A DNA stretch of 64,000 nt from Streptomyces profundus (GTDB lineage: Bacteria > Actinomycetota > Actinomycetes > Streptomycetales > Streptomycetaceae), in assembly GCF_020740535.1 (NCBI RefSeq), contig NZ_CP082362.1, forward strand, positions 2,294,001-2,358,000. Reading direction: 5' to 3'. Shown one piece after another: positions 1 to 64,000 of the stretch (its first letter is position 1; each line of letters opens with the position of its first letter). The notes beneath the pieces are model-generated. The model did no database searches, was not told where the DNA came from, and worked only from the letters and a program-made list of their open reading frames with translations. Both the position numbers and the translations under genes were made by a program.

Positions 1-294
1 CTGCCGGCGCAGCCCGGCGTCGTCCAGCCGGTTCCGCTCCTTGAGGTCGGCGCCCACGCAGAACGCCCGCTCGTGCGTGGAGCCCAACACCACCGCGCGT
101 ACCGTCCGGTTGGCCGCGAGCGCGGCGCACGCCTCGGCGAGCGCGGCGGCCAGCCGGGACGACAGCGCGTTCATCGCCTCGGGCCGGTCCAGGAGCAGCT
201 GGACCACCCCCGTCCCCTCGTCCCGCAGCACGGCGATCCCGTCCCCGTACCGCTGCTCCGCACCCTGTTCCGCTGTGTCGTCCCGCTCGCTCAT
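1..294 (-). CDS. Enoyl-CoA hydratase/isomerase family protein (N-terminal part, cut by window edge)
   Basis: The first 98 residues are present; the reading frame runs off the left edge without a stop. They match the start of the crotonase fold: a short variable N-terminus, a strand with LLLDRPEAMNALS, then VRAVVLGSTHERAFCVGADLKE, in which AFCVGADL is the oxyanion-hole segment of enoyl-CoA hydratases. The family hydrates or isomerises acyl-CoA thioesters in the cytoplasm. The ATG at 294 is the only plausible start. The next gene on the same strand is the adenylate cyclase, an order also seen in other Streptomyces. The substrate cannot be told from this fragment. Confidence 0.85.
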   Translation of the reverse strand, partial: MSERDDTAEQGAEQRYGDGIAVLRDEGTGVVQLLLDRPEAMNALSSRLAAALAEACAALAANRTVRAVVLGSTHERAFCVGADLKERNRLDDAGLRRQ

Positions 295-348
295 GGGCGG
301 CATTATCGACCGGCCACGCCCCCACGTCAGCCCTCGGGCGGCCTCGGG

Positions 349-1407
349 TCAGCCTCGGCGGGTGAGCAGCCAGGGCTCGACGATGCCGAGGCCACGGACC
401 GGCCGCTGGTAGAGCGGTTGCAGCGCGAAGCGGTACGCCTCGCTGTGCTCGGCCGCCTTCTCCGACCTGGGCGCCAGGCCGGCGGCGGTCAGCTCCTCCC
501 GCAGCGCGCCGTCAACCAGCACCATGTCCTTGGGCGCTATGGAGGTAAGCCGACTGGCCAGGTTGACGGTGTTGCCGAAGACGTCGCCCATCCGCGTGGT
601 GACCGTGCCGAAGGCGATGCCAACGCGCAGCTCGGGCATCATCGGGTCGTCCCCGAGGGTCTCCACCAGCCGCAGCCCGATCTCGGCCGCCGTGCCGGCG
701 TCGTCAGCGGCGAACAGCACCTCGTCGCCCAGCGTCTTGATCAACCGGCCGCCGTGCGCGGCGACCTGGTCGGCCGCCGTGGTCTCGAACGCCTCGACCA
801 GCTCGCCCAGCTGCTCCTCCTCAAGGCGCCTGGTGAGCCGGGTGAAGCCGACCAGGTCGGCGAAGCCGACGGCCAGCCGGCGGTCCACCATCTCCGCGTC
901 GTCCTGCGCCTGCACCACCCGCCCGGTGGCCGCCGCCAGCTGCCGCCGCCAGACGTAGACCAGGAACTCCTGAAGCTCCGGGAGCAGCAGCTCGACCAGC
1001 GGATACGCCACCTCCGTCCTGGTCATGCCGGGCTCGGGCGGCTCGGTGAGACCTTCGAGGAAGGAGTCGATCTGCCAGTCGGCCAGCCGCGCCGTGGTCT
1101 GCCCCGTCGACCGCGCCACCTGGATGGCCATCGACTCGCTCAGCAGCCCCGCCTCCACCATGCCGGCCAGCCGGCGCAGCGCCAGCACATCGGCCTCGGT
1201 GAGGGCACGGGCCTGGCCGATGTCGGGGAAGCCCATGGCCCGCCAGAACCGTGAGGCCAGATCCATCGGCACTCCGGCGGCCCGCGCCGCCTGGAAGGGC
1301 GTGTACTGCCGACCGGCGCCGAGGATCAGCTGTTCGATACGCAACGCGAGGGGGTCCTCGCCTTCCGTTGGCTCCGGCGGGCCTGGGTCAGCCTCCGCCA
1401 CAGCCAC
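349..1407 (-). CDS. cya: Adenylate/guanylate cyclase (class III)
   Basis: 352 residues. The N-terminal part (about 1-180) is a helical regulatory region resembling a MerR-like HTH (TPFQAARAAGVPMD). The C-terminal part (about 185-330) is a class III cyclase domain with VGFADLVGFTRL (metal-binding Asp residues), GGRLIKTLGDEVLF and GNTVNLASRL. It would make cAMP from ATP; Streptomyces cya is needed for germination and aerial growth. The start is GTG at 1407 with a GGGGCGGG stretch upstream, and other in-frame starts are possible. It sits next to birA as in S. coelicolor, where as I recall cya is SCO4928. There is no membrane segment, so it is cytoplasmic. Confidence 0.88.
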   Translation of the reverse strand: MAVAEADPGPPEPTEGEDPLALRIEQLILGAGRQYTPFQAARAAGVPMDLASRFWRAMGFPDIGQARALTEADVLALRRLAGMVEAGLLSESMAIQVARSTGQTTARLADWQIDSFLEGLTEPPEPGMTRTEVAYPLVELLLPELQEFLVYVWRRQLAAATGRVVQAQDDAEMVDRRLAVGFADLVGFTRLTRRLEEEQLGELVEAFETTAADQVAAHGGRLIKTLGDEVLFAADDAGTAAEIGLRLVETLGDDPMMPELRVGIAFGTVTTRMGDVFGNTVNLASRLTSIAPKDMVLVDGALREELTAAGLAPRSEKAAEHSEAYRFALQPLYQRPVRGLGIVEPWLLTRRG

Positions 1408-1604
1408 CGCCCGCCCCTGACGGGAGAGTCCCTACGTCGCGCACTGTCCTACCGTTCCGCTCCGCCACGCCCCCACTGGCGCGGTCCTGGGGGCCCGCCG
1501 CCGCGCCGCGCCGGGCCCTGCGGACCTGGAATGATCCGCCACCCTGGCGCGACCGCGCCGTCACGAGTCCCCGAGCACCAACCCTACGGCAGGTGTGCCC
1601 CAAG

Positions 1605-2468
1605 TCACGTCGCCCGGAGGTGGACGATATCCGCGGCCCCCAGCGGGTGCCGCACGCCGTCGGCGTCCGCGATCACCAGCCGGCCGTCGCCGTCCAGCGC
1701 GATCGCCTCGCCCCGCACGTCCTCGCCGCCCGGCAGCTCGGCCCGCACCTGGCGGCCCAGCGTGGCGCAGCCGGCGACATAGGCGTCGCGCAGCCCGCCG
1801 ACGGCCGGATCGCCGCCGGTCTCCGGGTCGCCGCCGGCCGCGACCCAGCCGGTGTACCAGGCGCCGAGGGCGCGCAGCACCGCCCGCAACAGCGGGTCGC
1901 GGTCCCGCACCGGGGCGCCGGCCAGCAGCAGCGAACCGGCGGCCGGCACCGGCAGCTCGTCGGCGCGCAGCGACACGTTGAGCCCCATCCCGAGGACCAC
2001 GGCCCCGGACGGCGTCCGCTCGGCCAGGATGCCGCCGAGCTTGCGCTCCTTCCCGTCCACGGTGACCAGCACGTCGTTGGGCCACTTCAGCGCCGTGTCG
2101 ACGCCGGCCGTCCGGCTGAGCGCGCTGGCCACGGCGACCCCGGCGAGCAGCGGAAGCCAGGGCAGCCGCTCGGTCGGCACGTCGGGCTCAAGCAGCACCG
2201 AGAAGAACAGCCCCGACCTGGGCGGCGCGCTCCAGCCGCGCCCCAACCTGCCGCGTCCGCTGGTCTGTTCCTCGGCGATCAGGATCTCCCCCGGCGCGGC
2301 GTCGCCCGCCTGGGCGGCGGCGGCCAGGTCCGCGTTGGTCGAGCCCGTCACCTCGACCACCCGCAGCCGCGTCCAGGGGCCGCCCGGCCTGATCAGCGCG
2401 GAGCGCAGGGCGGCGGCGCCGAGCGGGGGACGGTCGAGATCGGACCAGCGGCCACGGGAGTCACTCAT
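1605..2468 (-). CDS. birA: Biotin--[acetyl-CoA-carboxylase] ligase
   Basis: 287 residues, a monofunctional BirA without the N-terminal DNA-binding domain. Motifs: VTGSTNADL (biotin entry), EEQTSGRGRLGRGW (the GRGRxxR biotinyl-AMP loop), the KWPNDVL segment and GGILAE, followed by the C-terminal domain. It activates biotin with ATP and transfers it to the lysine of biotin carboxyl carrier domains. The obvious partner in this window is the AccA2-type protein at 19986-21761, whose carrier domain has the EAMKM site. ATG start at 2468; the gene is 197 bp downstream of cya on the same strand. Confidence 0.93.
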   Translation of the reverse strand: MSDSRGRWSDLDRPPLGAAALRSALIRPGGPWTRLRVVEVTGSTNADLAAAAQAGDAAPGEILIAEEQTSGRGRLGRGWSAPPRSGLFFSVLLEPDVPTERLPWLPLLAGVAVASALSRTAGVDTALKWPNDVLVTVDGKERKLGGILAERTPSGAVVLGMGLNVSLRADELPVPAAGSLLLAGAPVRDRDPLLRAVLRALGAWYTGWVAAGGDPETGGDPAVGGLRDAYVAGCATLGRQVRAELPGGEDVRGEAIALDGDGRLVIADADGVRHPLGAADIVHLRAT

Positions 2469-2506
2469 GGCGCCAGCCTAGGAGCTACGTCCGACAGTCC
2501 GCTCCG

Positions 2507-3046
2507 TCACACCTCTTCCCAGACGGTCACCAGCGGCAGCCCGCGCGCGGTGCGCTCGGCGTCCACGCCGCGTTGGATGATCTCCGTCTTGCGCTTGGTG
2601 TAGGTGAACCCGTCGTCGGTCTCGGCCGCCACGCGCCGCTTCGTCGCCTCGTACTCGGCCGCCTTCTCCGGATGCGCCCGCAGATGGTCGCGGAACAGCC
2701 GCTCGTTGCGCGTCGGCCAGCTGTCGGCGGTGACGATGTGCAGGTGGTGGCTGCGCGGCCCCGACTCCTTCTCCCGGAAGTAGAACAGCCGGTTGGGCAT
2801 CCCGACGTCCTCGAACCGGTACCCCAACCGCTCCAGCGCGGATACGCGTTCCGCGGTCACGTCGTCGAGGGTGGCGACCGAGGCCATCAGATCGATCACC
2901 GGCTTGGCCGCCAGCCCTGGCACGGAGGTGCTGCCCACGTGCTCGATCTCCAGGAACACCCCGGGCAGCGCGTCGACCAACTCGACGCACGCCGAGGCCG
3001 CTTGATCGGGCCAGGAAGGATCGTACTCCGCTATGTCGATGGTCAT
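2507..3046 (-). CDS. GrpB family protein (UPF0157, nucleotidyltransferase-like)
   Basis: 179 residues, the usual length for the GrpB/UPF0157 family. Hallmarks seen: YDPSWP near the N-terminus, EHVGSTSVPGLAAKPVIDLM (the GSTxxPGLxAKPxIDL signature of a nucleotidyltransferase-like fold), a GYR segment, and HLHIV followed by FRDHLRAHPE. The family resembles minimal nucleotidyltransferases and is found fused to dephospho-CoA kinase in some actinobacteria, but its reaction is not established. ATG start at 3046. It lies between birA and a repeat-filled non-coding stretch, and looks like an accessory insertion. Confidence 0.85.
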   Translation of the reverse strand: MTIDIAEYDPSWPDQAASACVELVDALPGVFLEIEHVGSTSVPGLAAKPVIDLMASVATLDDVTAERVSALERLGYRFEDVGMPNRLFYFREKESGPRSHHLHIVTADSWPTRNERLFRDHLRAHPEKAAEYEATKRRVAAETDDGFTYTKRKTEIIQRGVDAERTARGLPLVTVWEEV

Positions 3047-3059
3047 CGGAGCATCTTAG

Positions 3060-3971
3060 AAGAGAGCGGCGGGACGACTACCGCCCGCCGCCGCGGCCCG
3101 CGCGGCGGTGCGGCGGTGCGGGGGCGCAGTGGCGCCGGGGGCGCCGGGCGCCGCGCCCTGGCGGGCGCGGGGGCACCCGGCCGAGGCCCTTTGGCCTCCG
3201 GCCGAAAGGGCAAGCCAACGAGCCGGCGGATTCGGCCTTCCGGCCGGAAGGCCGGAAGGCCGGAAGGCCGGAAGGCCGGAAGGCCGGAAGGCGGCTCTTG
3301 GGGCGTGGCCCCGGCGGGCTCGGGCAACGTCCCGGAACGGGTGGGCGTGCTCGCCGCCAGGCAGGCGGCGCCGAGCCCCGGCCCCGGCGGGCTCGGGCAC
3401 GGCCCACACCACGACCGAACCCCCCACCCCGCCAGCGCGGCGCAAGCCGGGAGGCGCGGCACGCAAGCAGCCCGGCACGCCCGCATGGACCCGCCGCAGG
3501 CGGCACCGAGCCACAGCCCCGGCGGGCTCGGGGGCAACGCCCACGCCACGGCCGGAACCCCACCCCCCATGGGAACACCCGGCACCCGCCAGCGCGGAAC
3601 AACCAAACGGCTCGGGCAACGCCCCGGAACGGGTGGGCATGCACGCCGCCAGGCAAGCAGCCCCACAGCCCGGCGGGCTCGGGCAACGTCCCGGAACGGG
3701 TGGGCGTGCTCGCCGCCAGGCAGGCGGCACCGAGCCCCCGCCCCGGCAGGCTCGGGGGCAACGCCCACACCGCAGCCGGAACCCCCCAACCCGCCAGCGC
3801 GGCGCAAGCCGGGAGGCGCGGCACGCAAGCAGCCCGGCACGCCCGCATGGACCCGCCGCAGGCGGCACCGAGCCACAGCCCCGGCAGGCTCGGGGGCAAC
3901 GCCCACGCCACGGCCGGAACCCCACCCCCGGGCGCGGCGCAAGCCGGGAGGCGCGAGCCGAGCCGGGGCGG
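3060..3971. repeat. Non-coding GC-rich repeat region (8-bp array plus a 258-bp direct duplication)
   Basis: No credible gene lies between the GrpB and TetR genes; the open frames on both strands are only low-stop GC-rich shadows. Three kinds of repeat are visible. Six perfect copies of GGCCGGAA run from 3242 to 3289, starting inside a 20-bp palindrome. A block of about 258 bp at 3311-3568 recurs almost identically at 3670-3929, with an offset of 359 to 362 bp. A third partial copy of its beginning sits at 3609-3661. The duplication is recent enough to keep long identical runs. Confidence 0.8.
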
Positions 3972-4553
3972 CTAACCCGTGGGTGGGGGGCCGGGGGTGA
4001 GGCCCTCCACCGCCAGGTGGAAGAGGCGGTTGGCCGCGGCGGCGGGGTCGTGGTGGTGTTCCGTCGCGAGGACGGTGCCGACCGCCAGGGCGATCAGGTC
4101 GGCGACGGTGACGCCCGGCGTCACCGCGCCTTCGTGCTGGGCGCGGCTCAGCAGCGGCTCTCCCGCCCTCTCCAGCGCGGCCGAGCAGGCGTTCTCGTGG
4201 ATCGAGTCCGACGCGGGGCCCACATAGGCCAGCGCGACGGCCAGCCCTCGGGCGGTGACGCAGTACGCGACCACGTCCGTCAGCCACTCCAACAGCGCGC
4301 CCCGGCTGTCGCCCTCGGCGGCGGTGAGGTCGTGGGCACGGGCGGACAGGGCCTCGATCCGTTGCCGGGAGACCGCCTCCAACAGCGCGTGCCGGGTGGG
4401 GAAGTGGCGGCGCACGGTCGCGGAGCCGACCCCCGCGACGCGGGCGATCTGTTCCAGGGAGGCGCCCGCGCCGTGGGCGGCGACCTCCTCTTCGGCCACG
4501 GCGAGGATCCGCGCGTAGTTGCGTCGGGCGTCCGCGCGCTGGCGCTCGGGCAC
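3972..4553 (-). CDS. TetR/AcrR family transcriptional regulator
   Basis: 193 residues from the chosen start. The N-terminal HTH is clear: RRNYARILAVAEEEVAAHG, then LEQIARVAGVGSATVRRHFP. The C-terminal half is an all-helical ligand domain ending in a Pro/Gly tail. I chose GTG at 4553 because GGAGGTGA lies a few bases upstream; GTG at 4562 and 4574 are in-frame alternatives. It is divergent from the NmrA-like oxidoreductase gene at 4674, with two palindromes between them that are probably its operators. It is therefore likely a local repressor of itself and that oxidoreductase. The ligand is unknown. Confidence 0.85.
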   Translation of the reverse strand: MPERQRADARRNYARILAVAEEEVAAHGAGASLEQIARVAGVGSATVRRHFPTRHALLEAVSRQRIEALSARAHDLTAAEGDSRGALLEWLTDVVAYCVTARGLAVALAYVGPASDSIHENACSAALERAGEPLLSRAQHEGAVTPGVTVADLIALAVGTVLATEHHHDPAAAANRLFHLAVEGLTPGPPPTG

Positions 4554-4589
4554 GGCGTTCACCTCCGGGTCCACGGGGCGGATTGCTAA

Positions 4590-4644
4590 ATGGCGGGCCC
4601 CGCCATATCGTAGCCGAAACGTAAGTGGCGGGCCCCGCCACTTA
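4590..4644. promoter_or_regulatory. Twin palindromic operators between tetR-type gene and oxidoreductase
   Basis: Two copies of the palindrome TGGCGGG-C-CCCGCCA lie in the 120-bp divergent region. The first is centred at 4598. The second is centred at 4633 and extends to perfect 11-bp arms (TAAGTGGCGGG around one C, 4622-4644). Their centres are 35 bp apart. The symmetry, duplication and position are typical of TetR operators. Confidence 0.75.
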
Positions 4645-4673
4645 AGCCACGCAGCCGCACCCCAAGGAGCGTC

Positions 4674-5624
4674 ATGACCCCCCAGTCGTCCCCCAGGCCC
4701 CCGTCCGCCTCCGCGCCCGTGCTGGTCACCGGCGCCACCGGGCGCCAGGGCGGGGCCACCGCCCGCGCCCTGCGCGCGGCCGGCGTGCCCGTCCGCGCGC
4801 TGGTGCGCGACCCGGCGTCCGCTCCCGCCGAGGCCCTCGTGGCGCTCGGCGTCGAGCTGGTCACCGGCGATCTGCGCGACCGCGACTCCGTGATCCGGGC
4901 CGCCGAGGGCGCCGGCGCCGTCTTCTCCGTGCAGATGGCCGAGATCACGGCCGACGGCGGCTTCGACTTCGACGGCGAGGTCGCCCAGGGCGTCAACCTC
5001 ATCGAGGGCGCGCTGGCCGCCGGCGTACCGCAGTTCGTGCACACGTCGGTGACGGGCGCCGGCCAGCACAGCGAGACGTCCGGCTGGTCCGCGAGCCGCT
5101 ACCCCGGGATAGCGGCCAGCCTGGGCGCCAAGAGCGCGATCCAGGACCGGCTCCGCACGGCCGGCTTCCCGCACTGGACGCTGCTCAAGCCGGGGTTCTT
5201 CATGGAGAACTTCCTGCCCTCCATGGCGTTCCTGTTCCCGCGCGGCGTCGAGGGCGGCCTGGTCAGCGTGCTGAGGCCGGAGACCCGGCTGTCCCTGGTC
5301 GCGGTGGAGGACATCGGCCGGGCAGCGGCTGCGGCCATCGCCGCGCCGGAGCGGTTCGACGGGATCGAGCTGGAGCTGGCGAGCGACTATCTGTCGATGA
5401 CGGAGATCGCCGAGGTCCTCTCCCGTGCGCTGGGGGTCCCCCTCGCCGCGCCACGGATGACGGAGGAGGAGGCGGTGGCCGCCGGGATGCCGCCCATGGG
5501 CGCATCGCACGCCTGGCTGAACGTGGGCGGCCAGCCGGGCCGCCCCGCGTACGCGCGGGATCTCGGCATCCGGCTCACCGCCTTCGACGCGTGGGCGCGC
5601 GAGCGGCTGGCGCCCAGCGCCTGA
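4674..5624 (+). CDS. NmrA/HSCARG-like NAD(P)-binding oxidoreductase
   Basis: 316 residues. After a Pro/Ser-rich start comes the Rossmann motif VLVTGATGRQGGATARAL, then LVRDP (NADP phosphate contact region) and VFSVQMAEITADGGF, typical of NmrA-like atypical SDRs. The C-terminal part has VAVEDIGRAAAAAI and an LASDYLSMTEIAEVL segment. Such proteins bind NADP(H) as reductases or redox sensors; the substrate is unknown. ATG start at 4674 with AAGGAG upstream. It is controlled from the operator-like palindromes shared with the divergent TetR gene. Confidence 0.85.
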   Translation: MTPQSSPRPPSASAPVLVTGATGRQGGATARALRAAGVPVRALVRDPASAPAEALVALGVELVTGDLRDRDSVIRAAEGAGAVFSVQMAEITADGGFDFDGEVAQGVNLIEGALAAGVPQFVHTSVTGAGQHSETSGWSASRYPGIAASLGAKSAIQDRLRTAGFPHWTLLKPGFFMENFLPSMAFLFPRGVEGGLVSVLRPETRLSLVAVEDIGRAAAAAIAAPERFDGIELELASDYLSMTEIAEVLSRALGVPLAAPRMTEEEAVAAGMPPMGASHAWLNVGGQPGRPAYARDLGIRLTAFDAWARERLAPSA

Positions 5625-5741
5625 GGCGTCCCGGCCCGGAGTGACCGGGGTCGCACCCGCCGAACGGCGCGGGGGCGGCTAACCTACGGTGCGGTAGCCG
5701 AGGCCGCTGCCGTGTGACCTGGGACGAGGAGGAGCCTTCGC

Positions 5742-7322
5742 GTGGACGTTGACAGCCACGGCACCGCCGGCAAGATCGCCGAGTTCCGGCGGCGCACCGA
5801 GGAGGCGACCCACGGAGGGTCCGAGCGCGCCGTGGCGAAGCAGCACGCCAAGGGCAAGCTGACCGCCAGGGAGCGGATCGAACTCCTGCTGGACGAGGGC
5901 TCGTTCACCGAGCTGGACGAGTTCGCGCTCCACCGTTCCACGGCGTTCGGCCTGGACGCGAACCGTCCGCTCGGCGACGGCGTGGTCACCGGCTACGGCA
6001 CGGTGGACGGGCGCCAGGTCTGTGTCTACTCGCAGGACTTCACGGTCTTCGGCGGCTCGTTGGGCGAGGTCTACGGCGAGAAGATCGTCAAGGTGATGGA
6101 CTTCGCACTGAAGACCGGCTGTCCGGTGATCGGGATCAACGACGGCGGCGGGGCGCGGATCCAGGAGGGGGTCGCGGCGCTCGGCCTGTTCGCCGAGATC
6201 TTCCGGCGCAATGTGCACGCCTCCGGCGTGGTGCCGCAGATCTCCCTGATCATGGGCCCGTGCGCGGGTGGCGCGGTCTACTCCCCCGCGATCACGGACT
6301 TTACGGTGATGGTCGATCAGACCTCCCATATGTTCATCACCGGCCCCGATGTGATCAAGACGGTCACCGGCGAGGACGTCGGTTTCGAGGAGTTGGGCGG
6401 GGCCCGCACCCACAACACCCGGTCGGGTGTGGCCCATCAGATGGCCGGCGACGAACAGGAGGCCATCGACTTCGTCAAGGCGCTCCTCTCCTATCTGCCG
6501 TCCAACAACCTGAGCGATCCGCCCGCCTTCCCCGAGCAGGCGGATCTGGCGGCCAGCGCCACCGATCTCGAACTCGACGAGCTGATCCCGGACTCCGCCC
6601 AACAGCCCTATGACATGCACCGGGTCATCGAGGGGGTGCTGGACGAGGGCGAGTTCCTGGAGACCCAGCCGATGTTCGCGCCCAACATCGTGACCGGCTT
6701 CGGCCGGGTCGAGGGCCACTCGGTGGGTGTGGTGGCCAACCAGCCGCTCCAGTTCGCCGGTTGCCTGGACATCCACGCCTCGGAGAAGGCCGCGCGCTTC
6801 GTCCGCACCTGCGACGCGTTCAACATCCCGGTGCTCACCTTTGTCGACGTGCCGGGCTTCCTGCCGGGCACCGAGCAGGAGTTCCAGGGGATCATCCGGC
6901 GCGGCGCCAAGTTGATCTTCGCCTACGCCGAGGCGACGGTCCCGCTGATCACGGTGATCACCCGCAAGGCGTTCGGCGGCGCCTACGACGTGATGGGCTC
7001 CAAGCATCTCGGCGCCGACCTCAACCTGGCCTGGCCCACCGCGCAGATCGCGGTGATGGGCGCCCAGGGCGCGGTCAACATCGTGCACCGCAGGACGCTC
7101 GCCGCGATCGACGAGGGCCCCGAACGCGAGGCGGCGCGCGCCCAGTTGACGGCCGAGTACGAGGACGCGCTGCTCAACCCGTATGTCGCCGCCGAACGCG
7201 GCTATGTCGACGCGGTCGTCGCGCCCTCCGACACCCGCCGGCATATCGTCCGCGGCCTGCGCGCGCTGCGCGGCAAGCGGGCCCAGCTGCCGCCGAAGAA
7301 GCACGGCAACATCCCGCTGTAG
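5742..7322 (+). CDS. pccB: Propionyl-CoA carboxylase beta subunit (carboxyltransferase)
   Basis: 526 residues of the acyl-CoA carboxyltransferase family, with both crotonase-like halves. N-terminal half: [14 protein letters not shown] and [13 protein letters not shown] (oxyanion glycines). C-terminal half: VDVPGFLPG and [19 protein letters not shown]. The Asp in GGAYD, residue 416 here, matches the position that in S. coelicolor PccB (Asp422) favours propionyl-CoA, where AccB-type subunits have Ile. It transfers carboxylate from carboxybiotin on the AccA2-type subunit to propionyl-CoA, giving methylmalonyl-CoA. GTG start at 5742 after a GAGGAGGAG ribosome site. The epsilon subunit gene follows 38 bp later. 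Confidence 0.95.
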
Positions 7323-7360
7323 CCCGGCGTGTCGAGGTTCGAGTCGAGGAGGTTGGAACG

Positions 7361-7561
7361 TTGATCAGCGTCATCAGGGGCAACCCGACACCCGAGGAAC
7401 TGGCCGCCGCCATCGCCGCGACCCTGGCCGTCGCCAGAACCCACACCCAGCCGCCCCCCACCGGCCCCACCCCCGCGAACACCTGGTCAACCCCGACGCC
7501 CCCCACCGCCCTCCCGCCCCCAGGACCGCACGCCTGGCGCACCAGCTACTGGCCCAGATGA
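7361..7561 (+). CDS. pccE: Acyl-CoA carboxylase epsilon subunit
   Basis: 66 residues starting with TTG at 7361, behind GAGGAGGT. The start reads ISVIRGNPTPEELAAAIA, the conserved opening of actinobacterial epsilon subunits; the middle is Pro/Thr-rich and the end is WRTSYWPR, also typical. Epsilon subunits stabilise the alpha-beta carboxylase complex and raise its activity. It lies 38 bp after pccB and is surely co-transcribed. The unusual start codon and short length make it easy to miss in automated annotation. Confidence 0.9.
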   Translation: MISVIRGNPTPEELAAAIAATLAVARTHTQPPPTGPTPANTWSTPTPPTALPPPGPHAWRTSYWPR

Positions 7562-7606
7562 GGCGAGGCCGACTCTGCCCGGGTCGGGAGAATCATCACC
7601 GGCGAG

Positions 7607-7840
7607 ATGTTGGTCCAGGGCGAAGCGGTGACCGATCCCGACGAGGTGGCGCAGCTCAGGAACGTCAAGAAGAGGGAGGGGTTCGTCGTCGTGCCGCGTG
7701 TGCTGCTGGCCGACTTCGCGCCCAGGGATGTCGAAAGGACGCCGACGCTGATCGACTACAGCGAGTTCGAGGACGTGTTCCGGTCCTGCGAACCCACCGC
7801 GTGGCGGCTGGAGAGCCGGCTGGGATCTGAACGACCCCTG
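7607..7840 (+). pseudogene. Degenerate fragment, possibly DUF6879 N-terminus
   Basis: An ATG at 7607 opens a frame whose first 75 or so residues look coding: FVVVPRVLLADF, then YSEFEDVFRSCEPTAWRLESR. The last part resembles the start of actinobacterial DUF6879 proteins (FxxxFxxxxxTAWRLExR). After about 7840 the similarity stops and the frame becomes Arg-rich noise to its stop at 8128. The rest of 7841-8151 has no credible gene, though one other frame holds an isolated protein-like run (FVRSSAFMRLRQQRAHQTHV, around 7950-8010). I read the region as a decayed accessory insertion behind pccE. Confidence 0.4.
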
Positions 7841-8151
7841 GTGTGTCTCCCGGCAGGAGCAGTCCGCCCTGGGCAAGCGCTCCGAACGCGTGCGGCGGCG
7901 AGGCGGTGGTCCGTCCCCGGGTTCGGGAGGACGGAAGCGCGTCGGACCGCTTCGTCCGGTCCTCGGCGTTCATGCGGCTGCGGCAGCAACGTGCCCACCA
8001 GACGCATGTGCGGGAGTACTGGCGGGAGAGCCGTGGCCGGCCGACGGTCGCCGGTCGGTCACCGGCCGGCCGTCCCCGGTGGGGGACCGGGTGGTCAGCG
8101 GCCGGCGGCGGGCGGCGGGGCGGGGTAGGGGACCGCGAGGGTCGGGGCTCG

Positions 8152-9084
8152 CTACGGTCGTGGGTCGTCGCCGAAGATCCAGCCGGTGCCGGTTGTGCGT
8201 TCGGGGCGGCGGGGGGAGCGTTCGAGGTCGCGGTCCCTGGCGGCGCGGAGCGAGGCGAGCAGTTGGAGTCGCTCGGCGGCCGGGGTGTCGGGTTCGGCGG
8301 TGTAGACGAGCAGCACCGGCCCCGGGCTGCCCGGCAGCGGGTAGGTGTCCCACTCGACGGCGATCTCGCCGACGCGCGGATGCCGGAACACCTTCGTCCC
8401 GTGCACGGTCTCCCGCACGTCGTGCCGCGCCCAGTAGCGCCGGAAGTCCGCGCTGCGGATGCTGAGTTCACCGATGATCGCGGTGGCGCGCGGATGCGTC
8501 GGGTCGGTGGCGACGGCGGCGCGCATCATGCCGATGTACTGGAGCGCTGTGGGCTCCCAGTCGGGGCAGCGCAGCCGGGTCTCGGGGTCCTGGAAGAGGG
8601 AGACAAGCGCGTTGCGGTGGCCGGGCGGCATGGTGGTCGGGTCGCCGAACAGCTCCTCGGCGAGCGGGTTCCAGGCGAGCAGGTCGAGGTGCTGGCCGAG
8701 CACCACCGCCGGGGTGGTCATGGCGCGCAGCAGATGCCGGGTGCTGTTCGGCACCCGTTCCTGGGCGCGCCTGGTGGGCGCCGGCTTCGACCGGCGGGCC
8801 GCTCTGGCCAGGGTGAAGAGGTGCCGGCGCTCGTTGTCGTCGAGGCAGAGCGCGCCGGCGATCGCGTCGAGGACATCGTCGGAAGGCCGCACGTCGCGGC
8901 CCTGCTCCATGCGCTGGTAGTAGTCGGTGCTCAACCCCGCCAGCAGCGCGATCTCCTCGCGGCGCAGCCCGGTCACCTTGCGGCGCGGGCCGGGTTCGAG
9001 CCCGACGTCGGCGGGGCGTAACCGGCCGCGCCGGGCGCGGAGGAAGTCACCGAGTTCGCGGGCGAACGAGTGGTCCACAGCCAT
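8152..9084 (-). CDS. MmyB-like helix-turn-helix regulator
   Basis: 310 residues. The N-terminal XRE-type HTH follows the family pattern: LGDFLRARRGRLRPADVGL, GLRREEIALLAGLSTDYYQRMEQGR. The C-terminal MmyB ligand-binding domain (PAS-like) includes VVLGQHLDLLAWNPLAEELFGD and IIGELSIRSADFRRYWARHDV. This class often sits beside a short-chain dehydrogenase gene and controls it; here an SDR is divergent at 9257 with a 12-bp palindrome between. ATG start at 9084. A second, divergent family member lies at 16298-17212. Confidence 0.9.
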   Translation of the reverse strand: MAVDHSFARELGDFLRARRGRLRPADVGLEPGPRRKVTGLRREEIALLAGLSTDYYQRMEQGRDVRPSDDVLDAIAGALCLDDNERRHLFTLARAARRSKPAPTRRAQERVPNSTRHLLRAMTTPAVVLGQHLDLLAWNPLAEELFGDPTTMPPGHRNALVSLFQDPETRLRCPDWEPTALQYIGMMRAAVATDPTHPRATAIIGELSIRSADFRRYWARHDVRETVHGTKVFRHPRVGEIAVEWDTYPLPGSPGPVLLVYTAEPDTPAAERLQLLASLRAARDRDLERSPRRPERTTGTGWIFGDDPRP

Positions 9085-9095
9085 ACGACCAGGAT

Positions 9096-9107
9096 GCCGG
9101 TACCGGC
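9096..9107. promoter_or_regulatory. Candidate operator between MmyB-like regulator and SDR gene
   Basis: GCCGGTACCGGC, a perfect 12-bp palindrome 11 bp upstream of the regulator start and 149 bp upstream of the SDR gene. Position and symmetry suit an autoregulatory site. No experimental motif is known to me for this pair, so the role is inferred. Confidence 0.45.
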
Positions 9108-9256
9108 GGTGCCGAGGGTAGGTCCCGTGATCCTAGGGAGACGGGTACGACCGGCCGCACCCGCTCCGGCCCTACCGTTCCCCTCATCCGGGCCGCGTCG
9201 ACGGTCCCGACGAGCTCGACGCACCAGCCCCCGCCCCCCTGTCAGGAGGAACGGTT

Positions 9257-10192
9257 ATGCCGGCACGGACAGCGCCCCCTTGGACAGCCGATCAGATCCC
9301 CGACCAGCGGGGCCGGGTCGCCGTCGTCACCGGCGCCAACTCGGGGCTCGGCCTGGTCACCACGACCGAGCTGGCCCGGCACGGAGCGCACGTCGTGATG
9401 GCGGTGCGCGATGTCGGGGCCGCCGAGCCGATCGTCCGGGAGATCCGCCGCACCATCCCCGAAGCGACCCTGGAACCAAGGGAGTTGGACCTGGCCTCGC
9501 TCGCCTCGGTGCGCGCCTTCGCGAAGGGGGTGACGGCCGACTTCCCGGCGCTCGACCTGCTGGTCAACAACGCCGGCGTGCTCCATCTCGGCCCGCCCCG
9601 CGCCACGGCCGACGGCTTCGAGGCGCACTTCGGAGTCAGCGTGCTGGGCCACTTCGCGCTCACCGCGCTGCTGCTCGACGGCCTCGGCCAGGCGGACGCC
9701 GCCCGCGTGGTCAGCCTCAGCTCGACGGCGCACCGGGGGGCCCGCCTCGACTTCGCGGATCTGATGCAGTGTCAGGACTTCAACCCGCGCCGCGCCTACG
9801 CCCGTTCCAAGCTCGCCACCACCGTCTTCGGCCTCGAACTCGACCGCAGGCTACGGCAGTCGGGGTCATCCGTGGCCAGCGTCGTCGCGCATCCCGGGAT
9901 CTGCCGCACCAACCTCAGCGCGCGGGCGTTCCAGGACGCCGGCCGGGCCGCCCGGACGATCGACCGGTGGACGCAGCTGGCGTTCACCTCGGCCGCGCGG
10001 GGCGCCCTGCCCCAGCTCCACGCCGCCACCGCGCCCGGGGTGCGCGGCGGCCAGTTCTTCGGCCCCTCGGGGTTCCGCGAGATCAGGGGCCATGTCGTCG
10101 AGGTCAGGCCCAGCCCGGAGGCGGCCGATCCGGACGTCGGCTGGCGGCTCTGGAACGCGGCCGAGGAGCTGACCGGCATCACCTATCTCTGA
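9257..10192 (+). CDS. Short-chain dehydrogenase/reductase
   Basis: 311 residues of a classical-type SDR. Motifs in order: VAVVTGANSGLGLVTTTEL (TGxxxGxG cofactor site), LLVNNAGVL (NNAG), VVSLSSTAHRGA (catalytic Ser region), YARSKLA (catalytic Tyr and Lys of YxxxK), and VVAHPGICRTNL. It resembles the retinol dehydrogenase/WW-domain oxidoreductase type that dominates partners of MmyB-like regulators. NADP(H) use is likely; the substrate is unknown. ATG start after GGAGGAACGGTT. The last 14 bp overlap the end of the convergent gene at 10179. Confidence 0.92.
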   Translation: MPARTAPPWTADQIPDQRGRVAVVTGANSGLGLVTTTELARHGAHVVMAVRDVGAAEPIVREIRRTIPEATLEPRELDLASLASVRAFAKGVTADFPALDLLVNNAGVLHLGPPRATADGFEAHFGVSVLGHFALTALLLDGLGQADAARVVSLSSTAHRGARLDFADLMQCQDFNPRRAYARSKLATTVFGLELDRRLRQSGSSVASVVAHPGICRTNLSARAFQDAGRAARTIDRWTQLAFTSAARGALPQLHAATAPGVRGGQFFGPSGFREIRGHVVEVRPSPEAADPDVGWRLWNAAEELTGITYL

Positions 10193-10499
10193 CCGGGGGC
10201 GGCACGGGCTCGGCGGTGCGGCGCGCGCGTTGCCGCATCTCCTCGTCCACGGCCCGGAAGTGCTCCAACACGTCACCGAGCGAGTCCACGGCGCGGTCGA
10301 AGACCTCGGCCAGCTTTCCCGTCTCCCGCTCCCAGTCCTCTCCCGCGTCGTTCAGCACGGACACCAGCTCGGCGACCCCCAGCTCGTCGCCCCTGACGTT
10401 CCGGACGGTCCGCCCCGCCGCCAGCAGCCGGCCGTGCAGCTCCCGCACCTTGTGCCGCCGCGCGATGACGGACTGGTACTCCACATACAGGTCACCCAT
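10179..10499 (-). CDS. Small helical protein of a WXG-type operon
   Basis: 106 residues, strongly helical and charged, with heptad-like spacing (EYQSVIARRHKVRELHGRLLAAG, DWERETGKLAEVFDRAVDSLGDVLEHF). No motif of known function was recognised. Size and helical content fit the small partner proteins that accompany WXG100-type secreted proteins. It is last in a three-gene operon, starting 2 bp after the preceding stop. A role as secretion partner or immunity protein is possible but unproven. Confidence 0.65.
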   Translation of the reverse strand: MGDLYVEYQSVIARRHKVRELHGRLLAAGRTVRNVRGDELGVAELVSVLNDAGEDWERETGKLAEVFDRAVDSLGDVLEHFRAVDEEMRQRARRTAEPVPPPVRDR

Positions 10500-10501
10500 G
10501 C

Positions 10502-11158
10502 TCAGGGCCCCTCCCGCTCGGTCTCGGTACTGGTCTCGGTACTGGTCTCGGTCTCGGTCTCGGCGAAGGAGAGGCTGCGCAGCAGTCGCGCCGGGATCTC
10601 CATGTAGCGGTCCCAGTGCCCCGGCGACGGGGAGCTGAAGTCGACGACCAGCAGCAGCTGTTCGCCAGAGGCTCGGCTGAGGGGCACCGGCACGAACGCC
10701 TGGAGCTTCGCGTAGGCCACCTCGGCGGCGTCCGGGCCCGCTTCCGGCGACCGGTGGACCACGGGGCCGGTCAGCACGCAGGCCGGCTGCCCGCACGGCA
10801 GTTCGTAGAGGCTGCCCGCCCACAGCGGCCCCCTGGCCGCCGACAGCGCCTGCGCCATGCCCTCCGTGGCGAGCCGTGGATCGTCGCCACAGGGGAACTC
10901 CACGACGTTCACCGTCAGTGTGGCCAGGGACGGTTCGGCGTCCACCGCGCCGAGGAACGAGCCGCAGTAGAGCGTGCCCGACTCCCTCAACCGCTGCGAG
11001 TGTGCCCGCACTTCGCTCAGCGTCTCCGCGCTCGGGGCGCGCGCCCCGTCGGCGCCCCCGCGCAGCCGGGCCGCGACGTGTTTCCGAACCTCCTCCTCGG
11101 TCATCCCGACCGGGGTCTCGGCAAAGTCCTCGGGCGCTTCGAAGGTGACCCGCACCAT
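10502..11158 (-). CDS. Hypothetical protein with ET/ST repeat tail
   Basis: 218 residues. I do not recognise the family. It has a folded-looking body (VRVTFEAPEDF at the start; repeated hydrophobic strands such as LYCGSFLGAVDAEPSLATLTVNVVEFP) and a low-complexity tail of Glu/Thr/Ser pairs. The tail comes from an in-frame DNA repeat at 10520-10563 (GGTCTCGGTACT and GGTCTC units), so its length may vary between strains. It lies 21 bp after the WXG-type gene and 2 bp before the small helical protein, so the three are co-transcribed. Two Cys are visible in the body. Confidence 0.65.
   Translation of the reverse strand: MVRVTFEAPEDFAETPVGMTEEEVRKHVAARLRGGADGARAPSAETLSEVRAHSQRLRESGTLYCGSFLGAVDAEPSLATLTVNVVEFPCGDDPRLATEGMAQALSAARGPLWAGSLYELPCGQPACVLTGPVVHRSPEAGPDAAEVAYAKLQAFVPVPLSRASGEQLLLVVDFSSPSPGHWDRYMEIPARLLRSLSFAETETETSTETSTETEREGP
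10520..10563. repeat. Short tandem repeat inside coding sequence
   Basis: Two copies of the 12-mer GGTCTCGGTACT followed by three GGTCTC 6-mers. On the minus strand they encode the Glu-Thr/Ser-Thr tail of the 10502-11158 protein. Units are multiples of 3 bp, so copy changes keep the frame. Confidence 0.8.
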
Positions 11159-11179
11159 CCATGAACTCCCTTCGGGCTG

Positions 11180-12334
11180 CTACCGCTTCTTGCCGCCGGC
11201 CCGCCAGGCGTTCTCCCACGCCACCAGCATGTGGTTGCCGGTGAGCGCCGTGGCCCACTGCCCCTTGCCCTGTGGCTTGAGGTAGTGCGGCGCGGACGGG
11301 TCCTGGGCGGTGGTGACCACGCTGTCCGTGGTCCCGACGCGCCCCACCGCCGTGACGGTCGTGCTCACCGACCTGTACGTGCTGACCAGCGAACCAAGAC
11401 CCGCAGCCCCCACGGCATCCTGGCCGAGGCTGCGCCAGCTCACGTCGGCGCCGGCGAGCTTCGCCGTGCCGTGGGTGACGAGCGCGCCGAGCCCGAGGAC
11501 GGCTCCCCCGGCGCCGAGGGCCTTCTTGGCCGGCCCCGGCACAAAGGGCAGCTCGGCGGCCGTCCCCATCGCGGTGCTGTCGAGGGCGAGCACGTCGCCC
11601 ACGTTCTTGATCCGGTCCGCGTTCCCGACGATCCAGCCCCGGACGGCGTCCAACCGCATGCCCACCGCCTGCTCCTGGGCGCGCCAGACGCGGCAGAGGA
11701 GCCCTCCCTCGGAGATGTCGTCCAGCCCGCTCCGCAGCCGCTCGGCGATGTCCTGGCCCCTGGCGATATAGGCCAGCGCGAGGGTCAGCGCCTGCTGGCG
11801 GATCTCCCGCAGCTGGCCGTCGAGCTGCTCGCGCCGCTCCTCGTCACGGCGTTCGGATTCGGTCATCCTCACTCTGACGAGCGCGCCCGTGATGCCCCCG
11901 CCGCCCGGCGGTGCCGGCAGCGCGTCGTGGGCGTCCTGGGCCGCGCGGGCGCGCTGTTCGAGCCCGCGCGCCTCGCTCTGTCGGCCCGGCATGTACCCGG
12001 CCCACTCCTGGAGGGTGTCGGCGGCGCGGTCCAGCGAGTGGTGGAGCGTCTCCAGCTTCGGCCGCAGCTGCCCCCAGCCCTCGCTGAACGCGTCCGCCGC
12101 CCCTCCCTCCCACCTCTGCTGGAAGGCCGAGCCGTTCATCTCGGCGAGGGTGTCGCCCAGCTTGGTGGCGACGGCCCTGACCTCGTTGGCCAGGCCATCG
12201 GCGGCGTCGGCGTCGCCGGGGCAGGGGACGAACCCGAGGGTGGGGAACTCGGCCGACCGCCGATCCCCCGTCAACAGGTCCAACGCCAGGTCCGGGTTCG
12301 CGCCCAGGGGGCCGGGTGACAGCGGGTAGGTCAT
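11180..12334 (-). CDS. WXG100-type N-terminal domain protein (putative secreted/polymorphic toxin relative)
   Basis: 384 residues from ATG 12334, which follows GGGAGGCGGGAGC. The N-terminal part (about 45-140) is a helical hairpin with the WEG motif (QQRWEGGAADAFSEGW), as in WXG100 and EsxA-like proteins. After more coiled helices comes a Gly/Ala-rich, possibly membrane-active segment (VPGPAKKALGAGGAVLGLGALV) and a C-terminal domain ending ENAWRAGGKKR. Streptomyces proteins of this layout are thought to be exported by type VII-like systems, but no secretion genes are in the window. I see no known toxin domain. It heads a three-gene operon. Confidence 0.7.
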   Translation of the reverse strand: MTYPLSPGPLGANPDLALDLLTGDRRSAEFPTLGFVPCPGDADAADGLANEVRAVATKLGDTLAEMNGSAFQQRWEGGAADAFSEGWGQLRPKLETLHHSLDRAADTLQEWAGYMPGRQSEARGLEQRARAAQDAHDALPAPPGGGGITGALVRVRMTESERRDEERREQLDGQLREIRQQALTLALAYIARGQDIAERLRSGLDDISEGGLLCRVWRAQEQAVGMRLDAVRGWIVGNADRIKNVGDVLALDSTAMGTAAELPFVPGPAKKALGAGGAVLGLGALVTHGTAKLAGADVSWRSLGQDAVGAAGLGSLVSTYRSVSTTVTAVGRVGTTDSVVTTAQDPSAPHYLKPQGKGQWATALTGNHMLVAWENAWRAGGKKR

Positions 12335-12558
12335 GCTCCCGCCTCCCGGTCCCCCGTCGCGCCGCCCCAGCAGGTGTCGGCCATGGGTGGATCGCCTCCC
12401 GCGCGCGTCGTCGGGCCGTGCAGCCAGCGGAACCGGGGTTCCCCTGACACCCTCCCGGCTCGCGCCGGCGGCGCCCATAGCGGTGCACGCCAACGGCTTC
12501 GCACCGCGCGCCACGGACCGGGGCCCGCGCGCCGCCGAGCGACCCGGTCGGCGGCGGC

Positions 12559-13251
12559 TCAGGGGGTGAGCGGGCCGGCGAGGAAGGCGAGGGCGGCCGG
12601 GTGGTCGCCGGACCAGTGGAGGGCCGGGCTGTCGGCGGGTATGCGACCCCAGAGCAGGAGCAGGAGCTGTTCGGCGGGCGCCGAGAGCGTGGCCACCGGG
12701 CCGCCCGGTCCGTAGGCCCAGCTGGCGCCCGTGTCCGTGGCGGTGAGGCGCAGCGCCTGGCTCGGCGGCCGGACCCGGCCGCGAGCCACCTGCCGGGGGG
12801 CCATCGTGTCGAAGACCTCGGCCACGCCCTCGCCCGCGAGGAGGGGATCGAGCGGGCGGGCCACGCCCAGGGCGGATTCGGCGTCCCAGCGGTGCACCAG
12901 CGTCTCCAGGGCGCGGCGCCGCCGCCAGAAGCCCACCGTGTGGGGCGGGTGGAACGTCCAGGCGCTGGCGGCGGGGTCGGCGTCAAGCGCCGTGAGCAGC
13001 GTCGCCGACGTGTCGTCGAACCAGCGGGCCAGCGCGGCCCGTTCGCGGGGGGCCGGCGCGCCCCGGCCGTCGCCGTGCTGTTCGGTCACGGCGGTGGCGG
13101 CCCAGACGTTGCCGCCGCCGAGGTGTTCGGCCAGATCGCGCAGCGTCCAGTCGCCGCAGTGCGCGACGGGCGCGGAGGGATCGCCGTCGAGGCAGGCGCG
13201 GAAGGCGGTCAGCTCGGTGCGGAGGTGGTGGAGAAGCGAGGCCGAGTCCAT
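12559..13251 (-). CDS. Maleylpyruvate isomerase family mycothiol-dependent enzyme
   Basis: 230 residues. The N-terminal DinB-like four-helix domain has CGDWTLRDLAEHLGGGNVWAA, the conserved W-x3-DLxxHLG pattern of the mycothiol-dependent metal-binding family. ALETLVHRWDAESALG supplies another conserved metal-site His. The C-terminal domain (about 150-230) is the SCP2-like part. Family members use mycothiol as a cofactor for isomerisation or detoxification; the substrate here is unknown. ATG start at 13251. Confidence 0.8.
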   Translation of the reverse strand: MDSASLLHHLRTELTAFRACLDGDPSAPVAHCGDWTLRDLAEHLGGGNVWAATAVTEQHGDGRGAPAPRERAALARWFDDTSATLLTALDADPAASAWTFHPPHTVGFWRRRRALETLVHRWDAESALGVARPLDPLLAGEGVAEVFDTMAPRQVARGRVRPPSQALRLTATDTGASWAYGPGGPVATLSAPAEQLLLLLWGRIPADSPALHWSGDHPAALAFLAGPLTP

Positions 13252-13301
13252 GCTGGCGAACCTAGCCCAGGCCACTGACAGTCGAGCGTCCCGCTGCGCG
13301 G

Positions 13302-13757
13302 TCAACGGTTGGCGGCTGCGGCGGCCAGGCCCCGGCGGGCGGCGTCCACGGTGTCCGCCGGGCAGCTGTTGAAGCAGATGGTCGCCCGGGGGGCGTGGCG
13401 GTGGACGGTGTTGATGACGCGTTCGAACAGCAGGAGGTTCTCCGGTACCACCCGGGCCCCGGCGCAGATCAGCACGCAGTCGACGTCGCCACGGGACAGG
13501 GCGTCCCGCACCACGGACTCCGCCGCCGCGCCGCAGTCGATGACGCAGCGCTCCACCGTCAGCCCGAGCGCCCTCAGTTGGGCGTCGACCGCCGCGCGGG
13601 CGGCGCGCATCCGGACGCCGTCCGACTCCGGCAGCGTGTGGAGGTCGACCAACTTGGGGTCGACATCGACAAACAGCACATTTCGCCGGGTGCCGGGCGG
13701 GACGCCACACGCGTCGATGTCGCTGTCGAGGATCACGGGTTCACTGTTCGTGGCCAT
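13302..13757 (-). CDS. Conserved hypothetical protein, Rossmann-like
   Basis: 151 residues. Alternating strands and helices (NVLFVDVDPKLV, VERCVIDCGAAAESVVRDAL, VDCVLICAGARV, ATICFNSCPADTVDAARRGL) suggest a Rossmann-like alpha/beta fold. No catalytic motif or family was recognised. Four Cys are present, two of them in CPAD and CGAA contexts. ATG start at 13757. The neighbours on both sides are unrelated small enzymes. Confidence 0.6.
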   Translation of the reverse strand: MATNSEPVILDSDIDACGVPPGTRRNVLFVDVDPKLVDLHTLPESDGVRMRAARAAVDAQLRALGLTVERCVIDCGAAAESVVRDALSRGDVDCVLICAGARVVPENLLLFERVINTVHRHAPRATICFNSCPADTVDAARRGLAAAAANR

Positions 13758-13858
13758 GGCAGAACGGTAGGTCGTTCCACAGGCCCGAGGTCAACGGCGC
13801 ATACCCGCCCACAACGTCGCCGATCGCAGGGGGCGCGCGCCAGTTGGCCTCACGCCGG

Positions 13859-14302
13859 TCAGCGCGCCGGGCGCTGGCCGCCGAGCGGGCCGTCCCCGAG
13901 CGGCCCGCCGCCGAACGGGCTGTCGACCAGGTAGCGCCAGATGCCGTCGGGGCCGCGGCGGGCGATGTCGGTCGCGGTGCCGGCGACATCGACGCCGGAC
14001 AGCTCCCAGTCCACGACCAGCAGCGCGGTGTCGTCCACCACCGTGACCGCGCGGGGGCGCACCACGATGGGGCGGCCCAGGGAGAGAAATCCCGCGTTGG
14101 CCACCGCGATGGCCCCGGCGCCGCGCGCCACCCGCCCCTCGGGGGTGACGAACGCCGCGTCGGGGGCGTACATCTCGTCGAGCGCCGCCGCGTCACCGCT
14201 GTTGAAGCGGGACGCGAAGACCTCGGGCACCCGCTCCGGCTCCCTCGCCAGGGGCAGGGGCCGCGGCGGGGTCGGACTATCGTGCGACTGCGATGCGTTC
14301 AT
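13859..14302 (-). CDS. SnoaL-like/NTF2-fold protein
   Basis: 147 residues with the NTF2-like pattern: FASRFNSGDAAALDEMYAPDAAFVTPEG, then alternating strands (RAVTVVDDTALLVVDWEL) ending in the W-R-Y strand IWRYLVDSPFGG. Relatives (SnoaL, DUF4440) include small isomerases and hydrolases. It is divergent from the HxlR-type regulator at 14328 with only 25 bp between, so that regulator probably controls it. ATG start at 14302. Confidence 0.75.
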   Translation of the reverse strand: MNASQSHDSPTPPRPLPLAREPERVPEVFASRFNSGDAAALDEMYAPDAAFVTPEGRVARGAGAIAVANAGFLSLGRPIVVRPRAVTVVDDTALLVVDWELSGVDVAGTATDIARRGPDGIWRYLVDSPFGGGPLGDGPLGGQRPAR

Positions 14303-14327
14303 GTCGGCGACCCTAGGAGGCCAGCAC

Positions 14328-14723
14328 GTGACTCACCCAACGGTGCGCCACCAGGCGCACCCTCCGCCGCGCCCCGGGCTGCCGGACGATCCGCTCGCGC
14401 GGACGGCGCAGCCGCACCGCGACTGTCCGGTGGAGGTGACGCTGGCGGCGTTGCGCGGGCGCTGGACGACGCTGCTGGTACGGGAGTTGCTCCGGGCCCA
14501 GGCGCCGCTCGGCTACAGCGCGCTGGCCGCCGCGCTCCCTGAGCTGTCCGACAAGGTGCTCACCGACCGGCTGCGGCAGCTGGCGGCCTCGGGCGTGGTG
14601 CGCCGCGAGCGCCGCGCCGGCTGGCCGCCGACCGTCACCTACCGGCTGACCGAGCGCGGGCGGGCGCTCGGCCCCGTCCTCCAGGCGCTCTGGGACTGGG
14701 GCACCGCGCCCGACTCCCGTTAG
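14328..14723 (+). CDS. HxlR family transcriptional regulator
   Basis: 131 residues. Starts with GTG at 14328 behind CTAGGAGG. It has the HxlR winged-helix signature: DCPVEVTLAALRGRWTTLLVRELL, LPELSDKVLTDRLRQLAASGVVRRER, and VTYRLTERGRALGPVLQALWDWG. Regulators of this family respond to redox or electrophile stress. The divergent SnoaL-like gene is the likely target. Its stop codon overlaps the stop of the convergent MFS gene (TTAG). Confidence 0.88.
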   Translation: MTHPTVRHQAHPPPRPGLPDDPLARTAQPHRDCPVEVTLAALRGRWTTLLVRELLRAQAPLGYSALAAALPELSDKVLTDRLRQLAASGVVRRERRAGWPPTVTYRLTERGRALGPVLQALWDWGTAPDSR

Positions 14724-16192
14724 GCCGCCGCCTTCTCCGCCGTCGGCACCCAGCGCAGGGTGAGCAGCCCCAGCGCGACGTGGAGAAGGCTCGCGGTGGC
14801 GGCGACGACCCGCAGGCCGGTGACAAAGGCGTCCCTCGCCTGGTCGATGACGGCGGGGGCGAGAGCGGGCAGGTCGACCGTCTCGCCGAAGGTGCCGGCG
14901 AGTTCGGGGCCCTGGAGGCGGAAGACGAGGACGGCCAGCGAGCCGAGCAGCGCGATGCCGAGGGCGTTGCCGATCTCGTTGCTGGTCTCGGCGATCGCGG
15001 CGGCGGATCCGGCGCGGTCCGCCGGCACGGCCGCGACGGCGGTCTCGGCGACGACGCTGAACGAGATGCCGTAGCCGACGCCGGCGAGCGCCGTGGAGGC
15101 GATGAACCAGCCGACCCCGCCCGACGAGGCGACGGGCAGCAGCAGCGACAGCCCGCCGGCGACGAGGAGATGGCAGCCGACCAGCGCCGCTCTTCTGCCG
15201 ACCCGCGCGACGAACCGGGGCGTGACGACGCAGGTGACGGTGAGGATCAGCGCCCCGGGAACGGTGAGGAGCGCGGCGCGCGGCACGGAGATCCCCAGCA
15301 CCGACTGGAGGTAGACGCCCGAGAGATAGGCCGTCGCCGACCACGCGGCGAGCGGCAACAGACCGGTGATGATCGCAATGGTAAAAACCCGGTCGCGGAA
15401 CAGGCCGAAGTCAATAAGCGGTCGTTCAAGCCGCAGTTGCCGTCGAACAAACCATGTCAGGAGCAGTAGGCCGACGAGTCCGACGGCCACCGTGTCGGCC
15501 GCCGCGCCCCGCGCCGCCGTGTGCTTGACCGCGTAGATCGTCAGCAGCAGCCCCACCGCGGAGAGCGCCACGCTCGGGGCGTCGACCCGCCCCGGCCGGG
15601 TGGCCGCCACCTCGCGGAGCAGGACCGGGGCCAGCGCCAGGAAGAGGACGACGACCGGAAGGTTGACCAGGAAGACCGACCCCCACCAGAAGTGGCTCAG
15701 CAGCTGCCCGCCGACGGCGGGACCGATCGCGAACCCGGCGGCGAAGGCGGCGGCGAAGATCCCGATGGCCTGCGCCCGTTGCCGTGGATCGACGAACAGC
15801 TCGCTGAGCACCGCGAGCGCCGAGGGCAACAGCGTCGCCCCCGCCAGGCCCATCAGCGCCCGGAAGGCGATCAGCGCCTCCGGGGTCGAGGCGAACGACG
15901 CCCCCAGGGACGCGAGCCCGAACAGGGTCACGCCGATCATCAGCAGTCGCAGCCGGCCATAACGGTCGCCGATGGTGCCGAAGGTGATCAGCAGGGAGCC
16001 GACGACGAACCCGTAGATGTCCAGCGTCCACAGCGCCTGGTCGGCGGTCGGCGCCAGGGCCTCGGTGACCTTCGGCATCGCCAGGAACAGCACCGAGCCG
16101 TCCATCGCGACCAGCAGCACCGGGCCCAGGATCACCAGCAGGCCGAGCCAGGCGCGCAGGCCGGGACGGTGGGAGACAGCGGTTTCGTTCAT
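14720..16192 (-). CDS. MFS transporter, DHA2/EmrB-QacA type drug efflux
   Basis: 490 residues with about 14 hydrophobic segments. Family motifs: LVAMDGSVLFLAMP (TM1, motif D1), TFGTIGDRYGRLRLL (motif A), FRALMGLAGATLLPSAL, and the motif C-like GPAVGGQLL. It would export drugs or metabolites by proton antiport. ATG start at 16192. It is divergent from the MmyB-like regulator at 16298 with a palindrome between, so expression is probably controlled by that regulator. Codons around 15360-15450 are noticeably less GC-biased than the rest. Confidence 0.9.
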   Translation of the reverse strand: MNETAVSHRPGLRAWLGLLVILGPVLLVAMDGSVLFLAMPKVTEALAPTADQALWTLDIYGFVVGSLLITFGTIGDRYGRLRLLMIGVTLFGLASLGASFASTPEALIAFRALMGLAGATLLPSALAVLSELFVDPRQRAQAIGIFAAAFAAGFAIGPAVGGQLLSHFWWGSVFLVNLPVVVLFLALAPVLLREVAATRPGRVDAPSVALSAVGLLLTIYAVKHTAARGAAADTVAVGLVGLLLLTWFVRRQLRLERPLIDFGLFRDRVFTIAIITGLLPLAAWSATAYLSGVYLQSVLGISVPRAALLTVPGALILTVTCVVTPRFVARVGRRAALVGCHLLVAGGLSLLLPVASSGGVGWFIASTALAGVGYGISFSVVAETAVAAVPADRAGSAAAIAETSNEIGNALGIALLGSLAVLVFRLQGPELAGTFGETVDLPALAPAVIDQARDAFVTGLRVVAATASLLHVALGLLTLRWVPTAEKAAA

Positions 16193-16241
16193 GCCCACAA
16201 ACGATCGGGGGCCGCGCGAAAGGCGACCAGCCCCGCGCCAT

Positions 16242-16264
16242 GGGTACACCCCGCAGGGGTACCC
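16242..16264. promoter_or_regulatory. Candidate operator between MFS efflux gene and MmyB-like regulator
   Basis: Inverted repeat GGGTA(CA)CCCC-GCA-GGGGTACCC, interrupted only by a CA bulge in the left arm. It lies 34 bp upstream of the regulator start and 50 bp upstream of the MFS start, a fitting position for divergent control. Confidence 0.6.
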
Positions 16265-16297
16265 GGGCACGACCGGAACCTCCCTATGCTCGGAACC

Positions 16298-17212
16298 ATG
16301 GAGGCCACAGAACAGGCCACAGAACAGGCCACGGAGCGGGCCATGGGGGCGGAGAGCCTCGGGGCGTTCCTCAGAAGCCGTCGCGCCCGGGTCACCCCGG
16401 CCGCCGTCGGGCTCCGCACCTATGGCACGGCGCGCCGCGTTCCGGGCCTCAGGCGCGAGGAGCTCGCCCAACTCGCCGGCGTGAGCGCCGGCTACTACAC
16501 CCGGCTGGAACAGGACCAGGCCAGAACGGCCTCCCGACAGGTCCTCGACGCGCTCGCCCGCACGCTGGGGCTCGACGCGACGGAGAGCGCCCACCTGCAC
16601 AACCTGGCCCGCCGGCCGGCCGTGCCGCCGCTCGTCCACCACCGGGGCGAGCGGCCACACCCCCGGGTCCTCGCCCTTCTGGCGTCCCTCGACCGGCTGA
16701 CGCCGGCCGTCGTCCTCGGGCGCCGGGGGGACGTGCTGGCGTGGAACCGCGCCGGACACGCCCTGGTCGCCGAACACATCGGCTTCGATGCGCCCCTGGA
16801 CCCCGAGCGCAGGCCGTCGATCCCACGGATGTTCTTCCTCGACGCCCACTCCCGCGCACTCCACGCGAACTGGGACGAACTCGCCCGCGTCCACGTGGCC
16901 TACCTGCGGTTCACCGCCGGCCGGTACCCGACGGACCGCCGGCTCGCCGAGCTCATCGGTGAACTCGCCATCCGCAGCGACGACTTCGCCCGCCTCTGGG
17001 CGAGGGGCGAGGTCGCCGACTGCACCGTGGGCACTATGCGGCTGCGCCATCCGACCGTCGGCCGGGTCGATGTCGACTACCAGGTCTGGCTCCAACCCGA
17101 CAGCGTCGACCACCGGTTGGAGATCTACACGCCGCATGACGGACCGTCAGCGGACGCGCTGCGCCTGCTCTCCGCCGAACTCCCGCCCACGGAAGCGCGG
17201 TCGAGGGCATGA
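16298..17212 (+). CDS. MmyB-like helix-turn-helix regulator
   Basis: 304 residues from ATG 16298; a second ATG at residue 16 is possible. The extreme N-terminus is a small EATEQATEQATER repeat. HTH: GAFLRSRRARVTPAAVGLRT, GLRREELAQLAGVSAGYYTRLEQDQ. MmyB domain: AVVLGRRGDVLAWNRAGHALVAEHI and LIGELAIRSDDFARLWARGEVADC. TATGCT 7 bp before the ATG suggests a leaderless transcript. It probably controls the divergent MFS pump. The next gene overlaps its end (ATGA). Confidence 0.88.
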   Translation: MEATEQATEQATERAMGAESLGAFLRSRRARVTPAAVGLRTYGTARRVPGLRREELAQLAGVSAGYYTRLEQDQARTASRQVLDALARTLGLDATESAHLHNLARRPAVPPLVHHRGERPHPRVLALLASLDRLTPAVVLGRRGDVLAWNRAGHALVAEHIGFDAPLDPERRPSIPRMFFLDAHSRALHANWDELARVHVAYLRFTAGRYPTDRRLAELIGELAIRSDDFARLWARGEVADCTVGTMRLRHPTVGRVDVDYQVWLQPDSVDHRLEIYTPHDGPSADALRLLSAELPPTEARSRA

Positions 17213-18108
17213 ACGACTGGCGTGCGCTCGGCGTGAGTTGGCGCGACGGCTCGGCCCGCTGGGAGTGGGCGGGCCCCGGCGGGGTGTCGCGCACCAGCCC
17301 GCTGCCGGTGGGCACCGAGCTGGCCCTCGCCGCCGGCGCCGACCGCCGCTGCGTCGGCGTCTGGCGGTCGGGCCGGCAACTGGCCTGTCCGACCGCCGCG
17401 TTGATCGACCCGGCGGCCCGTGGCGCGCGGTGCGCCTCCTGCCAGACGCTGGACCGCCTCCACTCGGTCGCCGCCGACACCAGCCTCGACGACCCGCGCC
17501 CGTTCACCGTCTATCTCGCGCACCACGGCACGGTGGTCAAGGTCGGCATCACGGCCGTCGAACGCGGCAGCGCCCGGCTGCTGGAGCAGGGCGCGCTCGC
17601 CTCCACCGTCCTGTCCACCGGCCCGCTCCCCGCCGCCCGCCGCTGCGAGCACCTGCTCGGGACGGCCCTCGGCCTGCCCGACCGGGTCACCGCCACCCGC
17701 AAGCGGGACGCCAGGGCCCGTCCCGCCGAGCCCGGCGAACGGGCCGCCGCGCTGCTCGCCACCGCCGAACGGGCCCACCGGCTGCCCGGCTGGCCGGAAG
17801 GGCAGGCCAGGCGCGACCCCCCGGCCGTCGTCGACCACACCGCCGCCTACCCGCTGCCGGCCGACGGGCTGCGCCCCGCCATGGCCGTGGCGCCGCTCGC
17901 CCCCGGGCAGGTGCTCAGGGGAACGGTGCGCTGCCGGATCGGCGGCGATCTCTATCTGGACGCGCCCAACGGGGACTCCGGGCGGTCCGTGCTGCTCGAC
18001 ACCCGGCTGCTCGCCGGCTGGGCGCTGGAGCGGGCCGCTGCCGACGCCCGCTCCAGCGCCGCGCTCACGCCGTTGGAACACCGGGAGGACCAGGCCCCGC
18101 TCTTCTGA
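17209..18108 (+). CDS. DUF2797 domain-containing protein
   Basis: 299 residues. Four Cys (RRCVGVW, LACPTAAL, ARCASCQTL) in the N-terminal third could form a zinc site. This is followed by FTVYLAHHGTVVKVGITAVERGSARLLEQGA, a GIY-YIG-like beta-hairpin and helix typical of DUF2797. Function is unknown. Its ATG overlaps the stop of the MmyB-like regulator, so the two are translationally coupled. Confidence 0.78.
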   Translation: MNDWRALGVSWRDGSARWEWAGPGGVSRTSPLPVGTELALAAGADRRCVGVWRSGRQLACPTAALIDPAARGARCASCQTLDRLHSVAADTSLDDPRPFTVYLAHHGTVVKVGITAVERGSARLLEQGALASTVLSTGPLPAARRCEHLLGTALGLPDRVTATRKRDARARPAEPGERAAALLATAERAHRLPGWPEGQARRDPPAVVDHTAAYPLPADGLRPAMAVAPLAPGQVLRGTVRCRIGGDLYLDAPNGDSGRSVLLDTRLLAGWALERAAADARSSAALTPLEHREDQAPLF

Positions 18109-18117
18109 GCCTGGCCC

Positions 18118-18444
18118 CTACTCCTCGCCGAGCTCCTTCCGGAGCTGGTCCTTGTTCATCCGGGACCTGCCAGGCAGCTTCCGCCGCTGGGCCTCCGCGT
18201 AGAGCTGGTCGTAGGTCGGGCCGCTGGCGCCCCGGTGGGAGCGTTCGCCGCCGCGCCTCGACGGCGCCATGTCGCGCGTCGAGATGCGGCTGGCCGTGCG
18301 GCTCTCACCGGTCCTGGCGCGCACCTTGTTGACCGTGCGCGCGGCGATCTCCTCCGCGCGGCGCTCGCTCTCGCCCCGCTTCCTGGCGCTCTTCCTGATG
18401 TCCTCGTACTGCCGTTCCCGCTTGGGAGATGAACCACTGGGCAT
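18118..18444 (-). CDS. Small basic protein with Rho N-terminal-like domain
   Basis: 108 residues, very rich in Arg, Ser and Glu. The N-terminal half (SPKRERQYEDIRKSARKRGES, AEEIAARTVNKVRARTGE) is the pattern of streptomycete proteins usually labelled plasmid stabilisation proteins. The C-terminal 35 residues (YDQLYAEAQRRKLPGRSRMNKDQLRKEL) match the SAP/Rho-N helix-extended-helix nucleic-acid-binding motif. A DNA- or RNA-binding role is likely, but the label itself is weakly supported. ATG start at 18444. Confidence 0.75.
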   Translation of the reverse strand: MPSGSSPKRERQYEDIRKSARKRGESERRAEEIAARTVNKVRARTGESRTASRISTRDMAPSRRGGERSHRGASGPTYDQLYAEAQRRKLPGRSRMNKDQLRKELGEE

Positions 18445-18649
18445 GGTGACCGCCTCCTCGTCGACGCCGTGGGTGAACGTTCCGGGCCCGTCCCGGCTCC
18501 CCGCCGGCCGCGCACCGTCGTCCAGCCCTCGCAGCCACCCGACCGGCGAGGGGCTGCCGCCCCGAGTGACCGCTCGCCGGGATCTCAAACAGGCCGCCGG
18601 CCGGGGTCCCGGGCGGTGCGGCTAACCTCGGGCCCATGGGTGAGAGCGC

Positions 18650-19267
18650 GTGAGTGAGAGCGGGGCCGCCACGCGGCGGCTGGTGTTGGCGTCCCAGTCC
18701 CCGGCGCGGCTCGGGCTGCTGCGACAGGCCGGGTTGACGCCCGATGTGATCGTCAGCGGGGTGGACGAGGAGGCGCTGATCGCCGACTCACCCGAGGAGT
18801 TGGCCGGCCTGCTCGCCGAGGCCAAGGCCCTGGCGGTCGCCGAACGGCCGGCCGCGGCCGGCGCTTTGGTGCTGGGCTGCGACTCCGTGCTGGAGTTGGA
18901 CGGCGCGGCGCTCGGCAAGCCGGCGGACGCCGAGGAGGCCACCGCCCGCTGGAAGGCGATGCGCGGCCGGGACGGCGTGCTCCGCACCGGGCACTGCCTG
19001 ATCGACACGGCCGACGGACGCCGCCGCACGGCCGTCGCGTCAACCACCGTCCACTTCGGCGATCCCTCGGACGCGGAGATCGCCGCCTATGTCGCCAGCG
19101 GCGAACCGCTGCACGTCGCCGGCGCCTTCACCCTGGACGGGCGGTCCGCCCCGTTTGTCGACGGCGTCACCGGCGACCCCGGCACCGTCATCGGCCTCTC
19201 CCTGCCGCTGCTGCGGAAGCTGCTCGCCGGAGTCGGCGTCGCCATCACCGACCTGTGGACGCCTTGA
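18650..19267 (+). CDS. maf: Maf family nucleoside triphosphate pyrophosphatase
   Basis: 205 residues. Motifs: [18 protein letters not shown] (Maf signature SxSPxR), [19 protein letters not shown] (catalytic Asp region), [22 protein letters not shown], and [18 protein letters not shown]. Maf enzymes hydrolyse non-canonical or specific nucleoside triphosphates to monophosphates and pyrophosphate. GTG start at 18650; TAACCT lies about 20 bp upstream. In S. coelicolor maf sits in the same carboxylase neighbourhood. The 3' end overlaps the antisense frame of the membrane protein below. Confidence 0.92.
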
Positions 19268-19678
19268 CGCCGCGCCCAGGCCCTCGGCAGGGTGGAGCAC
19301 CAGGCAGAGCACCAACAGGCCGAAGACCACCATCACCACGGCGAAGGCCCACCAGCCGACCAGCCCGACGGACAGCGCGCCCAGGGCCAGTTGGAGCGCG
19401 GCGGCACCGCCGAGCGCCGCCCGCCCGAACCGTCCCGGCGCCACGTCCCGCACCGCCATCCAGGTCAACAGCCCGCCCACCCACCACAGGAACACGGCCA
19501 GCGCCGCGCCCGCCGCCCAGGCGGCCACACTGAGCGTGGTGGCCGGCACTCCGGCGATCGACATCTGCTGACGGTCGACCGCCAGCCCGAGCACCCCGTG
19601 CAGCAGCCCGAGGGCCGCTGCCCAACCGATGACCACTGCGGCGGTGAGCGCCGTCACGCTTCGTCTGCCTCGGTTCAC
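19040..19678 (-). CDS. Small integral membrane protein (C-terminus uncertain)
   Basis: The start is taken as GTG 19678 (212 residues). Residues 1-130 form a convincing four-helix membrane protein: [23 protein letters not shown], a second segment after [23 protein letters not shown], then [29 protein letters not shown]. Past residue 130 the frame continues without hydrophobic character through 228 bp antisense to maf until the stop at 19040. The tail is therefore either genuinely unusual or the result of a frameshift that removed the natural stop. Function is unknown; the gene keeps its place between maf and accA2. Confidence 0.65.
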
Positions 19679-19985
19679 GGCGCGCACGCTACTGCCGGGT
19701 AACGGGTCGGACAAGGCTTCTCGCAGCCGCAAAGAATTCCATGAACCATTGTGCGATCCCCACAACAACCGCCGCCGCGAGGCGCTGACCTCGGTGACCT
19801 CGCTCCCTCGGGAGCGCCGGTCAAGTGATCACCGTCAACAGGGCGCGTACCTTGGTATCGCAAGGCCGCAAGCGCTCAAAAGCGCTGCCTCCCACGCCAG
19901 GTGTGGGCGAGGTCACCCCTGTGGGCGACTCGTTGCGAGGTGTCGCCAGTGCCTAAAATCGCTATGTTCCAAGGAGGGAGCCATC
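19679..19985 (+). promoter_or_regulatory. Promoter and leader region of accA2
   Basis: 307 bp with no gene. TTGCGA (19933-19938) and TAAAAT (19954-19959) form a SigA-like pair with a 15-bp spacer. The ribosome site AAGGAGGG at 19971-19978 precedes the GTG at 19986. The rest of the leader is less GC-rich than its surroundings, and I saw no riboswitch fold in it. Confidence 0.55.
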
Positions 19986-21761
19986 GTGCGTAAGGTGCTC
20001 ATCGCCAACCGTGGCGAAATCGCCGTGCGGGTAGCCCGGGCCTGCCGGGACGCCGGCATCGCCAGCGTGGCCGTCTACGCCGAGCCGGACCGGGACGCCC
20101 TGCATGTGCGGGCCACCGACGAGGCGTTCGCCCTGGGCGGCGACACACCGGCCAGCAGCTATCTGGACTTCGACAAGGTGCTCAACGCCGCGTCCGTCGC
20201 GGGGGCGGACGCGGTTCACCCGGGCTACGGATTCCTGTCCGAGAACGCCGACTTCGCCCAGGCCGTGCTCGACGCCGGCCTGACCTGGATCGGCCCGTCG
20301 CCCGACGCCATCCGCTCGCTCGGCGACAAGGTGGCCGCCCGACACATCGCACAGCGCGCCGGCGCACCCCTGGTCGCCGGCACCAAGGACCCCGTCGCCG
20401 GCTCCGACGAGGTCGTCGCCTTCGCCCGCGAACACGGGCTCCCCGTGGCCATCAAGGCGGCCTTCGGCGGCGGCGGTCGCGGCCTGAAGGTCGCCCGCAC
20501 GCTGGAGGAGATCCCCGAGCTGTTCGACTCGGCGGTCCGCGAGGCGACCGTCTCCTTCGGCCGCGGCGAGTGCTTCGTCGAGCGCTACCTCGACCGCCCG
20601 CGCCACGTCGAGACGCAGTGCCTGGCCGACACCCACGGCAACGTGGTCGTGGTCTCCACCCGCGACTGCTCCCTCCAGCGGCGCCACCAGAAGCTGGTGG
20701 AGGAGGCCCCCGCGCCCTATCTGACGGACGCGCAGAACGCCGAGCTCTACGCCGCGTCCAAGGCGATCCTCCGCGAGGCCGGCTATGTCGGCGCGGGCAC
20801 CTGCGAGTTCCTCGTCGGCCAGGACGGCACCATCTCCTTCCTTGAGGTCAACACCCGCCTCCAGGTGGAACATCCGGTGACGGAGGAGATCACCGGGCTC
20901 GACCTGGTGCGCGAGCAGCTGCGGATCGCCGAGGGCGAGGCCCTCGGCTACGACGACCCGCCGCTGCGCGGCCACTCCATCGAGTTCCGGATCAACGGCG
21001 AGGACCCGGGCCGCAACTTCCTGCCGGCGCCCGGCACGGTCACCACGTTCACGCCGCCACTCGGCCCCGGCGTGCGGGTCGACACCGGCGTCGAGTCGGG
21101 ATCGGTCATCGGCCCCGCCTGGGACTCCATGCTCGCCAAGCTCATCGTCACGGGCTCCGACCGGCGGCAGGCCCTTCAGCGGGCGTCCCGCGCGCTGGCG
21201 GAGTTCCAGGTCGAGGGCATGGCCACCGTGCTGCCCTTCCACCGCGACGTGGTCACCGACCCGGCGTTCGCCCCCGAGGTGAACGGCCGCGTCGGGGAGC
21301 CGTTCGCCGTCCACACGCGGTGGATCGAGACCGAGTACGGCAACAGCCTGCCCGCCTTCGACTCGGTGCCGAGCGAGGCCGAGGAGAGCGGCATCAGGGA
21401 GACGGTCGTCGTCGAGGTCGCCGGCAAGCGGCTGGAGGTCTCGCTGCCCGCCACGCTGGCGATGCCGCTGGCCCGCGCGGCCGTCGCCGGCGGCGCGCGG
21501 CCGGCGCGCCGCAAGGCCGGCAAGCGGGCGGCGGCGGCGCCGACCGGCGACGCGCTGCCGTCGCCGATGCAGGGCACGGTGGTCAAGGTCGCGGTGGAGG
21601 AGGGCCAGCGCGTCGAGGAGGGCGAGCTGGTCATCGTCCTGGAGGCGATGAAGATGGAGCAGCCGATCAACGCCCACCGCGCCGGCACCGTCGGCGCCCT
21701 CAAGGCCGAGGTCGGCGCCTCCCTCTCCGCGGGCGCGGTCATCTGCGAGATCAAGGACTGA
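19986..21761 (+). CDS. accA2: Acyl-CoA carboxylase alpha subunit (biotin carboxylase-BCCP fusion)
   Basis: 591 residues. Biotin carboxylase domain: [34 protein letters not shown], the ATP-grasp loop [20 protein letters not shown] and [19 protein letters not shown]-terminal BCCP domain: [17 protein letters not shown] and [10 protein letters not shown], with the biotinylated Lys at residue 556. It carboxylates biotin using ATP and bicarbonate, and serves the PccB/PccE carboxylase encoded at 5742-7561. Length and layout match S. coelicolor AccA2 (about 590 residues). The GTG start at 19986 is fixed by AAGGAGGG upstream. Confidence 0.95.
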
Positions 21762-21779
21762 TCCCCCGGCCCCGGCCGC

Positions 21780-21807
21780 CGGTCCGTACCCGCCACGCGA
21801 CGGACCG
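21780..21807. terminator. Weak hairpin after accA2
   Basis: Inverted repeat CGGTCCGT ... ACGGACCG with a 12-nt loop just past the accA2 stop. The stem is only 8 bp, so termination may be partial; the small gene at 21850 follows. Confidence 0.4.
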
Positions 21808-21849
21808 CCGGCCGCGCCGGCTTTCCCTGCCGGCCGAGTCGGCGCGTGG

Positions 21850-22191
21850 GTGCGCGGACCAGTGGGAGGAACCATCGCCGAGGCGACCGAGGGGACCGAG
21901 GCGACAGGCGCGACCGGGGCGGAGCCCCGGCCGGATGGCACCGTGCCGGGGGTCGGCGAGGTGCTGCTGGTGACGGTCACCAGCCACCAGCCGTGGGGGA
22001 TCACGGCGCGGGTGCGCGGTTACGAGCACCTCGGCGCGTCGTTGGACGTCATCCGTCGGGGGCACGAGCCGGGCGTGCGCCGGCTGGCGCGGGCGCTGCC
22101 CGCCGTGGGCAGCACGCTCGAGCTGACCGTCGGCAGGGTGCACCACCGGGACAGGGCGCCCCGGGTCTGGCTGGACCTCACCGCCCCGTGA
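21850..22191 (+). CDS. Small hypothetical protein, S1-like fold suspected
   Basis: 113 residues from GTG 21850; an in-frame GTG at 21862 is an alternative. The Thr/Glu/Gly-rich start is followed by a compact beta-rich region (VGEVLLVTVTSHQPWGITARVRGYEHLGASLDVI, LELTVGRVHHRDRAPRVWLDL). This has the strand pattern of an OB/S1 fold, but I could not assign a family. It lies 88 bp after accA2 on the same strand and converges on the DeoR gene. Confidence 0.6.
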   Translation: MRGPVGGTIAEATEGTEATGATGAEPRPDGTVPGVGEVLLVTVTSHQPWGITARVRGYEHLGASLDVIRRGHEPGVRRLARALPAVGSTLELTVGRVHHRDRAPRVWLDLTAP

Positions 22192-22225
22192 CCCGGCCGA
22201 ACCTGCCGAACCCAGCCGGCACTTC

Positions 22226-22266
22226 CCCGCCCTCGCCTCGGCCCGGCGGGCCGGGGCGAGGGCGGG
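22226..22266. terminator. Strong bidirectional hairpin terminator
   Basis: Two 19-nt arms with a single mismatch and a 3-nt loop (GGC), located between the convergent genes ending at 22191 and 22310. No T-run follows, as is usual in Streptomyces. Confidence 0.8.
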
Positions 22267-22309
22267 CGGCCACGGCCACGCGGCCGTGGAGCTGCCCGCG
22301 GCCGTGGAG

Positions 22310-23272
22310 CTACCGGCGGCGCGGCGCCAGGTCCGAGACCCGCTGGCCCATCGGCGGGGTGCCGGAGAGGCCCGGATGCCCCGTCGCCCTCGGCGCCGGC
22401 AGGGACAGATCGCGGCGGACCGCGTCGCCCCGGTCGGCCGGCTGCTTGACGTTCGGCGCCGGCGGCGCGCCGACCACCGAGATCCGCACCCCCTGGTCGG
22501 CGAGAGCCTCCAGCTCGGCTCCCGCCTTCTCCGCGTCCGGCGGCGGCTGGTCGGTGATCAGCTGGGTGATCAGGTCGGTTGGCACGGTCTGGAACGCCGT
22601 GTCGGCGCCCAGCTTGGTGTGGTCGGCCAGCACCACCACTTCGGCCGCCGCGCGCAGCAGCGCCCGGTCGACGCTGGCGGCGAGCATGTTGGACGTGGAC
22701 AGGCCACGGTCCGCGGTCAGCCCGGAGCCGGACAGGAAGGCGCGGCTGACCCGCAGGCCCAGCAGCGACTGCTCGGCACCGCTGCCGACCAGCGCGTAGT
22801 TGGAGCCCCGCAGGGTGCCGCCGGTCATCACCACCTCCACGCGGTTGGCGTGCGCCAACGCCTGGGCGACCAGCAGCGAGTTGGTGACCACCGTGAGCCC
22901 GGGGACCCGGGCCAGCCGGCGGGCCAGCTCCTGCGTGGTGGTGCCGGCGCCGACCACGATGGCCTCGCCCTCCCGCACCAGCGAGGCCGCGTGCTCCGCG
23001 ATGGCGGTCTTCTCCGCCGTCGCGGCCATGGCCCGCTGGGGAAATCCGGATTCCCGGGTGAAGCCACCCGGGAGGACCGCGCCTCCATGTCTGCGGTCCA
23101 GCAGTCCTTCTGCCTCCAGGGCGCGGACATCGCGCCGGACGGTCACTTCTGAGGTCTGGACGACGCGGGCCAGCTCGCGGAGCGACACGGCTCCGTTGGC
23201 GCGCACCATTTCGAGAATCATCTGACGACGTTCTGCAGCGAACACGGAACCGACAGTAACCCCAACGACCAT
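22310..23272 (-). CDS. DeoR/GlpR family transcriptional regulator
   Basis: 320 residues. The N-terminal winged HTH is classical: ERRQMILEMVRANGAVSLRELARVVQTSEVTVRRDVRALEAEGLLDRRHGGAVL, containing the DeoR signature. The DeoRC sugar-phosphate domain follows: VREGEAIVVGAGTTTQELARRL, VVTNSLLVAQAL, VEVVMTGGTLRGSNYALVG, VVVLADHTKLG. A proline-rich tail of about 60 residues is extra. It lies between accA2 and the nucleoside genes, so it could sense a pentose or deoxyribose phosphate. Whether it binds the CTACGCGCGTAG sites is untested. ATG at 23272, with GTG inside VFAAER as an alternative start. Confidence 0.9.
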   Translation of the reverse strand: MVVGVTVGSVFAAERRQMILEMVRANGAVSLRELARVVQTSEVTVRRDVRALEAEGLLDRRHGGAVLPGGFTRESGFPQRAMAATAEKTAIAEHAASLVREGEAIVVGAGTTTQELARRLARVPGLTVVTNSLLVAQALAHANRVEVVMTGGTLRGSNYALVGSGAEQSLLGLRVSRAFLSGSGLTADRGLSTSNMLAASVDRALLRAAAEVVVLADHTKLGADTAFQTVPTDLITQLITDQPPPDAEKAGAELEALADQGVRISVVGAPPAPNVKQPADRGDAVRRDLSLPAPRATGHPGLSGTPPMGQRVSDLAPRRR

Positions 23273-23315
23273 CTGCTTTCAGCAGGTTGCGAGGATCTAT
23301 CGAAGTTGTCTATAC

Positions 23316-23332
23316 GCACGCCCCAGGCGTGC
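23316..23332. terminator. Short hairpin between flavoprotein gene and deoR-type gene
   Basis: GCACGCC-CCA-GGCGTGC, a 7-bp stem with a 3-nt loop, 46 bp past the flavoprotein stop. It could attenuate read-through into the regulator gene. Confidence 0.4.
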
Positions 23333-23377
23333 TATGCGCCGGGGGCGCATCCCAGTGCTTCCAGCGCCGTCCTGTGC

Positions 23378-24820
23378 CTACTGTTCTTCCAGCCCTTTTC
23401 GGGTATGCAACTGGCGTGCCGCCTCCGCGATCGAACCCGACAACGAGGGGTAAACGGTGAACGTTTTTGCGATCTGTTCCACCGTCAAACTGTTGTCCAC
23501 GGCAATCGCTATCGGGTGAATCAACTCACTGGCCCGAGGCGAGACCACCACGCCGCCGACCACAATGCCCGTACCAGGACGGGCGAACAGCTTCACAAAG
23601 CCGTCCCGGACGCCCTGCATCTTGGCGCGCGGGTTCCGCAACAGGGGCAGCTTCACCACCCGGGCGTCGATTCGCCCCGCGTCCACGTCCTGCTGGCTGT
23701 AGCCGACGGTGGCGATCTCCGGGTCGGTGAAGATGTTCGCCGAGACCGTCTTCAGATCGAGCGGCGCCACCGCGTCCCCGAGGAAGTGGTACATCGCGAT
23801 CCGCCCCTGCATCGCCGCCACCGAGGCCAGCGCGAAGACGCCGGTGCAGTCGCCGGCCGCGTAGACGCCGGACGCCGTGGTGCGGGACACCTTGTCCGTG
23901 TGGATATGGCCGGACTCGGTGAGCTTGACCCCGGCCTCCTCAAGACCCATGTCGGCCGTGTTGGGCACCGCCCCCACCGCCATCAGACAGTGCGTGCCCG
24001 AGACCGTCCGGCCGTCCGAGAGGGTGATCTCCACCCGGTCCCCGACCCGCTTGGCGGCGGCGGCCCGCGACCGGGAGAGCACGTTCATCCCCCGCCGCCG
24101 GAACACGTCCTCCAGGACGGCCGCCGCGTCCGGGTCCTCCCCGGGGAGCACCCTCTCCCGCGAGGAGACCAGCGTCACCCGGGAGCCCAGCGCCTGGTAG
24201 GCGCCGGCGAACTCGGCGCCCGTGACCCCCGAGCCGACCACGACCAGCTCCGCCGGCAGCTCCCCGAGGTCGTAGACCTGCGTCCAGTTGAGGATGCGCT
24301 CGCCGTCGGGGCGGGCGTCCGGGATCTCCCTGGGATGGCCGCCGGTGGTGACCAGCACCGCGTCCGCGACCAGCTCCCGCTCGGCGCCGCGCTCGTCCGT
24401 CACCGCGACCTTCCTGGTGCCGTCCGTGTCCTGCCCCGGCAGCAGCCGCCCGCGCCCGCGCAGCACGGTGACGCCGGCCCGCTTCACCGAGGCGGTGATG
24501 TCGTGGGACTGGGCCAGCGCCAGCCGCTTCACCCGCCGGTTGACCACGCCGAGATCCACGCCGATGCCACGCACCTCGTCCCCGACGCCGTCCCCGTCGT
24601 GGTCGATCTCGATGCCCAGCTCCACATGCGAGGAGTCGAAGCCGGTCATCACCTCGGCCGTCGCGATCAGGGTCTTGGACGGAACGCAGTCCGTGAGCAC
24701 CGAGGCGCCGCCCAGGCCGTCCCGGTCGACGACGGTCACCTCCGCGCCCAGCTGCGCCGCCACCAGCGCCGCCTCGTACCCGCCTGGTCCGCCACCAATG
24801 ATCACGATTCGAGTCACCAT
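23378..24820 (-). CDS. NAD(P)H dehydrogenase (quinone), LpdA-type flavoprotein disulfide reductase relative
   Basis: 480 residues. FAD motif VIIGGGPGGYEAALVAAQLGAEVTVVD, NAD(P) motif VVVGSGVTGAEFAGAYQALG, second FAD motif VYAAGDCTGV, and a C-terminal dimerisation domain. The redox site reads GGASVLTDCVPSK: the first active-site Cys of lipoamide dehydrogenases is Ser40 here and only Cys45 remains. This matches mycobacterial LpdA, which reduces quinones and not lipoamide. ATG at 24820 (GTG follows at once). The deoR-type gene is 105 bp downstream on the same strand. Confidence 0.88.
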   Translation of the reverse strand: MVTRIVIIGGGPGGYEAALVAAQLGAEVTVVDRDGLGGASVLTDCVPSKTLIATAEVMTGFDSSHVELGIEIDHDGDGVGDEVRGIGVDLGVVNRRVKRLALAQSHDITASVKRAGVTVLRGRGRLLPGQDTDGTRKVAVTDERGAERELVADAVLVTTGGHPREIPDARPDGERILNWTQVYDLGELPAELVVVGSGVTGAEFAGAYQALGSRVTLVSSRERVLPGEDPDAAAVLEDVFRRRGMNVLSRSRAAAAKRVGDRVEITLSDGRTVSGTHCLMAVGAVPNTADMGLEEAGVKLTESGHIHTDKVSRTTASGVYAAGDCTGVFALASVAAMQGRIAMYHFLGDAVAPLDLKTVSANIFTDPEIATVGYSQQDVDAGRIDARVVKLPLLRNPRAKMQGVRDGFVKLFARPGTGIVVGGVVVSPRASELIHPIAIAVDNSLTVEQIAKTFTVYPSLSGSIAEAARQLHTRKGLEEQ

Positions 24821-24970
24821 TCCAGTGTCCCGCACGACTCGTCCCCTTCCGCCCCCGACCCCCTGAGGCGCTCCCGGAGCCGCTTCCCCGGCGCCGCCGT
24901 CACTCGCGGGAGCGGTCTTCCGCCCCGAACCAGGGGGTGTCGGCGTGCCTCTCCCGTACGCTCTAGGGCC

Positions 24971-25417
24971 ATGTCCCTCTACGCCGCGTACGCCGGAAAC
25001 CTCGACCCCCGGCTGATGGCCCGGCGCGCACCGCACTCCCCGCTGCGCGGCACCGGCTGGATCTCCGGCTGGCGCCTCACCTTCGGCGGGGAGGAGATGG
25101 GTTGGGAGGGCGCCCTGGCCACCCTGGCCGAGGCCGGCGTCCCCCCGGCGCCCGACGTGTTCGTCGCCCTCTACGACATCGCGCCCATGGACGAGGAGCG
25201 GCTCGACCGCTGGGAGGGCGTCGGCCTGGACATCTACCGCAGGATGCGGGTCCGGGTCGACACCCTGGACGGCCAGGTCGGCGCGTGGGCGTATGTGCTC
25301 AACGGCTACGAGGGCGGGCTGCCGTCGGCCCGGTACCTGGGCGAGATCGCCGACGCCGCCGAGTCGGCGGGGGCACCGCACGACTATGTGATGGAAATCC
25401 GCAAACGCCCCTGTTGA
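24971..25417 (+). CDS. Gamma-glutamylcyclotransferase-like (AIG2/GGCT fold) protein
   Basis: 148 residues. The start SLYAAYAGNLDPRLMARRAP is the GGCT signature (YxxYxGNLD/N), followed by GWISGWRLTFGG and VFVALYDIAPMDEERLDRWEGV with the conserved acidic residue, then YVLNGYEGGLPSARYLGEI. Relatives open gamma-glutamyl or similar amines into 5-oxoproline; the substrate here is unknown. TACGCT lies 9 bp before the ATG, pointing to a leaderless message. It is divergent from the LpdA-type gene. Confidence 0.82.
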   Translation: MSLYAAYAGNLDPRLMARRAPHSPLRGTGWISGWRLTFGGEEMGWEGALATLAEAGVPPAPDVFVALYDIAPMDEERLDRWEGVGLDIYRRMRVRVDTLDGQVGAWAYVLNGYEGGLPSARYLGEIADAAESAGAPHDYVMEIRKRPC

Positions 25418-25485
25418 GACGGGCCCCGGCCCACCCGCCGAACGCCGTCCGATGGCTGGTACCCGATCCCAGGCGCGCATTCCGT

Positions 25486-25497
25486 CTACGCGCGTAG
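25486..25497. promoter_or_regulatory. CTACGCGCGTAG palindrome in the PNP promoter
   Basis: Perfect 12-bp palindrome, 12 bp upstream of the -10-like TAGGCT (25510-25515) and 24 bp upstream of the GTG start of the purine nucleoside phosphorylase gene. The same 12-mer recurs at 35865-35876 (deoC) and 45981-45992 (add). Placement between -35 and -10 suggests a repressor site. Confidence 0.75.
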
Positions 25498-25521
25498 GGA
25501 CATTGCGGTTAGGCTCATCTT

Positions 25522-26322
25522 GTGAACGCATCTGACATGGCCCGCTCGGGCGACGCCGCAGCCGCTCGCCTACGCGAGTTGACCGGTGTGAACAGCCATG
25601 ACGTCGCACTGGTCATGGGGTCCGGCTGGGCCCCCGCCACCGAGCGTCTCGGGACACCGACCCGGGAGCTGGACGTCACCGAACTTCCCGGTTTCCCGCC
25701 GCCGGCCGCCGAGGGGCACGCGGGCAAGATCCGCTCCTACCAGGTGGGCGACAAACGCGCGTTGGTCTTCGTCGGCCGCACCCACTTCTACGAGGGGCTC
25801 GGCGTCGGCGCGGTCACCCATGGCGTGCGCACGGCGGTCGCCGCCGGGTGCAAGACGGTGGTGCTCACCAACAGCTGCGGCGGTCTACGCGAGGGGATGC
25901 AGGTCGGCCAGCCGATACTGATCAGCGACCACATCAATCTGACCGCGACCTCACCGATCGTGGGCGCGAACTTCGTTGATCTGACCGATCTTTACTCGCC
26001 ACGCTTGCGAGCCCTCTGTCAGGAGATCGACCCCAGCCTCGAAGAGGGCGTCTATGTGCAGTTCCCTGGGCCGCACTACGAGACGCCGGCCGAGATCCGG
26101 ATGGTGCGCGCCATCGGCGGCGACCTGGTCGGCATGTCCACGGTGCTGGAGGCCATCGCGGCCCGCGAGGCGGGCGCCGAGGTGCTCGGCATCTCCCTGG
26201 TCACCAACCTCGCGGCGGGGATCACCGGGGCCCCGCTGAACCACGAGGAGGTCCTCAGGGCCGGCCAGGACTCGGCCGCCCGGATGGGCGACCTCCTCGC
26301 CCAGGTGCTGATCAAGTCCTGA
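25522..26322 (+). CDS. Purine-nucleoside phosphorylase
   Basis: 266 residues of the trimeric PNP family: LVMGSGWAP (phosphate loop), [84 protein letters not shown] (purine-site Glu and Met/Ser) and VTNLAAGI. It splits purine (deoxy)nucleosides with phosphate to base and (deoxy)ribose 1-phosphate. GTG start at 25522 with TAGGCT 6 bp upstream, so probably leaderless. The phosphohexomutase gene follows 64 bp later, and the promoter has the shared nucleoside-gene palindrome. Confidence 0.93.
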
Positions 26323-26386
26323 CGCGTCCCTCGGCGGGAAGCGCACAAGAGGCAACGCGGACGATCCGAGCGGCGGGAGTGGGAAC

Positions 26387-28069
26387 GTGGCGGGCGACAC
26401 AGGCGGCGACAGGGACGAGCTGATCGCGCGGGCCAGGCGCTGGCTCGCCGAGGATCCGGACCCGGACACCCGCGCCGAGCTGGCCGCGCTGCTGGACGCG
26501 GACGACCCCTCGGCGCTCGCCGAACGGTTCGCCGGCACGCTCCAGTTCGGCACCGCCGGGCTGCGCGGCGAGATGGGCGCGGGCCCGACGCGGATGAACC
26601 GCGCCGTGGTGATCCGCGCCGCCGCCGGGCTCGCCGCCTATCTCAGGGGCCGCTCCCCCGGTCTGGTCGTCGTCGGCTACGACGCGCGGCACAACAGCGA
26701 ACGCTTCGCCCGGGACAGCGCCGCCGTGTTCACCGGCGCCGGGCTGCGTGCCGTGCTGCTGCCCAGGCCGCTGCCCACCCCCGTGCTGGCCTTCGCCATC
26801 AGGGAGTTGGGCGCGGTGGCCGGCGTCGCCGTGACGGCGAGCCACAACCCGCCCCGGGACAACGGCTACAAGGTGTACCTCGGCGACGGCAGCCAGATCG
26901 TGCCGCCCGCCGACGCGGAGATCGCCGCCCAGATCGCCGCCGTCGGCGCGCTGGCCGAGGTGCCGAGGCCGGCGGACGGCTGGGAGGTGCTGGACGAGGG
27001 AATCGTCGCCGCCTATCTCGACCGCACCGGCGCCGCCCTCACCGAGGGCGCACCGCGCACGCTGGGCACGGTGTACACGCCGCTGCACGGTGTGGGCCAG
27101 TCGGTGCTCACCGAGGCGTTCACCAGGAACGGTTTCGCCGCCCCCGTCGAGGTGCCCCAACAGTCGGCGCCCGACCCGGACTTCCCCACCGTCGCCTTCC
27201 CCAACCCGGAGGAGCCGGGCGCCATGGATCTGGCGCTCGACCTGGCCCGCGCCACCCCCGGCACGGACCTGGTGCTGGCCAACGACCCGGACGCGGACCG
27301 CTGCGCCGTCGGCGTCCGGGACGCGGCGGCCGACGGCGGCTGGCGGATGCTGCGCGGCGACGAGGTGGGCGCGCTGCTGGCCAGCCATCTGGTGCGGCGG
27401 GGCCGCCGAGGCACGTTCGCCACCTCGATCGTCTCGTCGTCGCTGGTCGGTCGCATCGCGGCGGACGCCGGGCTGCCCTACGCGGAGACGCTGACCGGCT
27501 TCAAGTGGCTCGCCCGGGTGCCCGAGTTGGGCTACGCCTTCGAGGAGGCGCTCGGCTACTGCGTGGACCCGGCCGGCGTGCGCGACAAGGACGGCATCAC
27601 GGCCGCCCTGCTGATCGCCGAGCTGGCCGCCGAACTCCGCGCCGAGGGCCGGGCGTTGACGGATCTGCTGGCCGATCTCGCGGTGCGGCACGGGCTGCAC
27701 GCCACGGACCAGCTCTCCGTCCGGGTGGCCGACCTCTCGCTGATCGCCGACGCGCTGGCCCGGCTGCGGGCCACCCCGCCCACCGCGCTGGCCGGGCTCG
27801 CGGTGGCCACGGCCGAGGACCTCGCCGAGGGCAGCGCCGAGCTGCCGCCGACGGACGGGCTGCGTTACCACCTGACCGGCGAGGGGGAGGTGGCGGCGGC
27901 CCGGGTGATCGTCCGCCCCTCCGGCACCGAGCCCAAGATCAAGTGCTATCTGGAGGTCGTGGTCCCGACGGCCGACCGAGCCGCCCTGCCCACCGCCCAC
28001 GCCATCGCGTCCCGCACCCTGGACGCCCTGAAGAAGGACCTGGCGGCTCAGGCCGGCCTCCCGGCCTGA
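26387..28069 (+). CDS. Phospho-sugar mutase (phosphoglucomutase/phosphomannomutase family)
   Basis: 560 residues of the alpha-D-phosphohexomutase family. Seen: LQFGTAGLRGEMGAGP (start domain), VTASHNPPRDNGYKVYLGDG (catalytic phosphoserine loop TASHNP), VLANDPDADRCAVG (Mg-binding DPDADR), a domain 3 region with LTGFKWLARVPE, and IVRPSGTEPKIKCYLE (phosphate-binding loop). It lies in one operon with PNP, so a phosphopentomutase-like job, turning (deoxy)ribose 1-phosphate into the 5-phosphate for DeoC, is plausible. GTG start at 26387. The sequence alone does not settle hexose versus pentose use. Confidence 0.9.
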   Translation: MAGDTGGDRDELIARARRWLAEDPDPDTRAELAALLDADDPSALAERFAGTLQFGTAGLRGEMGAGPTRMNRAVVIRAAAGLAAYLRGRSPGLVVVGYDARHNSERFARDSAAVFTGAGLRAVLLPRPLPTPVLAFAIRELGAVAGVAVTASHNPPRDNGYKVYLGDGSQIVPPADAEIAAQIAAVGALAEVPRPADGWEVLDEGIVAAYLDRTGAALTEGAPRTLGTVYTPLHGVGQSVLTEAFTRNGFAAPVEVPQQSAPDPDFPTVAFPNPEEPGAMDLALDLARATPGTDLVLANDPDADRCAVGVRDAAADGGWRMLRGDEVGALLASHLVRRGRRGTFATSIVSSSLVGRIAADAGLPYAETLTGFKWLARVPELGYAFEEALGYCVDPAGVRDKDGITAALLIAELAAELRAEGRALTDLLADLAVRHGLHATDQLSVRVADLSLIADALARLRATPPTALAGLAVATAEDLAEGSAELPPTDGLRYHLTGEGEVAAARVIVRPSGTEPKIKCYLEVVVPTADRAALPTAHAIASRTLDALKKDLAAQAGLPA

Positions 28070-28136
28070 GCGGGCCAGAACGGCGCGCGGCACACGCCGA
28101 GCCGCCCCCGCCGCCCCCCGCCCCAGGCCGTCGTTC

Positions 28137-28451
28137 TCAGGCCGGCAGGGAGAAGCCCTCGGGTGGGGAGCCTTCGGCGAAGAGCATGCGGACGTGGGTC
28201 GCGTCCTCGCGCAGCTCCCTGGCGTGCCGGTATTCGGGGGATTCGTACCACCCGCGGATCCGGTCCAGGTCGGGGAACTCGATGACCAGCAGGCGGGCGA
28301 AGTCCCAGGCGCCCTCGACCGGTTCGGGCGTGGGGCCGGCGACCAGGTAACGGCCCCCGTGAGCGAGGACGGACGGCTGGGCCACGGCGGCGTAGGCGAG
28401 CGCGGCCTCCTCGTCGAGGACATCGACTCCGACGATGACATAGGCGGGCAT
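28137..28451 (-). CDS. DUF1330 domain-containing protein
   Basis: 104 residues with the ferredoxin-like DUF1330 pattern: YVIVGVDVLDEEAALAYAAVAQPSVLAHGGRYLVAGP, LLVIEFPDLDRIRGWYESPEY, ARELREDAT. Function is unknown; members are small dimeric cytoplasmic proteins. ATG start at 28451. It is divergent from a TetR-type regulator with an inverted repeat between them, so it is the likely regulated target. Confidence 0.85.
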   Translation of the reverse strand: MPAYVIVGVDVLDEEAALAYAAVAQPSVLAHGGRYLVAGPTPEPVEGAWDFARLLVIEFPDLDRIRGWYESPEYRHARELREDATHVRMLFAEGSPPEGFSLPA

Positions 28452-28473
28452 GAGTCAGCGCTCCCTTTGGACA

Positions 28474-28496
28474 CGGCGTGTACTAATGACACGCCG
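28474..28496. promoter_or_regulatory. Candidate TetR operator
   Basis: Inverted repeat CGGCGTGT-N7-ACACGCCG between the divergent DUF1330 and TetR genes. The 8-bp arms are perfect, and the spacer includes the TACTAAT promoter-like sequence. Confidence 0.65.
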
Positions 28497-28527
28497 AAGA
28501 ATAACGCACCCGGGTAACCTGCCCCAT

Positions 28528-29244
28528 GTGAGCAGGGACGAGAGCGAGCCCGTGGTGCCGAGCCGCCGGGAGCGGCTACGCGCGGAGACCAGCCGGGAGA
28601 TCAAGGCCATCGCGCTGCGGCAGTTGGCCGACGGGGGGCCAGGGGCGATCTCGTTGCGCGGCATCGCCCGCGAGATGCGGATGACGCCACGCGCGATCTA
28701 CAGCTACTTCCCCACCCGGGACGATCTGATCACCGCGCTGATCAGCGGCATCGCCGACTCGCTCGCCGAGGCGCTGACGGGCGCCGGCCGCGCCGTGCCG
28801 GCGAGCGACCCCGCGGGCAGGCTGATGGCCTGGGGCGGGGCCCTGCGGGAGTGGGCGTTGGCGCATCCGGAGAGCTTCCGACTCTTCTACGGGCATCCCG
28901 TCCCCGGCTACCAGCCGCCCGAGGACGGCCCTGTGGAGATGACGGCCCGCCGGGTCTGCCGCGATCTGACCGGCCTGGTGGCCGCCGCCTGGCCCAAGGC
29001 GCGACACCTTCAGCCCGAGGACACCGACTGGTCCGATCTGCACCCGGACTACGTCGCCAAGATCCGGGCCGACCTCCCGGAGGTGCCCCCCGCCGCGGCG
29101 GCGCTCGCGCTGCGCGTCTGGGGGCGGATGCACGGGCTGGTGGCCCTGGAGATCGACGGTCATATCCACCCCGTCGCGGCCAACCCGGCGGCGCTGCACC
29201 GCGCCGAGATGCTTGACCTGGTCAGGTCGTTGGGCCTTACCTAG
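28528..29244 (+). CDS. TetR/AcrR family transcriptional regulator (WHG-type C-terminal domain)
   Basis: 238 residues from GTG 28528; TAACCT 7 bp upstream suggests a leaderless transcript. HTH: TSREIKAIALRQLADGGPGAISLRGIAREMRMTPRAIYSYFPTRDDL. The ligand domain has REWALAHPESFRLFYGHPVPGY and ALRVWGRMHGLVALEIDGH, the WG/HG motif of the TetR_C WHG subgroup. Likely a local repressor of itself and the divergent DUF1330 gene. Confidence 0.88.
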   Translation: MSRDESEPVVPSRRERLRAETSREIKAIALRQLADGGPGAISLRGIAREMRMTPRAIYSYFPTRDDLITALISGIADSLAEALTGAGRAVPASDPAGRLMAWGGALREWALAHPESFRLFYGHPVPGYQPPEDGPVEMTARRVCRDLTGLVAAAWPKARHLQPEDTDWSDLHPDYVAKIRADLPEVPPAAAALALRVWGRMHGLVALEIDGHIHPVAANPAALHRAEMLDLVRSLGLT

Positions 29245-29276
29245 AGGCGCTGTCCCGGGTGCCCTCCGGGACGGAC

Positions 29277-29315
29277 GCCGAGTCCCCGCCCGGTGCGAAC
29301 GGGCGGGGACTCGGC
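29277..29315. terminator. Strong bidirectional hairpin terminator
   Basis: Perfect 16-bp stem (GCCGAGTCCCCGCCCG and its complement) with a 7-nt loop, between the convergent TetR and S1 protease genes. Confidence 0.88.
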
Positions 29316-29385
29316 CAACCCGGTCAGGGTGCCGGGTCAGTGGCCGTGCGGGTCAACGGCCGTGCGGGTCAAGGCGCCTGCCGGA

Positions 29386-30306
29386 TCAGGGCAGCGTCAC
29401 GCCGGAGACGGTCGCCGCCTCCGTGACGCGCTGGTAGAAGGTCGTGCCGCCGACGGAGCAGTTGCCGCTGCCGCCGGAGGTCAGACCGTAGCCGACGCTG
29501 CCGCCCCACAGCGGGCCGCCGCTGTCGCCGGGCTCGGCGCAGACGTTGGTCCTGATCATGTCGTACACGACCTCGCCGCCGCCGTAGTCCACGGTGTAGC
29601 CGAGCCCCGTGACGCTGCCGCAGTGCACGCCGGTGGTGCTGCCGCTACGGCAGACCGACGTACCGACCACGGGGTCGGCGAACGAGGTGATGGTGCCGCC
29701 GCCGAGCACCGTGCCGGGCACGGAGGCCGGCTGCGGGTCGTACTGCACCAGGCCGAAGTCGTCACCGGGGAAGTACGAGCTGACGGTGAAGCCGATCTGG
29801 CTGACCCCGTCGCTCCACAGCGGGTACGGCGGCGTGGGGCCGTAGGGGTCATCGGTACAGTGGCCGGCCGTCAGGAAGTAGAACGTGCTGCCCGAGCGGA
29901 CGTTGAAGCCGAGGGAGCACCGCCAACCGAGGTCGGCGTAGATGGCGTCACCGCCCTGGAGGTACTGCTCGAACACGCCGGGGGTGTGCTCGATGTCGAG
30001 CGCGCCGGACAGTGCCCCCGCACTCTCCTCGATCGCCGCGACCTCCGCCGGGGTGACGGACTCGTCGACGAGGACGTGCACCGTGCCCGACGCCTCGTCC
30101 ACGGCCCAGGCGGTGCCGCCCACGTCGGCGGTGTCGACGGCCTGGGCCACGGTGGCGAGTTGGGTCGCGCTGAACGTCTGGACGGAGTCGGCCTGGGCTG
30201 CCCCCGGCACCGCGAGTGCGGAGACGGCGATCAGGCCGGTTGCTACGGCAAGTGCCCTGAGCCCACGGGCCATTCGGCCACGGGGGGTGGTGCGCTTCGA
30301 ACTCAC
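29386..30306 (-). CDS. Secreted S1 family serine protease (alpha-lytic/streptogrisin-like)
   Basis: 306 residues. Signal peptide: twin-Arg-like basic start, hydrophobic core [20 protein letters not shown], cleavage near AAQA. A pro-region of about 80 residues ([42 protein letters not shown]) precedes the protease. Catalytic triad: His in FLTAGHCTD, Asp in DDFGLVQY, Ser in [12 protein letters not shown]. Disulfide Cys pairs fit streptogrisins. It would be exported and self-activated by propeptide removal. GTG start at 30306 behind TTTGGAGGCAGCAA. GSGNC near the S1 pocket suggests chymotrypsin-like specificity, which is an inference. Confidence 0.93.
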
Positions 30307-30943
30307 TTGCTGCCTCCAAAGGGATTCATGGATCCGGTGGATGAGCTGACCGTGAGGTGCCTGTAGCGTGCGGGACATACGCGTAAAAGTCATGCCCACG
30401 ACAATCGCTGCACAGAATCTTCCCATCGCGACGCGCGGTGACAAGAACGGGAACTGGCCACTTGGCCCGGGTTCGCGAGCGGCGTCGGAAGGCGTCGGCT
30501 GAGCGGCGTCGGCGCCGCCGCTCTGGGGCTCGTCCGCCTCGTCGAACCGGCCGCCGGTCCGCCCCCGAGGCGGCGAGCCGACGTCGCGGGGCAGGCGAGA
30601 ACGGCCTGGCCGGCCCGCGCGTCGCCCCCTTCGTCCCCGCCTCGTCCCCGCCTCGTCCGCGCCTCGTCCGCGCCGGTACGACCGCCCGGGGGCGGGGGTC
30701 CGCCTCCTGGCCACGGGGGCCGAACCCCCTTGGGGACGTAGGGGCGTGGCCGACCTCCGTCAACGGCATGTCCCCGACCGGCGGAAGACGGGAACCGCGC
30801 TGCTGACCCCGGGTGCGGGAGGCGCGCCCGCCGGCCCCCTCGGTGGCCTACGGCCCCTCCTGGCGTCGGGTGGCGCGATCGCTCCCCCCTGAAGCGCCGC
30901 CCGGCGGGCGGCCGTTGTCAGACCCTCGTCCTAGGCTGCCGTC
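30307..30943. other. Non-coding stretch upstream of the S1 protease
   Basis: 637 bp without a credible gene. The part at about 30340-30440 is less GC-rich and probably holds the protease promoter; TTGTCG on the minus strand near 30400 is a -35 candidate. Further on, 30635-30680 holds tandem copies of an 11-mer close to CCTCGTCCCCG. The long frames on both strands are Arg-rich low-stop shadows. Confidence 0.6.
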
Positions 30944-31318
30944 ATGAGTGTTTCCCTCTACTACCGCGCCACCAGGGCCACTCCGCCCACCCCGGCGGAG
31001 GCGGCCGAGGTCGAGCGGGTGCTGGCCGCGCGCGAGGTGTCCTTCCCCCATGCCGACGAGGAGTCCCTCTTCCTCTACGACAGCCGGCGGCGCGCCCAGG
31101 AGGAGATACTCGCCGGAGCCACCAAGCTGCCGAGCGATCCCCACCGGCAACCACAGGTGATCGCCCATGTCCTCGCCTCCCTCACCCAACTGCGCCGCGC
31201 CCTCCCCGACTCCGGCTGGCATGTGCACATGGACGACCTCGACATCCCCTGGGAAGAGCCCCACGGCTACACCCTCCCGGGCATAGCCGACCCGCCACAG
31301 CGCCGTCTCGATCCCTAG
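30944..31318 (+). CDS. Hypothetical protein
   Basis: 124 residues, ATG at 30944. It has a protein-like composition (VSLYYRATRATPPTPAEAAEVERVLA, DEESLFLYDSRR, VIAHVLASLTQLRRALPDSGWHVHMDDLDIPWE) with two helices and a conserved-looking WHVHMDD segment, but I do not recognise the family. It is cytoplasmic. Its stop overlaps the stop of the convergent GDPD gene by 4 bp. Confidence 0.65.
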   Translation: MSVSLYYRATRATPPTPAEAAEVERVLAAREVSFPHADEESLFLYDSRRRAQEEILAGATKLPSDPHRQPQVIAHVLASLTQLRRALPDSGWHVHMDDLDIPWEEPHGYTLPGIADPPQRRLDP

Positions 31319-32598
31319 GCCACGGCGGGGACGATGTAGGAGAAGACGTCCTCGATCACATGGCGCTCGTTGTAGTACTGGATGGTGTCGCCGAGCGTGT
31401 TGTTGAGGATCGCCGTGTCCAGGCCCGCGTGGTAGTCGGTCGGGCCGTTGGTGCCCCGGCCGATATGCACGCGCAACAGGCTGCCCGGCTGGATCCGGTA
31501 GCCGTCCTCGATGCGCACCTGGACGTTGCCGGCCTGGTCGCGCAGGTAGTGACCGCCGACATCGATGGCGCGGTCCGTGGTGTTGCGCAGCGCGACATAC
31601 TCGGAGGCGTCCTCCCGCATGTCGTCGCCCGAGGGGTTGGGGTAGACGTGGTCGACCACCACGCCGGCGGCCCTGGGCAGCGGGTCACGGCCGGCGCGGA
31701 CGCGCAGCGCGGTGTCGGTGAGGTTGGTGACCAGGTAGTCATAACCCTGGTCGAGCGCCATCTCGATCTGCTCGGGGCTGTCCACGGGGTCGCTGTAGAC
31801 GAGCAGCCCGGCCTCCCGAGCCCGCTGGATGTCCCCGGCGTGGGTCTGCCTGGGGTCGGCGAAGACACCGACGGTCCAGTCGGCCAGCTCGGCGAGCTCC
31901 GCGTCCTCCAACATCGTCCCACCGGTGAGATAGGCGATCGGCACCTCGGGCAGCGCTTCGCTGAACTCGCGCAGCGCCTCCTGGTCCCGAGAGTGCACCA
32001 TGATCCGGAAGGCGCCGTCGCGCGTCCTGGAACCGTCGTCCAGGCCGTACTCGTCGAGCAGCTCGGCCAGCCTGGTCGCCACCCCCGGGCTCTTCGCCGG
32101 CGCCTTCAACTCGAAGGTGAACGCCGCGCGGCCCCGGTTGAGCCGAAGGATCTCCTCGACGGTCGGCACCCGCTCGCCCGCGTACCGCGCGCGATGCCAG
32201 GAGCCGGCGTCCAACTGCCTGATCTCCTCCAGGGTGAACGCGCCCACGTCCTCGCCCGCCCGGTCGGGAAAGACCTCCGCGACATCGGTGGTCCGCGCCA
32301 GCGTGTCGTCGTGCAGCAGTATCAGCTCCCCGTCGGCCGTCAACTGGACGTCGCCCTCCAGGACTTCGGCGCCCTGCGCCAGCGCCTCGCGGTAGGCGGC
32401 GGCGGTCTCCTCGGGCGCGTGCCGGGGCGCGCCCCGGTGCGAGACCACCGGCACATCCCGGTGGTGCCCGCCACCGCCCCGGGCCTCGGGGGCCGCTTCG
32501 ACGGTGGCGGGCGCCGGGCCGGCCTCGGTGCCGGCCAACGCGGTCAGGGCGACGGCCAGCGCCGCCGTCAGGGGGATCACCAGGGGACGTACGCGCAT
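31315..32598 (-). CDS. Secreted glycerophosphodiester phosphodiesterase with C-terminal lamin-tail domain
   Basis: 427 residues. Signal peptide: RPLVIPLTAALAVALTALAG. GDPD domain (about 50-310): VVSHRGAPRHAPEETAAAYREAL (catalytic His, Arg, Glu), EGDVQLTADGELILLHDDTLARTT (second catalytic His), FTFELKAP, and a terminal YDYLVTNLTD. After about residue 315 comes a lamin-tail-like beta domain (VVVDHVYPNPSGDDM, SEYVALRNTTDRAIDVGGHYLRD, LLRVHIGRGTNG), a fusion seen in secreted actinobacterial enzymes. It would release glycerol 3-phosphate from lipid-derived diesters outside the cell. ATG at 32598. Confidence 0.9.
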   Translation of the reverse strand: MRVRPLVIPLTAALAVALTALAGTEAGPAPATVEAAPEARGGGGHHRDVPVVSHRGAPRHAPEETAAAYREALAQGAEVLEGDVQLTADGELILLHDDTLARTTDVAEVFPDRAGEDVGAFTLEEIRQLDAGSWHRARYAGERVPTVEEILRLNRGRAAFTFELKAPAKSPGVATRLAELLDEYGLDDGSRTRDGAFRIMVHSRDQEALREFSEALPEVPIAYLTGGTMLEDAELAELADWTVGVFADPRQTHAGDIQRAREAGLLVYSDPVDSPEQIEMALDQGYDYLVTNLTDTALRVRAGRDPLPRAAGVVVDHVYPNPSGDDMREDASEYVALRNTTDRAIDVGGHYLRDQAGNVQVRIEDGYRIQPGSLLRVHIGRGTNGPTDYHAGLDTAILNNTLGDTIQYYNERHVIEDVFSYIVPAVA

Positions 32599-32808
32599 GG
32601 GTAACGCACCTCGATCGTCTCGGTGTTCGGTTCCTTGGGTTCCTGTGGCTTCGCAGACGCTACGAAACATCCGAGTACGGCCGGCGAACGTGACACAAAG
32701 CGCGATCGTCCAGTCGGCGGGCCGATCACCACGGGGTCGACGGGAACAAAGGGAACTATGGGGTAACGGTTGTCCGAAGCGGAGCGATGGTCCGGCAGAA
32801 TCGTGTTT

Positions 32809-33441
32809 ATGACGAGTGAGCCCGAGAAGTACGCCGACCGCATCTACCGCTCCGGTTCGGCGCTGGCCGCCGGCGTGCTGCTGCTCGGCCTGGTGGGCTG
32901 GCTCGCCGGCGACGCCCTGCTGCGCGGCGACGGCCGCACGCCGGTGACCGCCCTCGCCACGCTGTTCTTCGTGGCGCCCCTGGTGATCGCCTTCACCCTG
33001 CGCCCCGCGGTCTTCGCCTCCGACGAACGCCTTCGCGTGCGCAACCCCTTCCGCACCATCACCGCACCCTGGGGCACGGTGGAGAGCATCCGGGCCAGCT
33101 ACTCGACGGAGCTGCTGGCCGGCGGCGCGAAGTACCAGCTGTGGGCGATCCCGGTCTCGCTGCGCGCCCGCTCCAAGGCCAACCGACGCAACGAACAGGC
33201 CGCCTCCGGCCGCACCCCGCGCTCCTTCCTCGGCCTGGGCGGCAACATCGGCGGCCCCGAGCCGGACGGAGACCGCGCGGCCCCCGGCGACATGGCGGTA
33301 GCCGAACTGCGCGAGCTCTCCGAACGCCATGGCGAGACGGAGGCCGCGAGCGGCGAGGTCACGATCCGCTGGAGCTACGAGATCCTCGCGCCACTGGGCC
33401 TCGGCGCGGTCGGCCTCCTGATCCTCTGGCTGACGTCCTGA
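32809..33441 (+). CDS. PH domain-containing membrane protein
   Basis: 210 residues. Two N-terminal membrane segments (ALAAGVLLLGLVGWLAGDALL and VTALATLFFVAPLVIAFTL) are followed by FASDERLRVRNPFRTITAPWGTVESIRASYSTELLAGGAKYQLWAIPVSL, the bacterial PH-like fold with its WGTV strand. A hydrophilic linker and a C-terminal membrane segment (GLGAVGLLILWL) follow. Function is unknown. CAGAAT 7 bp before the ATG suggests leaderless expression. It is divergent from the GDPD gene. Confidence 0.8.
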   Translation: MTSEPEKYADRIYRSGSALAAGVLLLGLVGWLAGDALLRGDGRTPVTALATLFFVAPLVIAFTLRPAVFASDERLRVRNPFRTITAPWGTVESIRASYSTELLAGGAKYQLWAIPVSLRARSKANRRNEQAASGRTPRSFLGLGGNIGGPEPDGDRAAPGDMAVAELRELSERHGETEAASGEVTIRWSYEILAPLGLGAVGLLILWLTS

Positions 33442-34041
33442 CCGGTTTCGACGACCTCTGCGGCAACCGCCGCCGACGACGAGGGCCGCCCCCCCTCCCC
33501 GGGAGGCCGCCTGTCGCCGTACCGGCACAAGCGAGCAGAGACCCCACCCCGGACAAGACCCCAGCTCACGCTCCTCTCGGCGCGTACGGGGAGGGTCTCC
33601 TGTCGTCACGATGCCGCACCCCCGCAGGGCCCTCGTCTCCACGGGGGAAGGGCGCGCGCGGCCAGGCCGGTGGTCGGGGTGCGGCTACGACGTCCGGCCT
33701 ACGTGGCGCGTGGCCGCGCGGCTGCGAGTGGTGGCGAATGCCGCCGGGGCGGCTCCTGCGAGGTGGCGGGAGGCTCCCGGGCGGCCCGGCTCGCTGGCGC
33801 ATAGGGGATCTGGTCTGACTACCGTGCCCCCCGGGCGCGCGGACCGGGACCCTCTGGGGACGACCGCCCGGCGGGGGTACGCGCGGCGCGCACCCGGCTC
33901 CGCCGGGCCTGCCGGCGGCGCCCACGCCCGTCTCGCCCGCTCGCCCTCGTTGGACGGCCCGCCGTGTGCGGGGATCCTGATGGCCGTGGGAACACCCGGA
34001 CATGGGTGGCGGCTGTGGGGTCGGGCTCAACGTCGCGTTGG
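33442..34041. other. Non-coding GC-rich stretch
   Basis: About 600 bp after the PH-domain gene with no credible gene on either strand. Open frames have no ribosome site and shadow-like Arg/Pro/Gly composition. The next recognisable element is the FxLD-like remnant at 34042. Confidence 0.6.
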
Positions 34042-34134
34042 TCATCGGGGGCGCTGAGCCCGAAGGCATCCATTCGTCTTTTGAGGAAGATCGCCAAGGG
34101 GATGCACAGTGACGTCGAGGTCTGACTCTCCGTG
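34042..34134 (-). pseudogene. Decayed FxLD-family lanthipeptide precursor remnant
   Basis: On the minus strand, SDLDVTVHPLGDLPQK followed by TNGCLRAQ and a stop at 34042 resembles FxLD lanthipeptide precursors (Phe-x-Leu-Asp-Val near the start, then a short core with Cys). The Phe of the motif is replaced by Ser. AAGGAGGA (34142-34149) sits 7 bp upstream, but the codon expected to be ATG is ACG in another frame, so start and frame look broken. The methyltransferase of the FxLD type lies 72 bp upstream on the same strand, which supports the reading. Confidence 0.45.
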
Positions 34135-34205
34135 GCGAAAGTCCTCCTTCGGCGGAACCCAGGGCGGGGCCTGGCTATCCGCTGGTCCGTGATGAACACG
34201 AGGTG

Positions 34206-35387
34206 TTACCCCCCGGACGCGTGTGGATGGTCCCCGGGGAGGAGCCGGTCGGGGGTGTCCAGCCAGAGCCGTGCCGTGCCGCCCGGTTGGTGGTCGATCC
34301 CGAACCGGTCCATGCCCGGGGCGCCCTCGCGCCGCCACCAGTGCCAGGCCGCGCCAACCTCATCCCAGAGGCGGCGCGCGCCGGCCTGCCGCACCGTCAT
34401 CGTCCCGCTCGTGGCCACCTCCACCAGCGCCGTGCTGTCGCCGTCCTCCGCGTACAGCCACAGTTGGGCGTGCACGCCAGGTTCGTCGTCCGCCGTGTCC
34501 CAGGCGTGCCACACTCCGGCCGTCAGCAGACCCACCGCGAACTGGGCCTCGTAGTCCTCGCCGGCCACCGACCACGGAGACAGGCTGGTCGTCTCGGCGG
34601 GCACACGCGACAGGTCGGGCTCGGCCACCGCGGCATCGGAGGCGTGGCCCACGCGGCGCATCGGCATGTACGACCCGCCAGCGGCCCAGCGGCCCCGCAA
34701 CGTCCCATCCGCGTCCAGGTCGGCGACCAGGGTGCCGTAGGCGCACCATGCGCTGTTCCACGGTGCGACGATCCGCCCGCCCGCTGCCAGTTGCCCCAGC
34801 CACTCCGTGGGTACGTCCCGCACCGAGCAGGTGGCGATGATCCGGTCATACGAGGCGCCCGCCGCCCAGCCCCTCGCGCCATCCCCCCGAACCACCAGAG
34901 GGCTCCGCCCCACAGCCTCCAACGACGCGCGGGCCCGTTCCACCAGGTCCCCGTCCAGCTCGACACTGACGACCTGGGCGTCACCCAGGTACGCGGACAG
35001 CAGCCCGGCGTGCCAACCCGTGCCCGTGCCGATCTCCAGCACCCTCCCCCCGGTCCTGACATCCGCCAACTCCAGCATGGCGATCACTGTGCCAGGCGCC
35101 GACGCCGACGACATCGGCCGCACCTCACCGCCCAGCCCGGCCTCGACCCGCACCACCACCGGAACATCCCCCCAGGCAGCCTCCTGCCACCGGGCAGGCT
35201 CCAACTCCCGTTCACAGACCTGGTAACCGCCCCGCCCGTCCCGTAGCCACACCCGCGACGGCAGGAACTGATCGCGGGGCACGGTACGCATCGCGGTCAG
35301 CCACTCCGGGGGCACGGGTCGACCCAGATGAGCGACGACCTGGCCGATGAGTCGCTCCTGCGGCGATGTGCCGGTGGTCGGGGTCAC
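34206..35387 (-). CDS. PCMT-like methyltransferase, FxLD-system type
   Basis: 393 residues. The N-terminal part is a protein-L-isoaspartate methyltransferase-type helical cap (LIGQVVAHLGRPVPPEWLTAMRTVPRDQFLPSRVW). The SAM motif follows: VLEIGTGTGWHAGLLSAYLGDAQVVSVELD, then YDRIIATCSVRDVPTEWLGQLAAGGRIVAPW. A C-terminal extension of about 170 residues (VGLLTAGVWHAWDTADDE, LWLYAEDGDSTALVEV, WHWWRREG) is typical of methyltransferases beside FxLD lanthipeptide genes. It would methylate an Asp side chain of a peptide using SAM. GTG start at 35387 overlaps the stop of a 46-residue ORF upstream. No lanthionine synthetase is nearby. Confidence 0.82.
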   Translation of the reverse strand: MTPTTGTSPQERLIGQVVAHLGRPVPPEWLTAMRTVPRDQFLPSRVWLRDGRGGYQVCERELEPARWQEAAWGDVPVVVRVEAGLGGEVRPMSSASAPGTVIAMLELADVRTGGRVLEIGTGTGWHAGLLSAYLGDAQVVSVELDGDLVERARASLEAVGRSPLVVRGDGARGWAAGASYDRIIATCSVRDVPTEWLGQLAAGGRIVAPWNSAWCAYGTLVADLDADGTLRGRWAAGGSYMPMRRVGHASDAAVAEPDLSRVPAETTSLSPWSVAGEDYEAQFAVGLLTAGVWHAWDTADDEPGVHAQLWLYAEDGDSTALVEVATSGTMTVRQAGARRLWDEVGAAWHWWRREGAPGMDRFGIDHQPGGTARLWLDTPDRLLPGDHPHASGG

Positions 35388-35524
35388 GACTCGCCCTCGG
35401 GCTGGTCGGCCGTATCGTCTCGCTGCGGCGGCGGGTCCTCGGGGAGCGGCGGGGGGACCGGCCGCCCCGGCTGGTGTCCATCGTCTCCGATCGGCGATCG
35501 GTGTTTCCGCTCCGGCACCCGCAT
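35384..35524 (-). CDS. Small Pro-rich ORF coupled to the methyltransferase
   Basis: 46 residues from ATG 35524, with GGGGAGA 8 bp upstream. The basic start RVPERKHRSP is followed by IGDDGHQPGRP and an acidic Pro-rich tail. There is no Cys. Its TGA overlaps the GTG of the methyltransferase (GTGA), an arrangement that implies translational coupling. The third codon position is strongly GC-biased but less so than in long genes. It could be a modified peptide (it has one Asp-Gly), an accessory leader ORF, or nothing. Confidence 0.45.
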   Translation of the reverse strand: MRVPERKHRSPIGDDGHQPGRPVPPPLPEDPPPQRDDTADQPEGES

Positions 35525-35864
35525 TGTTCAGTCTCCCCGCACCTCGGTGTCCCTCGCCTCACGCACCGTAAGCGCATGCGGGGGGGCGCGTGAAAGGGCG
35601 CGCGTCCCCCGGCTCGACGCGATCGGCCCACGTTCACGTTGCTACGGGCACCCCCCAGGCGGGTCGGCAGGCCGCTGTGGGCCTTCATTCCCTTCGAGCC
35701 CTGGTGGGTCCCGTTTGCCCTTCAGGCCATTACCGCTCGCTTCCACCGTTCACCATGGGTAGCGCGTACCAGCCGGTCGTGGCCGGCCACGGCGCACAAG
35801 GCCCCCACCGGCCGGGGGTCCTGCCGAGCCTCCGGCAGGAATCCCTTGGGGGGATGACAGGCCA
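35525..35864. other. Non-coding region upstream of deoC
   Basis: 340 bp with no credible gene. It ends in the deoC promoter. The long upstream extension of the deoC frame (to 35590) lacks a ribosome site and crosses the promoter, so it is not taken as coding. Confidence 0.6.
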
Positions 35865-35876
35865 CTACGCGCGTAG
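35865..35876. promoter_or_regulatory. CTACGCGCGTAG palindrome in the deoC promoter
   Basis: Perfect 12-bp palindrome ending 1 bp before TATGCT (35878-35883), the -10 hexamer of the deoC promoter. It is identical to the sites in front of the PNP and adenosine deaminase genes. Confidence 0.75.
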
Positions 35877-35889
35877 ATATGCTCATCTG

Positions 35890-36843
35890 GTGACCATGCC
35901 ATCCACCGCAACGGCGCTGGCGGACGTGACCGCGTCCGATGCCGCGCTGCGCCGCTTTCTGCACGGACTTCCCGGAGTCGACGCGGTGGGCCTTGAGGCC
36001 CGTGCCGCCGCTCTGGGGACACGTTCGATCAAGACAACGGCCAAGGCCCACGCCATCGATCTGGCCATCTCCATGATCGATCTGACCACGCTTGAGGGTG
36101 CCGACACACCCGGCAAGGTGCGCGCGCTCTGCGCCAAGGGCACCGCGCCCGATCCCACCGACCCGAGCACCCCACGGGTCGCGGCGATCTGCGTCTACTC
36201 GGATCTGGTCGCCGTCGCCAAGGACGCCCTGGCCGGCAGCGGTATCGCGGTGGCCTCGGTGGCCACCGCCTTCCCCGCCGGCCGGGCGGCCCGTTCGGTC
36301 AAGCTGGCCGACACCGCCGAGGCGGTGGCCGCCGGCGCGGACGAGGTCGACATGGTGATCGACCGGGGCGCGTTCCTGTCCGGCCGCTATCTCTCCGTCT
36401 TCGAGGAGATCGTCGCGGTCCGCGAGGCGTGTGGCGACGCGCATCTCAAAGTGATCCTGGAGAACGGCGAGTTGGTCACCTATGACAACATCCGCCGGGC
36501 CTCGTGGCTGGCGATGCTGGCCGGGGCCGACTTCATCAAGACCTCGACGGGCAAGGTCGGGGTGAACGCGACGCCGGCCAACACCCTGTTGATGCTCCAG
36601 GCCGTGCGGGACTTCCGGGCCGCCACGGGTCGGCAGATCGGGGTGAAGCCGGCGGGCGGCATCCGGACCACCAAGGACGCCGTGAAGTTCCTGGTGTTGG
36701 TGAACGAGACCGCCGGAGCGGACTGGTTGGATCCGGCCTGGTTCCGGTTCGGCGCCTCCAGCCTGCTGAACGATTTGCTGATGCAGCGTCAGAAGCTCAG
36801 TACCGGACGGTACTCGGGCCCCGACTACGTGACGGTGGACTGA
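35890..36843 (+). CDS. deoC: Deoxyribose-phosphate aldolase
   Basis: 317 residues from GTG 35890 (ATG at 35896 is close). Class I aldolase motifs: ICVYSDLVAVAKDAL, VASVATAFPAG, EVDMVIDRGAFLSG, LKVILENGEL, FIKTSTGKVGVNAT (Schiff-base Lys 217) and IGVKPAGGIRTTKDA (second Lys). It splits 2-deoxyribose 5-phosphate into acetaldehyde and glyceraldehyde 3-phosphate. TATGCT 6 bp upstream suggests a leaderless mRNA. The aldehyde dehydrogenase genes follow 5 bp later and could oxidise the acetaldehyde. Confidence 0.95.
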   Translation: MTMPSTATALADVTASDAALRRFLHGLPGVDAVGLEARAAALGTRSIKTTAKAHAIDLAISMIDLTTLEGADTPGKVRALCAKGTAPDPTDPSTPRVAAICVYSDLVAVAKDALAGSGIAVASVATAFPAGRAARSVKLADTAEAVAAGADEVDMVIDRGAFLSGRYLSVFEEIVAVREACGDAHLKVILENGELVTYDNIRRASWLAMLAGADFIKTSTGKVGVNATPANTLLMLQAVRDFRAATGRQIGVKPAGGIRTTKDAVKFLVLVNETAGADWLDPAWFRFGASSLLNDLLMQRQKLSTGRYSGPDYVTVD

Positions 36844-36848
36844 GGAGC

Positions 36849-38274
<1,426 letters not shown>

Positions 38275-38282
<8 letters not shown>

Positions 38283-39153
38283 GTCGCAGCCGGGTCTCAA
38301 GCTGCCGGTTCTCAAGACCTACAAGCTGTTTGTCGGGGGCGCGTTCCCCCGGTCCGAGAGCGGGCGGGTGTACGAGGTGACCGACGCCAAGGGCCAGTGG
38401 TTGGCCAACGCCCCGCTGGCCTCGCGGAAGGACGCCAGGGACGCGGTGGTCGCCGCGCGCAAGGCGTTCCCGCGCTGGTCGGGGGCGACGGCCTACAACC
38501 GGGGCCAGGTGCTCTACCGGATCGCGGAGATGGTGCAGGGCCGCAGGGAGCAGTTCCGCGCCGAGGTGGCGCTGGGCGAGGGCCTGTCGAAGTCGAAGGC
38601 CGCCACGGCCGTGGACGCGGCGATCGACCGGCTGGTCTGGTACGCCGGCTGGTCGGACAAGGTGGCCCAGATCGCGGGCGGCGCCAACCCGGTGGCCGGC
38701 CCCTTCTTCAACCTGTCGACGCCCGAACCGACGGGCGTGGTCGCGGTGTTGGCGCCGCAGGACTCCTCGCTGCTCGGCCTGGTCTCGGTGCTGGCACCGG
38801 TGCTGACCACGGGCAGCGTGGCCGTCGTCGTCGCCTCGGAGCGCGCGCCGCTGCCGGCGCTGTCGTTCGCCGAGGCGCTGGCCACCTCGGATGTGCCCGG
38901 CGGGGTGGTCAATGTGCTCAGTGGGCGGACCGCCGAGCTGGGCCGCCCCCTGGCCGCGCACCAGGATGTCAACGCCATCGATCTGACGGGCGCGGACGCG
39001 GAGTTGGCGACGGAGCTGGAGGTGCTGGCGGCGGAGAACCTCAAGCGGGTGCGCCGCCCGGACCCGTCGGAGGACTTCGCGGCCGATCCCGGCACCGGCC
39101 GGCTGTTGGGCTTCCTGGAGACCAAGACGGTCTGGCACCCCACCGGAGTCTGA
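38275..39153 (+). CDS. C-terminally short aldehyde dehydrogenase-like protein lacking the catalytic domain
   Basis: 292 residues. It aligns with the N-terminal part of ALDHs: LFVGGAFPRSESGRVYEV, AVVAARKAFPRWSGATAYNRGQVLYRIAEMV, then PEPTGVVAVLAPQDSSLLGLVSVLAPVLTTGSVAVVV in place of the cofactor loop, and PGGVVNVLSG. It stops before any ELGGK/Cys region, so the catalytic Glu and Cys are absent. Its ATG overlaps the end of the full-length ALDH, and as I recall S. coelicolor has the same pair. It looks like a conserved non-catalytic partner subunit and not a recent break. Confidence 0.8.
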
Positions 39154-39159
39154 GCGGGT

Positions 39160-39271
39160 CGAACAACGCGCACGCCGAACGGCACGCGCGTCGAACAACG
39201 CGCACGCCGAACAACGCGCACGCCGAACAGCACGCGCGCCGAACGGCACGCGCATCGAACAACGCGCACGG
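39160..39271. repeat. Seven-copy 16-bp tandem repeat
   Basis: Seven consecutive 16-bp units just past the short ALDH gene. Four are close to CGAACAACGCGCACGC and three to CGAACGGCACGCGCGT. There is no spacer between units, so this is a minisatellite and not a CRISPR array. Confidence 0.9.
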
Positions 39272-39479
39272 AGGAAACGCGGCGGGGGCGCGGGGGCTGG
39301 CCAGACCCCCCGGCCGACCGAACCCCGCGCCCCCGCCTCCCCCGTGCTCCCCCCGGTTCCCCCCGAGGGATCCCCCCGTGGACCCCTCCAGGGGCGCCCC
39401 CGCACCCCCCTATCCCCGTTCCCCCCGTTTTCCCCCGGTCACCCCCCGTTCCCCCGTTTCCCCCGTTCCCCCCCAGCCT
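39272..39479. other. C-rich non-coding tract downstream of sigQ
   Basis: Dense runs of four to seven C on the plus strand with CCCCGTT spacing, over 39330-39480. On the minus strand, which is the sigQ transcript strand, these are G-runs that could form quadruplexes at the sigQ mRNA 3' end. No gene seen. Confidence 0.6.
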
Positions 39480-40205
39480 TCAGGCGACCAACTCGCCGAA
39501 GGACTCCTCCTGGTCCTGGCCGAGGCTGAGCGCCCGGTCCTCGCGCAGCCGACGCAGGGTGCGCCAGATGCTGCTCTTGACGGTGCCGACGCTGATGTTC
39601 AACGTGTCGGCGATCTCCGGGTCGGTCTGCCCCTCGTAGTACCGCAGCACCAGCATGGTGCGCTGCTGCTCCGGGAGCCGGGCCAGCGCCTGCCAGAGGA
39701 CCGTGCGCAGCTCGGTGCCGCGCATGGTGTCCTGCTCGCCGGGCGACTCGGGCAGTTCCTCGGTCGGGTACTCGTTGAGCTTCCGGCGCCGCCAGGCGCT
39801 GATGTGCAGGTTTGTCATGGTCCGTCGCAGATATCCCCCGACGGCCGCCTTGTCGCTGATCCGGTCCCAGGCACGGTAAGTGGACAGCAGCGCACTCTGA
39901 AGCAGGTCCTCTGCCTCGTGCCGGTCGCCCGTCAGGTGGTAGGCGGTGGCGTACAGGGAGGCCCGGCGCTCTCGCACATAGGCGGTGAACTCCGCCTCCG
40001 TGCCCCCTTCGCGCCGCGCCTTCCCCGCACATCCCCCCGTAGCGCCCACCGCGGTGAGGTGCGAAGGACGCTGGTGCCCGATGCCGCGGCGACCCCCAAG
40101 CCGATACGCGGCACCGGACTTCTCCCCGTGCCGGACGGGAACCAACGAGGCGGTCGCGTGCGTGTCATTCACCATCGTGTCGATGGTGTCCTGCTTGACG
40201 CTCAT
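39480..40205 (-). CDS. sigQ: RNA polymerase sigma factor SigQ (ECF type, SigE-like family)
   Basis: 241 residues from the chosen ATG 40205. Region 2: EFTAYVRERRASLYATAYHLTGDRHEAEDLLQSALLSTYRAWDRI. Region 4: ALARLPEQQRTMLVLRYYEGQTDPEIADTLNISVGTVKSSIWRTLRRLRE. It is divergent from afsQ1, as sigQ is in S. coelicolor. ATG 40217, 40268 and 40283 are in-frame alternatives, but codons upstream of 40217 (AAA, CAA, GGT, ATT) are unlike the gene. That stretch seems to be promoter (TATTTC at 40242-40247), and GGGGGAG precedes 40205. It is expected to be an AfsQ1-activated sigma factor affecting antibiotic production. Confidence 0.88.
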   Translation of the reverse strand: MSVKQDTIDTMVNDTHATASLVPVRHGEKSGAAYRLGGRRGIGHQRPSHLTAVGATGGCAGKARREGGTEAEFTAYVRERRASLYATAYHLTGDRHEAEDLLQSALLSTYRAWDRISDKAAVGGYLRRTMTNLHISAWRRRKLNEYPTEELPESPGEQDTMRGTELRTVLWQALARLPEQQRTMLVLRYYEGQTDPEIADTLNISVGTVKSSIWRTLRRLREDRALSLGQDQEESFGELVA

Positions 40206-40285
40206 CAGCTCCCCCATCGTGAAGGTCGTCCCTGTCCGTTGCGAAATACCTTGCCGGGCCAGTTTCATGACGGGGTCCCCCAACT

Positions 40286-40301
40286 GTCACAGCGGTGTCA
40301 C
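40286..40301. promoter_or_regulatory. AfsQ1-type binding site in the sigQ-afsQ1 intergenic region
   Basis: GTCAC-AGCGGT-GTCAC is an exact match to the GTnAC-N6-GTnAC direct repeat described for AfsQ1 in S. coelicolor. If the sigQ -10 is TATTTC (40242-40247), the site is centred near -57, a suitable activator position. Confidence 0.8.
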
Positions 40302-40426
40302 AGGGGTAGCGGTGGTTCCCTTGTGTTATCGGGGAGTTCGGCGGAACCCGCCGTCCCCGGGCTGTGGGGGAAGCCTCAGCGCCGGACGGTCGAACTCCGC
40401 CCACTCCATGGGCCACAATGAGCCAC

Positions 40427-41101
40427 GTGGCTTTCCTGTTGCTGATCGAGGACGACGAGGCGGTACGCACGGCCCTGGAAATGAGCCTGACCCGCCAGGG
40501 GCATCGTGTGGTGACCGCGCCGACGGGTGAGGACGGTCTGCGTTCCCTGCGGGAACAGCGTCCCGACCTGATCGTTTTGGACGTCATGCTGCCCGGAATC
40601 GACGGTTTCGAGGTGTGCCGACGCATCCGGCGCACCGATCAGCTGCCGATCATCCTGCTCACCGCGCGCAGTGACGACATCGACGTGGTGGTCGGCCTGG
40701 AGTCCGGCGCCGACGACTACGTGGTGAAGCCGGTGCAGGGCCGGGTGCTCGACGCGCGCATCCGTGCCGTGATGCGCCGGGGCGAGCGCGAGTCCAACGA
40801 CTCGGTGTCCTTCGGCTCGTTGGTGATCGACCGCTCGGCGATGACCGTCACCAGGGACGGCGTCGATCTGCAACTCACGCCGACCGAGCTGCGGTTGCTG
40901 CTGGAGCTGAGCCGCCGCCCCGGGCAGGCGCTCTCCCGGCAGCAACTGCTGCGGCTGGTCTGGGAGCACGACTACCTGGGCGACTCCCGGCTGGTCGACG
41001 CCTGCGTCCAGCGGCTCCGCGCCAAGGTCGAGGACGTGCCGTCCTCCCCCAAGCTGATCCGCACCGTGCGGGGCGTGGGCTACCGACTGGACGCGCCCTG
41101 A
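40427..41101 (+). CDS. afsQ1: Response regulator AfsQ1 (OmpR family)
   Basis: 224 residues from GTG 40427. Receiver domain: LLIEDDEAVRTALEM, LIVLDVMLPGIDGFEV with the phosphoacceptor at Asp52, ILLTAR, DYVVKPV. C-terminal OmpR winged helix: LQLTPTELRLLLELSRRPGQALSRQQLL, RLVDACVQRLRAKVE, IRTVRGVGYRL. With this start the phospho-Asp is residue 52, the number used for S. coelicolor AfsQ1, which supports GTG 40427 over ATG 40418. CACAAT lies 7 bp upstream, suggesting a leaderless start. The system links nitrogen excess signals to antibiotic and nitrogen genes. Confidence 0.93.
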   Translation: MAFLLLIEDDEAVRTALEMSLTRQGHRVVTAPTGEDGLRSLREQRPDLIVLDVMLPGIDGFEVCRRIRRTDQLPIILLTARSDDIDVVVGLESGADDYVVKPVQGRVLDARIRAVMRRGERESNDSVSFGSLVIDRSAMTVTRDGVDLQLTPTELRLLLELSRRPGQALSRQQLLRLVWEHDYLGDSRLVDACVQRLRAKVEDVPSSPKLIRTVRGVGYRLDAP

Positions 41102-41126
41102 TGACGGGGACGGCGGAGATCTGCTG

Positions 41127-42773
41127 ATGCGCGAGGCGGCTCCCCCACAGCCCGAGGAACGCGCCGACGAACGCCCCCCGGGGCGCGCCGAGGGGCGCGT
41201 GCGCGGCTGGCTGCGCACCCTGTTGCGCCTCACCAGCCTGCGGCTGCGGCTGGTCACGGTCTTCGCGCTGGTGGCGCTCGTCGCGGCCGTCTCCGTCTCC
41301 GGGATCGCCTACTGGCTCAACCGGGACGCCGTGCTCACCCGCGCCCAGGACTCGGCGCTCGGGGACTTCAGCCAGTCCCTCGGCGACCGCGCCGGCGCGC
41401 TCTCCGACGATCCCAGCTGCGACGAGCTGCGGAACATGGCGGCCGAGGTGGCCAACCACACCTTCAACTACCAGGTGGTGCTGGAGGACGACAGGGCGAC
41501 GGACGACCGGGGCGGCGACGACAGCACGGAGTGCCTCGCCGAGTCCGACCCCACGGTGTTCCGGCTCGCCATGGTGCCGACATCGCTGCGGGAGGCCGTC
41601 CGCGAGCGCAGGGACGGCGCGTCGGACGAGGACGCCTACCACCTGTACTGGCAGCGGATCAACATCGACGGCGACCCCTACCTCGTCGGCGGCGCCCAGG
41701 TGATCGGCGGCGGCCCGATCGGCTATGTGCTGGCGTCGCTGGCCGCCGAGCGCGACGACCTCAAGTCGCTGGCGATGTCCCTCGGCGTGGCCACGGGACT
41801 CGCGGTGGTCGGCTCCGTGCTGCTCGCCCAGGGCGCCGCGACCATGGTGCTCCGCCCCGTGCAGCGGTTGAGCAACGCGGCCCGCCGGCTGGGCGAGGGC
41901 AAGCTGGACACCCGCCTCGAAGTGCGCGGAACGGACGAGCTCGCCGAGCTGAGCCGCACGTTCAACGGCGCCGCCGCCTCGCTTGAGGCCCAGGTCGACG
42001 ATCTGAGCGAACGGGAGAACGCCAGCCGCAGGTTCGTCGCCGACATGTCGCACGAGCTGCGCACGCCGATGACCGCGATCACCGCGATGACGGAGCTGCT
42101 GGAGGACGAGGTCGAGACGCTCGACCCACGGATCGCGCCCGCGGTGCAGCTGGTGGTCAGCGAGACCAGGCGCCTCAACGACCTGGTGGAGAACCTGATG
42201 GAGGTGACCCGCTTCGACGCCGGCACCGCCAAGATGGTGCTCGACGACGTCAACATAGCGGACCAGGTCACCTCCTGTATCGACGCCCGCGCCTGGCTGG
42301 ACGCGGTGCATCTGGACGCGGACCGGGGCATCGTCGCCCGGCTCGACCCCCGCCGCCTGGACGTCATCCTGGCGAACCTGATCGGCAACGCCCTCAAGCA
42401 CGGCGGCTCCCCGGTGCGGGTCACGGTGCGCGAGGGGATGACGGAGCGCGGCCGGCAGGTCACGGTCGAGGTGGCCGACGAGGGGCCCGGCATCCCCGAG
42501 GAGGTGCTGCCGCACGTCTTCGACCGCTTCTACAAGGCCAGCGCGTCCCGCCCCCGATCGGACGGCAGCGGTCTCGGCCTCTCCATCGCGCTGGAGAACG
42601 CACATCTGCACGGCGGGGACATCACCGTCCACAACGACCCGGCCGGCGGCGCCGTGTTCACCCTGCTGCTGCCCCGCGACTCGGGCCCGCCCCAGGACGG
42701 CGAGGACGACTTCGCCGACGGCGTCGGCAACACCCCTGCGACGCCGGGCACTTCGGAGGAGGGCAGGGAGTGA
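41127..42773 (+). CDS. afsQ2: Sensor histidine kinase AfsQ2
   Basis: 548 residues. First membrane segment LRLVTVFALVALVAAVSVSGIAYWL, an extracytoplasmic sensor region of about 130 residues with two Cys (DPSCDELRNM, STECLAESD), a second membrane segment LGVATGLAVVGSVLLAQGAA, then HAMP (LRPVQRLSNAARRLGEGKLDTRL). Kinase core: FVADMSHELRTPMTAI with His309, LIGNALKHGG (N box), VADEGPGIPEEVLPHVFDRFYKA and SGLGLSIALENAHLHGG. ATG at 41127 behind GGCGGAG, 25 bp after afsQ1. It phosphorylates AfsQ1. Confidence 0.93.
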   Translation: MREAAPPQPEERADERPPGRAEGRVRGWLRTLLRLTSLRLRLVTVFALVALVAAVSVSGIAYWLNRDAVLTRAQDSALGDFSQSLGDRAGALSDDPSCDELRNMAAEVANHTFNYQVVLEDDRATDDRGGDDSTECLAESDPTVFRLAMVPTSLREAVRERRDGASDEDAYHLYWQRINIDGDPYLVGGAQVIGGGPIGYVLASLAAERDDLKSLAMSLGVATGLAVVGSVLLAQGAATMVLRPVQRLSNAARRLGEGKLDTRLEVRGTDELAELSRTFNGAAASLEAQVDDLSERENASRRFVADMSHELRTPMTAITAMTELLEDEVETLDPRIAPAVQLVVSETRRLNDLVENLMEVTRFDAGTAKMVLDDVNIADQVTSCIDARAWLDAVHLDADRGIVARLDPRRLDVILANLIGNALKHGGSPVRVTVREGMTERGRQVTVEVADEGPGIPEEVLPHVFDRFYKASASRPRSDGSGLGLSIALENAHLHGGDITVHNDPAGGAVFTLLLPRDSGPPQDGEDDFADGVGNTPATPGTSEEGRE

Positions 42774-43342
42774 CACGGATACGAGCCACGCGGCTGGCGC
42801 TGGCCGGTCTGCTGGCCGCGACGACCGCCGTCGGCTGCGGCATCAGGCCCACGGACGTGCCGGTCGACGCCGGCCCCGCGCCCACCCGCGCCTCCTGCGA
42901 CGCGCCGGCGGGCGAGGCGGACCACGCCGAGATCTACCTGGTCTGCGCCCAGCGGCTGACGTCCGTCACCCGCTATCTGCCCAGCACGATGACCGGCGGC
43001 CTCAACCGGACGGAGGTGGCCGGCGCGCTGCTCCGCGAGATGCAGAACGAGCCGGCGCGCGCGGAGCGGACGGCCGGGTTCAGCAGCGCCGTCCCCGACG
43101 ATCTTGAGATAGCCAGCCCCGCCGCCGAGGACCCCGAGGGCGTGGTCCGCCTCAGCGAACGCCCCAAGGAGCTGCCCGCGCTGGCGCTCGACCAGATCAT
43201 CTGCACCTTCGCGAAGAGCGAGCTGGGCAACGGCCAGACGGTGACCCTCGGCGGCCCGCCGGGACCGCACTCCGAGAAGCCGCAGACATACTCCTGCGCC
43301 GCCGCCAAGCGGAGCCAGGAGTCGGCCCACGAGATCGGCTGA
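42770..43342 (+). CDS. Lipoprotein of the afsQ operon (AfsQ3-like)
   Basis: 190 residues. Lipoprotein signal: RATRLALAGLLAATTAVGCG, with the lipobox Cys at residue 23. The mature part has four further Cys (ASCDAPAG, LVCAQRL, IICTFAK, YSCAAAK) and a GerMN/LpqB-like feel (LPSTMTGGLNRTEVAGALLREMQ). GTG start overlaps the end of afsQ2 (GTGA), so synthesis is coupled. It probably sits on the outer face of the membrane beside AfsQ2, where a modulating role is likely but unproven. Confidence 0.82.
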   Translation: MTRIRATRLALAGLLAATTAVGCGIRPTDVPVDAGPAPTRASCDAPAGEADHAEIYLVCAQRLTSVTRYLPSTMTGGLNRTEVAGALLREMQNEPARAERTAGFSSAVPDDLEIASPAAEDPEGVVRLSERPKELPALALDQIICTFAKSELGNGQTVTLGGPPGPHSEKPQTYSCAAAKRSQESAHEIG

Positions 43343-43410
43343 CGCGGCGGACCGGCCCGGAGTCCCGGGTGGGGCCCAGCTCACAGTGCGGCGGGGGAAC
43401 CGCCCCTGAC

Positions 43411-44172
43411 GTGCTGGGCGTCCTGTTCTGCGTGCGGCAACATCCTGCGGGCTCAGCCGAGCCGACGCCACCCGCCGAGAGGGGCCCCACCGAGCCCCCC
43501 AGTTCGGCGCGGGACCGACGCGGAAGCGTTCCCCACGTCTCCCCCGCCGTGCGGGTGGCGGCGTCGCTGTCGCTGCTGGCCTATCTGGCGCTGGCCACCT
43601 GGCTGGCGCTGCGCCCGCTGACCATGATGTGGGTCTCCCCGGCCAACCTGGAGCCGCTCGCGACCATCAGGGTCGACGTGGAACGTGGCCCCGTCGAGGC
43701 GGCCAGGACGCTCGGCGCCGGGCTGGTCCGGCTGGCGCCGCTCGGCGCGCTGCTGCCGCTGCTCGGTGCCCACCTGGGCGGCGGGCGGCTGGGTTCGCTC
43801 TCCCGCACGGCCTTTGTGGGCGCGATGGTCTCGCTGGGGCTCGAATGCGGTCAGACGGTGGCGCCCAGCCGGGTGTTCGACATCGACACGGTGCTGCTGA
43901 ACACCCTGGGCATCGCCCTGGTCCACCAGCTCTGCTACGGCCCGTTGCGGCGCTTCGCCACCACGAAGCCGCCGCAGGACCCGCCGCCCGCCTCCCCGCC
44001 GGAGCCGCCGGCGCGCCCGCCGGCGCACGCCTCCACGCCCGAGCCCCGGAGCGCGCCACGCTGCCCGCGTGTCCCGCCAACGCCCCAGGCGCCGCCGACG
44101 CCCCAGGCTCCGCCGACGCCGCCCGCACCGCCGGCGCCGCCGGTCCAGGCGCGGATGGCCAGCTGGTACTGA
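43411..44172 (+). CDS. VanZ family membrane protein
   Basis: 253 residues if started at GTG 43411; GTG 43369 is also in frame and the choice is uncertain. Membrane segments: AASLSLLAYLALATWLALRPL, GLVRLAPLGALLPLLGAHL, AFVGAMVSLGLECGQTV and DTVLLNTLGIALVHQL. EC-Q-x-AP-R and DIDTVLLNTLG are the VanZ signature. The C-terminus is a Pro-rich tail with PPTPQA and PPA repeats. VanZ proteins are linked to low-level glycopeptide resistance elsewhere; the role here is unknown. Confidence 0.82.
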   Translation: MLGVLFCVRQHPAGSAEPTPPAERGPTEPPSSARDRRGSVPHVSPAVRVAASLSLLAYLALATWLALRPLTMMWVSPANLEPLATIRVDVERGPVEAARTLGAGLVRLAPLGALLPLLGAHLGGGRLGSLSRTAFVGAMVSLGLECGQTVAPSRVFDIDTVLLNTLGIALVHQLCYGPLRRFATTKPPQDPPPASPPEPPARPPAHASTPEPRSAPRCPRVPPTPQAPPTPQAPPTPPAPPAPPVQARMASWY

Positions 44173-44205
44173 CCGCCGGCCGCTCGTCGACCCGGGCAGC
44201 GCGAA

Positions 44206-44241
44206 GGGCCGTACTCCACGGGGGGCTTGGGAGTACGGCCC
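44206..44241. terminator. Bidirectional hairpin terminator
   Basis: Perfect 12-bp stem (GGGCCGTACTCC and its complement) with a 12-nt G-rich loop, between the convergent VanZ and secreted-protein genes. Confidence 0.85.
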
Positions 44242-44264
44242 TGGTGCGGCGGCGGTGCGGTGGG

Positions 44265-44660
44265 TCAGCCCAGGGCGCCCAGCGCACCGGTCACGGCGCC
44301 GGCGGCGCCGTTGACGCCGGAGAGCCCGGCGGCGCCGGTCACCGCGCTCAGCGCTCCGGGGGCCAGCCCGCCCAGCAGCTCGCCGGGGGCCGGGTTGCTG
44401 GTGGTGTGGCTGAGGGTCTCGGTGGCGCTGCCCAGGGTGCCGGTCACGGCGTCGCTGGTGAGCAGTTCGGTGCCGCCCTTGACGACATCGCCCTCCACCT
44501 GGCTGACGGCGTCCTCGACGGGAACGGCGCTGGCGACCTGGCCGGTGGCGTGCGCCAGGCCCTCGTTGACGCTCATGGCGGAGGCGGAACCGGCGGCGGT
44601 GGCGGCGAAGGCGGCACCGAGCGCGGCCACACCGAGGGTCTTGGCAGTTGCGTGCTTCAT
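44265..44660 (-). CDS. Small secreted Ala/Gly-rich protein
   Basis: 131 residues from ATG 44660, with AAGGAAG 8 bp upstream. Signal peptide: KTLGVAALGAAFAATAAGSASA. The mature part (VNEGLAHATGQVASAVPVEDAVSQVEGD, then LGGLAPGALSAVTGAAGLSGVNGAAGAVTGALGALG) is uncharged, Ala/Gly/Val-rich and Cys-free. It is not a chaplin, since the chaplin motif is absent. No function can be assigned. It precedes the add gene on the same strand but a promoter-like gap separates them. Confidence 0.75.
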   Translation of the reverse strand: MKHATAKTLGVAALGAAFAATAAGSASAMSVNEGLAHATGQVASAVPVEDAVSQVEGDVVKGGTELLTSDAVTGTLGSATETLSHTTSNPAPGELLGGLAPGALSAVTGAAGLSGVNGAAGAVTGALGALG

Positions 44661-44824
44661 CAGTAGGACTTCCTTGGGTGTGTGGTGAGCGGCGAGCCCG
44701 AAGGTAGTCAGGTGAAACCCACTGTCGCAATGAATCGAAAAGCGCGCCCCCGCTCGAAACTCACCCACCCGGGCGAGCGCGCGATCCCTCGCCGCCCGCC
44801 CCTCCCCTCATGCAACACCCCAGC

Positions 44825-45964
44825 TCAGAGGGGTGATTCGGGCTTCCCATGGAACAACCATGCGGAGCGCAGTGCCGCATATCCGGGCTTGATGACGTCA
44901 TTGATCATGGCCAGACGTTCATCGAAAGGAATGAACGCGGATTTCATCGCATTGACCGTGAACCACTGGAGGTCGTCCAGCGTATAGCCGAACGCCTCTA
45001 CCAGATGGGTGAATTCACGGCTCAGGCTGGTACCACTCATCAGCCGGTTGTCGGTGTTGACGGTGGCCCGGAAACTGAGCCTGCGGAGCAGACCGATGGG
45101 ATGCTCGGCATACGAACTGGCCGCGCCCGTCTGGAGGTTGGAGGTCGGGCACAGCTCCAGCGGAACGCGCTTGTCCCGGACATACGCCGCCAGCCGTCCC
45201 AGCGAGACCCGGCCGTCCTCCGCCACCTCGATATCGTCGATGATCCGCACCCCGTGCCCGAGGCGGTCCGCGCCACACCACTGGAGCGCCTGCCAGATCG
45301 ACGGCAGCCCGAACGCCTCGCCGGCGTGGATGGTGAAGTGGTTGTTCTCCCGCTTCAGGAACTCGAAGGCGTCCAGATGCCGGGTGGGCGGGAACCCGGC
45401 CTCGGCTCCCGCGATATCGAAGCCCACCACGCCCGACTCCCGGTAGGCGTTGGCGAGTTCGGCGATCTCCAACGAGCGGGCGGCGTGCCGCATGGCGGTC
45501 AACAGCGCGCCGACCCGGATCCGCGCACCGGTGGCGGCGGCGCGGCGCTCGCCCGCTCGGAACCCCTCGTTGACCGCCTCCACCACCTCGGTCAGGGAGA
45601 GTCCGGCCGTCAGATGCTGCTCGGGGGCGTAACGGATCTCGGCGTAGACCACCCCGTCGGCGGCGAGGTCCTCGACACATTCGGCGGCCACCCGGCGCAG
45701 CGCGGCGGCGTCCTGCATCACGGCGGTGGTGTGCGCGAACGTCTCCAGATACCGCTCCAGCGAACCGGAGTTCGCGGCCTCAAGGAACCACTCCCCCAGC
45801 GCCTCCGGGTCCTCCGTCGGCAGCCCGGAGTACCCCTGCGCATGGGCGAGTTCGACGACGGTGGCCGGCCGCAGCCCACCGTCGAGATGGTCGTGGAGCA
45901 GCGCCTTGGGCGCACGCAGGATCTGCTCTTCGGTCGGCGTCGGCGTCGTCTCATGCGATGTCAC
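44825..45964 (-). CDS. add: Adenosine deaminase
   Basis: 379 residues. Zinc and catalytic motifs: [12 protein letters not shown] (HxH), [10 protein letters not shown] (His and catalytic Glu), LGHGVRI (His) and [11 protein letters not shown] (Asp). It also has [13 protein letters not shown] and [11 protein letters not shown]. It turns (deoxy)adenosine into (deoxy)inosine, which the PNP encoded at 25522 can then split. GTG start at 45964, with TACAGT (45971-45976 on the minus strand) 6 bp upstream, so the mRNA is probably leaderless. The nucleoside-gene palindrome is just upstream. Confidence 0.93.
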
Positions 45965-45980
45965 GCCTGCACTGTACTTC

Positions 45981-45992
45981 CTACGCGCGTAG
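45981..45992. promoter_or_regulatory. CTACGCGCGTAG palindrome in the add promoter
   Basis: Perfect 12-bp palindrome 4 bp upstream of the -10-like TACAGT and 16 bp upstream of the GTG of add. Third copy of the sequence found in front of the PNP and deoC genes. Confidence 0.75.
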
Positions 45993-46848
45993 ACGGCCCT
46001 GCCGCAGAGTCACGCGGCGCCGCACCCCCTCTTACCACCGGGGGCTCCGCCCCCGGGCCCGTGGTCGGTGCGGGTGGGCTGCGAACCCCGCCCCCGGGGG
46101 GTTTCGGGGCTCCGCCCCGCACCCCGGGCGGGCCGGCCGGGACCCGGCCGGAGGCCCAGGGCCCGTGCCAGCACCGCCACACACACGCACGGCGAACGCG
46201 GGCTCCACCCCGAACCCCAGCCGGGGCCTGCGGAACACCCGGGCCCCGGGCCACCGGCCCGGGCGCCGATACCGACCTCCGCCGCGCACGCGGCAAGCCC
46301 CATCCCCGGGGCGCCGGCCCAGGAAACGAATCCGGGGCTCCGCCCCGCACCCCCGGGCGGGCCGGCCGGGACCGGGCCGGAGGCCCAGGGCCCGTGCCGG
46401 GCGCCGCCGCACACACGCACGGCGAACGCGGGCTCCACCCCGGACCCCAGCCGGGGCCTGCGGAGCACCCGAGCCCCGGGCCACCGGCCCGGGCTCCCAT
46501 AACCGAAGCACCGCCCCAGGCCCCCGGCCCACGCGGCACGATCCGAAGCACCACTCCACCTGCCACCCCCGCCGCAGCCGCCACAACACCCCGCCCCCAC
46601 TGACAGCCGATACCCACCCCGACCCAGGAAACGAATCCAGGGCTCCACCCCGAACCCCAGCCGGGACCTGCGGAGCAGCCGGGCCCCGGGCCACCGGCCC
46701 GGGCGCCGATACCTGCCTCCGCCGCGCACGCGGCAAGCCCCACCCCCGGGGCGCCCGCCCGCCGGACGGCGGCTGGCGGCTCGCGGCCCCCGCCGGGAAG
46801 GCCCCCGCCGGGAAGGCCCCCGCCGGGGAGGCCCCCGCCGGGGAGGCG
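45993..46848. repeat. Non-coding GC-rich mosaic of direct repeats
   Basis: No credible gene. A unit of about 165 bp at 46106-46273 recurs at 46334-46496. The last 115 bp of the first unit with its downstream flank (46199-46315) recur at 46639-46755. The 14-mer CCCAGGAAACGAAT occurs at 46318 and 46624. A hairpin (CCGGGGGC-TCC-GCCCCCGG, 46038-46056) lies near the add side. Four 15-bp units of GGCCCCCGCCGGGAA type fill 46785-46844, ending 4 bp before the nitrilase stop. Confidence 0.8.
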
Positions 46849-47763
46849 CTAGGTGACCGGGCGTTTGGGGGTGGTGTCGGTGGTGAGGGTGAAGATGTCG
46901 GGGCGGGAGTAGTGGCCGACGGCGTCGAAGTCGAGGCTCTGGCGGATGATCTCCTCGCGGTCGACCTCGGCGTAGAGCAGGCCCTCCGCGTCGTAGAGCG
47001 GGCCGGCGACGAGTTCGCCGGTGGGCGAGATCACGGCCGAGCCGCCGCGCATCAGTATGTCGTCGGGATCGGTGCCGAACAGCGCCGCATAGTCGTCCGG
47101 ATAGTCGGATCGACGCATCACCTGGCAGGTGGTCAGCACCCAGCAGCGTCCCTCCAGGGCGACATGGTGCATGGTGTGCAGCCAGCTCTCGCGGTCGTCG
47201 GCCGTCGGGGCGCAGTAGATCTCCACGCCCTGCCCGTACATCGCGGTGCGCAGCAGCGGCATGTAGTTCTCCCAGCAGATGACGCTGCCCAGCCTGCCGG
47301 CCGGGGAGTCGACGACGGGGAGGGTGGACCCGTCGCCGAGGCCCCAGATCAGCCGTTCGGAGCCGGTGGGCATCACCTTGCGGTGGTGGCCGGCGGGTGC
47401 GCCGTGCTGGTCGATCATGGCGACGGTGCAGTAGAGGGTGCGTCCGGCGCGTTCGACGATGCCCATGACGACGAATATCCCGTGTTCCCTGGCGGCGTCG
47501 GCGACGAGGGCCAGTTCGGGGCCTTCGAGTTCGACGGCGGCGTTCCAGGAGCGGAGGAAGTCGTCGCGACCTTCCTCGGTGCGGCGGCCCACCGGGCTGC
47601 CGAAGGAGAGGGCCTTCGGGTAGGTGCCGAGGAACGCCTCGGGGAAGACGATCAGCTCGGCCCCCTCGGCGGCTGCCTCGGCGATCACGGCGACCGCCTT
47701 CTCGACGGTGGCCGCGGTGTCGAAGGCGACGGCTCCGTACTGGGCGAGGGCGATCCTGGTCAT
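46849..47763 (-). CDS. Nitrilase (carbon-nitrogen hydrolase)
   Basis: 304 residues. Catalytic residues fit the nitrilase subgroup: Glu42 (VFPEAFLG), Lys129 (HHRKVMPT) and Cys163 (GSVICWENYMPLLR). The CWENYMPLxR motif is specific to true nitrilases, as opposed to amidases. It would hydrolyse a nitrile to the acid and ammonia. ATG at 47763 with GGAG upstream. The LysR gene is 32 bp upstream on the same strand and the aldoxime dehydratase gene is two genes away, so the nitrile is likely to come from an aldoxime. Confidence 0.92.
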   Translation of the reverse strand: MTRIALAQYGAVAFDTAATVEKAVAVIAEAAAEGAELIVFPEAFLGTYPKALSFGSPVGRRTEEGRDDFLRSWNAAVELEGPELALVADAAREHGIFVVMGIVERAGRTLYCTVAMIDQHGAPAGHHRKVMPTGSERLIWGLGDGSTLPVVDSPAGRLGSVICWENYMPLLRTAMYGQGVEIYCAPTADDRESWLHTMHHVALEGRCWVLTTCQVMRRSDYPDDYAALFGTDPDDILMRGGSAVISPTGELVAGPLYDAEGLLYAEVDREEIIRQSLDFDAVGHYSRPDIFTLTTDTTPKRPVT

Positions 47764-47795
47764 GGTTGCGGCTCCAGTCGTTCAAAAAAGGGGGG

Positions 47796-48761
47796 TCAGG
47801 GGGCGGGTGGTGCGAGTCGGGTGGCCAGTGCGGTGAGCTGGCCCAGCAGCCACCGCACGCGGGGGTCCTCGGCGCTGCTGCGGTGCCAGAGCGCGGACAC
47901 GGTGAACTGCGGCAGGTCGATCGGGGGTTCGCAGACCTCAAGGCCGAGTTGGGTGGCGAAGACCTCGGCGGCGTGGCGCGGCATGGTGGCGACGGCCGGG
48001 GTGCTGGCGAGGAGCAGCGGCACCATCGCGAAGTGGGCGGTGGAGGCGATGCGGTGGCGGGTCTGGTCGTCGGAGTCGAGGACGTCGTCGACGATGCCGC
48101 GGGTGCCGTCCGCGCTGATCATGACGTGCGGCAGGGAGACGTATTCGGCCCTGGTCAGCGGGCCCGTCCGGTCGAGGGCGCGCGGATCGTAGAGGACGGC
48201 GTAGCGGGAGGTGAGGAGGGTGCGGCTGTGGATCTCGGGGCCCCACGCGGCGGCGGCCGACACCCCGACCTCGACCTGGCCCGACTCCAGGAGTCCGCCG
48301 ACGGTCATCCGGTTGGCCTGGAGGCAGAAGACCGAGGAGTCGGGCGAGGCGGCGGTGACCTGGCCGATGAGGCCGGGGAGGAGCAGCGCCTCCAGGTCGT
48401 CGGACATGCCGAGGCGGAAGACGGCGCCGCCCTGGGCCGGGTCGAAGCCGGGTTCGCCGGCGATGGCGATCTTGAGGCTGTCCAACCCTCGCCGGACGGG
48501 CACCTGGAGGCGCCGCGCCCTGGCGGTGGGCGTCATGCCGCCTGGCGCGCGGACGAACAGCGGGTCGGCGAAGAGCTTCCGCAGCCGGCCGAGGGCGGCC
48601 GAGACGGCGGCCTGGCTCATGTGCAGTTGCTCGGCGGTGCGGGTCACGTTGCGCTCGCGCATCAGCACGGCGAAGACGACCAGCAGGTTGAGGTCGTGTC
48701 CGCGCAGATCGACGACCGGATCGTCGGACGGTGCGCCGGGGCGGCCGGATGGTGTGGTCAT
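47796..48761 (-). CDS. LysR family regulator of the nitrilase/aldoxime dehydratase locus
   Basis: 321 residues from ATG 48761 behind ACGGAGGC. HTH: LNLLVVFAVLMRERNVTRTAEQLHMSQAAVSAALGRLRKLFADPLFVRAPGGMTPT, of NodD-like LysR type. The effector domain contains FRLGMSDDLEALLLPGLIG and VSLPHVMISADGTRGIVDDVL. It probably controls the nitrilase, with which it seems co-transcribed, and perhaps the transporter-aldoxime dehydratase unit upstream. An aldoxime or nitrile inducer is inferred only from context. Confidence 0.88.
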   Translation of the reverse strand: MTTPSGRPGAPSDDPVVDLRGHDLNLLVVFAVLMRERNVTRTAEQLHMSQAAVSAALGRLRKLFADPLFVRAPGGMTPTARARRLQVPVRRGLDSLKIAIAGEPGFDPAQGGAVFRLGMSDDLEALLLPGLIGQVTAASPDSSVFCLQANRMTVGGLLESGQVEVGVSAAAAWGPEIHSRTLLTSRYAVLYDPRALDRTGPLTRAEYVSLPHVMISADGTRGIVDDVLDSDDQTRHRIASTAHFAMVPLLLASTPAVATMPRHAAEVFATQLGLEVCEPPIDLPQFTVSALWHRSSAEDPRVRWLLGQLTALATRLAPPAP

Positions 48762-48808
48762 CGGGTTGCCTCCGTTGGGACGCTGGTCGGGCTGGTCGGG
48801 CACGGCAC

Positions 48809-48842
48809 GGAGACCCCCACGGCGCGGGCCGTGGGGGTCTCC
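48809..48842. terminator. Strong hairpin terminator after the aldoxime dehydratase gene
   Basis: Perfect 15-bp stem (GGAGACCCCCACGGC and its complement) with a GCGG loop, 7 bp past the stop of the gene at 48850. It separates the transporter-dehydratase transcript from the LysR-nitrilase transcript. Confidence 0.9.
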
Positions 48843-48849
48843 CCTGGAG

Positions 48850-49920
48850 CTAGGTCACGGCCAGCAGGGTCGGGGCGTGGGACAGGATGCCCGTCGCCGG
48901 ATGGCAGTTGACGTACTCGAAGGCGGCGGTGCGGGGCAGCACGAACACCTCGTGCCAGGTGACGACGGTGCGGGCCTCGCCGTACTGCCGGTTCCTGGCG
49001 ATGGCGTGCTCGTAGATCGCGGCGTGGGTGGCGTGTTCCGCGGCCCAGCCCTCCAGGGCGGCGAGGCTGTGGAAGTGGCCGAGCACGGAGGTCTCGCGCA
49101 GCGGTTCCAGGGTGGTGCGGTCCAGGCTGGTCATGACGCGCAGCGCCAGGGTGCCCTCGGTGTCGGCGGCCTGGCGCAGGTGGTCCATGCCGGCCATCAG
49201 CTTGGGTCGGAGTTCCTGTTCGTAGTCGGCGAGTTGCTCGCCCTCGGCGCGCTGCCAGTACTGGCCGGAGCGGATGACGGCGGTGTTGTGGCCGCATTCG
49301 GCGCGCAGTCTGCGTCCCCCGGAGTCGGGGGGCGGGGTGCGGCGGCGGTGCGGCCCGGCCGGTTCCAGGGGGTCGATGGCGGAGACGGGCATCCGGTCGC
49401 GGGCGGCGCCGAAGTAGCCGTTGTGGGTCATCGACACCATCCGGGTGCCGGCGCAGGCCGCCATGCCGAAGTCGCGGCGCGGGTCGGAGTAGATGGTCTC
49501 GGCGCGGTCCGGGGGCACCTGGACGGTCTCGTGCCAGGCGCCGTGGTCGATCGTCGCCGCTTCGAGCCCGTGGTACCAGCCGGGGAGCGGGGCGGTGGCC
49601 AGCCAGCGGGCGTGGGCGGTCGAGTCCTTCCAGTAGGCGAGGTGCACCAGGTTGTGGGCACCGGCCTCGTCGGTGAAGCCGAGCAGCTCCCATGCCTCGG
49701 GGGCGTCCGCCGCCCCGCCGCCGCGGTGGGTGGCGCGGACGGCGGCGAGGAACCGTTCGACGGCGGGGTCGTGTTCGTCGTCGGTCTGGATGGCGAGGTA
49801 GTCGCTGGTGAGGAGCGAGGTGGGGGCGTCGAAGCCGAGCGTCCAGCGCGGGGCGCGGGGTCGGTGGCCCTCGGGGCGGCGTTCGGGGACGGTCCTGGGG
49901 TAGTCGGGGGTCCAGCTCAC
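48850..49920 (-). CDS. Aldoxime dehydratase (phenylacetaldoxime dehydratase family, haem enzyme)
   Basis: 356 residues, close to the 352 of OxdA. Residues line up with the known haem enzymes: Arg174 or Arg176 (GYFGAARDR), Ser218 (IRSGQYW), proximal His299 (EHATHAAIYEH) and distal His323 (TWHEVFVL). The C-terminal FEYVNCHPATGIL is also typical. It removes water from an aldoxime to give a nitrile, which the nitrilase at 46849 could hydrolyse. GTG start at 49920 overlaps the stop of the MHS transporter gene, so the two are translationally coupled. Confidence 0.92.
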   Translation of the reverse strand: MSWTPDYPRTVPERRPEGHRPRAPRWTLGFDAPTSLLTSDYLAIQTDDEHDPAVERFLAAVRATHRGGGAADAPEAWELLGFTDEAGAHNLVHLAYWKDSTAHARWLATAPLPGWYHGLEAATIDHGAWHETVQVPPDRAETIYSDPRRDFGMAACAGTRMVSMTHNGYFGAARDRMPVSAIDPLEPAGPHRRRTPPPDSGGRRLRAECGHNTAVIRSGQYWQRAEGEQLADYEQELRPKLMAGMDHLRQAADTEGTLALRVMTSLDRTTLEPLRETSVLGHFHSLAALEGWAAEHATHAAIYEHAIARNRQYGEARTVVTWHEVFVLPRTAAFEYVNCHPATGILSHAPTLLAVT

Positions 49921-51365
49921 CTCGTGGTCACCTCCCGGTCGTCGCCGCTCGGGGCGGGGGCCGGCGCGCTGCCCGTGGTGCGCGCGGCGCGCGCCCGGTC
50001 GGTCCGGTCGCGGAACGGGGAGGTGACGGCGCCGAGGTCGATGCCCTTGGTCTCGCGGACGATCATGCCGCCGACGATGGCCATCGAGGAGAGCAGTCCG
50101 ACCCAGATCCAGAACACCCAGGCGACGCCGTTGTCGTCGAACCAGGTCATCAGGTAGGGCGCCGTTCCGCCGAAGAGGGCGACGGAGACGGAGGTGGCGA
50201 CGGCGACGCCGGCGGCGCGGGTGTGGGTGGGGAACAGCTCGGAGATGAACGCGGGGTACATGGCGGCGCCCATCGCCCACACGGACATGCCCACGGCCTG
50301 GGCGACGAAGAGCGTCCAGGGGGCGTCGCTGATCAGCAGGGAGAGCGGGTAGTAGAGGCCGATGGCGGCGATCCCCATCGCGATGATCATCGGCCGGCGT
50401 CCGACGCGGTCCGAGAGGTTGCCCCAGAGCACCAGCATGCCCAGGGCGACGGCCTGCGCGAGGAGGCTTGCGGTGAACGCGCTCTGCGGGTCCATGTCGC
50501 GCTGGGAGATGGCGAACGAGGAGGCGAAGGTGGCCCAGACGTAGTAGGCGCAGTTGTGGCCGCAGGCCAGCAGGATCACCAGCAGGCCGATCTTGACGGC
50601 CTGGCTCTTGGGCAGCCTGGGCTTGGCGGCCGAGGGGACGGCGGCGGCGCTGTCGTTCTCGTTGAAGTGGCTGGTCTCCTCGGCGGTGCGGCGCAGCCAG
50701 AGGACCAGCAGGCCGAGCAGGGCGCCGAAGATGAACGCGCCGCGCCAGCCGTACTCCTGGGTGCCGTCGTCGCCGAAGAAGGTGGTACAGAACCAGCCGA
50801 GCGCGGTGGCCAGCATCACGCCGAGGGTGACGGCGAAGAACACCGAGCTGGACCAGAGTCCGCGGCGCTTCGGCGGTGCGATCTCCGAGACATAGGTGTA
50901 GGAGACGCCGGACTCGCCGCCGTGGGCGAGGCCCTGGGCGAGCCGCGCGAGCAGCAGCACCACGGACGACCAGACGCCTATCTGCTCGTAGCCGGGGACC
51001 AGGGCGATGACCAGGCTGGAGACCGACATGATCGTGATGGTCACGACGAGGACGACCTTGCGGCCCCTGCGGTCGGCCAGGCGGCCGAAGACGAGGCCGC
51101 CCAGCGGCCGGGCGAGGAACCCGACGGCGAAGACGGCGAGCGTGGAGAGCAGCGCGGACGAGGGGTCGGACTTGTCGAAGAAGTGCGCGGCGATATAGGT
51201 GGAGAAGATCGAGTAGAGCGTCCAGTCGAACCACTCAAGGACGTTGCCGGCGACGGCCGCGCGCAGCGAGCGGAGCTGCCCCTGAAGGGCTCTCCCACCG
51301 CCGGCGGCGTCGGCTGCGGACGGGGGGTGGGCGACGACCGACGGCGGGGACGGGGATTCGGACAC
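49917..51365 (-). CDS. MFS transporter of the metabolite:H+ symporter (MHS) family
   Basis: 482 residues from GTG 51365 behind TGGAGGCCAGC. About 12 membrane segments. MHS traits: NVLEWFDWTLYSIFSTYIAAHFF at TM1, RPLGGLVFGRLADRRGRKVVLV (motif A), RLAQGLAHGGESGVSYTYVSEIAPPKRRGLWSS, and a central loop. MHS carriers import organic acids and amines such as shikimate or ketoglutarate. Coupling to the aldoxime dehydratase gene suggests it imports that enzyme's substrate or a related acid. Confidence 0.9.
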   Translation of the reverse strand: MSESPSPPSVVAHPPSAADAAGGGRALQGQLRSLRAAVAGNVLEWFDWTLYSIFSTYIAAHFFDKSDPSSALLSTLAVFAVGFLARPLGGLVFGRLADRRGRKVVLVVTITIMSVSSLVIALVPGYEQIGVWSSVVLLLARLAQGLAHGGESGVSYTYVSEIAPPKRRGLWSSSVFFAVTLGVMLATALGWFCTTFFGDDGTQEYGWRGAFIFGALLGLLVLWLRRTAEETSHFNENDSAAAVPSAAKPRLPKSQAVKIGLLVILLACGHNCAYYVWATFASSFAISQRDMDPQSAFTASLLAQAVALGMLVLWGNLSDRVGRRPMIIAMGIAAIGLYYPLSLLISDAPWTLFVAQAVGMSVWAMGAAMYPAFISELFPTHTRAAGVAVATSVSVALFGGTAPYLMTWFDDNGVAWVFWIWVGLLSSMAIVGGMIVRETKGIDLGAVTSPFRDRTDRARAARTTGSAPAPAPSGDDREVTTR

Positions 51366-51606
51366 GCTGGCCTCCAGGACCGCCACCACCTGGGCGGTGA
51401 CGGCACACTCACGGGCGTCACGAGGACACGGGGACACATGGGCCACGGTCGCTTCGGGGGAACGGTGCGACCGGTGAGGAACGAACGTACGTGTGTGTCC
51501 GTGTTCAGGAAAACAAATACTGAATATGATGAATATCCATGAAACGAATATCACACCAAAGGGGTGCTATCGGGACGGGTGGCGCGGATGGGCTGTCCCG
51601 ACGGAC
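51366..51606. promoter_or_regulatory. Divergence-free promoter region with GAATAT repeats
   Basis: 241 bp upstream of the MHS transporter gene. The stretch 51505-51560 is strikingly AT-rich for this genome and has three GAATAT copies (51522, 51531, 51546). It is probably the promoter and regulator-binding region for the transporter-dehydratase operon. Confidence 0.5.
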
Positions 51607-52578
51607 TCACCCCGGGGTGAGCTGACCTCGGCGGCCGAGCAGAAACCGGCGGAAAGCGGTGACGGGGGCCGTCTCCGGGCGGCCGGCCATCCAGGCCACG
51701 CCGATCTCCCTGATGGCGCGCGGCGCGGTGACGGTCAGGTCGTGGACGCCCGGCCGGGGCAGGGTCGCGGGGGGCAGCAGCGCGACACCGAGCCCGGCGG
51801 CGACCAGACCGCGCAGCGTCTCCGGCTCCTCGCCCTCGAAGGCGATGCGCGGCCGGAAGCCGGCCTGTTCGCAGAGCGCGTCGGTGAGTCGACGCAGCCC
51901 GTAGCCGGGCTCCAGGGTGACGAAGGACTCCTCGGCCGTCTCGGCCAGCCGCACCCTGCGGCGGCCGGCGAGGCGGTGGTCGGCCGGCACGACGAGATAG
52001 AGCCGCTGCTCGTCGAGGCGGCGGGTCACCAGGTCGGGCGCGTCGGGCACGGGCGAGGTGAGGCAGAGGTCGAGCTCGCCGGCCCGCATCCGCTCGATCA
52101 TGTCCTCGCCATAGCTCTGCACCAGCGCGAACCGCACCCGGGGATGGTCCTGGCGGAAGGCGCGGATCAGCGCGGGCATGGTCTCGGGGCCCATGGTGTG
52201 CAGAAAGCCGAAGGCGACCTTGCCGCCGGCCGGGTCGGCGTCGGAGCGGACCTCCTCGGCGGCCCGGCTCACCTCGGCGAGCGCGCGTTCCACGGAACGG
52301 GCGAAGGCGCGACCCAGCGGGGTGAGGGAGATGGTGCGGCCGTGACGGGCCAGCAGCTGGACGCCGAGGTCGTCCTCAAGGCGGGCGATCGCCCGGCTCA
52401 ACGTCGGCTGGGGAATGCCGAGTTCACGGGCCGCCTGGGTGATGTGCTCGTGGCGCGCGACACCGGCGAACTGGGCCAGCCGGGGCGTGAGCAGCGCCGC
52501 CCAGGACTCCCGCTCGATGTCGGGCGAGGGCGCGGCGCCTGTTTCTGAGATGTCTTCTCCGTTGCCGAACGATGACAA
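51607..52578 (-). CDS. LysR family transcriptional regulator
   Basis: 323 residues from TTG 52578, behind AGGGGG. The upstream ATG at 52635 is in frame, but the codons between are un-streptomycete and contain the operator palindrome, so I reject it. HTH: RLAQFAGVARHEHITQAARELGIPQPTLSRAIARLEDDLGVQLLARHGRTISLT. Effector domain: VAFGFLHTMGPETMPALIRAFRQDHPRVRFAL. It is divergent from an MFS efflux-type gene that it presumably controls. Confidence 0.88.
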   Translation of the reverse strand: MSSFGNGEDISETGAAPSPDIERESWAALLTPRLAQFAGVARHEHITQAARELGIPQPTLSRAIARLEDDLGVQLLARHGRTISLTPLGRAFARSVERALAEVSRAAEEVRSDADPAGGKVAFGFLHTMGPETMPALIRAFRQDHPRVRFALVQSYGEDMIERMRAGELDLCLTSPVPDAPDLVTRRLDEQRLYLVVPADHRLAGRRRVRLAETAEESFVTLEPGYGLRRLTDALCEQAGFRPRIAFEGEEPETLRGLVAAGLGVALLPPATLPRPGVHDLTVTAPRAIREIGVAWMAGRPETAPVTAFRRFLLGRRGQLTPG

Positions 52579-52596
52579 GGTGCCCCCTGGAGTGGC

Positions 52597-52616
52597 TTGA
52601 TGCGTATACGCATCAA
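52597..52616. promoter_or_regulatory. 20-bp perfect palindrome between LysR and MFS genes
   Basis: TTGATGCGTATACGCATCAA, a perfect palindrome 18 bp upstream of the LysR start and 54 bp upstream of the MFS start. Likely the LysR recognition site for divergent control. Confidence 0.75.
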
Positions 52617-52670
52617 TACTGGCACCTTGGCGCATTGGACGTAATAAAACGGCCGCCGTACGTTCGTGGC

Positions 52671-53918
52671 ATGCCCTCCGTCGATACCAGGGCTCCCGCC
52701 ACCGTGGGAGCCCCTGCCCCGCCGTTTCGTCACCCCTTCCGCAAGCGGATCAACCTGGCGCTCTTCGCCATCGGCATGGCGACCTTCGCGATGCTGTTCT
52801 CCACCCAGGCGCTGCTTCCCGACATCGCCGCGGACTTCGCCGTCTCGCCCGACCAGGCCAGCTGGACGGTCTCGGCCACCACCATCGGCCTCGCCGTCGC
52901 CGTGCTTCCGCTGAGCACGCTTTCCGAACGTTTCGGCCGCACGCGGCTGATGACCGTCTCGGTCGCCACCGCCGTCGGCCTGGCGCTGCTGCTGCCGTTG
53001 GCGCCGGACCTGTCCTCGCTGATCGCGCTGCGCGCCCTCCAGGGCGCGGCGCTGGCCGGCATTCCCGCCTCGGCCGTCGCGTATCTCTCCGAGGAGTTGG
53101 ACGCGCGGGCGACGGTCGGCGCGGTCGGCCTCTTCATCGCGGGGAACAGCGTGGGCGGCATGTCGGGCCGGGTGCTCACCGGCTGGGTGGCCGAGGGCGC
53201 CGGCTGGCGGGCCGCGCTGGGCGCGGTGGCGGCGCTGGCGCTGGTCGCCGCGCTGCTGTTCCGGCTGCTGCTGCCCGCGTCGCGGTTCTTCACCCCGGTG
53301 TCGCTGCGCCCGCGGCTGGTGCTGCGCACGGTCGGCGACCATCTGGCCAGGCCGCTGCTGCTGCGGCTCTACGCGATCGGCGCGCTGCTGATGGCGGCGT
53401 TCAGCGCGGTGTACACGGTGATCGGGTTCCGGCTGGTGGAGGCGCCGTTCAACCTCTCGGCCGGTCTCGCCGGGTCGATCTTCGTGATCTATCTGGTGGG
53501 CACGGGTTCCTCGGCGGTCTCCGGGCCGATGCTGGACCGGCTGGGGCGGCGCGGCGCGCTCTACGCGGCGATCGGCACCACCGTGGCCGGGCTGCTGTTG
53601 ACGCTGACCGCCCAACTGGCCTCCGTGCTACTGGGGTTGGTGCTGATCACCGGCGGCTTCTTCTTCGGCCACGCGATCGCCTCGGGCTCGGTGAGCCGGG
53701 TGGCCACCCATGGCAAGGCGCACGCCTCGGCGCTCTACCAGGTGGCCTACTACCTGGGCGCGAGCGTCGGCGGCACGGCGGGCGCGGTGGTCTACCACCG
53801 CGCCGCCTGGGCGGGTCTGGTCCTCTTCGCGCTGACGGCGCTGCTGGTCACGGCGGCGATCACGCTCTACGCCACGGCCCGCGCCCGGGTGGCGGTGCGC
53901 ACCGGCCTGGCGGCCTGA
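52671..53918 (+). CDS. MFS transporter (YnfM-like, 12 TM)
   Basis: 415 residues. Membrane segments from NLALFAIGMATFAMLFSTQALLPDIAADF onward; motif A is LSTLSERFGRTRLM, followed by FIAGNSVGGMSGRVLTGWV, a YnfM-type motif C region. SPDQASWTVSATTIGLAVAVLPL is typical of this group, often paired with a divergent LysR gene as here. The substrate is unknown; efflux is more likely than uptake. ATG at 52671. Confidence 0.9.
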   Translation: MPSVDTRAPATVGAPAPPFRHPFRKRINLALFAIGMATFAMLFSTQALLPDIAADFAVSPDQASWTVSATTIGLAVAVLPLSTLSERFGRTRLMTVSVATAVGLALLLPLAPDLSSLIALRALQGAALAGIPASAVAYLSEELDARATVGAVGLFIAGNSVGGMSGRVLTGWVAEGAGWRAALGAVAALALVAALLFRLLLPASRFFTPVSLRPRLVLRTVGDHLARPLLLRLYAIGALLMAAFSAVYTVIGFRLVEAPFNLSAGLAGSIFVIYLVGTGSSAVSGPMLDRLGRRGALYAAIGTTVAGLLLTLTAQLASVLLGLVLITGGFFFGHAIASGSVSRVATHGKAHASALYQVAYYLGASVGGTAGAVVYHRAAWAGLVLFALTALLVTAAITLYATARARVAVRTGLAA

Positions 53919-54090
53919 CCGCCGCCGCGCGGGGCCCCGGAAGGCGGCCCCGATCTCCGCGAAACGCGATAAGCGGCGCTTGGCGTTTACAGGCGCATGC
54001 AACTACCTTGGGCGGTCTGGTCCTTCGCCGGGTGCCGACGTGCGCCGTTGGCGGCGGGGGACATGCTCCAGACGACAGGGAGGCAGACCC

Positions 54091-55011
54091 ATGCGGGTTC
54101 TCGTGACCGGCGCCACCGGGTTCATCGGCGGATCGATCGCCGTCCGACTGCACGACGCGGGACACCGGGTCTCCGGGCTGACCCGCGATCCGGCCAAGGC
54201 CGAACGGCTGGCGGCCCTGGGCGTGGAGCCCGTGGTGGGCGGCCTCGACGACGCCGAGGCGCTGACCGGCCTGGCCACGGCGGCGGACGCGGTGGTCAAC
54301 GCGGCGGACAGCGACCACAGGGGCGCCGTCGAGACGCTGATCGCGGCGCTGGCCGGCACCGACAAACCGCTGCTGCACACCAGCGGCTCCAGCGTGGTGG
54401 GCGACGACGTCCGGGGGGAGAGCGCCACCACGGCCGTCCACGGAGAGGACATCGTGGCGCCGGGGTCGTCCTGGCGCCCCGAGCCCGACAAGGCGCCCCG
54501 GGTGGCCATCGACCGGCTGGTGCTCGACTCCGCCTCGGCCGGGGTGCGCGGGGTGGTGCTCTGCAACACCCTGATCTACGGCCATGGACTCGGGCTGGCC
54601 AGGGACAGCGTGCAGATCCCGGCGCTGGTGCGGCAGGCCGAGAAGAGCGGGGTGGTCCGCCATGTCGGCCGGGGGCGCAACATCTGGTCCAACGTCCATA
54701 TCGCCGACGTCGCCGACCTCTACCTACTGGCCCTGGAGAGCGCGCCGGCCGGAACGTTCCACTTCGTGGAGTCGGGCGAGGCCGCCTTCCTTGAGGTGAC
54801 CACCGCGCTCGCCCGGGCGCTCGACCTGGCGGGCCCCGAGGGCTGGCCCATCGAGGCGGCCATCGCCGCCTGGGGCTACGAGCCCGCGGTCTACGCCCTG
54901 GGCTCCAACAGCAGGGTGCGCTCCACGGCCGAGCAGGCCCTGGGCTGGACGCCCCGCCACCGCTCGGTCGTGGACTGGATCGACGCGGAGGTGCGGCGCG
55001 GCCGGCCCTGA
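54091..55011 (+). CDS. NAD-dependent epimerase/dehydratase family protein (extended SDR)
   Basis: 306 residues. Rossmann motif RVLVTGATGFIGGSIAVRLHDAG at the start; LLHTSGSSVVGDD, VLCNTLIYGHGLGL and NIWSNVHIADVADLYLLALE follow the atypical/extended SDR pattern. The catalytic YxxxK is not obvious (IDRLVLD in its place), so this is possibly an atypical reductase. ATG at 54091 after AGGGAGGC. Substrate unknown. Confidence 0.85.
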   Translation: MRVLVTGATGFIGGSIAVRLHDAGHRVSGLTRDPAKAERLAALGVEPVVGGLDDAEALTGLATAADAVVNAADSDHRGAVETLIAALAGTDKPLLHTSGSSVVGDDVRGESATTAVHGEDIVAPGSSWRPEPDKAPRVAIDRLVLDSASAGVRGVVLCNTLIYGHGLGLARDSVQIPALVRQAEKSGVVRHVGRGRNIWSNVHIADVADLYLLALESAPAGTFHFVESGEAAFLEVTTALARALDLAGPEGWPIEAAIAAWGYEPAVYALGSNSRVRSTAEQALGWTPRHRSVVDWIDAEVRRGRP

Positions 55012-55060
55012 GAACCCCCGCGTACGCGGCCCCGCACCGATCCGCGTAGCGTGGCGGGGG

Positions 55061-55076
55061 TATACAGATCGGTATA
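55061..55076. promoter_or_regulatory. Inverted repeat upstream of the zinc-type dehydrogenase gene
   Basis: TATAC-AGATCG-GTATA, 20 bp upstream of the ATG at 55097 and in a promoter-like AT-rich spot. It could be a repressor site, but no regulator gene is adjacent. Confidence 0.5.
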
Positions 55077-55096
55077 GTTTTGAGGAGGTTCCAGCG

Positions 55097-56146
55097 ATGA
55101 CTGTGCCCGAGACCATGCGCGCGGTGCGGATCGCCGAGCACGGCGGGCCCGAGGTCCTCGAACTGGCCGAGGTGGCCGTGCCGACCCCGGCGGCGGGCGA
55201 GGTGCTGGTCAGGGTCCACGCGGTGGCGCTGAACAACACCGACCTGTGGACCAGGGAGGGCGCCTACGGCCGCCCGGGAGACCCAGGGGCACTGTCCGGC
55301 TGGCGAGGCCCGATCGACTTCCCGCGCGTCCAGGGCGCCGATGTGGCCGGCCGGATCGTGGCCGTGGGCACCGGCGTGGACGAGGGCCTCGTCGACCGGC
55401 GGGTGGTCGTCGACCCGGCGATCTACGACGGCGAGGGCCCCGACGCGAACCCGGTGGGCCTGATGGGCAGCGAACGCGACGGCGGCTACGCCGAGTTCGT
55501 GACCGCACCGGCGGAGCGGGTTCACGATATGACGGATTCCCCGCTCACGGACGATCAGCTCGCGACACTTCCAGTCGCCTATGGCACGGCCCTTGGCATG
55601 ATCGAGCGGGGACAGCTGCGGCGGGGCGAGACCGCCCTGGTCTCGGGAGCATCGGGCGGGGTCGGCGTCGCGCTGGTGCAGATCGCCAGGGCACGCGGTG
55701 CGCGGGTGATCGCCATCAGCAGCGGATCCAAGATCGACGCGGTGCGCGAGGCCGGCGCGCACGAGGTCGTCGACCGCGCACGGGACATCGTCGAACAGGT
55801 CGGCGCCGCCGCCCCCGAAGGCATCGATGTCGCCCTCGACGTCGTCGCGGGCGATCTGGTGGGCGAGGGGCTGCCGCTGCTGCGCGAGGGCGGCCGATGG
55901 GTGGTCGCCGGCGCGCTCGGCGGCTATGACGTGGCCTTCGACGTGCGCCGCCTGTATCTGCACAACGCGCGGGTGATCGGCTCGGCGATGCACACGCCCA
56001 CGCACTTCGGACTGCTGATGGAGCTGGCGCGCCGGGCCGATATCCAGCCCCTGGTCGCCGCGACGTTCCCCCTGCGCGAGGCCGCGGCGGCGCAGCGGGA
56101 ACTCGCCCGCAGGGGCCATGTGGGGAAGATCGTCCTGCACCCCTGA
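55097..56146 (+). CDS. Zinc-binding dehydrogenase family / quinone oxidoreductase-like (MDR)
   Basis: 349 residues. GroES-like N-terminal domain: MRAVRIAEHGGPEVLELAEVAVPTPAAGEVLVRVHAVALNNTDLW, PRVQGADVAGRIVAVG. Nucleotide-binding domain: RGETALVSGASGGVGVALVQIARARGARVIA, then AGAHEVVDRARDI. The structural zinc Cys cluster is absent, so it belongs to the zinc-free QOR/CCR-like branch of MDR enzymes. It likely reduces enones or quinones with NADPH. ATG at 55097 behind GAGGAGG. Confidence 0.88.
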   Translation: MTVPETMRAVRIAEHGGPEVLELAEVAVPTPAAGEVLVRVHAVALNNTDLWTREGAYGRPGDPGALSGWRGPIDFPRVQGADVAGRIVAVGTGVDEGLVDRRVVVDPAIYDGEGPDANPVGLMGSERDGGYAEFVTAPAERVHDMTDSPLTDDQLATLPVAYGTALGMIERGQLRRGETALVSGASGGVGVALVQIARARGARVIAISSGSKIDAVREAGAHEVVDRARDIVEQVGAAAPEGIDVALDVVAGDLVGEGLPLLREGGRWVVAGALGGYDVAFDVRRLYLHNARVIGSAMHTPTHFGLLMELARRADIQPLVAATFPLREAAAAQRELARRGHVGKIVLHP

Positions 56147-56435
56147 GCCGGCCGCCCTGTCGACTCCGCTGGGCGGGGGCGGTCGAGCGCGTCGCCGTCC
56201 GTTCGACGGCGGTGCCCCGAGGCTCCCTCGCCGGCTCCGCCCGCGGCTCCGCGCCGAAGCGCCGTGGAAGCGCGACCGCTTCGGCCGGCGCGGCACCGCC
56301 CGTCGGCACCGGTCGGCCGAGCCCGTCGAGGAGCTCACCGAGCGTGGGCCGTTCCCCGAGCTCCTCGCCGAGCCGCTCGACACGAGCGACGGGCCGGCCG
56401 GCCGCCGTGTCGACTCCGCTGGGCGGGGGGGGCGC
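56147..56435. repeat. Non-coding gap bounded by 33-bp direct repeats
   Basis: A 33-bp sequence at 56147-56179 recurs at 56397-56429 with one mismatch. The repeats bracket 217 bp with no credible gene, although this is where an immunity gene for the Rhs toxin (stop at 56436) would be expected. Confidence 0.7.
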
Positions 56436-59400
56436 TCAGGTCGACGATCCCTGGGTGCTCTGGGCCTGCGCCTGGGTCTGGCTCCGGGTCTGCGGCCGGC
56501 TCGGGCCCTGTTGTTGCGGTTGCTGCGGCGGCTGCGGCGGCGGGACCGGCTGTTGACCCGGTTGCGGCTGGCCGGCGCCCTGGTTCCGCTGTTGCAGATG
56601 CTGCTGGTAGGCGTCGTACTCGGGGCGCTTGTCCGCGGCCAGCGGCCACTGCCGGTTGCCACGTTGGCTGGCGCCCATGGACCCGATATAGGTGCCGTAG
56701 GTGACGGCGTACTCCTGTTCCAGCAGCCGGGCCTCGCCATAGGTACGGCTGCCCGGCAGAAGCTCCATCCGGTCGCCGTTGGCCGGGATGAACCGGTCGT
56801 AGTTCAACCCGTGTCGCACCTGCGTCGACGCCGCGGTCGAGGTGCCGCCGAACATGCCCGAGTAGTAGACGTTGTTGTTCTGGTCCCGCAGCAGATAGTT
56901 GTAGTGGCCGGGCGTGCTCAGCTCGCCCAGCCGGTCCGTGGTGAAGGTGTAGGGGGCGAGGCCCAGCGGGTCGGTCCAGGTGTGCGGGTTGTGCGGATAG
57001 CTGTACGGGTTGGGCGCCGGGGCCAGGCCGAGGGGGTCCTGGGTGGCGTAGCGGGCGGTCGCCGGGTCGTAGTGCCGGAAGTGGTTGTAGTGCCAGCCGG
57101 ACTCCTCGTCCGCGTACTGCCCGGGGAAGCGCAGCGGCGTGCTGGTGACGCTCTCCGGCGTGGCGGTCGTCGCGCCCCAGAGGGCGGCCCTGCCCTCCCA
57201 GGCGATATCGCCCGTGTCGCTGACGAGATGCGTCGGGGTGCCGACGAGGTCGGTGACGATCGCGTAGAACCGCTCGTCCACCTCCGTCCGGTCGAGGTCG
57301 GCGCCCGCGCGTTCGGTCTGGGCGACGGGGTGCGGGCCCCGGTAGTCCCAGGTGAGCGTCTCGGGGGGCGGCGCGTCTTCGGCCGTGGCCCGGGTGGACT
57401 GTTCCACCAGGGAGAGCAGGCACCAGGTGAAGTCGGTCCGTTCGGCCACCGTGACGCCGTCGGCGGCCAGCCGTTCCTTGGCCACCCGCCGGCCGAACGG
57501 GTCGTAGCGGTAGCGCCACACCGTGCCGTCCGCCGAGGTGACGGACGTCAGCCGGTCCTCGGCGTCCCAGGTGTAGTGCCAGGTGTCGGGCCCGCGCGAG
57601 GGGTGTTCGCGCTGGCGGAGGACGACGCGCCCCGCGGCGTCGTGCTCGTAGCGGAACGCGCCGGCGCGGGTGAGGCGGGTGCCGGTGTAGGCCCGTTCGC
57701 CGGCGGCGTCCGACGGCGGGCCCGGGATGTCCCAGTGCGCGGCGGTCTGGTTGCCGGTGGCGTCATAGGCGTAGCTCTCCGCCCAGCCGGGGGCCTGGAC
57801 GGCGGTGACCCGGCCGAGGGGGTCGAGGGTGAGGCGGGTGGTGCCCGTCGGGTCGGTGCGGGAGGTGAGATGGCCGTCGGGGCGATAGCCGTAGCTCCGC
57901 CGGTGCGGCGTCCTCCGGGCGTGCTCGGGACCGCAGGTGACGGTCTGACCGATGAGCCGGTCGCTCGCGTCCCAGCTGTACGAGAGGCGCAACGAGCCGT
58001 CGATCCGGCGCCCCGTCTCCCGGCCCAGCGCGTCGTGGGCGAACGCGACGGTGCGCCCGCCGGTGACCAGCCGGCTCGGCTGGCCGAGCGGGTCGTAGGA
58101 CCAGCTGCTGAGATGCCCGCTGGGAGTGGTGCGGGAGTCGAGGCGCCCCAGCGCGTCATAGCCGAGGGTGAGGGTGCGGCCGTTGACCGTCTCGGTGAGC
58201 AGACCGCCCAACGGGTCGAAGGTGCGGGTCAGTTCGACGCCGGGCGAGGTGGCGTGGACGACCCGGCCGAGCGGGTCCAACGTGTAGTCGGTGGTGCGGC
58301 CCGCTCCGTCCGTCCAGCCGGTCAGCTCGCCCAGCACGTCGTGCCGGTAGCTGACCGTCTGGCCAGCGGCGTTGACGCGGGTCGCGACGCGGCCCGCCGC
58401 GTCATGGGTGTAACGGGTGGTGCGGTCGTCGTAGTCCGTCTCGGAGCACAGCCGGCCCGCCGCGTCATAGGCGTACCGCCAGGAGCGGCCCTCGGGGTCG
58501 GTGACCTCGGTGAGGTTCAGCTCGGTGTCACGGGTGAACGTGTAGCGGACGCCATCGGGACCGGTCTGGGAGGTCGGCAGATCGAACGGGCCGTAGGTGT
58601 AACAAATGCCTTCGCCCGAGGCGGAGCTGTGGCGGAGCAGGTTCTCCTCGGCGTCCCACTCCCAGGTCTCCCGGTGGCCCAGCGGATCGGTGCGGCTGCT
58701 CGGCCGGCCGTCGACGGTCCAGCCGATCCTGGTCTCGCCGCCGAGTGGATCGACGATCCTGACGGGCCGCCCGAACGCGTCGCGGTGGAAGCGGGTGACC
58801 TCGCCGAGCGGGCCGACGACGGCGACGGGCAGCCCCGCCAGGTCCGTTTCCACGCGGGTGGTGTGACCCGCCGGATCGGTGACGGAGGCCAGCGCGCCCC
58901 GCCGGTCGTAGCCGAACCTGGTGCGGTTGCCGAGCGGATCGAGCAGCGCGGTGCGGTTGCCCGCCGCGTCGTACGCCTGCCGCCACCGGGAGCCGTCGGC
59001 CGCCACGATCGTCTCCGGCAGGCCCAGCTCGTTCAGCTCGGCCCGCGGACCCGCCCCGTCGGGCCTGACGGTCCCGATGAGCCGACCGGCCTCGTCATAG
59101 CTGTGCCTGGTGGTGTGGCCCAGCGGGTCGGTGACCGTCAGCAGCCGGTCGTAGCGATCCCAGGCACGGGCCGTGACATGGCCCAACGGGTCGGTCTCGG
59201 CGACGAGTTGGAGGCAGTCGTTGAACGTGTACACCGTGGCGTGGCCCAGCGAGTCCCTGACCACCGTCGTGCGCGGCGCCTGGGTCTGGTAGGAGTAGCT
59301 CCACTCCAGAGCGCGGTCGGTGCCGGTGGCGAAGACGCAGCGACCCTCGGCGTCGTAGTCGTAGCGGTACCAGGTGCCGTTGCGGTCCTCCCAGCGCGCC

Positions 59401-61115
59401 AGGCGGCCCCGCGCGTCGTAGTCGAAGCGCAGGGGCCGCCCGGCGGAGTCGCGGACCTCCGCCAGATTCCCCGCCAGGTCGTAGCCGAAGGCGCGCAGCA
59501 CCGGGCGCTCCGGGTCGCTGAGCAGCGTCAGCGCGACGATCCGGCCGTGCGCGGTGGTGATGCCGACGCGATAGCCGCCGGAGTGCACAAGTTCACTGGG
59601 CGCGCCCGTCACGTCGTGACGGATGTCGAAGCGGTTGCCGTTCCGATCGGTGACGGCGGCGAGCGGCAGCATGCCGTCCGGCCGTCCGGCGAGCGGGGCG
59701 AAGTGCAACGTGCGCCCGCGCTCCGGCTGGCTCAACGTCAACGGGGCGCCGGCCTCGCCGTTCCACGCCAGGCCCCAGCGGGGGCCCTCGACGGGCAGGA
59801 CCACCGCGTCCGGATCGGCCAGCGGGACGGGGTACTCCAAGGTCATGCCGTCGGCCGAGAAGAAGCGGACGCCATGCTCGTCCAGCGTCAGCCGCTGGTC
59901 GAGCGTGGACGCCCAGGACCGCCCGAACCAGCGTCCGGCGCGGTAGCTCGACAGGTGGTAGCGCTCGATCAACAGCGGGAGCACACCGGGGAGTTCGACA
60001 TCCGTGGCCGGCATCACCACCACGCCGGTGGCCAGGTCGACCGGATCGCTTGAGAGGCTCCGGCTGCCGAACTCCACCCCGCTCTCCCGCACCCGTGGGC
60101 CCTGCCCGCGCGCGCCCTGCGCGACGCCCCGCACGCCCGTCCTGGCGGCGCCGGCCCCGGCCGCGCCGCGCGCCCCGGCGGCGAGCGCGCCCACGCTGGT
60201 CAGACCCTTGAGCCCGGGGACACAGTCCAACGCGGCGAAGGCGACATCGAGCAGACCCGCCTCGCCTCTGGCGTACTTGATCAGGGTGTCGGCGAGCACG
60301 ACCACGGCCGCGGCGACCACCACCCAGGCCAGCGGGCCGCCGATGATCATCACGACCACGCCCAGCACGGCGACGATCACCTTGCAGACGCTGACCAGCG
60401 TGGACCAGGCGTCGCCGATCCACTCGATCAGCTTCTCCCACCAACTGCGGTTCTGGATGCCGGCGTCGGACGCCTCGTCGATGCCCCTCGCGCAGATCCG
60501 GGCGGCCTCCTCGCGCATCTCCCTGGCCTCCTCGGCCAGTTGCCGCGCCGCCGACAGCCGCTCCTGGGCGTCGTGGACCTGCCCCTGGGCGACCCCGGCC
60601 GCCGCCTCGGCGGCCTGGTGGTCCCGTGTCGCGGCGCGGACATCGGCCTCGTCCGGCGGCTCGACGCCGTCCCGGCCGCCCTCCCGCTGGAGCCGATCGG
60701 CCTCCTCGCCCGCCCGCCCCACCCAGTCCTGCGCGTCCCCCAACGCGGCCTGCGCGCCGGCCAGATCGGCCTGGGCGCCGATCGCCCGGTCCAACGCCCG
60801 GTCGGCCACCCCCTGCGCGGTCTGGAGCTGCGGCCAGTAGTCCTGGAGCGCCTGGCTACAGAGCGCGTAGGACTCCGCCAGCTTGCCGAGGTTCCCTGGG
60901 ACGCTCTCGAACTCGGCGCGGAAGGTGTCGGCGGACAGCCCGGCCCAGTCGAGCACCGCGCGCTCCGAGGCCAGGCCCCGGATCCTGCCCAGCGCCTCGC
61001 CGACATCGTCGGCGAACTCCTGGAGCTCGTCGGCCAACTCCCTGACCTCGTCCGGATCTCCGGGCGTGGGGTCGGAGTCCATGTCGACGGGGCTCCAGTC
61101 CGAAGGCCGCGCCAT
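56436..61115 (-). CDS. Rhs-repeat polymorphic toxin with WXG-like N-terminus and GIY-YIG-like C-terminal domain
   Basis: 1559 residues. N-terminal helical WXG100-type region (about 20-240), then a hydrophobic segment (VCKVIVAVLGVVVMIIGGPLAWVVVAAAVVVL). The Rhs start DPVDLATGVVVMPATDVELPG follows, with about 800 residues of YD repeats (RYxYDAxGR, DPLGxxTR). The Rhs core ends with YDPATARYATQDPLGL and DPLGLAP near residue 1388. The variable C-terminus (1389-1500) has NVYYSGM, QVRHG, YGEARLLEQE and RGNRQ, the order of key residues in URI/GIY-YIG nuclease toxins. A 55-residue Gln/Pro tail follows. It likely delivers a nuclease toxin to rivals. Confidence 0.9.
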   Translation of the reverse strand: MARPSDWSPVDMDSDPTPGDPDEVRELADELQEFADDVGEALGRIRGLASERAVLDWAGLSADTFRAEFESVPGNLGKLAESYALCSQALQDYWPQLQTAQGVADRALDRAIGAQADLAGAQAALGDAQDWVGRAGEEADRLQREGGRDGVEPPDEADVRAATRDHQAAEAAAGVAQGQVHDAQERLSAARQLAEEAREMREEAARICARGIDEASDAGIQNRSWWEKLIEWIGDAWSTLVSVCKVIVAVLGVVVMIIGGPLAWVVVAAAVVVLADTLIKYARGEAGLLDVAFAALDCVPGLKGLTSVGALAAGARGAAGAGAARTGVRGVAQGARGQGPRVRESGVEFGSRSLSSDPVDLATGVVVMPATDVELPGVLPLLIERYHLSSYRAGRWFGRSWASTLDQRLTLDEHGVRFFSADGMTLEYPVPLADPDAVVLPVEGPRWGLAWNGEAGAPLTLSQPERGRTLHFAPLAGRPDGMLPLAAVTDRNGNRFDIRHDVTGAPSELVHSGGYRVGITTAHGRIVALTLLSDPERPVLRAFGYDLAGNLAEVRDSAGRPLRFDYDARGRLARWEDRNGTWYRYDYDAEGRCVFATGTDRALEWSYSYQTQAPRTTVVRDSLGHATVYTFNDCLQLVAETDPLGHVTARAWDRYDRLLTVTDPLGHTTRHSYDEAGRLIGTVRPDGAGPRAELNELGLPETIVAADGSRWRQAYDAAGNRTALLDPLGNRTRFGYDRRGALASVTDPAGHTTRVETDLAGLPVAVVGPLGEVTRFHRDAFGRPVRIVDPLGGETRIGWTVDGRPSSRTDPLGHRETWEWDAEENLLRHSSASGEGICYTYGPFDLPTSQTGPDGVRYTFTRDTELNLTEVTDPEGRSWRYAYDAAGRLCSETDYDDRTTRYTHDAAGRVATRVNAAGQTVSYRHDVLGELTGWTDGAGRTTDYTLDPLGRVVHATSPGVELTRTFDPLGGLLTETVNGRTLTLGYDALGRLDSRTTPSGHLSSWSYDPLGQPSRLVTGGRTVAFAHDALGRETGRRIDGSLRLSYSWDASDRLIGQTVTCGPEHARRTPHRRSYGYRPDGHLTSRTDPTGTTRLTLDPLGRVTAVQAPGWAESYAYDATGNQTAAHWDIPGPPSDAAGERAYTGTRLTRAGAFRYEHDAAGRVVLRQREHPSRGPDTWHYTWDAEDRLTSVTSADGTVWRYRYDPFGRRVAKERLAADGVTVAERTDFTWCLLSLVEQSTRATAEDAPPPETLTWDYRGPHPVAQTERAGADLDRTEVDERFYAIVTDLVGTPTHLVSDTGDIAWEGRAALWGATTATPESVTSTPLRFPGQYADEESGWHYNHFRHYDPATARYATQDPLGLAPAPNPYSYPHNPHTWTDPLGLAPYTFTTDRLGELSTPGHYNYLLRDQNNNVYYSGMFGGTSTAASTQVRHGLNYDRFIPANGDRMELLPGSRTYGEARLLEQEYAVTYGTYIGSMGASQRGNRQWPLAADKRPEYDAYQQHLQQRNQGAGQPQPGQQPVPPPQPPQQPQQQGPSRPQTRSQTQAQAQSTQGSST

Positions 61116-61471
61116 CCGTAACCCCCATGCGTGATCAACCGACTACGCGAGATGACGATAGGAGGGCCATGCCCTGGGCTCAACCGCCCCGGAACGGCCC
61201 GCGACGCGCGCGGAGTTGGGCCCGGACCACGGGCGGTGACGGAAGGCCAGGTCAACGGGGGGCGCTGGGGGCGCACGCGGGCGTGCGCACCAGAGCCCCA
61301 CACCCCCACCCACACCCCAAGACGCCCCGCCCCGACCACCAGCGCCCCAAGCCCGCACCCCGACCAGGCCAGCCGACCCGGCACCCGGCACCCGGCACCC
61401 GGCCGCCGACGGCCCGAGCCGGTCCGAGCCGGCCCGGCAAGGACACCGCCCGGCCCGGCAAGGGCACCGGT
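61116..61471. other. Non-coding stretch upstream of the rhs gene
   Basis: 356 bp with no credible gene; includes short repeats (three GGCACCC units near 61380 and two GCCCGGCAAGG copies near 61440). It presumably contains the rhs promoter, but no clear -10/-35 pair was seen. Confidence 0.5.
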
Positions 61472-62194
61472 TCAGTCGGCGCGGGCGGCGATCCGGGGGC
61501 GGGGGCGGTGCGCGACGCCGGCCCTGGGCCTGACCGTCAGCGGCCCAGGCCGGCCCGGCAGGGGCACCGTCTGCCGGGCCCGGGCGCCTTCGAGGGCCCG
61601 CACCCGATCCCAGGCGTCCGCCCACTCGGCCAACTGGCTGTCGGACGCCCCGCCGCAGTACCGGAAGAAGGCGAGCAGCAGCGTCTTCCCCGGCATCCGC
61701 CCGCGCAGCACCGCGCCCAGCGTGCTGTGCGGCAGCAGGCTCACCCCGTGCACCCTGGCCCGGTCCTCCAACTCGCGCAGCGTGGGGTTGCCATGCTCCC
61801 GCCGCGTCAGGACCATCGCGCGCACCAGCTGCCACGGCTCCGTCAGGAACCTCGGCCCCGGCACCCCGACCGCCGGCTCCGGCGCGGCCCGCGCCGCGCG
61901 GTGCCGGTCGGCGGCGGCCCATCTGCGCTTCGCCTCGCGCTCGTCCCCGCCACACGCCCGGGTGAAGGCGCGCACCGTCTCCCAGCGGGGCGGGCCGACC
62001 CCCCGCGCCGCCCGGAAGAGCGTGGAGCGGGAGATCGGCGAGCCCGCCCCCTCGTCCCGCCCCGTCGTCAGCTTCTCGACCGTCAGCGCCAGCTGGCTCC
62101 AGCTCATCCCCGACCGCTGGCGCAGTGACTCCAGCCACTGCGCCAGCGCCGTCACGGGATGGTGCTGGGCCAGGGCGCTCTCAGCGCGCCCCAT
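61472..62194 (-). CDS. Helix-turn-helix domain protein
   Basis: 240 residues. The N-terminal XRE-like HTH is visible: ALAQWLESLRQRSGMSWSQLALTVEKL, then ISRSTLFRAARGVGPPRWETVRAFTRACGGDE, a pattern common in streptomycete DNA-binding proteins. A second HTH-like stretch occurs later (HGNPTLRELEDRARVHGVSLLPHSTLGAVLRGRMPG, FFRYCGG). The C-terminus is basic. It follows the small membrane protein by 12 bp and precedes the rhs gene by 356 bp; a role in controlling rhs is possible, but only by position. Confidence 0.78.
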   Translation of the reverse strand: MGRAESALAQHHPVTALAQWLESLRQRSGMSWSQLALTVEKLTTGRDEGAGSPISRSTLFRAARGVGPPRWETVRAFTRACGGDEREAKRRWAAADRHRAARAAPEPAVGVPGPRFLTEPWQLVRAMVLTRREHGNPTLRELEDRARVHGVSLLPHSTLGAVLRGRMPGKTLLLAFFRYCGGASDSQLAEWADAWDRVRALEGARARQTVPLPGRPGPLTVRPRAGVAHRPRPRIAARAD

Positions 62195-62206
62195 CCGGCC
62201 CTCTCC

Positions 62207-62440
62207 CTATGCCTCGTGCCTGGTGAGAACGGAGAGCAGACCGCCGATCAGTTCCCTGGCCAGCAGACCCCCGGTGGCGACGACCGCGACCACCAGCTCC
62301 ACCGCCATCCCGGACGCGACCAGCCCCGCGGTGAGGAACAGCACCACCACCACGACCACGACGACCGGAACGGGAAGGATCTGGCCGGCGGCGCCGGCCC
62401 CAGGTACGCAGGACGCGCGCTCGGGAACGTGTTCGCTCAA
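62207..62440 (-). CDS. Small membrane protein
   Basis: 77 residues from TTG 62440, with GAGGAGGC 6 bp upstream as clear support. Two hydrophobic segments: ILPVPVVVVVVVVLFLTAGLVASG and VELVVAVVATGGLLA, then a short cationic tail. Family not recognised. It forms a likely operon with the HTH gene 12 bp downstream. Confidence 0.7.
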   Translation of the reverse strand: MSEHVPERASCVPGAGAAGQILPVPVVVVVVVVLFLTAGLVASGMAVELVVAVVATGGLLARELIGGLLSVLTRHEA

Positions 62441-63126
62441 AGTTGTTGCCTCCTCGGCTCGTTGCCACTCGACGAAGGGCTCCCACTCGCGTTCTGACGG
62501 CCTTGCAGAGCCGGCGGAACAGGGAGCCTCCGCTTTACCTTCGGACGCTCAACGGACGTCGGCAAGGCCGTACTTCCCGACCGTTTCATCCTGTCCCGGT
62601 CTCCGCGGAACGGAACGAACAACGTCACCGCAGGTCATCGGCGAGTGACCGTGCCATGGGCGGCGGGCGGTGGCCCGGGTATCCCGGTTCGGAGCCGGCA
62701 CGTTCCTTGCGTCGCCCCGAAGGCCGTCCCATCATTGAGACCATCAGTTGAGCCACATGCTCACTCGTCGCGATCCCCTACCCGTGCCCGGGTCGGGATG
62801 GAACAGGCCCACTGCGGCCGAGGGGAAGGAGGCGGACACCATGGGAACCGACCGGGACAGGGGGGTTTTCGGCATGTGCGCCTACCCACCGCGCTCTCCG
62901 GCTCGGCTTTCGCCCTCGGTGCCCGCGGCCGTTCCCGGCCGCCCAGCGCTGGCCTGTCTTCGCGCCTCTCGCTCACGCCACGGCTCGTGCTCTCGGCACC
63001 CGTAGGCGTGAACCGCGGCCTCCCCGGCCGTTGCCACTCGACACCAACAGGGGACCTTCGTCGTGCGCGGTTGCAGCCGCGCACGACCTCGACCAACGCG
63101 GGCCGGGCACGGGCCCGCCGGCCGGC
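62441..63126. other. Mostly non-coding region with one small ORF
   Basis: 686 bp without a recognised gene. GC content dips at 62570-62620 and 62730-62770, which may be promoters. A short ORF with a strong ribosome site lies at 62841-63005 and is listed separately. Confidence 0.5.
62841..63005 (+). CDS. Doubtful 54-residue ORF with a strong ribosome-binding site
   Basis: ATG 62841 follows AAGGAGGC by 6 bp. The first residues (GTDRDRGVFGMCAYPPR) look protein-like; the rest (Ser/Arg/Pro/Ala-rich with two more Cys) looks like shadow sequence. It may be a real small peptide or the start of a frameshifted gene. No family recognised. Confidence 0.3.
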   Translation: MGTDRDRGVFGMCAYPPRSPARLSPSVPAAVPGRPALACLRASRSRHGSCSRHP

Positions 63127-64000
63127 TCAGCCCGTGGGCCGGCCGCCGTCGGCGCGGACCACCCGCCCGGCCTGCCAGACGGTGTGCACCCGTTCGGCGA
63201 GGTGCTCGGTCGCCAGCTCGGCGCCGGTGAGCAGCACCAGATCGGCGCGCTTGCCGGGGGCGATCTCGCCCCGGTCGTCGGCGAGGCCCAGCAGCCTGGC
63301 CGACTCCAGGGTGGCCGCGCGCAGCGCGCCCGCAGGCCCCAGGGCCGCCTCGGCGAGGTAGTGGATCTCGCGCAGCGCCTCAGCGTAGGGGCGCACGGGG
63401 GCGTCGGTGCCCATCGCGATGGGCACGCCGGCGGCGAAGGCCCGCCGCACGGCCGCCCGATGCGGCTCCGCCGTCTCGCCGGGATCGGCCTGCGAGGTGG
63501 AGAGCGTCGGCACCAGCCAGCTGCCCGCCTCGGCCAGCGCCGTCACCGCCGCGTCGTCCAGGAACGTGCCGTGCTCGATGCTGCGCGCCCCGGCGCGCGC
63601 GGCCAGTTCGGCGGCGCGCGCGCCATGCGCGTGCACCATCACGCCCCGCCCGCCCTGCCGCTCCGCCTCGTCCACCAGGGCCCGCATCTCCGCCTCGGTG
63701 AGCTGGGTGTCGTGCACGCCCCTGCCCTGGGCGACGGAGCCTGACGCGGTCACCTTGATCCAGTCGGCGCCGGCCCGCACCATCCGCCGCACCACCGCGC
63801 GGGCCGCGTCGGGCCCGTCGAAGACCGGATCGGGCATCGAGGGATCGGCGAAGAAGTCCATCGGGCCGTATCTGGGCGACCAGTGGTCCCCGATCCCGCC
63901 CGTGGTGCACACCTGGCGCAGCGACAGCAGCACCTCGGGGCCTGGGAACCACCCCTCGGCCAGCGCCACGGGCAGCCCGGCGTCCGCGCCCCAGGCGTCG
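63127..64000 (-). CDS. Metal-dependent amidohydrolase (imidazolonepropionase-like), partial
   Basis: The last 291 residues are present; the frame continues past the right edge. Seen: GWFPGPEVLLSLRQVCTTGGIGDHW, ADWIKVTASGSVAQGRG (metal-bridging Lys region), VMVHAHGARAAELAARAGARSIEHGTFLDD (metal His residues), PIAMGTDAPVRPYAEAL (catalytic Asp), and the C-terminal ARLLGLADDRGEIAPGKRADLVLL. This is the Met_dep_hydrolase group, which includes prolidase-like and lactonase-like enzymes. The substrate is not clear. Confidence 0.88.
   Translation of the reverse strand, partial: DAWGADAGLPVALAEGWFPGPEVLLSLRQVCTTGGIGDHWSPRYGPMDFFADPSMPDPVFDGPDAARAVVRRMVRAGADWIKVTASGSVAQGRGVHDTQLTEAEMRALVDEAERQGGRGVMVHAHGARAAELAARAGARSIEHGTFLDDAAVTALAEAGSWLVPTLSTSQADPGETAEPHRAAVRRAFAAGVPIAMGTDAPVRPYAEALREIHYLAEAALGPAGALRAATLESARLLGLADDRGEIAPGKRADLVLLTGAELATEHLAERVHTVWQAGRVVRADGGRPTG

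Follow-up and report, generated by a model that had tools for sequence, protein, structure and literature searches.

Results

The stretch of DNA analysed herein (the window; 64,000 nt) harbours genes for a purine-nucleoside phosphorylase (PNP; 25522..26322, + strand), a deoxyribose-phosphate aldolase (deoC; 35890..36843, + strand) and an adenosine deaminase (add; 44825..45964, − strand). Each is identified by passing curated NCBIfam cut-offs (TIGR01698 for PNP, TIGR00126 for deoC, and both NF006847 and TIGR01430 for add), and all three possess a GTG start and are apparently leaderless. Located 3′ of PNP is a mutase of the phosphohexomutase family (26387..28069, + strand), which contains PGM_PMM domains I–IV and matches no NCBIfam equivalog above cut-off; its role is presumably that of a phosphopentomutase. 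A DeoR/GlpR-type regulator is encoded at 22310..23245 (− strand), with both HTH_DeoR and DeoRC scoring above cut-off. This agrees with the DeoR-type protein placed at 22310-23272 by the first-pass annotation in all but its start, which is probably GTG 23245 rather than ATG 23272, because similarity among relatives begins there.

Ahead of each of the three nucleoside genes is an exact copy of CTACGCGCGTAG, a perfect palindrome with CG at its centre, a feature that is not specific to LacI. These putative operators, to which no strand is assigned, occupy 25486..25497 (PNP), 35865..35876 (deoC) and 45981..45992 (add), as the first-pass annotation had claimed, and its assertion that the window holds no further copies is borne out by an exact search, which returns these three places only. 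A −10-like hexamer can be read from the sequence at each gene, being TAGGCT for PNP (25510..25515, + strand), TATGCT for deoC (35878..35883, + strand) and TACAGT for add (45971..45976, − strand). The gaps between palindrome and hexamer are 12, 1 and 4 nt, respectively, all within the 12 bp originally proposed, and each hexamer ends 6 nt ahead of the GTG. The three promoters look leaderless, with start sites deduced from sequence; if transcription begins at the GTG, the palindromes would lie between −36 and −14, overlapping the core promoter (−35/−10 zone) in every case.

Under Markov models of the window, exact copies of CTACGCGCGTAG are expected 0.002–0.003 times per window and 0.2–0.4 times per genome, compared with the three copies observed in the former and four in the 7.65-Mb genome as a whole. 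The fourth stands upstream of a gene for a probably secreted 5′-nucleotidase. The palindrome is rare within the genome and tied to nucleoside genes. Allowing up to two mismatches yields 6 places in the window versus 4.17 expected, and so it is only the exact matches that stand out. Genome-wide, 13 places differ from CTACGCGCGTAG at a single position. One of these is at purS (L009), one lies within the window, inside its TetR gene (L007), two are within reading frames (L194 and L195) and one is upstream of a gene without a nucleoside role (L010); for the other eight (L005, L006, L008 and L011–L015) the sequence context alone was read.

With regard to conservation, CTACGCGCGTAG is present in 61/61 genomes of the same genus, with 230 copies compared to 39 for the palindrome read backwards. 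Across 15 of these genomes, 58 of the 59 exact copies are at nucleoside genes, namely PNP, deoC and add (15 each), a nucleoside-type ABC ATPase (10) and a second add gene (3), in the last of which the palindrome is located within the first codons. Amongst the species records listed, 79/80 carry the palindrome at the deoC promoter. Beyond the genus, it is found in 60/61 genomes of the family, covering 16 of the 17 genera sampled, and in eight other genera (11 genomes) all 21 readable PNP, deoC and add promoters have a site with no more than two mismatches. One genome (G304) has PNP, add and deoC megabases apart and yet keeps the site at each. Thus, the proposed regulon, in which the palindrome was to be rare, located at nucleoside genes and kept at orthologous promoters, holds on each of these counts. 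Exact sites that have no evident nucleoside link also occur (L079, L198, L208, L210 and L211), and four g89 genomes have one at a gene for a secreted protein, again with no evident nucleoside link. That the three window copies might reflect chance or a local repeat could be argued from the tendency of high G+C DNA to favour CG-rich words, and from the near-expected count at up to two mismatches; the exact counts, the gene specificity, and the conservation both across genera and at dispersed genes nonetheless leave this explanation with virtually no probability, and the conservation data refute it.

Outside of the family, 8/177 genomes contain CTACGCGCGTAG, and here its presence is apparently due to chance. 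No regulon homologue lies beside the exact site at six loci in other families (L085–L090), nor at two further exact sites in G124 (L140 and L141); G141 and G186, with one site each, lay outside this check. A search for any palindrome common to add and PNP outside of the family finds none in 22/26 genomes, with the add stretch of G074 ending at a contig end, and just loose G+C-rich matches in G071, G162, G204 and G221.

The expectation that a nucleoside transporter, cdd and deoA would also be members is realized in relatives. The nucleoside-type ABC ATPase is preceded by an exact site in 10/15 same-genus genomes; of the five that lack it, one (G013) has the variant CTACGCGTGTAG. Within the only ABC operon that was read through (L058), cdd and deoA are downstream of the site-bearing ATPase. 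The transporter operon of the host genome is without a site, its best match having 5 mismatches. A variant site (up to two mismatches) is found upstream of purS in 22/30 family genomes, compared with 0/30 for the reversed motif (the control set comprising reversed motif and shuffled palindrome), and upstream of purN in 5/30; of these two scored pur genes, purS is widely included, and purN in certain genera. The purS link is new, and was not amongst the expectations of the first-pass annotation. It connects nucleoside uptake and catabolism with one purine-synthesis operon.

As to the protein that binds these sites, the DeoR-type regulator at 22310-23245, relieved by deoxyribose or ribose phosphate, is plausible and the best single candidate, although we consider it less likely than not. 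It has a close orthologue in 61/61 family genomes (17 genera; 70–84 % identity outside the host genome), and its gene adjoins lpd-ggct-PNP in 11/12 family stretches, the twelfth being cut, compared to PNP, lpd or ggct in 0/17 stretches around homologues from other families. Amongst solved structures, the one relative to emerge is the repressor of a deoxyribose operon (7l6l, E 1.1e-5), and the regulated steps would suit a pentose-phosphate sensor. Against this, the protein reaches 70.3 bits with the E. coli DeoR model (NF007961), for which the cut-off is 244, making it a member of the DeoR superfamily only and not a DeoR equivalog. Known DeoR-family operators tend to be A/T-rich, a DeoR protein would not be expected to target purS, and homologues in family f14 with a near-identical recognition helix adjoin RbsA-like ABC genes with TGATCGAA/TGATCGG-type sequences, as read partly by eye. 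A site with up to two mismatches is present in 0/30 deoR upstream regions, so that autoregulation gives no clue to the identity of the repressor.

The points raised against DeoR count in favour of a regulator encoded elsewhere, such as a LacI-type protein or some other purine or nucleoside sensor, with DeoR as a mere neighbour, and it is towards this explanation that we lean. Inclusion of purS is as seen with purine-sensing repressors elsewhere, and Streptomyces does possess a conserved LacI protein, ScnR1, whose site has CG at its centre (PMC12292694), although the ScnR1/GvmR site given there, RTCATWCGYATGAY, differs from CTACGCGCGTAG. No LacI-type gene was noticed at the palindrome sites read. 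The TetR gene of the window (28528-29244) was rejected as the regulator, there being no match at E 1e-15 in the 17 stretches searched.

Discussion

The arrangement described above suggests that CTACGCGCGTAG is very probably the operator of one dimeric repressor, defining a nucleoside-scavenging regulon in Streptomyces and its family. Its members would be PNP with the mutase gene, deoC and add, joined by a nucleoside-type ABC transporter operon in most relatives examined and by the probably secreted 5′-nucleotidase in the host genome, with the variant operator bringing in purS, the first gene of purSQL. Steric blocking of RNA polymerase by the bound dimer is the likeliest mechanism, and a compound consumed or formed as nucleosides are degraded may free the operator of repressor. 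Joint repression of catabolism and purS is not what a simple model of induction by substrate would lead one to expect. The palindrome could alternatively be an activator site, for which one might cite its varying distance from the −10 hexamer (14 nt at purS, in addition to the three spacings in the window); this is, however, highly improbable, as, were transcription to start at the GTG, the polymerase footprint would take in the site at all three window promoters, and at deoC the site abuts the hexamer. Returning to repression, a more specific proposal, to which we give a little less than an even chance, is that an undescribed, Streptomycetaceae-specific master repressor, distinct from the DeoR protein, couples nucleotide and nucleoside scavenging, catabolism and purSQL via a near-invariant 12-bp operator in leaderless promoters.

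Nucleoside catabolism in enterobacteria is controlled by the DeoR and CytR regulons, and the present system resembles these in having one operator set common to nucleoside phosphorylase, deoC, deaminase and transporter genes. The E. coli-type DeoR gene set is matched by PNP and deoC (15/15), the ABC ATPase (10/15) and deoA (L058), whilst purS is an inclusion that sets the two apart, as does CTACGCGCGTAG itself, its sequence being unlike that of the operator of E. coli DeoR. PurR-type purine regulons are known from B. subtilis and E. coli; here, too, purine-synthesis and purine-salvage or uptake genes would be under one repressor, although sites at synthesis genes, as scored for purS and purN, are widespread at the former and limited to certain genera at the latter. 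In Streptomyces, both guanosine-nucleotide signalling and nucleoside antibiotics draw on nucleoside and purine turnover. With a near-invariant operator marking a defined set of genes, the regulator becomes directly findable, and CTACGCGCGTAG is a ready operator for expression work.

Amongst the open-licence PMC papers searched, no description of a CTACGCGCGTAG regulon was found. The only salvage-gene regulator named in the Streptomyces literature found is XdhR, the repressor of xdhABC, whose described targets are xdh genes and antibiotic regulators (PMC6627660); as judged by these targets, it is alike in being a Streptomyces regulator of purine salvage. ScnR1/GvmR, of the LacI family, shares with the present system a palindromic Streptomyces operator, a central CG and a tie to nucleoside chemistry. 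Its described targets are the guvermectin cluster and regulators, and its site is 14 bp in length, as opposed to the 12-mer reported here (PMC12292694).

Operator-like sites in S. profundus

The palindrome CTACGCGCGTAG is found as three exact copies within the 64-kb window, against 0.002-0.003 expected by chance per window (0.2-0.4 per genome), and these precede PNP, deoC and add precisely where the first-pass annotation had placed them. Each is accompanied by a -10-like hexamer, as read from the sequence, these being TAGGCT for PNP (25510-25515), TATGCT for deoC (35878-35883) and TACAGT for add (45976-45971, minus strand). The gap from palindrome to hexamer is 12, 1 and 4 bases, respectively, and at all three promoters a GTG start follows the hexamer after a spacer of exactly 6 bases. 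If the GTG also marks the transcription start, the operators would span -36 to -25 (PNP), -25 to -14 (deoC) and -28 to -17 (add). A position within -36 to -14 suits a repressor and would be unusual for an activator; a putative repressor bound there would block polymerase. Also located between deoC and add (40418-42773) are a response regulator, identified by eye, and a histidine kinase (HisKA/HATPase), a pair that, from gene order, we presume may be AfsQ1/AfsQ2.

Across the whole genome (one contig of 7,653,710 bases) there are four exact copies, the fourth (C1:2749084, locus L004) being followed by 4 bases, TAGGGT and a GTG-started gene. The product of this gene harbours Metallophos and 5_nucleotid_C domains, and its N-terminus resembles a signal peptide by eye, pointing to a probable secreted 5'-nucleotidase that would generate nucleosides outside the cell. 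Allowing one mismatch returns 17 places, versus 11 for the palindrome read backwards, and weight is thus given only to exact or near-exact matches. One single-mismatch copy, at 28576 of the window, lies inside the frame of a TetR-family gene (28528-29244; TetR_N and TetR_C_33 domains) that adjoins the mutase gene.

Conservation within the genus and the transporter operon

Within the genus, the palindrome is present in every one of the 61 genomes searched (S. profundus and 60 drawn others), with 230 copies compared to 39 for its reversed form. When every exact site was fetched from 15 same-genus genomes, S. profundus excluded, the next gene could be assigned for 58 of 59 sites: PNP, deoC and add (15 each), an ABC ATPase (10) and a second add with ~64 % identity to add (3). 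The lone site without an assigned gene (L079, position 5001) is followed by a -10-like TAAGCT, with no clear reading frame seen. For the second add, the exact palindrome falls, in six genomes (L064, L067, L070, L099, L107 and L196), among the codons that immediately follow the ATG, where it could be a genuine operator inside the gene or an accident of coding.

The expectation that deoA, cdd and a nucleoside transporter would prove to be additional members was borne out in relatives. In the one genome whose ATPase operon was read through (L058), the order is two binding proteins (the one scanned having a Bmp domain), the ATPase, two permease-like genes, cdd and deoA, with the palindrome directly before the ATPase gene. 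An exact site is missing upstream of the ABC ATPase in 5 of the 15 genomes, one of which (G013) carries the variant CTACGCGTGTAG there. The closest nucleoside-type ABC ATPase of S. profundus itself (G000:C1:2364360-2365886, L347; 80 % identity), ~6 kb to the right of the window, has no upstream site (best 5 mismatches), the site having been lost or never present.

Distribution across Streptomycetaceae and beyond

Exact copies occur in 60 of 61 family genomes from 17 genera, with the exception of G263. Conservation at the orthologous promoters extends to eight other genera: in stretches from 11 of their genomes, every PNP, deoC and add promoter found (21 of 21) matches with zero (10), one (10) or two (1) mismatches, the variants being CTACGCGTGTAG, CTACGCGAGTAG, CTACGCGCATAG and forms altered in the final one or two bases. 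A twelfth genome (G271) has no PNP, deoC or add in its stretches. The sites of G304 are megabases apart (PNP at 1.14, add at 4.20 and deoC at 6.79 Mb), indicating that the site tracks the gene rather than its surroundings. When species genomes were scanned with the deoC promoter form, at least 120 hits were returned; among the 80 matches listed, all titled Streptomyces, Kitasatospora or Streptacidiphilus, deoC is next in 79, and in the other the stretch ends before deoC.

Among 197 genomes drawn from across the class, an exact copy is present in 20 of 20 from the same genus and 8 of 177 others, with no regulon gene beside the sites examined in six of these eight outside-family genomes. No palindrome is common to the add and PNP upstream regions in 22 of 26 other-family genomes, the remaining four having loose, G+C-rich ones. 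As far as sampled, the regulon with this form of operator is confined to one family and looks to be characteristic of the Streptomycetaceae.

Purine synthesis genes and other sites

Outside the cluster, an exact site lies upstream of purN in G268 and in six genomes from genus g89, and upstream of purS in G161; all of these genomes were chosen for carrying the site. Among 30 family genomes not preselected in this way, purS upstream regions match with two or fewer mismatches in 22 (16 with one), of which one distant match (L233) is probably chance. No match is obtained with the reversed motif (0 of 30), and shuffled palindromes reach one or fewer mismatches in an average of 0.08 of the 30 regions (maximum 2). 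The corresponding figure for purN is 5 of 30. Thus, purS belongs to the regulon widely, and purN in some genera only. In S. profundus, CTACTCGCGTAG is upstream of purS, which heads purSQL, the gene order there being purS-purQ-purL (L009). The regulon reading is well supported, with purS, the 5'-nucleotidase and, in relatives, the transporter operon making the gene set wider than first proposed.

Several results count against this reading: the site-less ATPase of S. profundus, the five genomes with no exact site at that gene, the position of the palindrome in the second add, and certain exact sites with no evident nucleoside link, namely those at L198 (HAD hydrolase), L208, L210 and L211. To these are added four g89 genomes (L199, L200, L202 and L205) in which the site precedes a secreted-looking protein with no clear nucleoside role; in L202 this protein possesses He_PIG and CBM_4_9 domains.

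Candidate regulator

For the palindrome regulon, we infer the regulator, effector and repressor mechanism. The DeoR/GlpR-type protein encoded at 22310-23245 (minus strand) is a tentative candidate for the repressor, with the odds somewhat against it. A close orthologue exists in 61 of 61 family genomes (four of which also have a further, more remote match at 36-41 % identity), and in 11 of 12 family stretches its gene lies next to lpd-ggct-PNP, whilst the twelfth stretch is cut; outside the family, PNP, lpd or ggct lies near DeoR homologues in 0 of 17 stretches. Among solved structures, its nearest relative is a deoxyribose operon repressor. Speaking against DeoR are the lack of a site in all 30 deoR upstream regions, and homologues in family f14 (L177, L178 and L179), which have a near-identical recognition helix and RbsA-like ABC neighbours; between these genes are sequences of the TGATCGAA/TGATCGG type, identified in part by eye. 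Known DeoR-family operators also tend to be A/T-rich, which CTACGCGCGTAG is not. An unlinked regulator may bind the palindrome instead; for the conserved LacI proteins ScnR1/GvmR, the passages seen give a different site, RTCATWCGYATGAY (PMC12292694).

Literature matches to CTACGCGCGTAG are in two papers, both unrelated by title and abstract, and its sub-words give nothing relevant by title. In the passages seen, PMC4848846 and PMC3224704 both assign SCO4920 to the DeoR family of regulators, the latter as part of an inferred network module in a paper from which the word nucleoside is absent. Excerpts likewise identify SCO4914 as deoxyribose-phosphate aldolase (PMC3293853) and SCO4901 as adenosine deaminase (PMC7244524), and mention a purine iModulon in S. 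coelicolor (PMC11538686). Passages of a LacI regulon survey list AdeR, HpxR and UriR for nucleosides, and contain no Streptomyces nucleoside regulon (PMC4052901); those of a GntR survey have no match to nucleos, deoC or TACGCG (PMC4494728). Although a system of this kind is nothing unusual, no description of its operator, its gene set or the missing regulator appears to exist in the literature searched.

The deoR upstream regions (L110-L166, and around 22310-23272 of the window) have in common a conserved block (AACAACTTCNGTTATTCGG...CTGAAAGCAG) unlike the palindrome, which is possibly the site of another regulator, and display TTACTGT ~8 nt before a GTG start.
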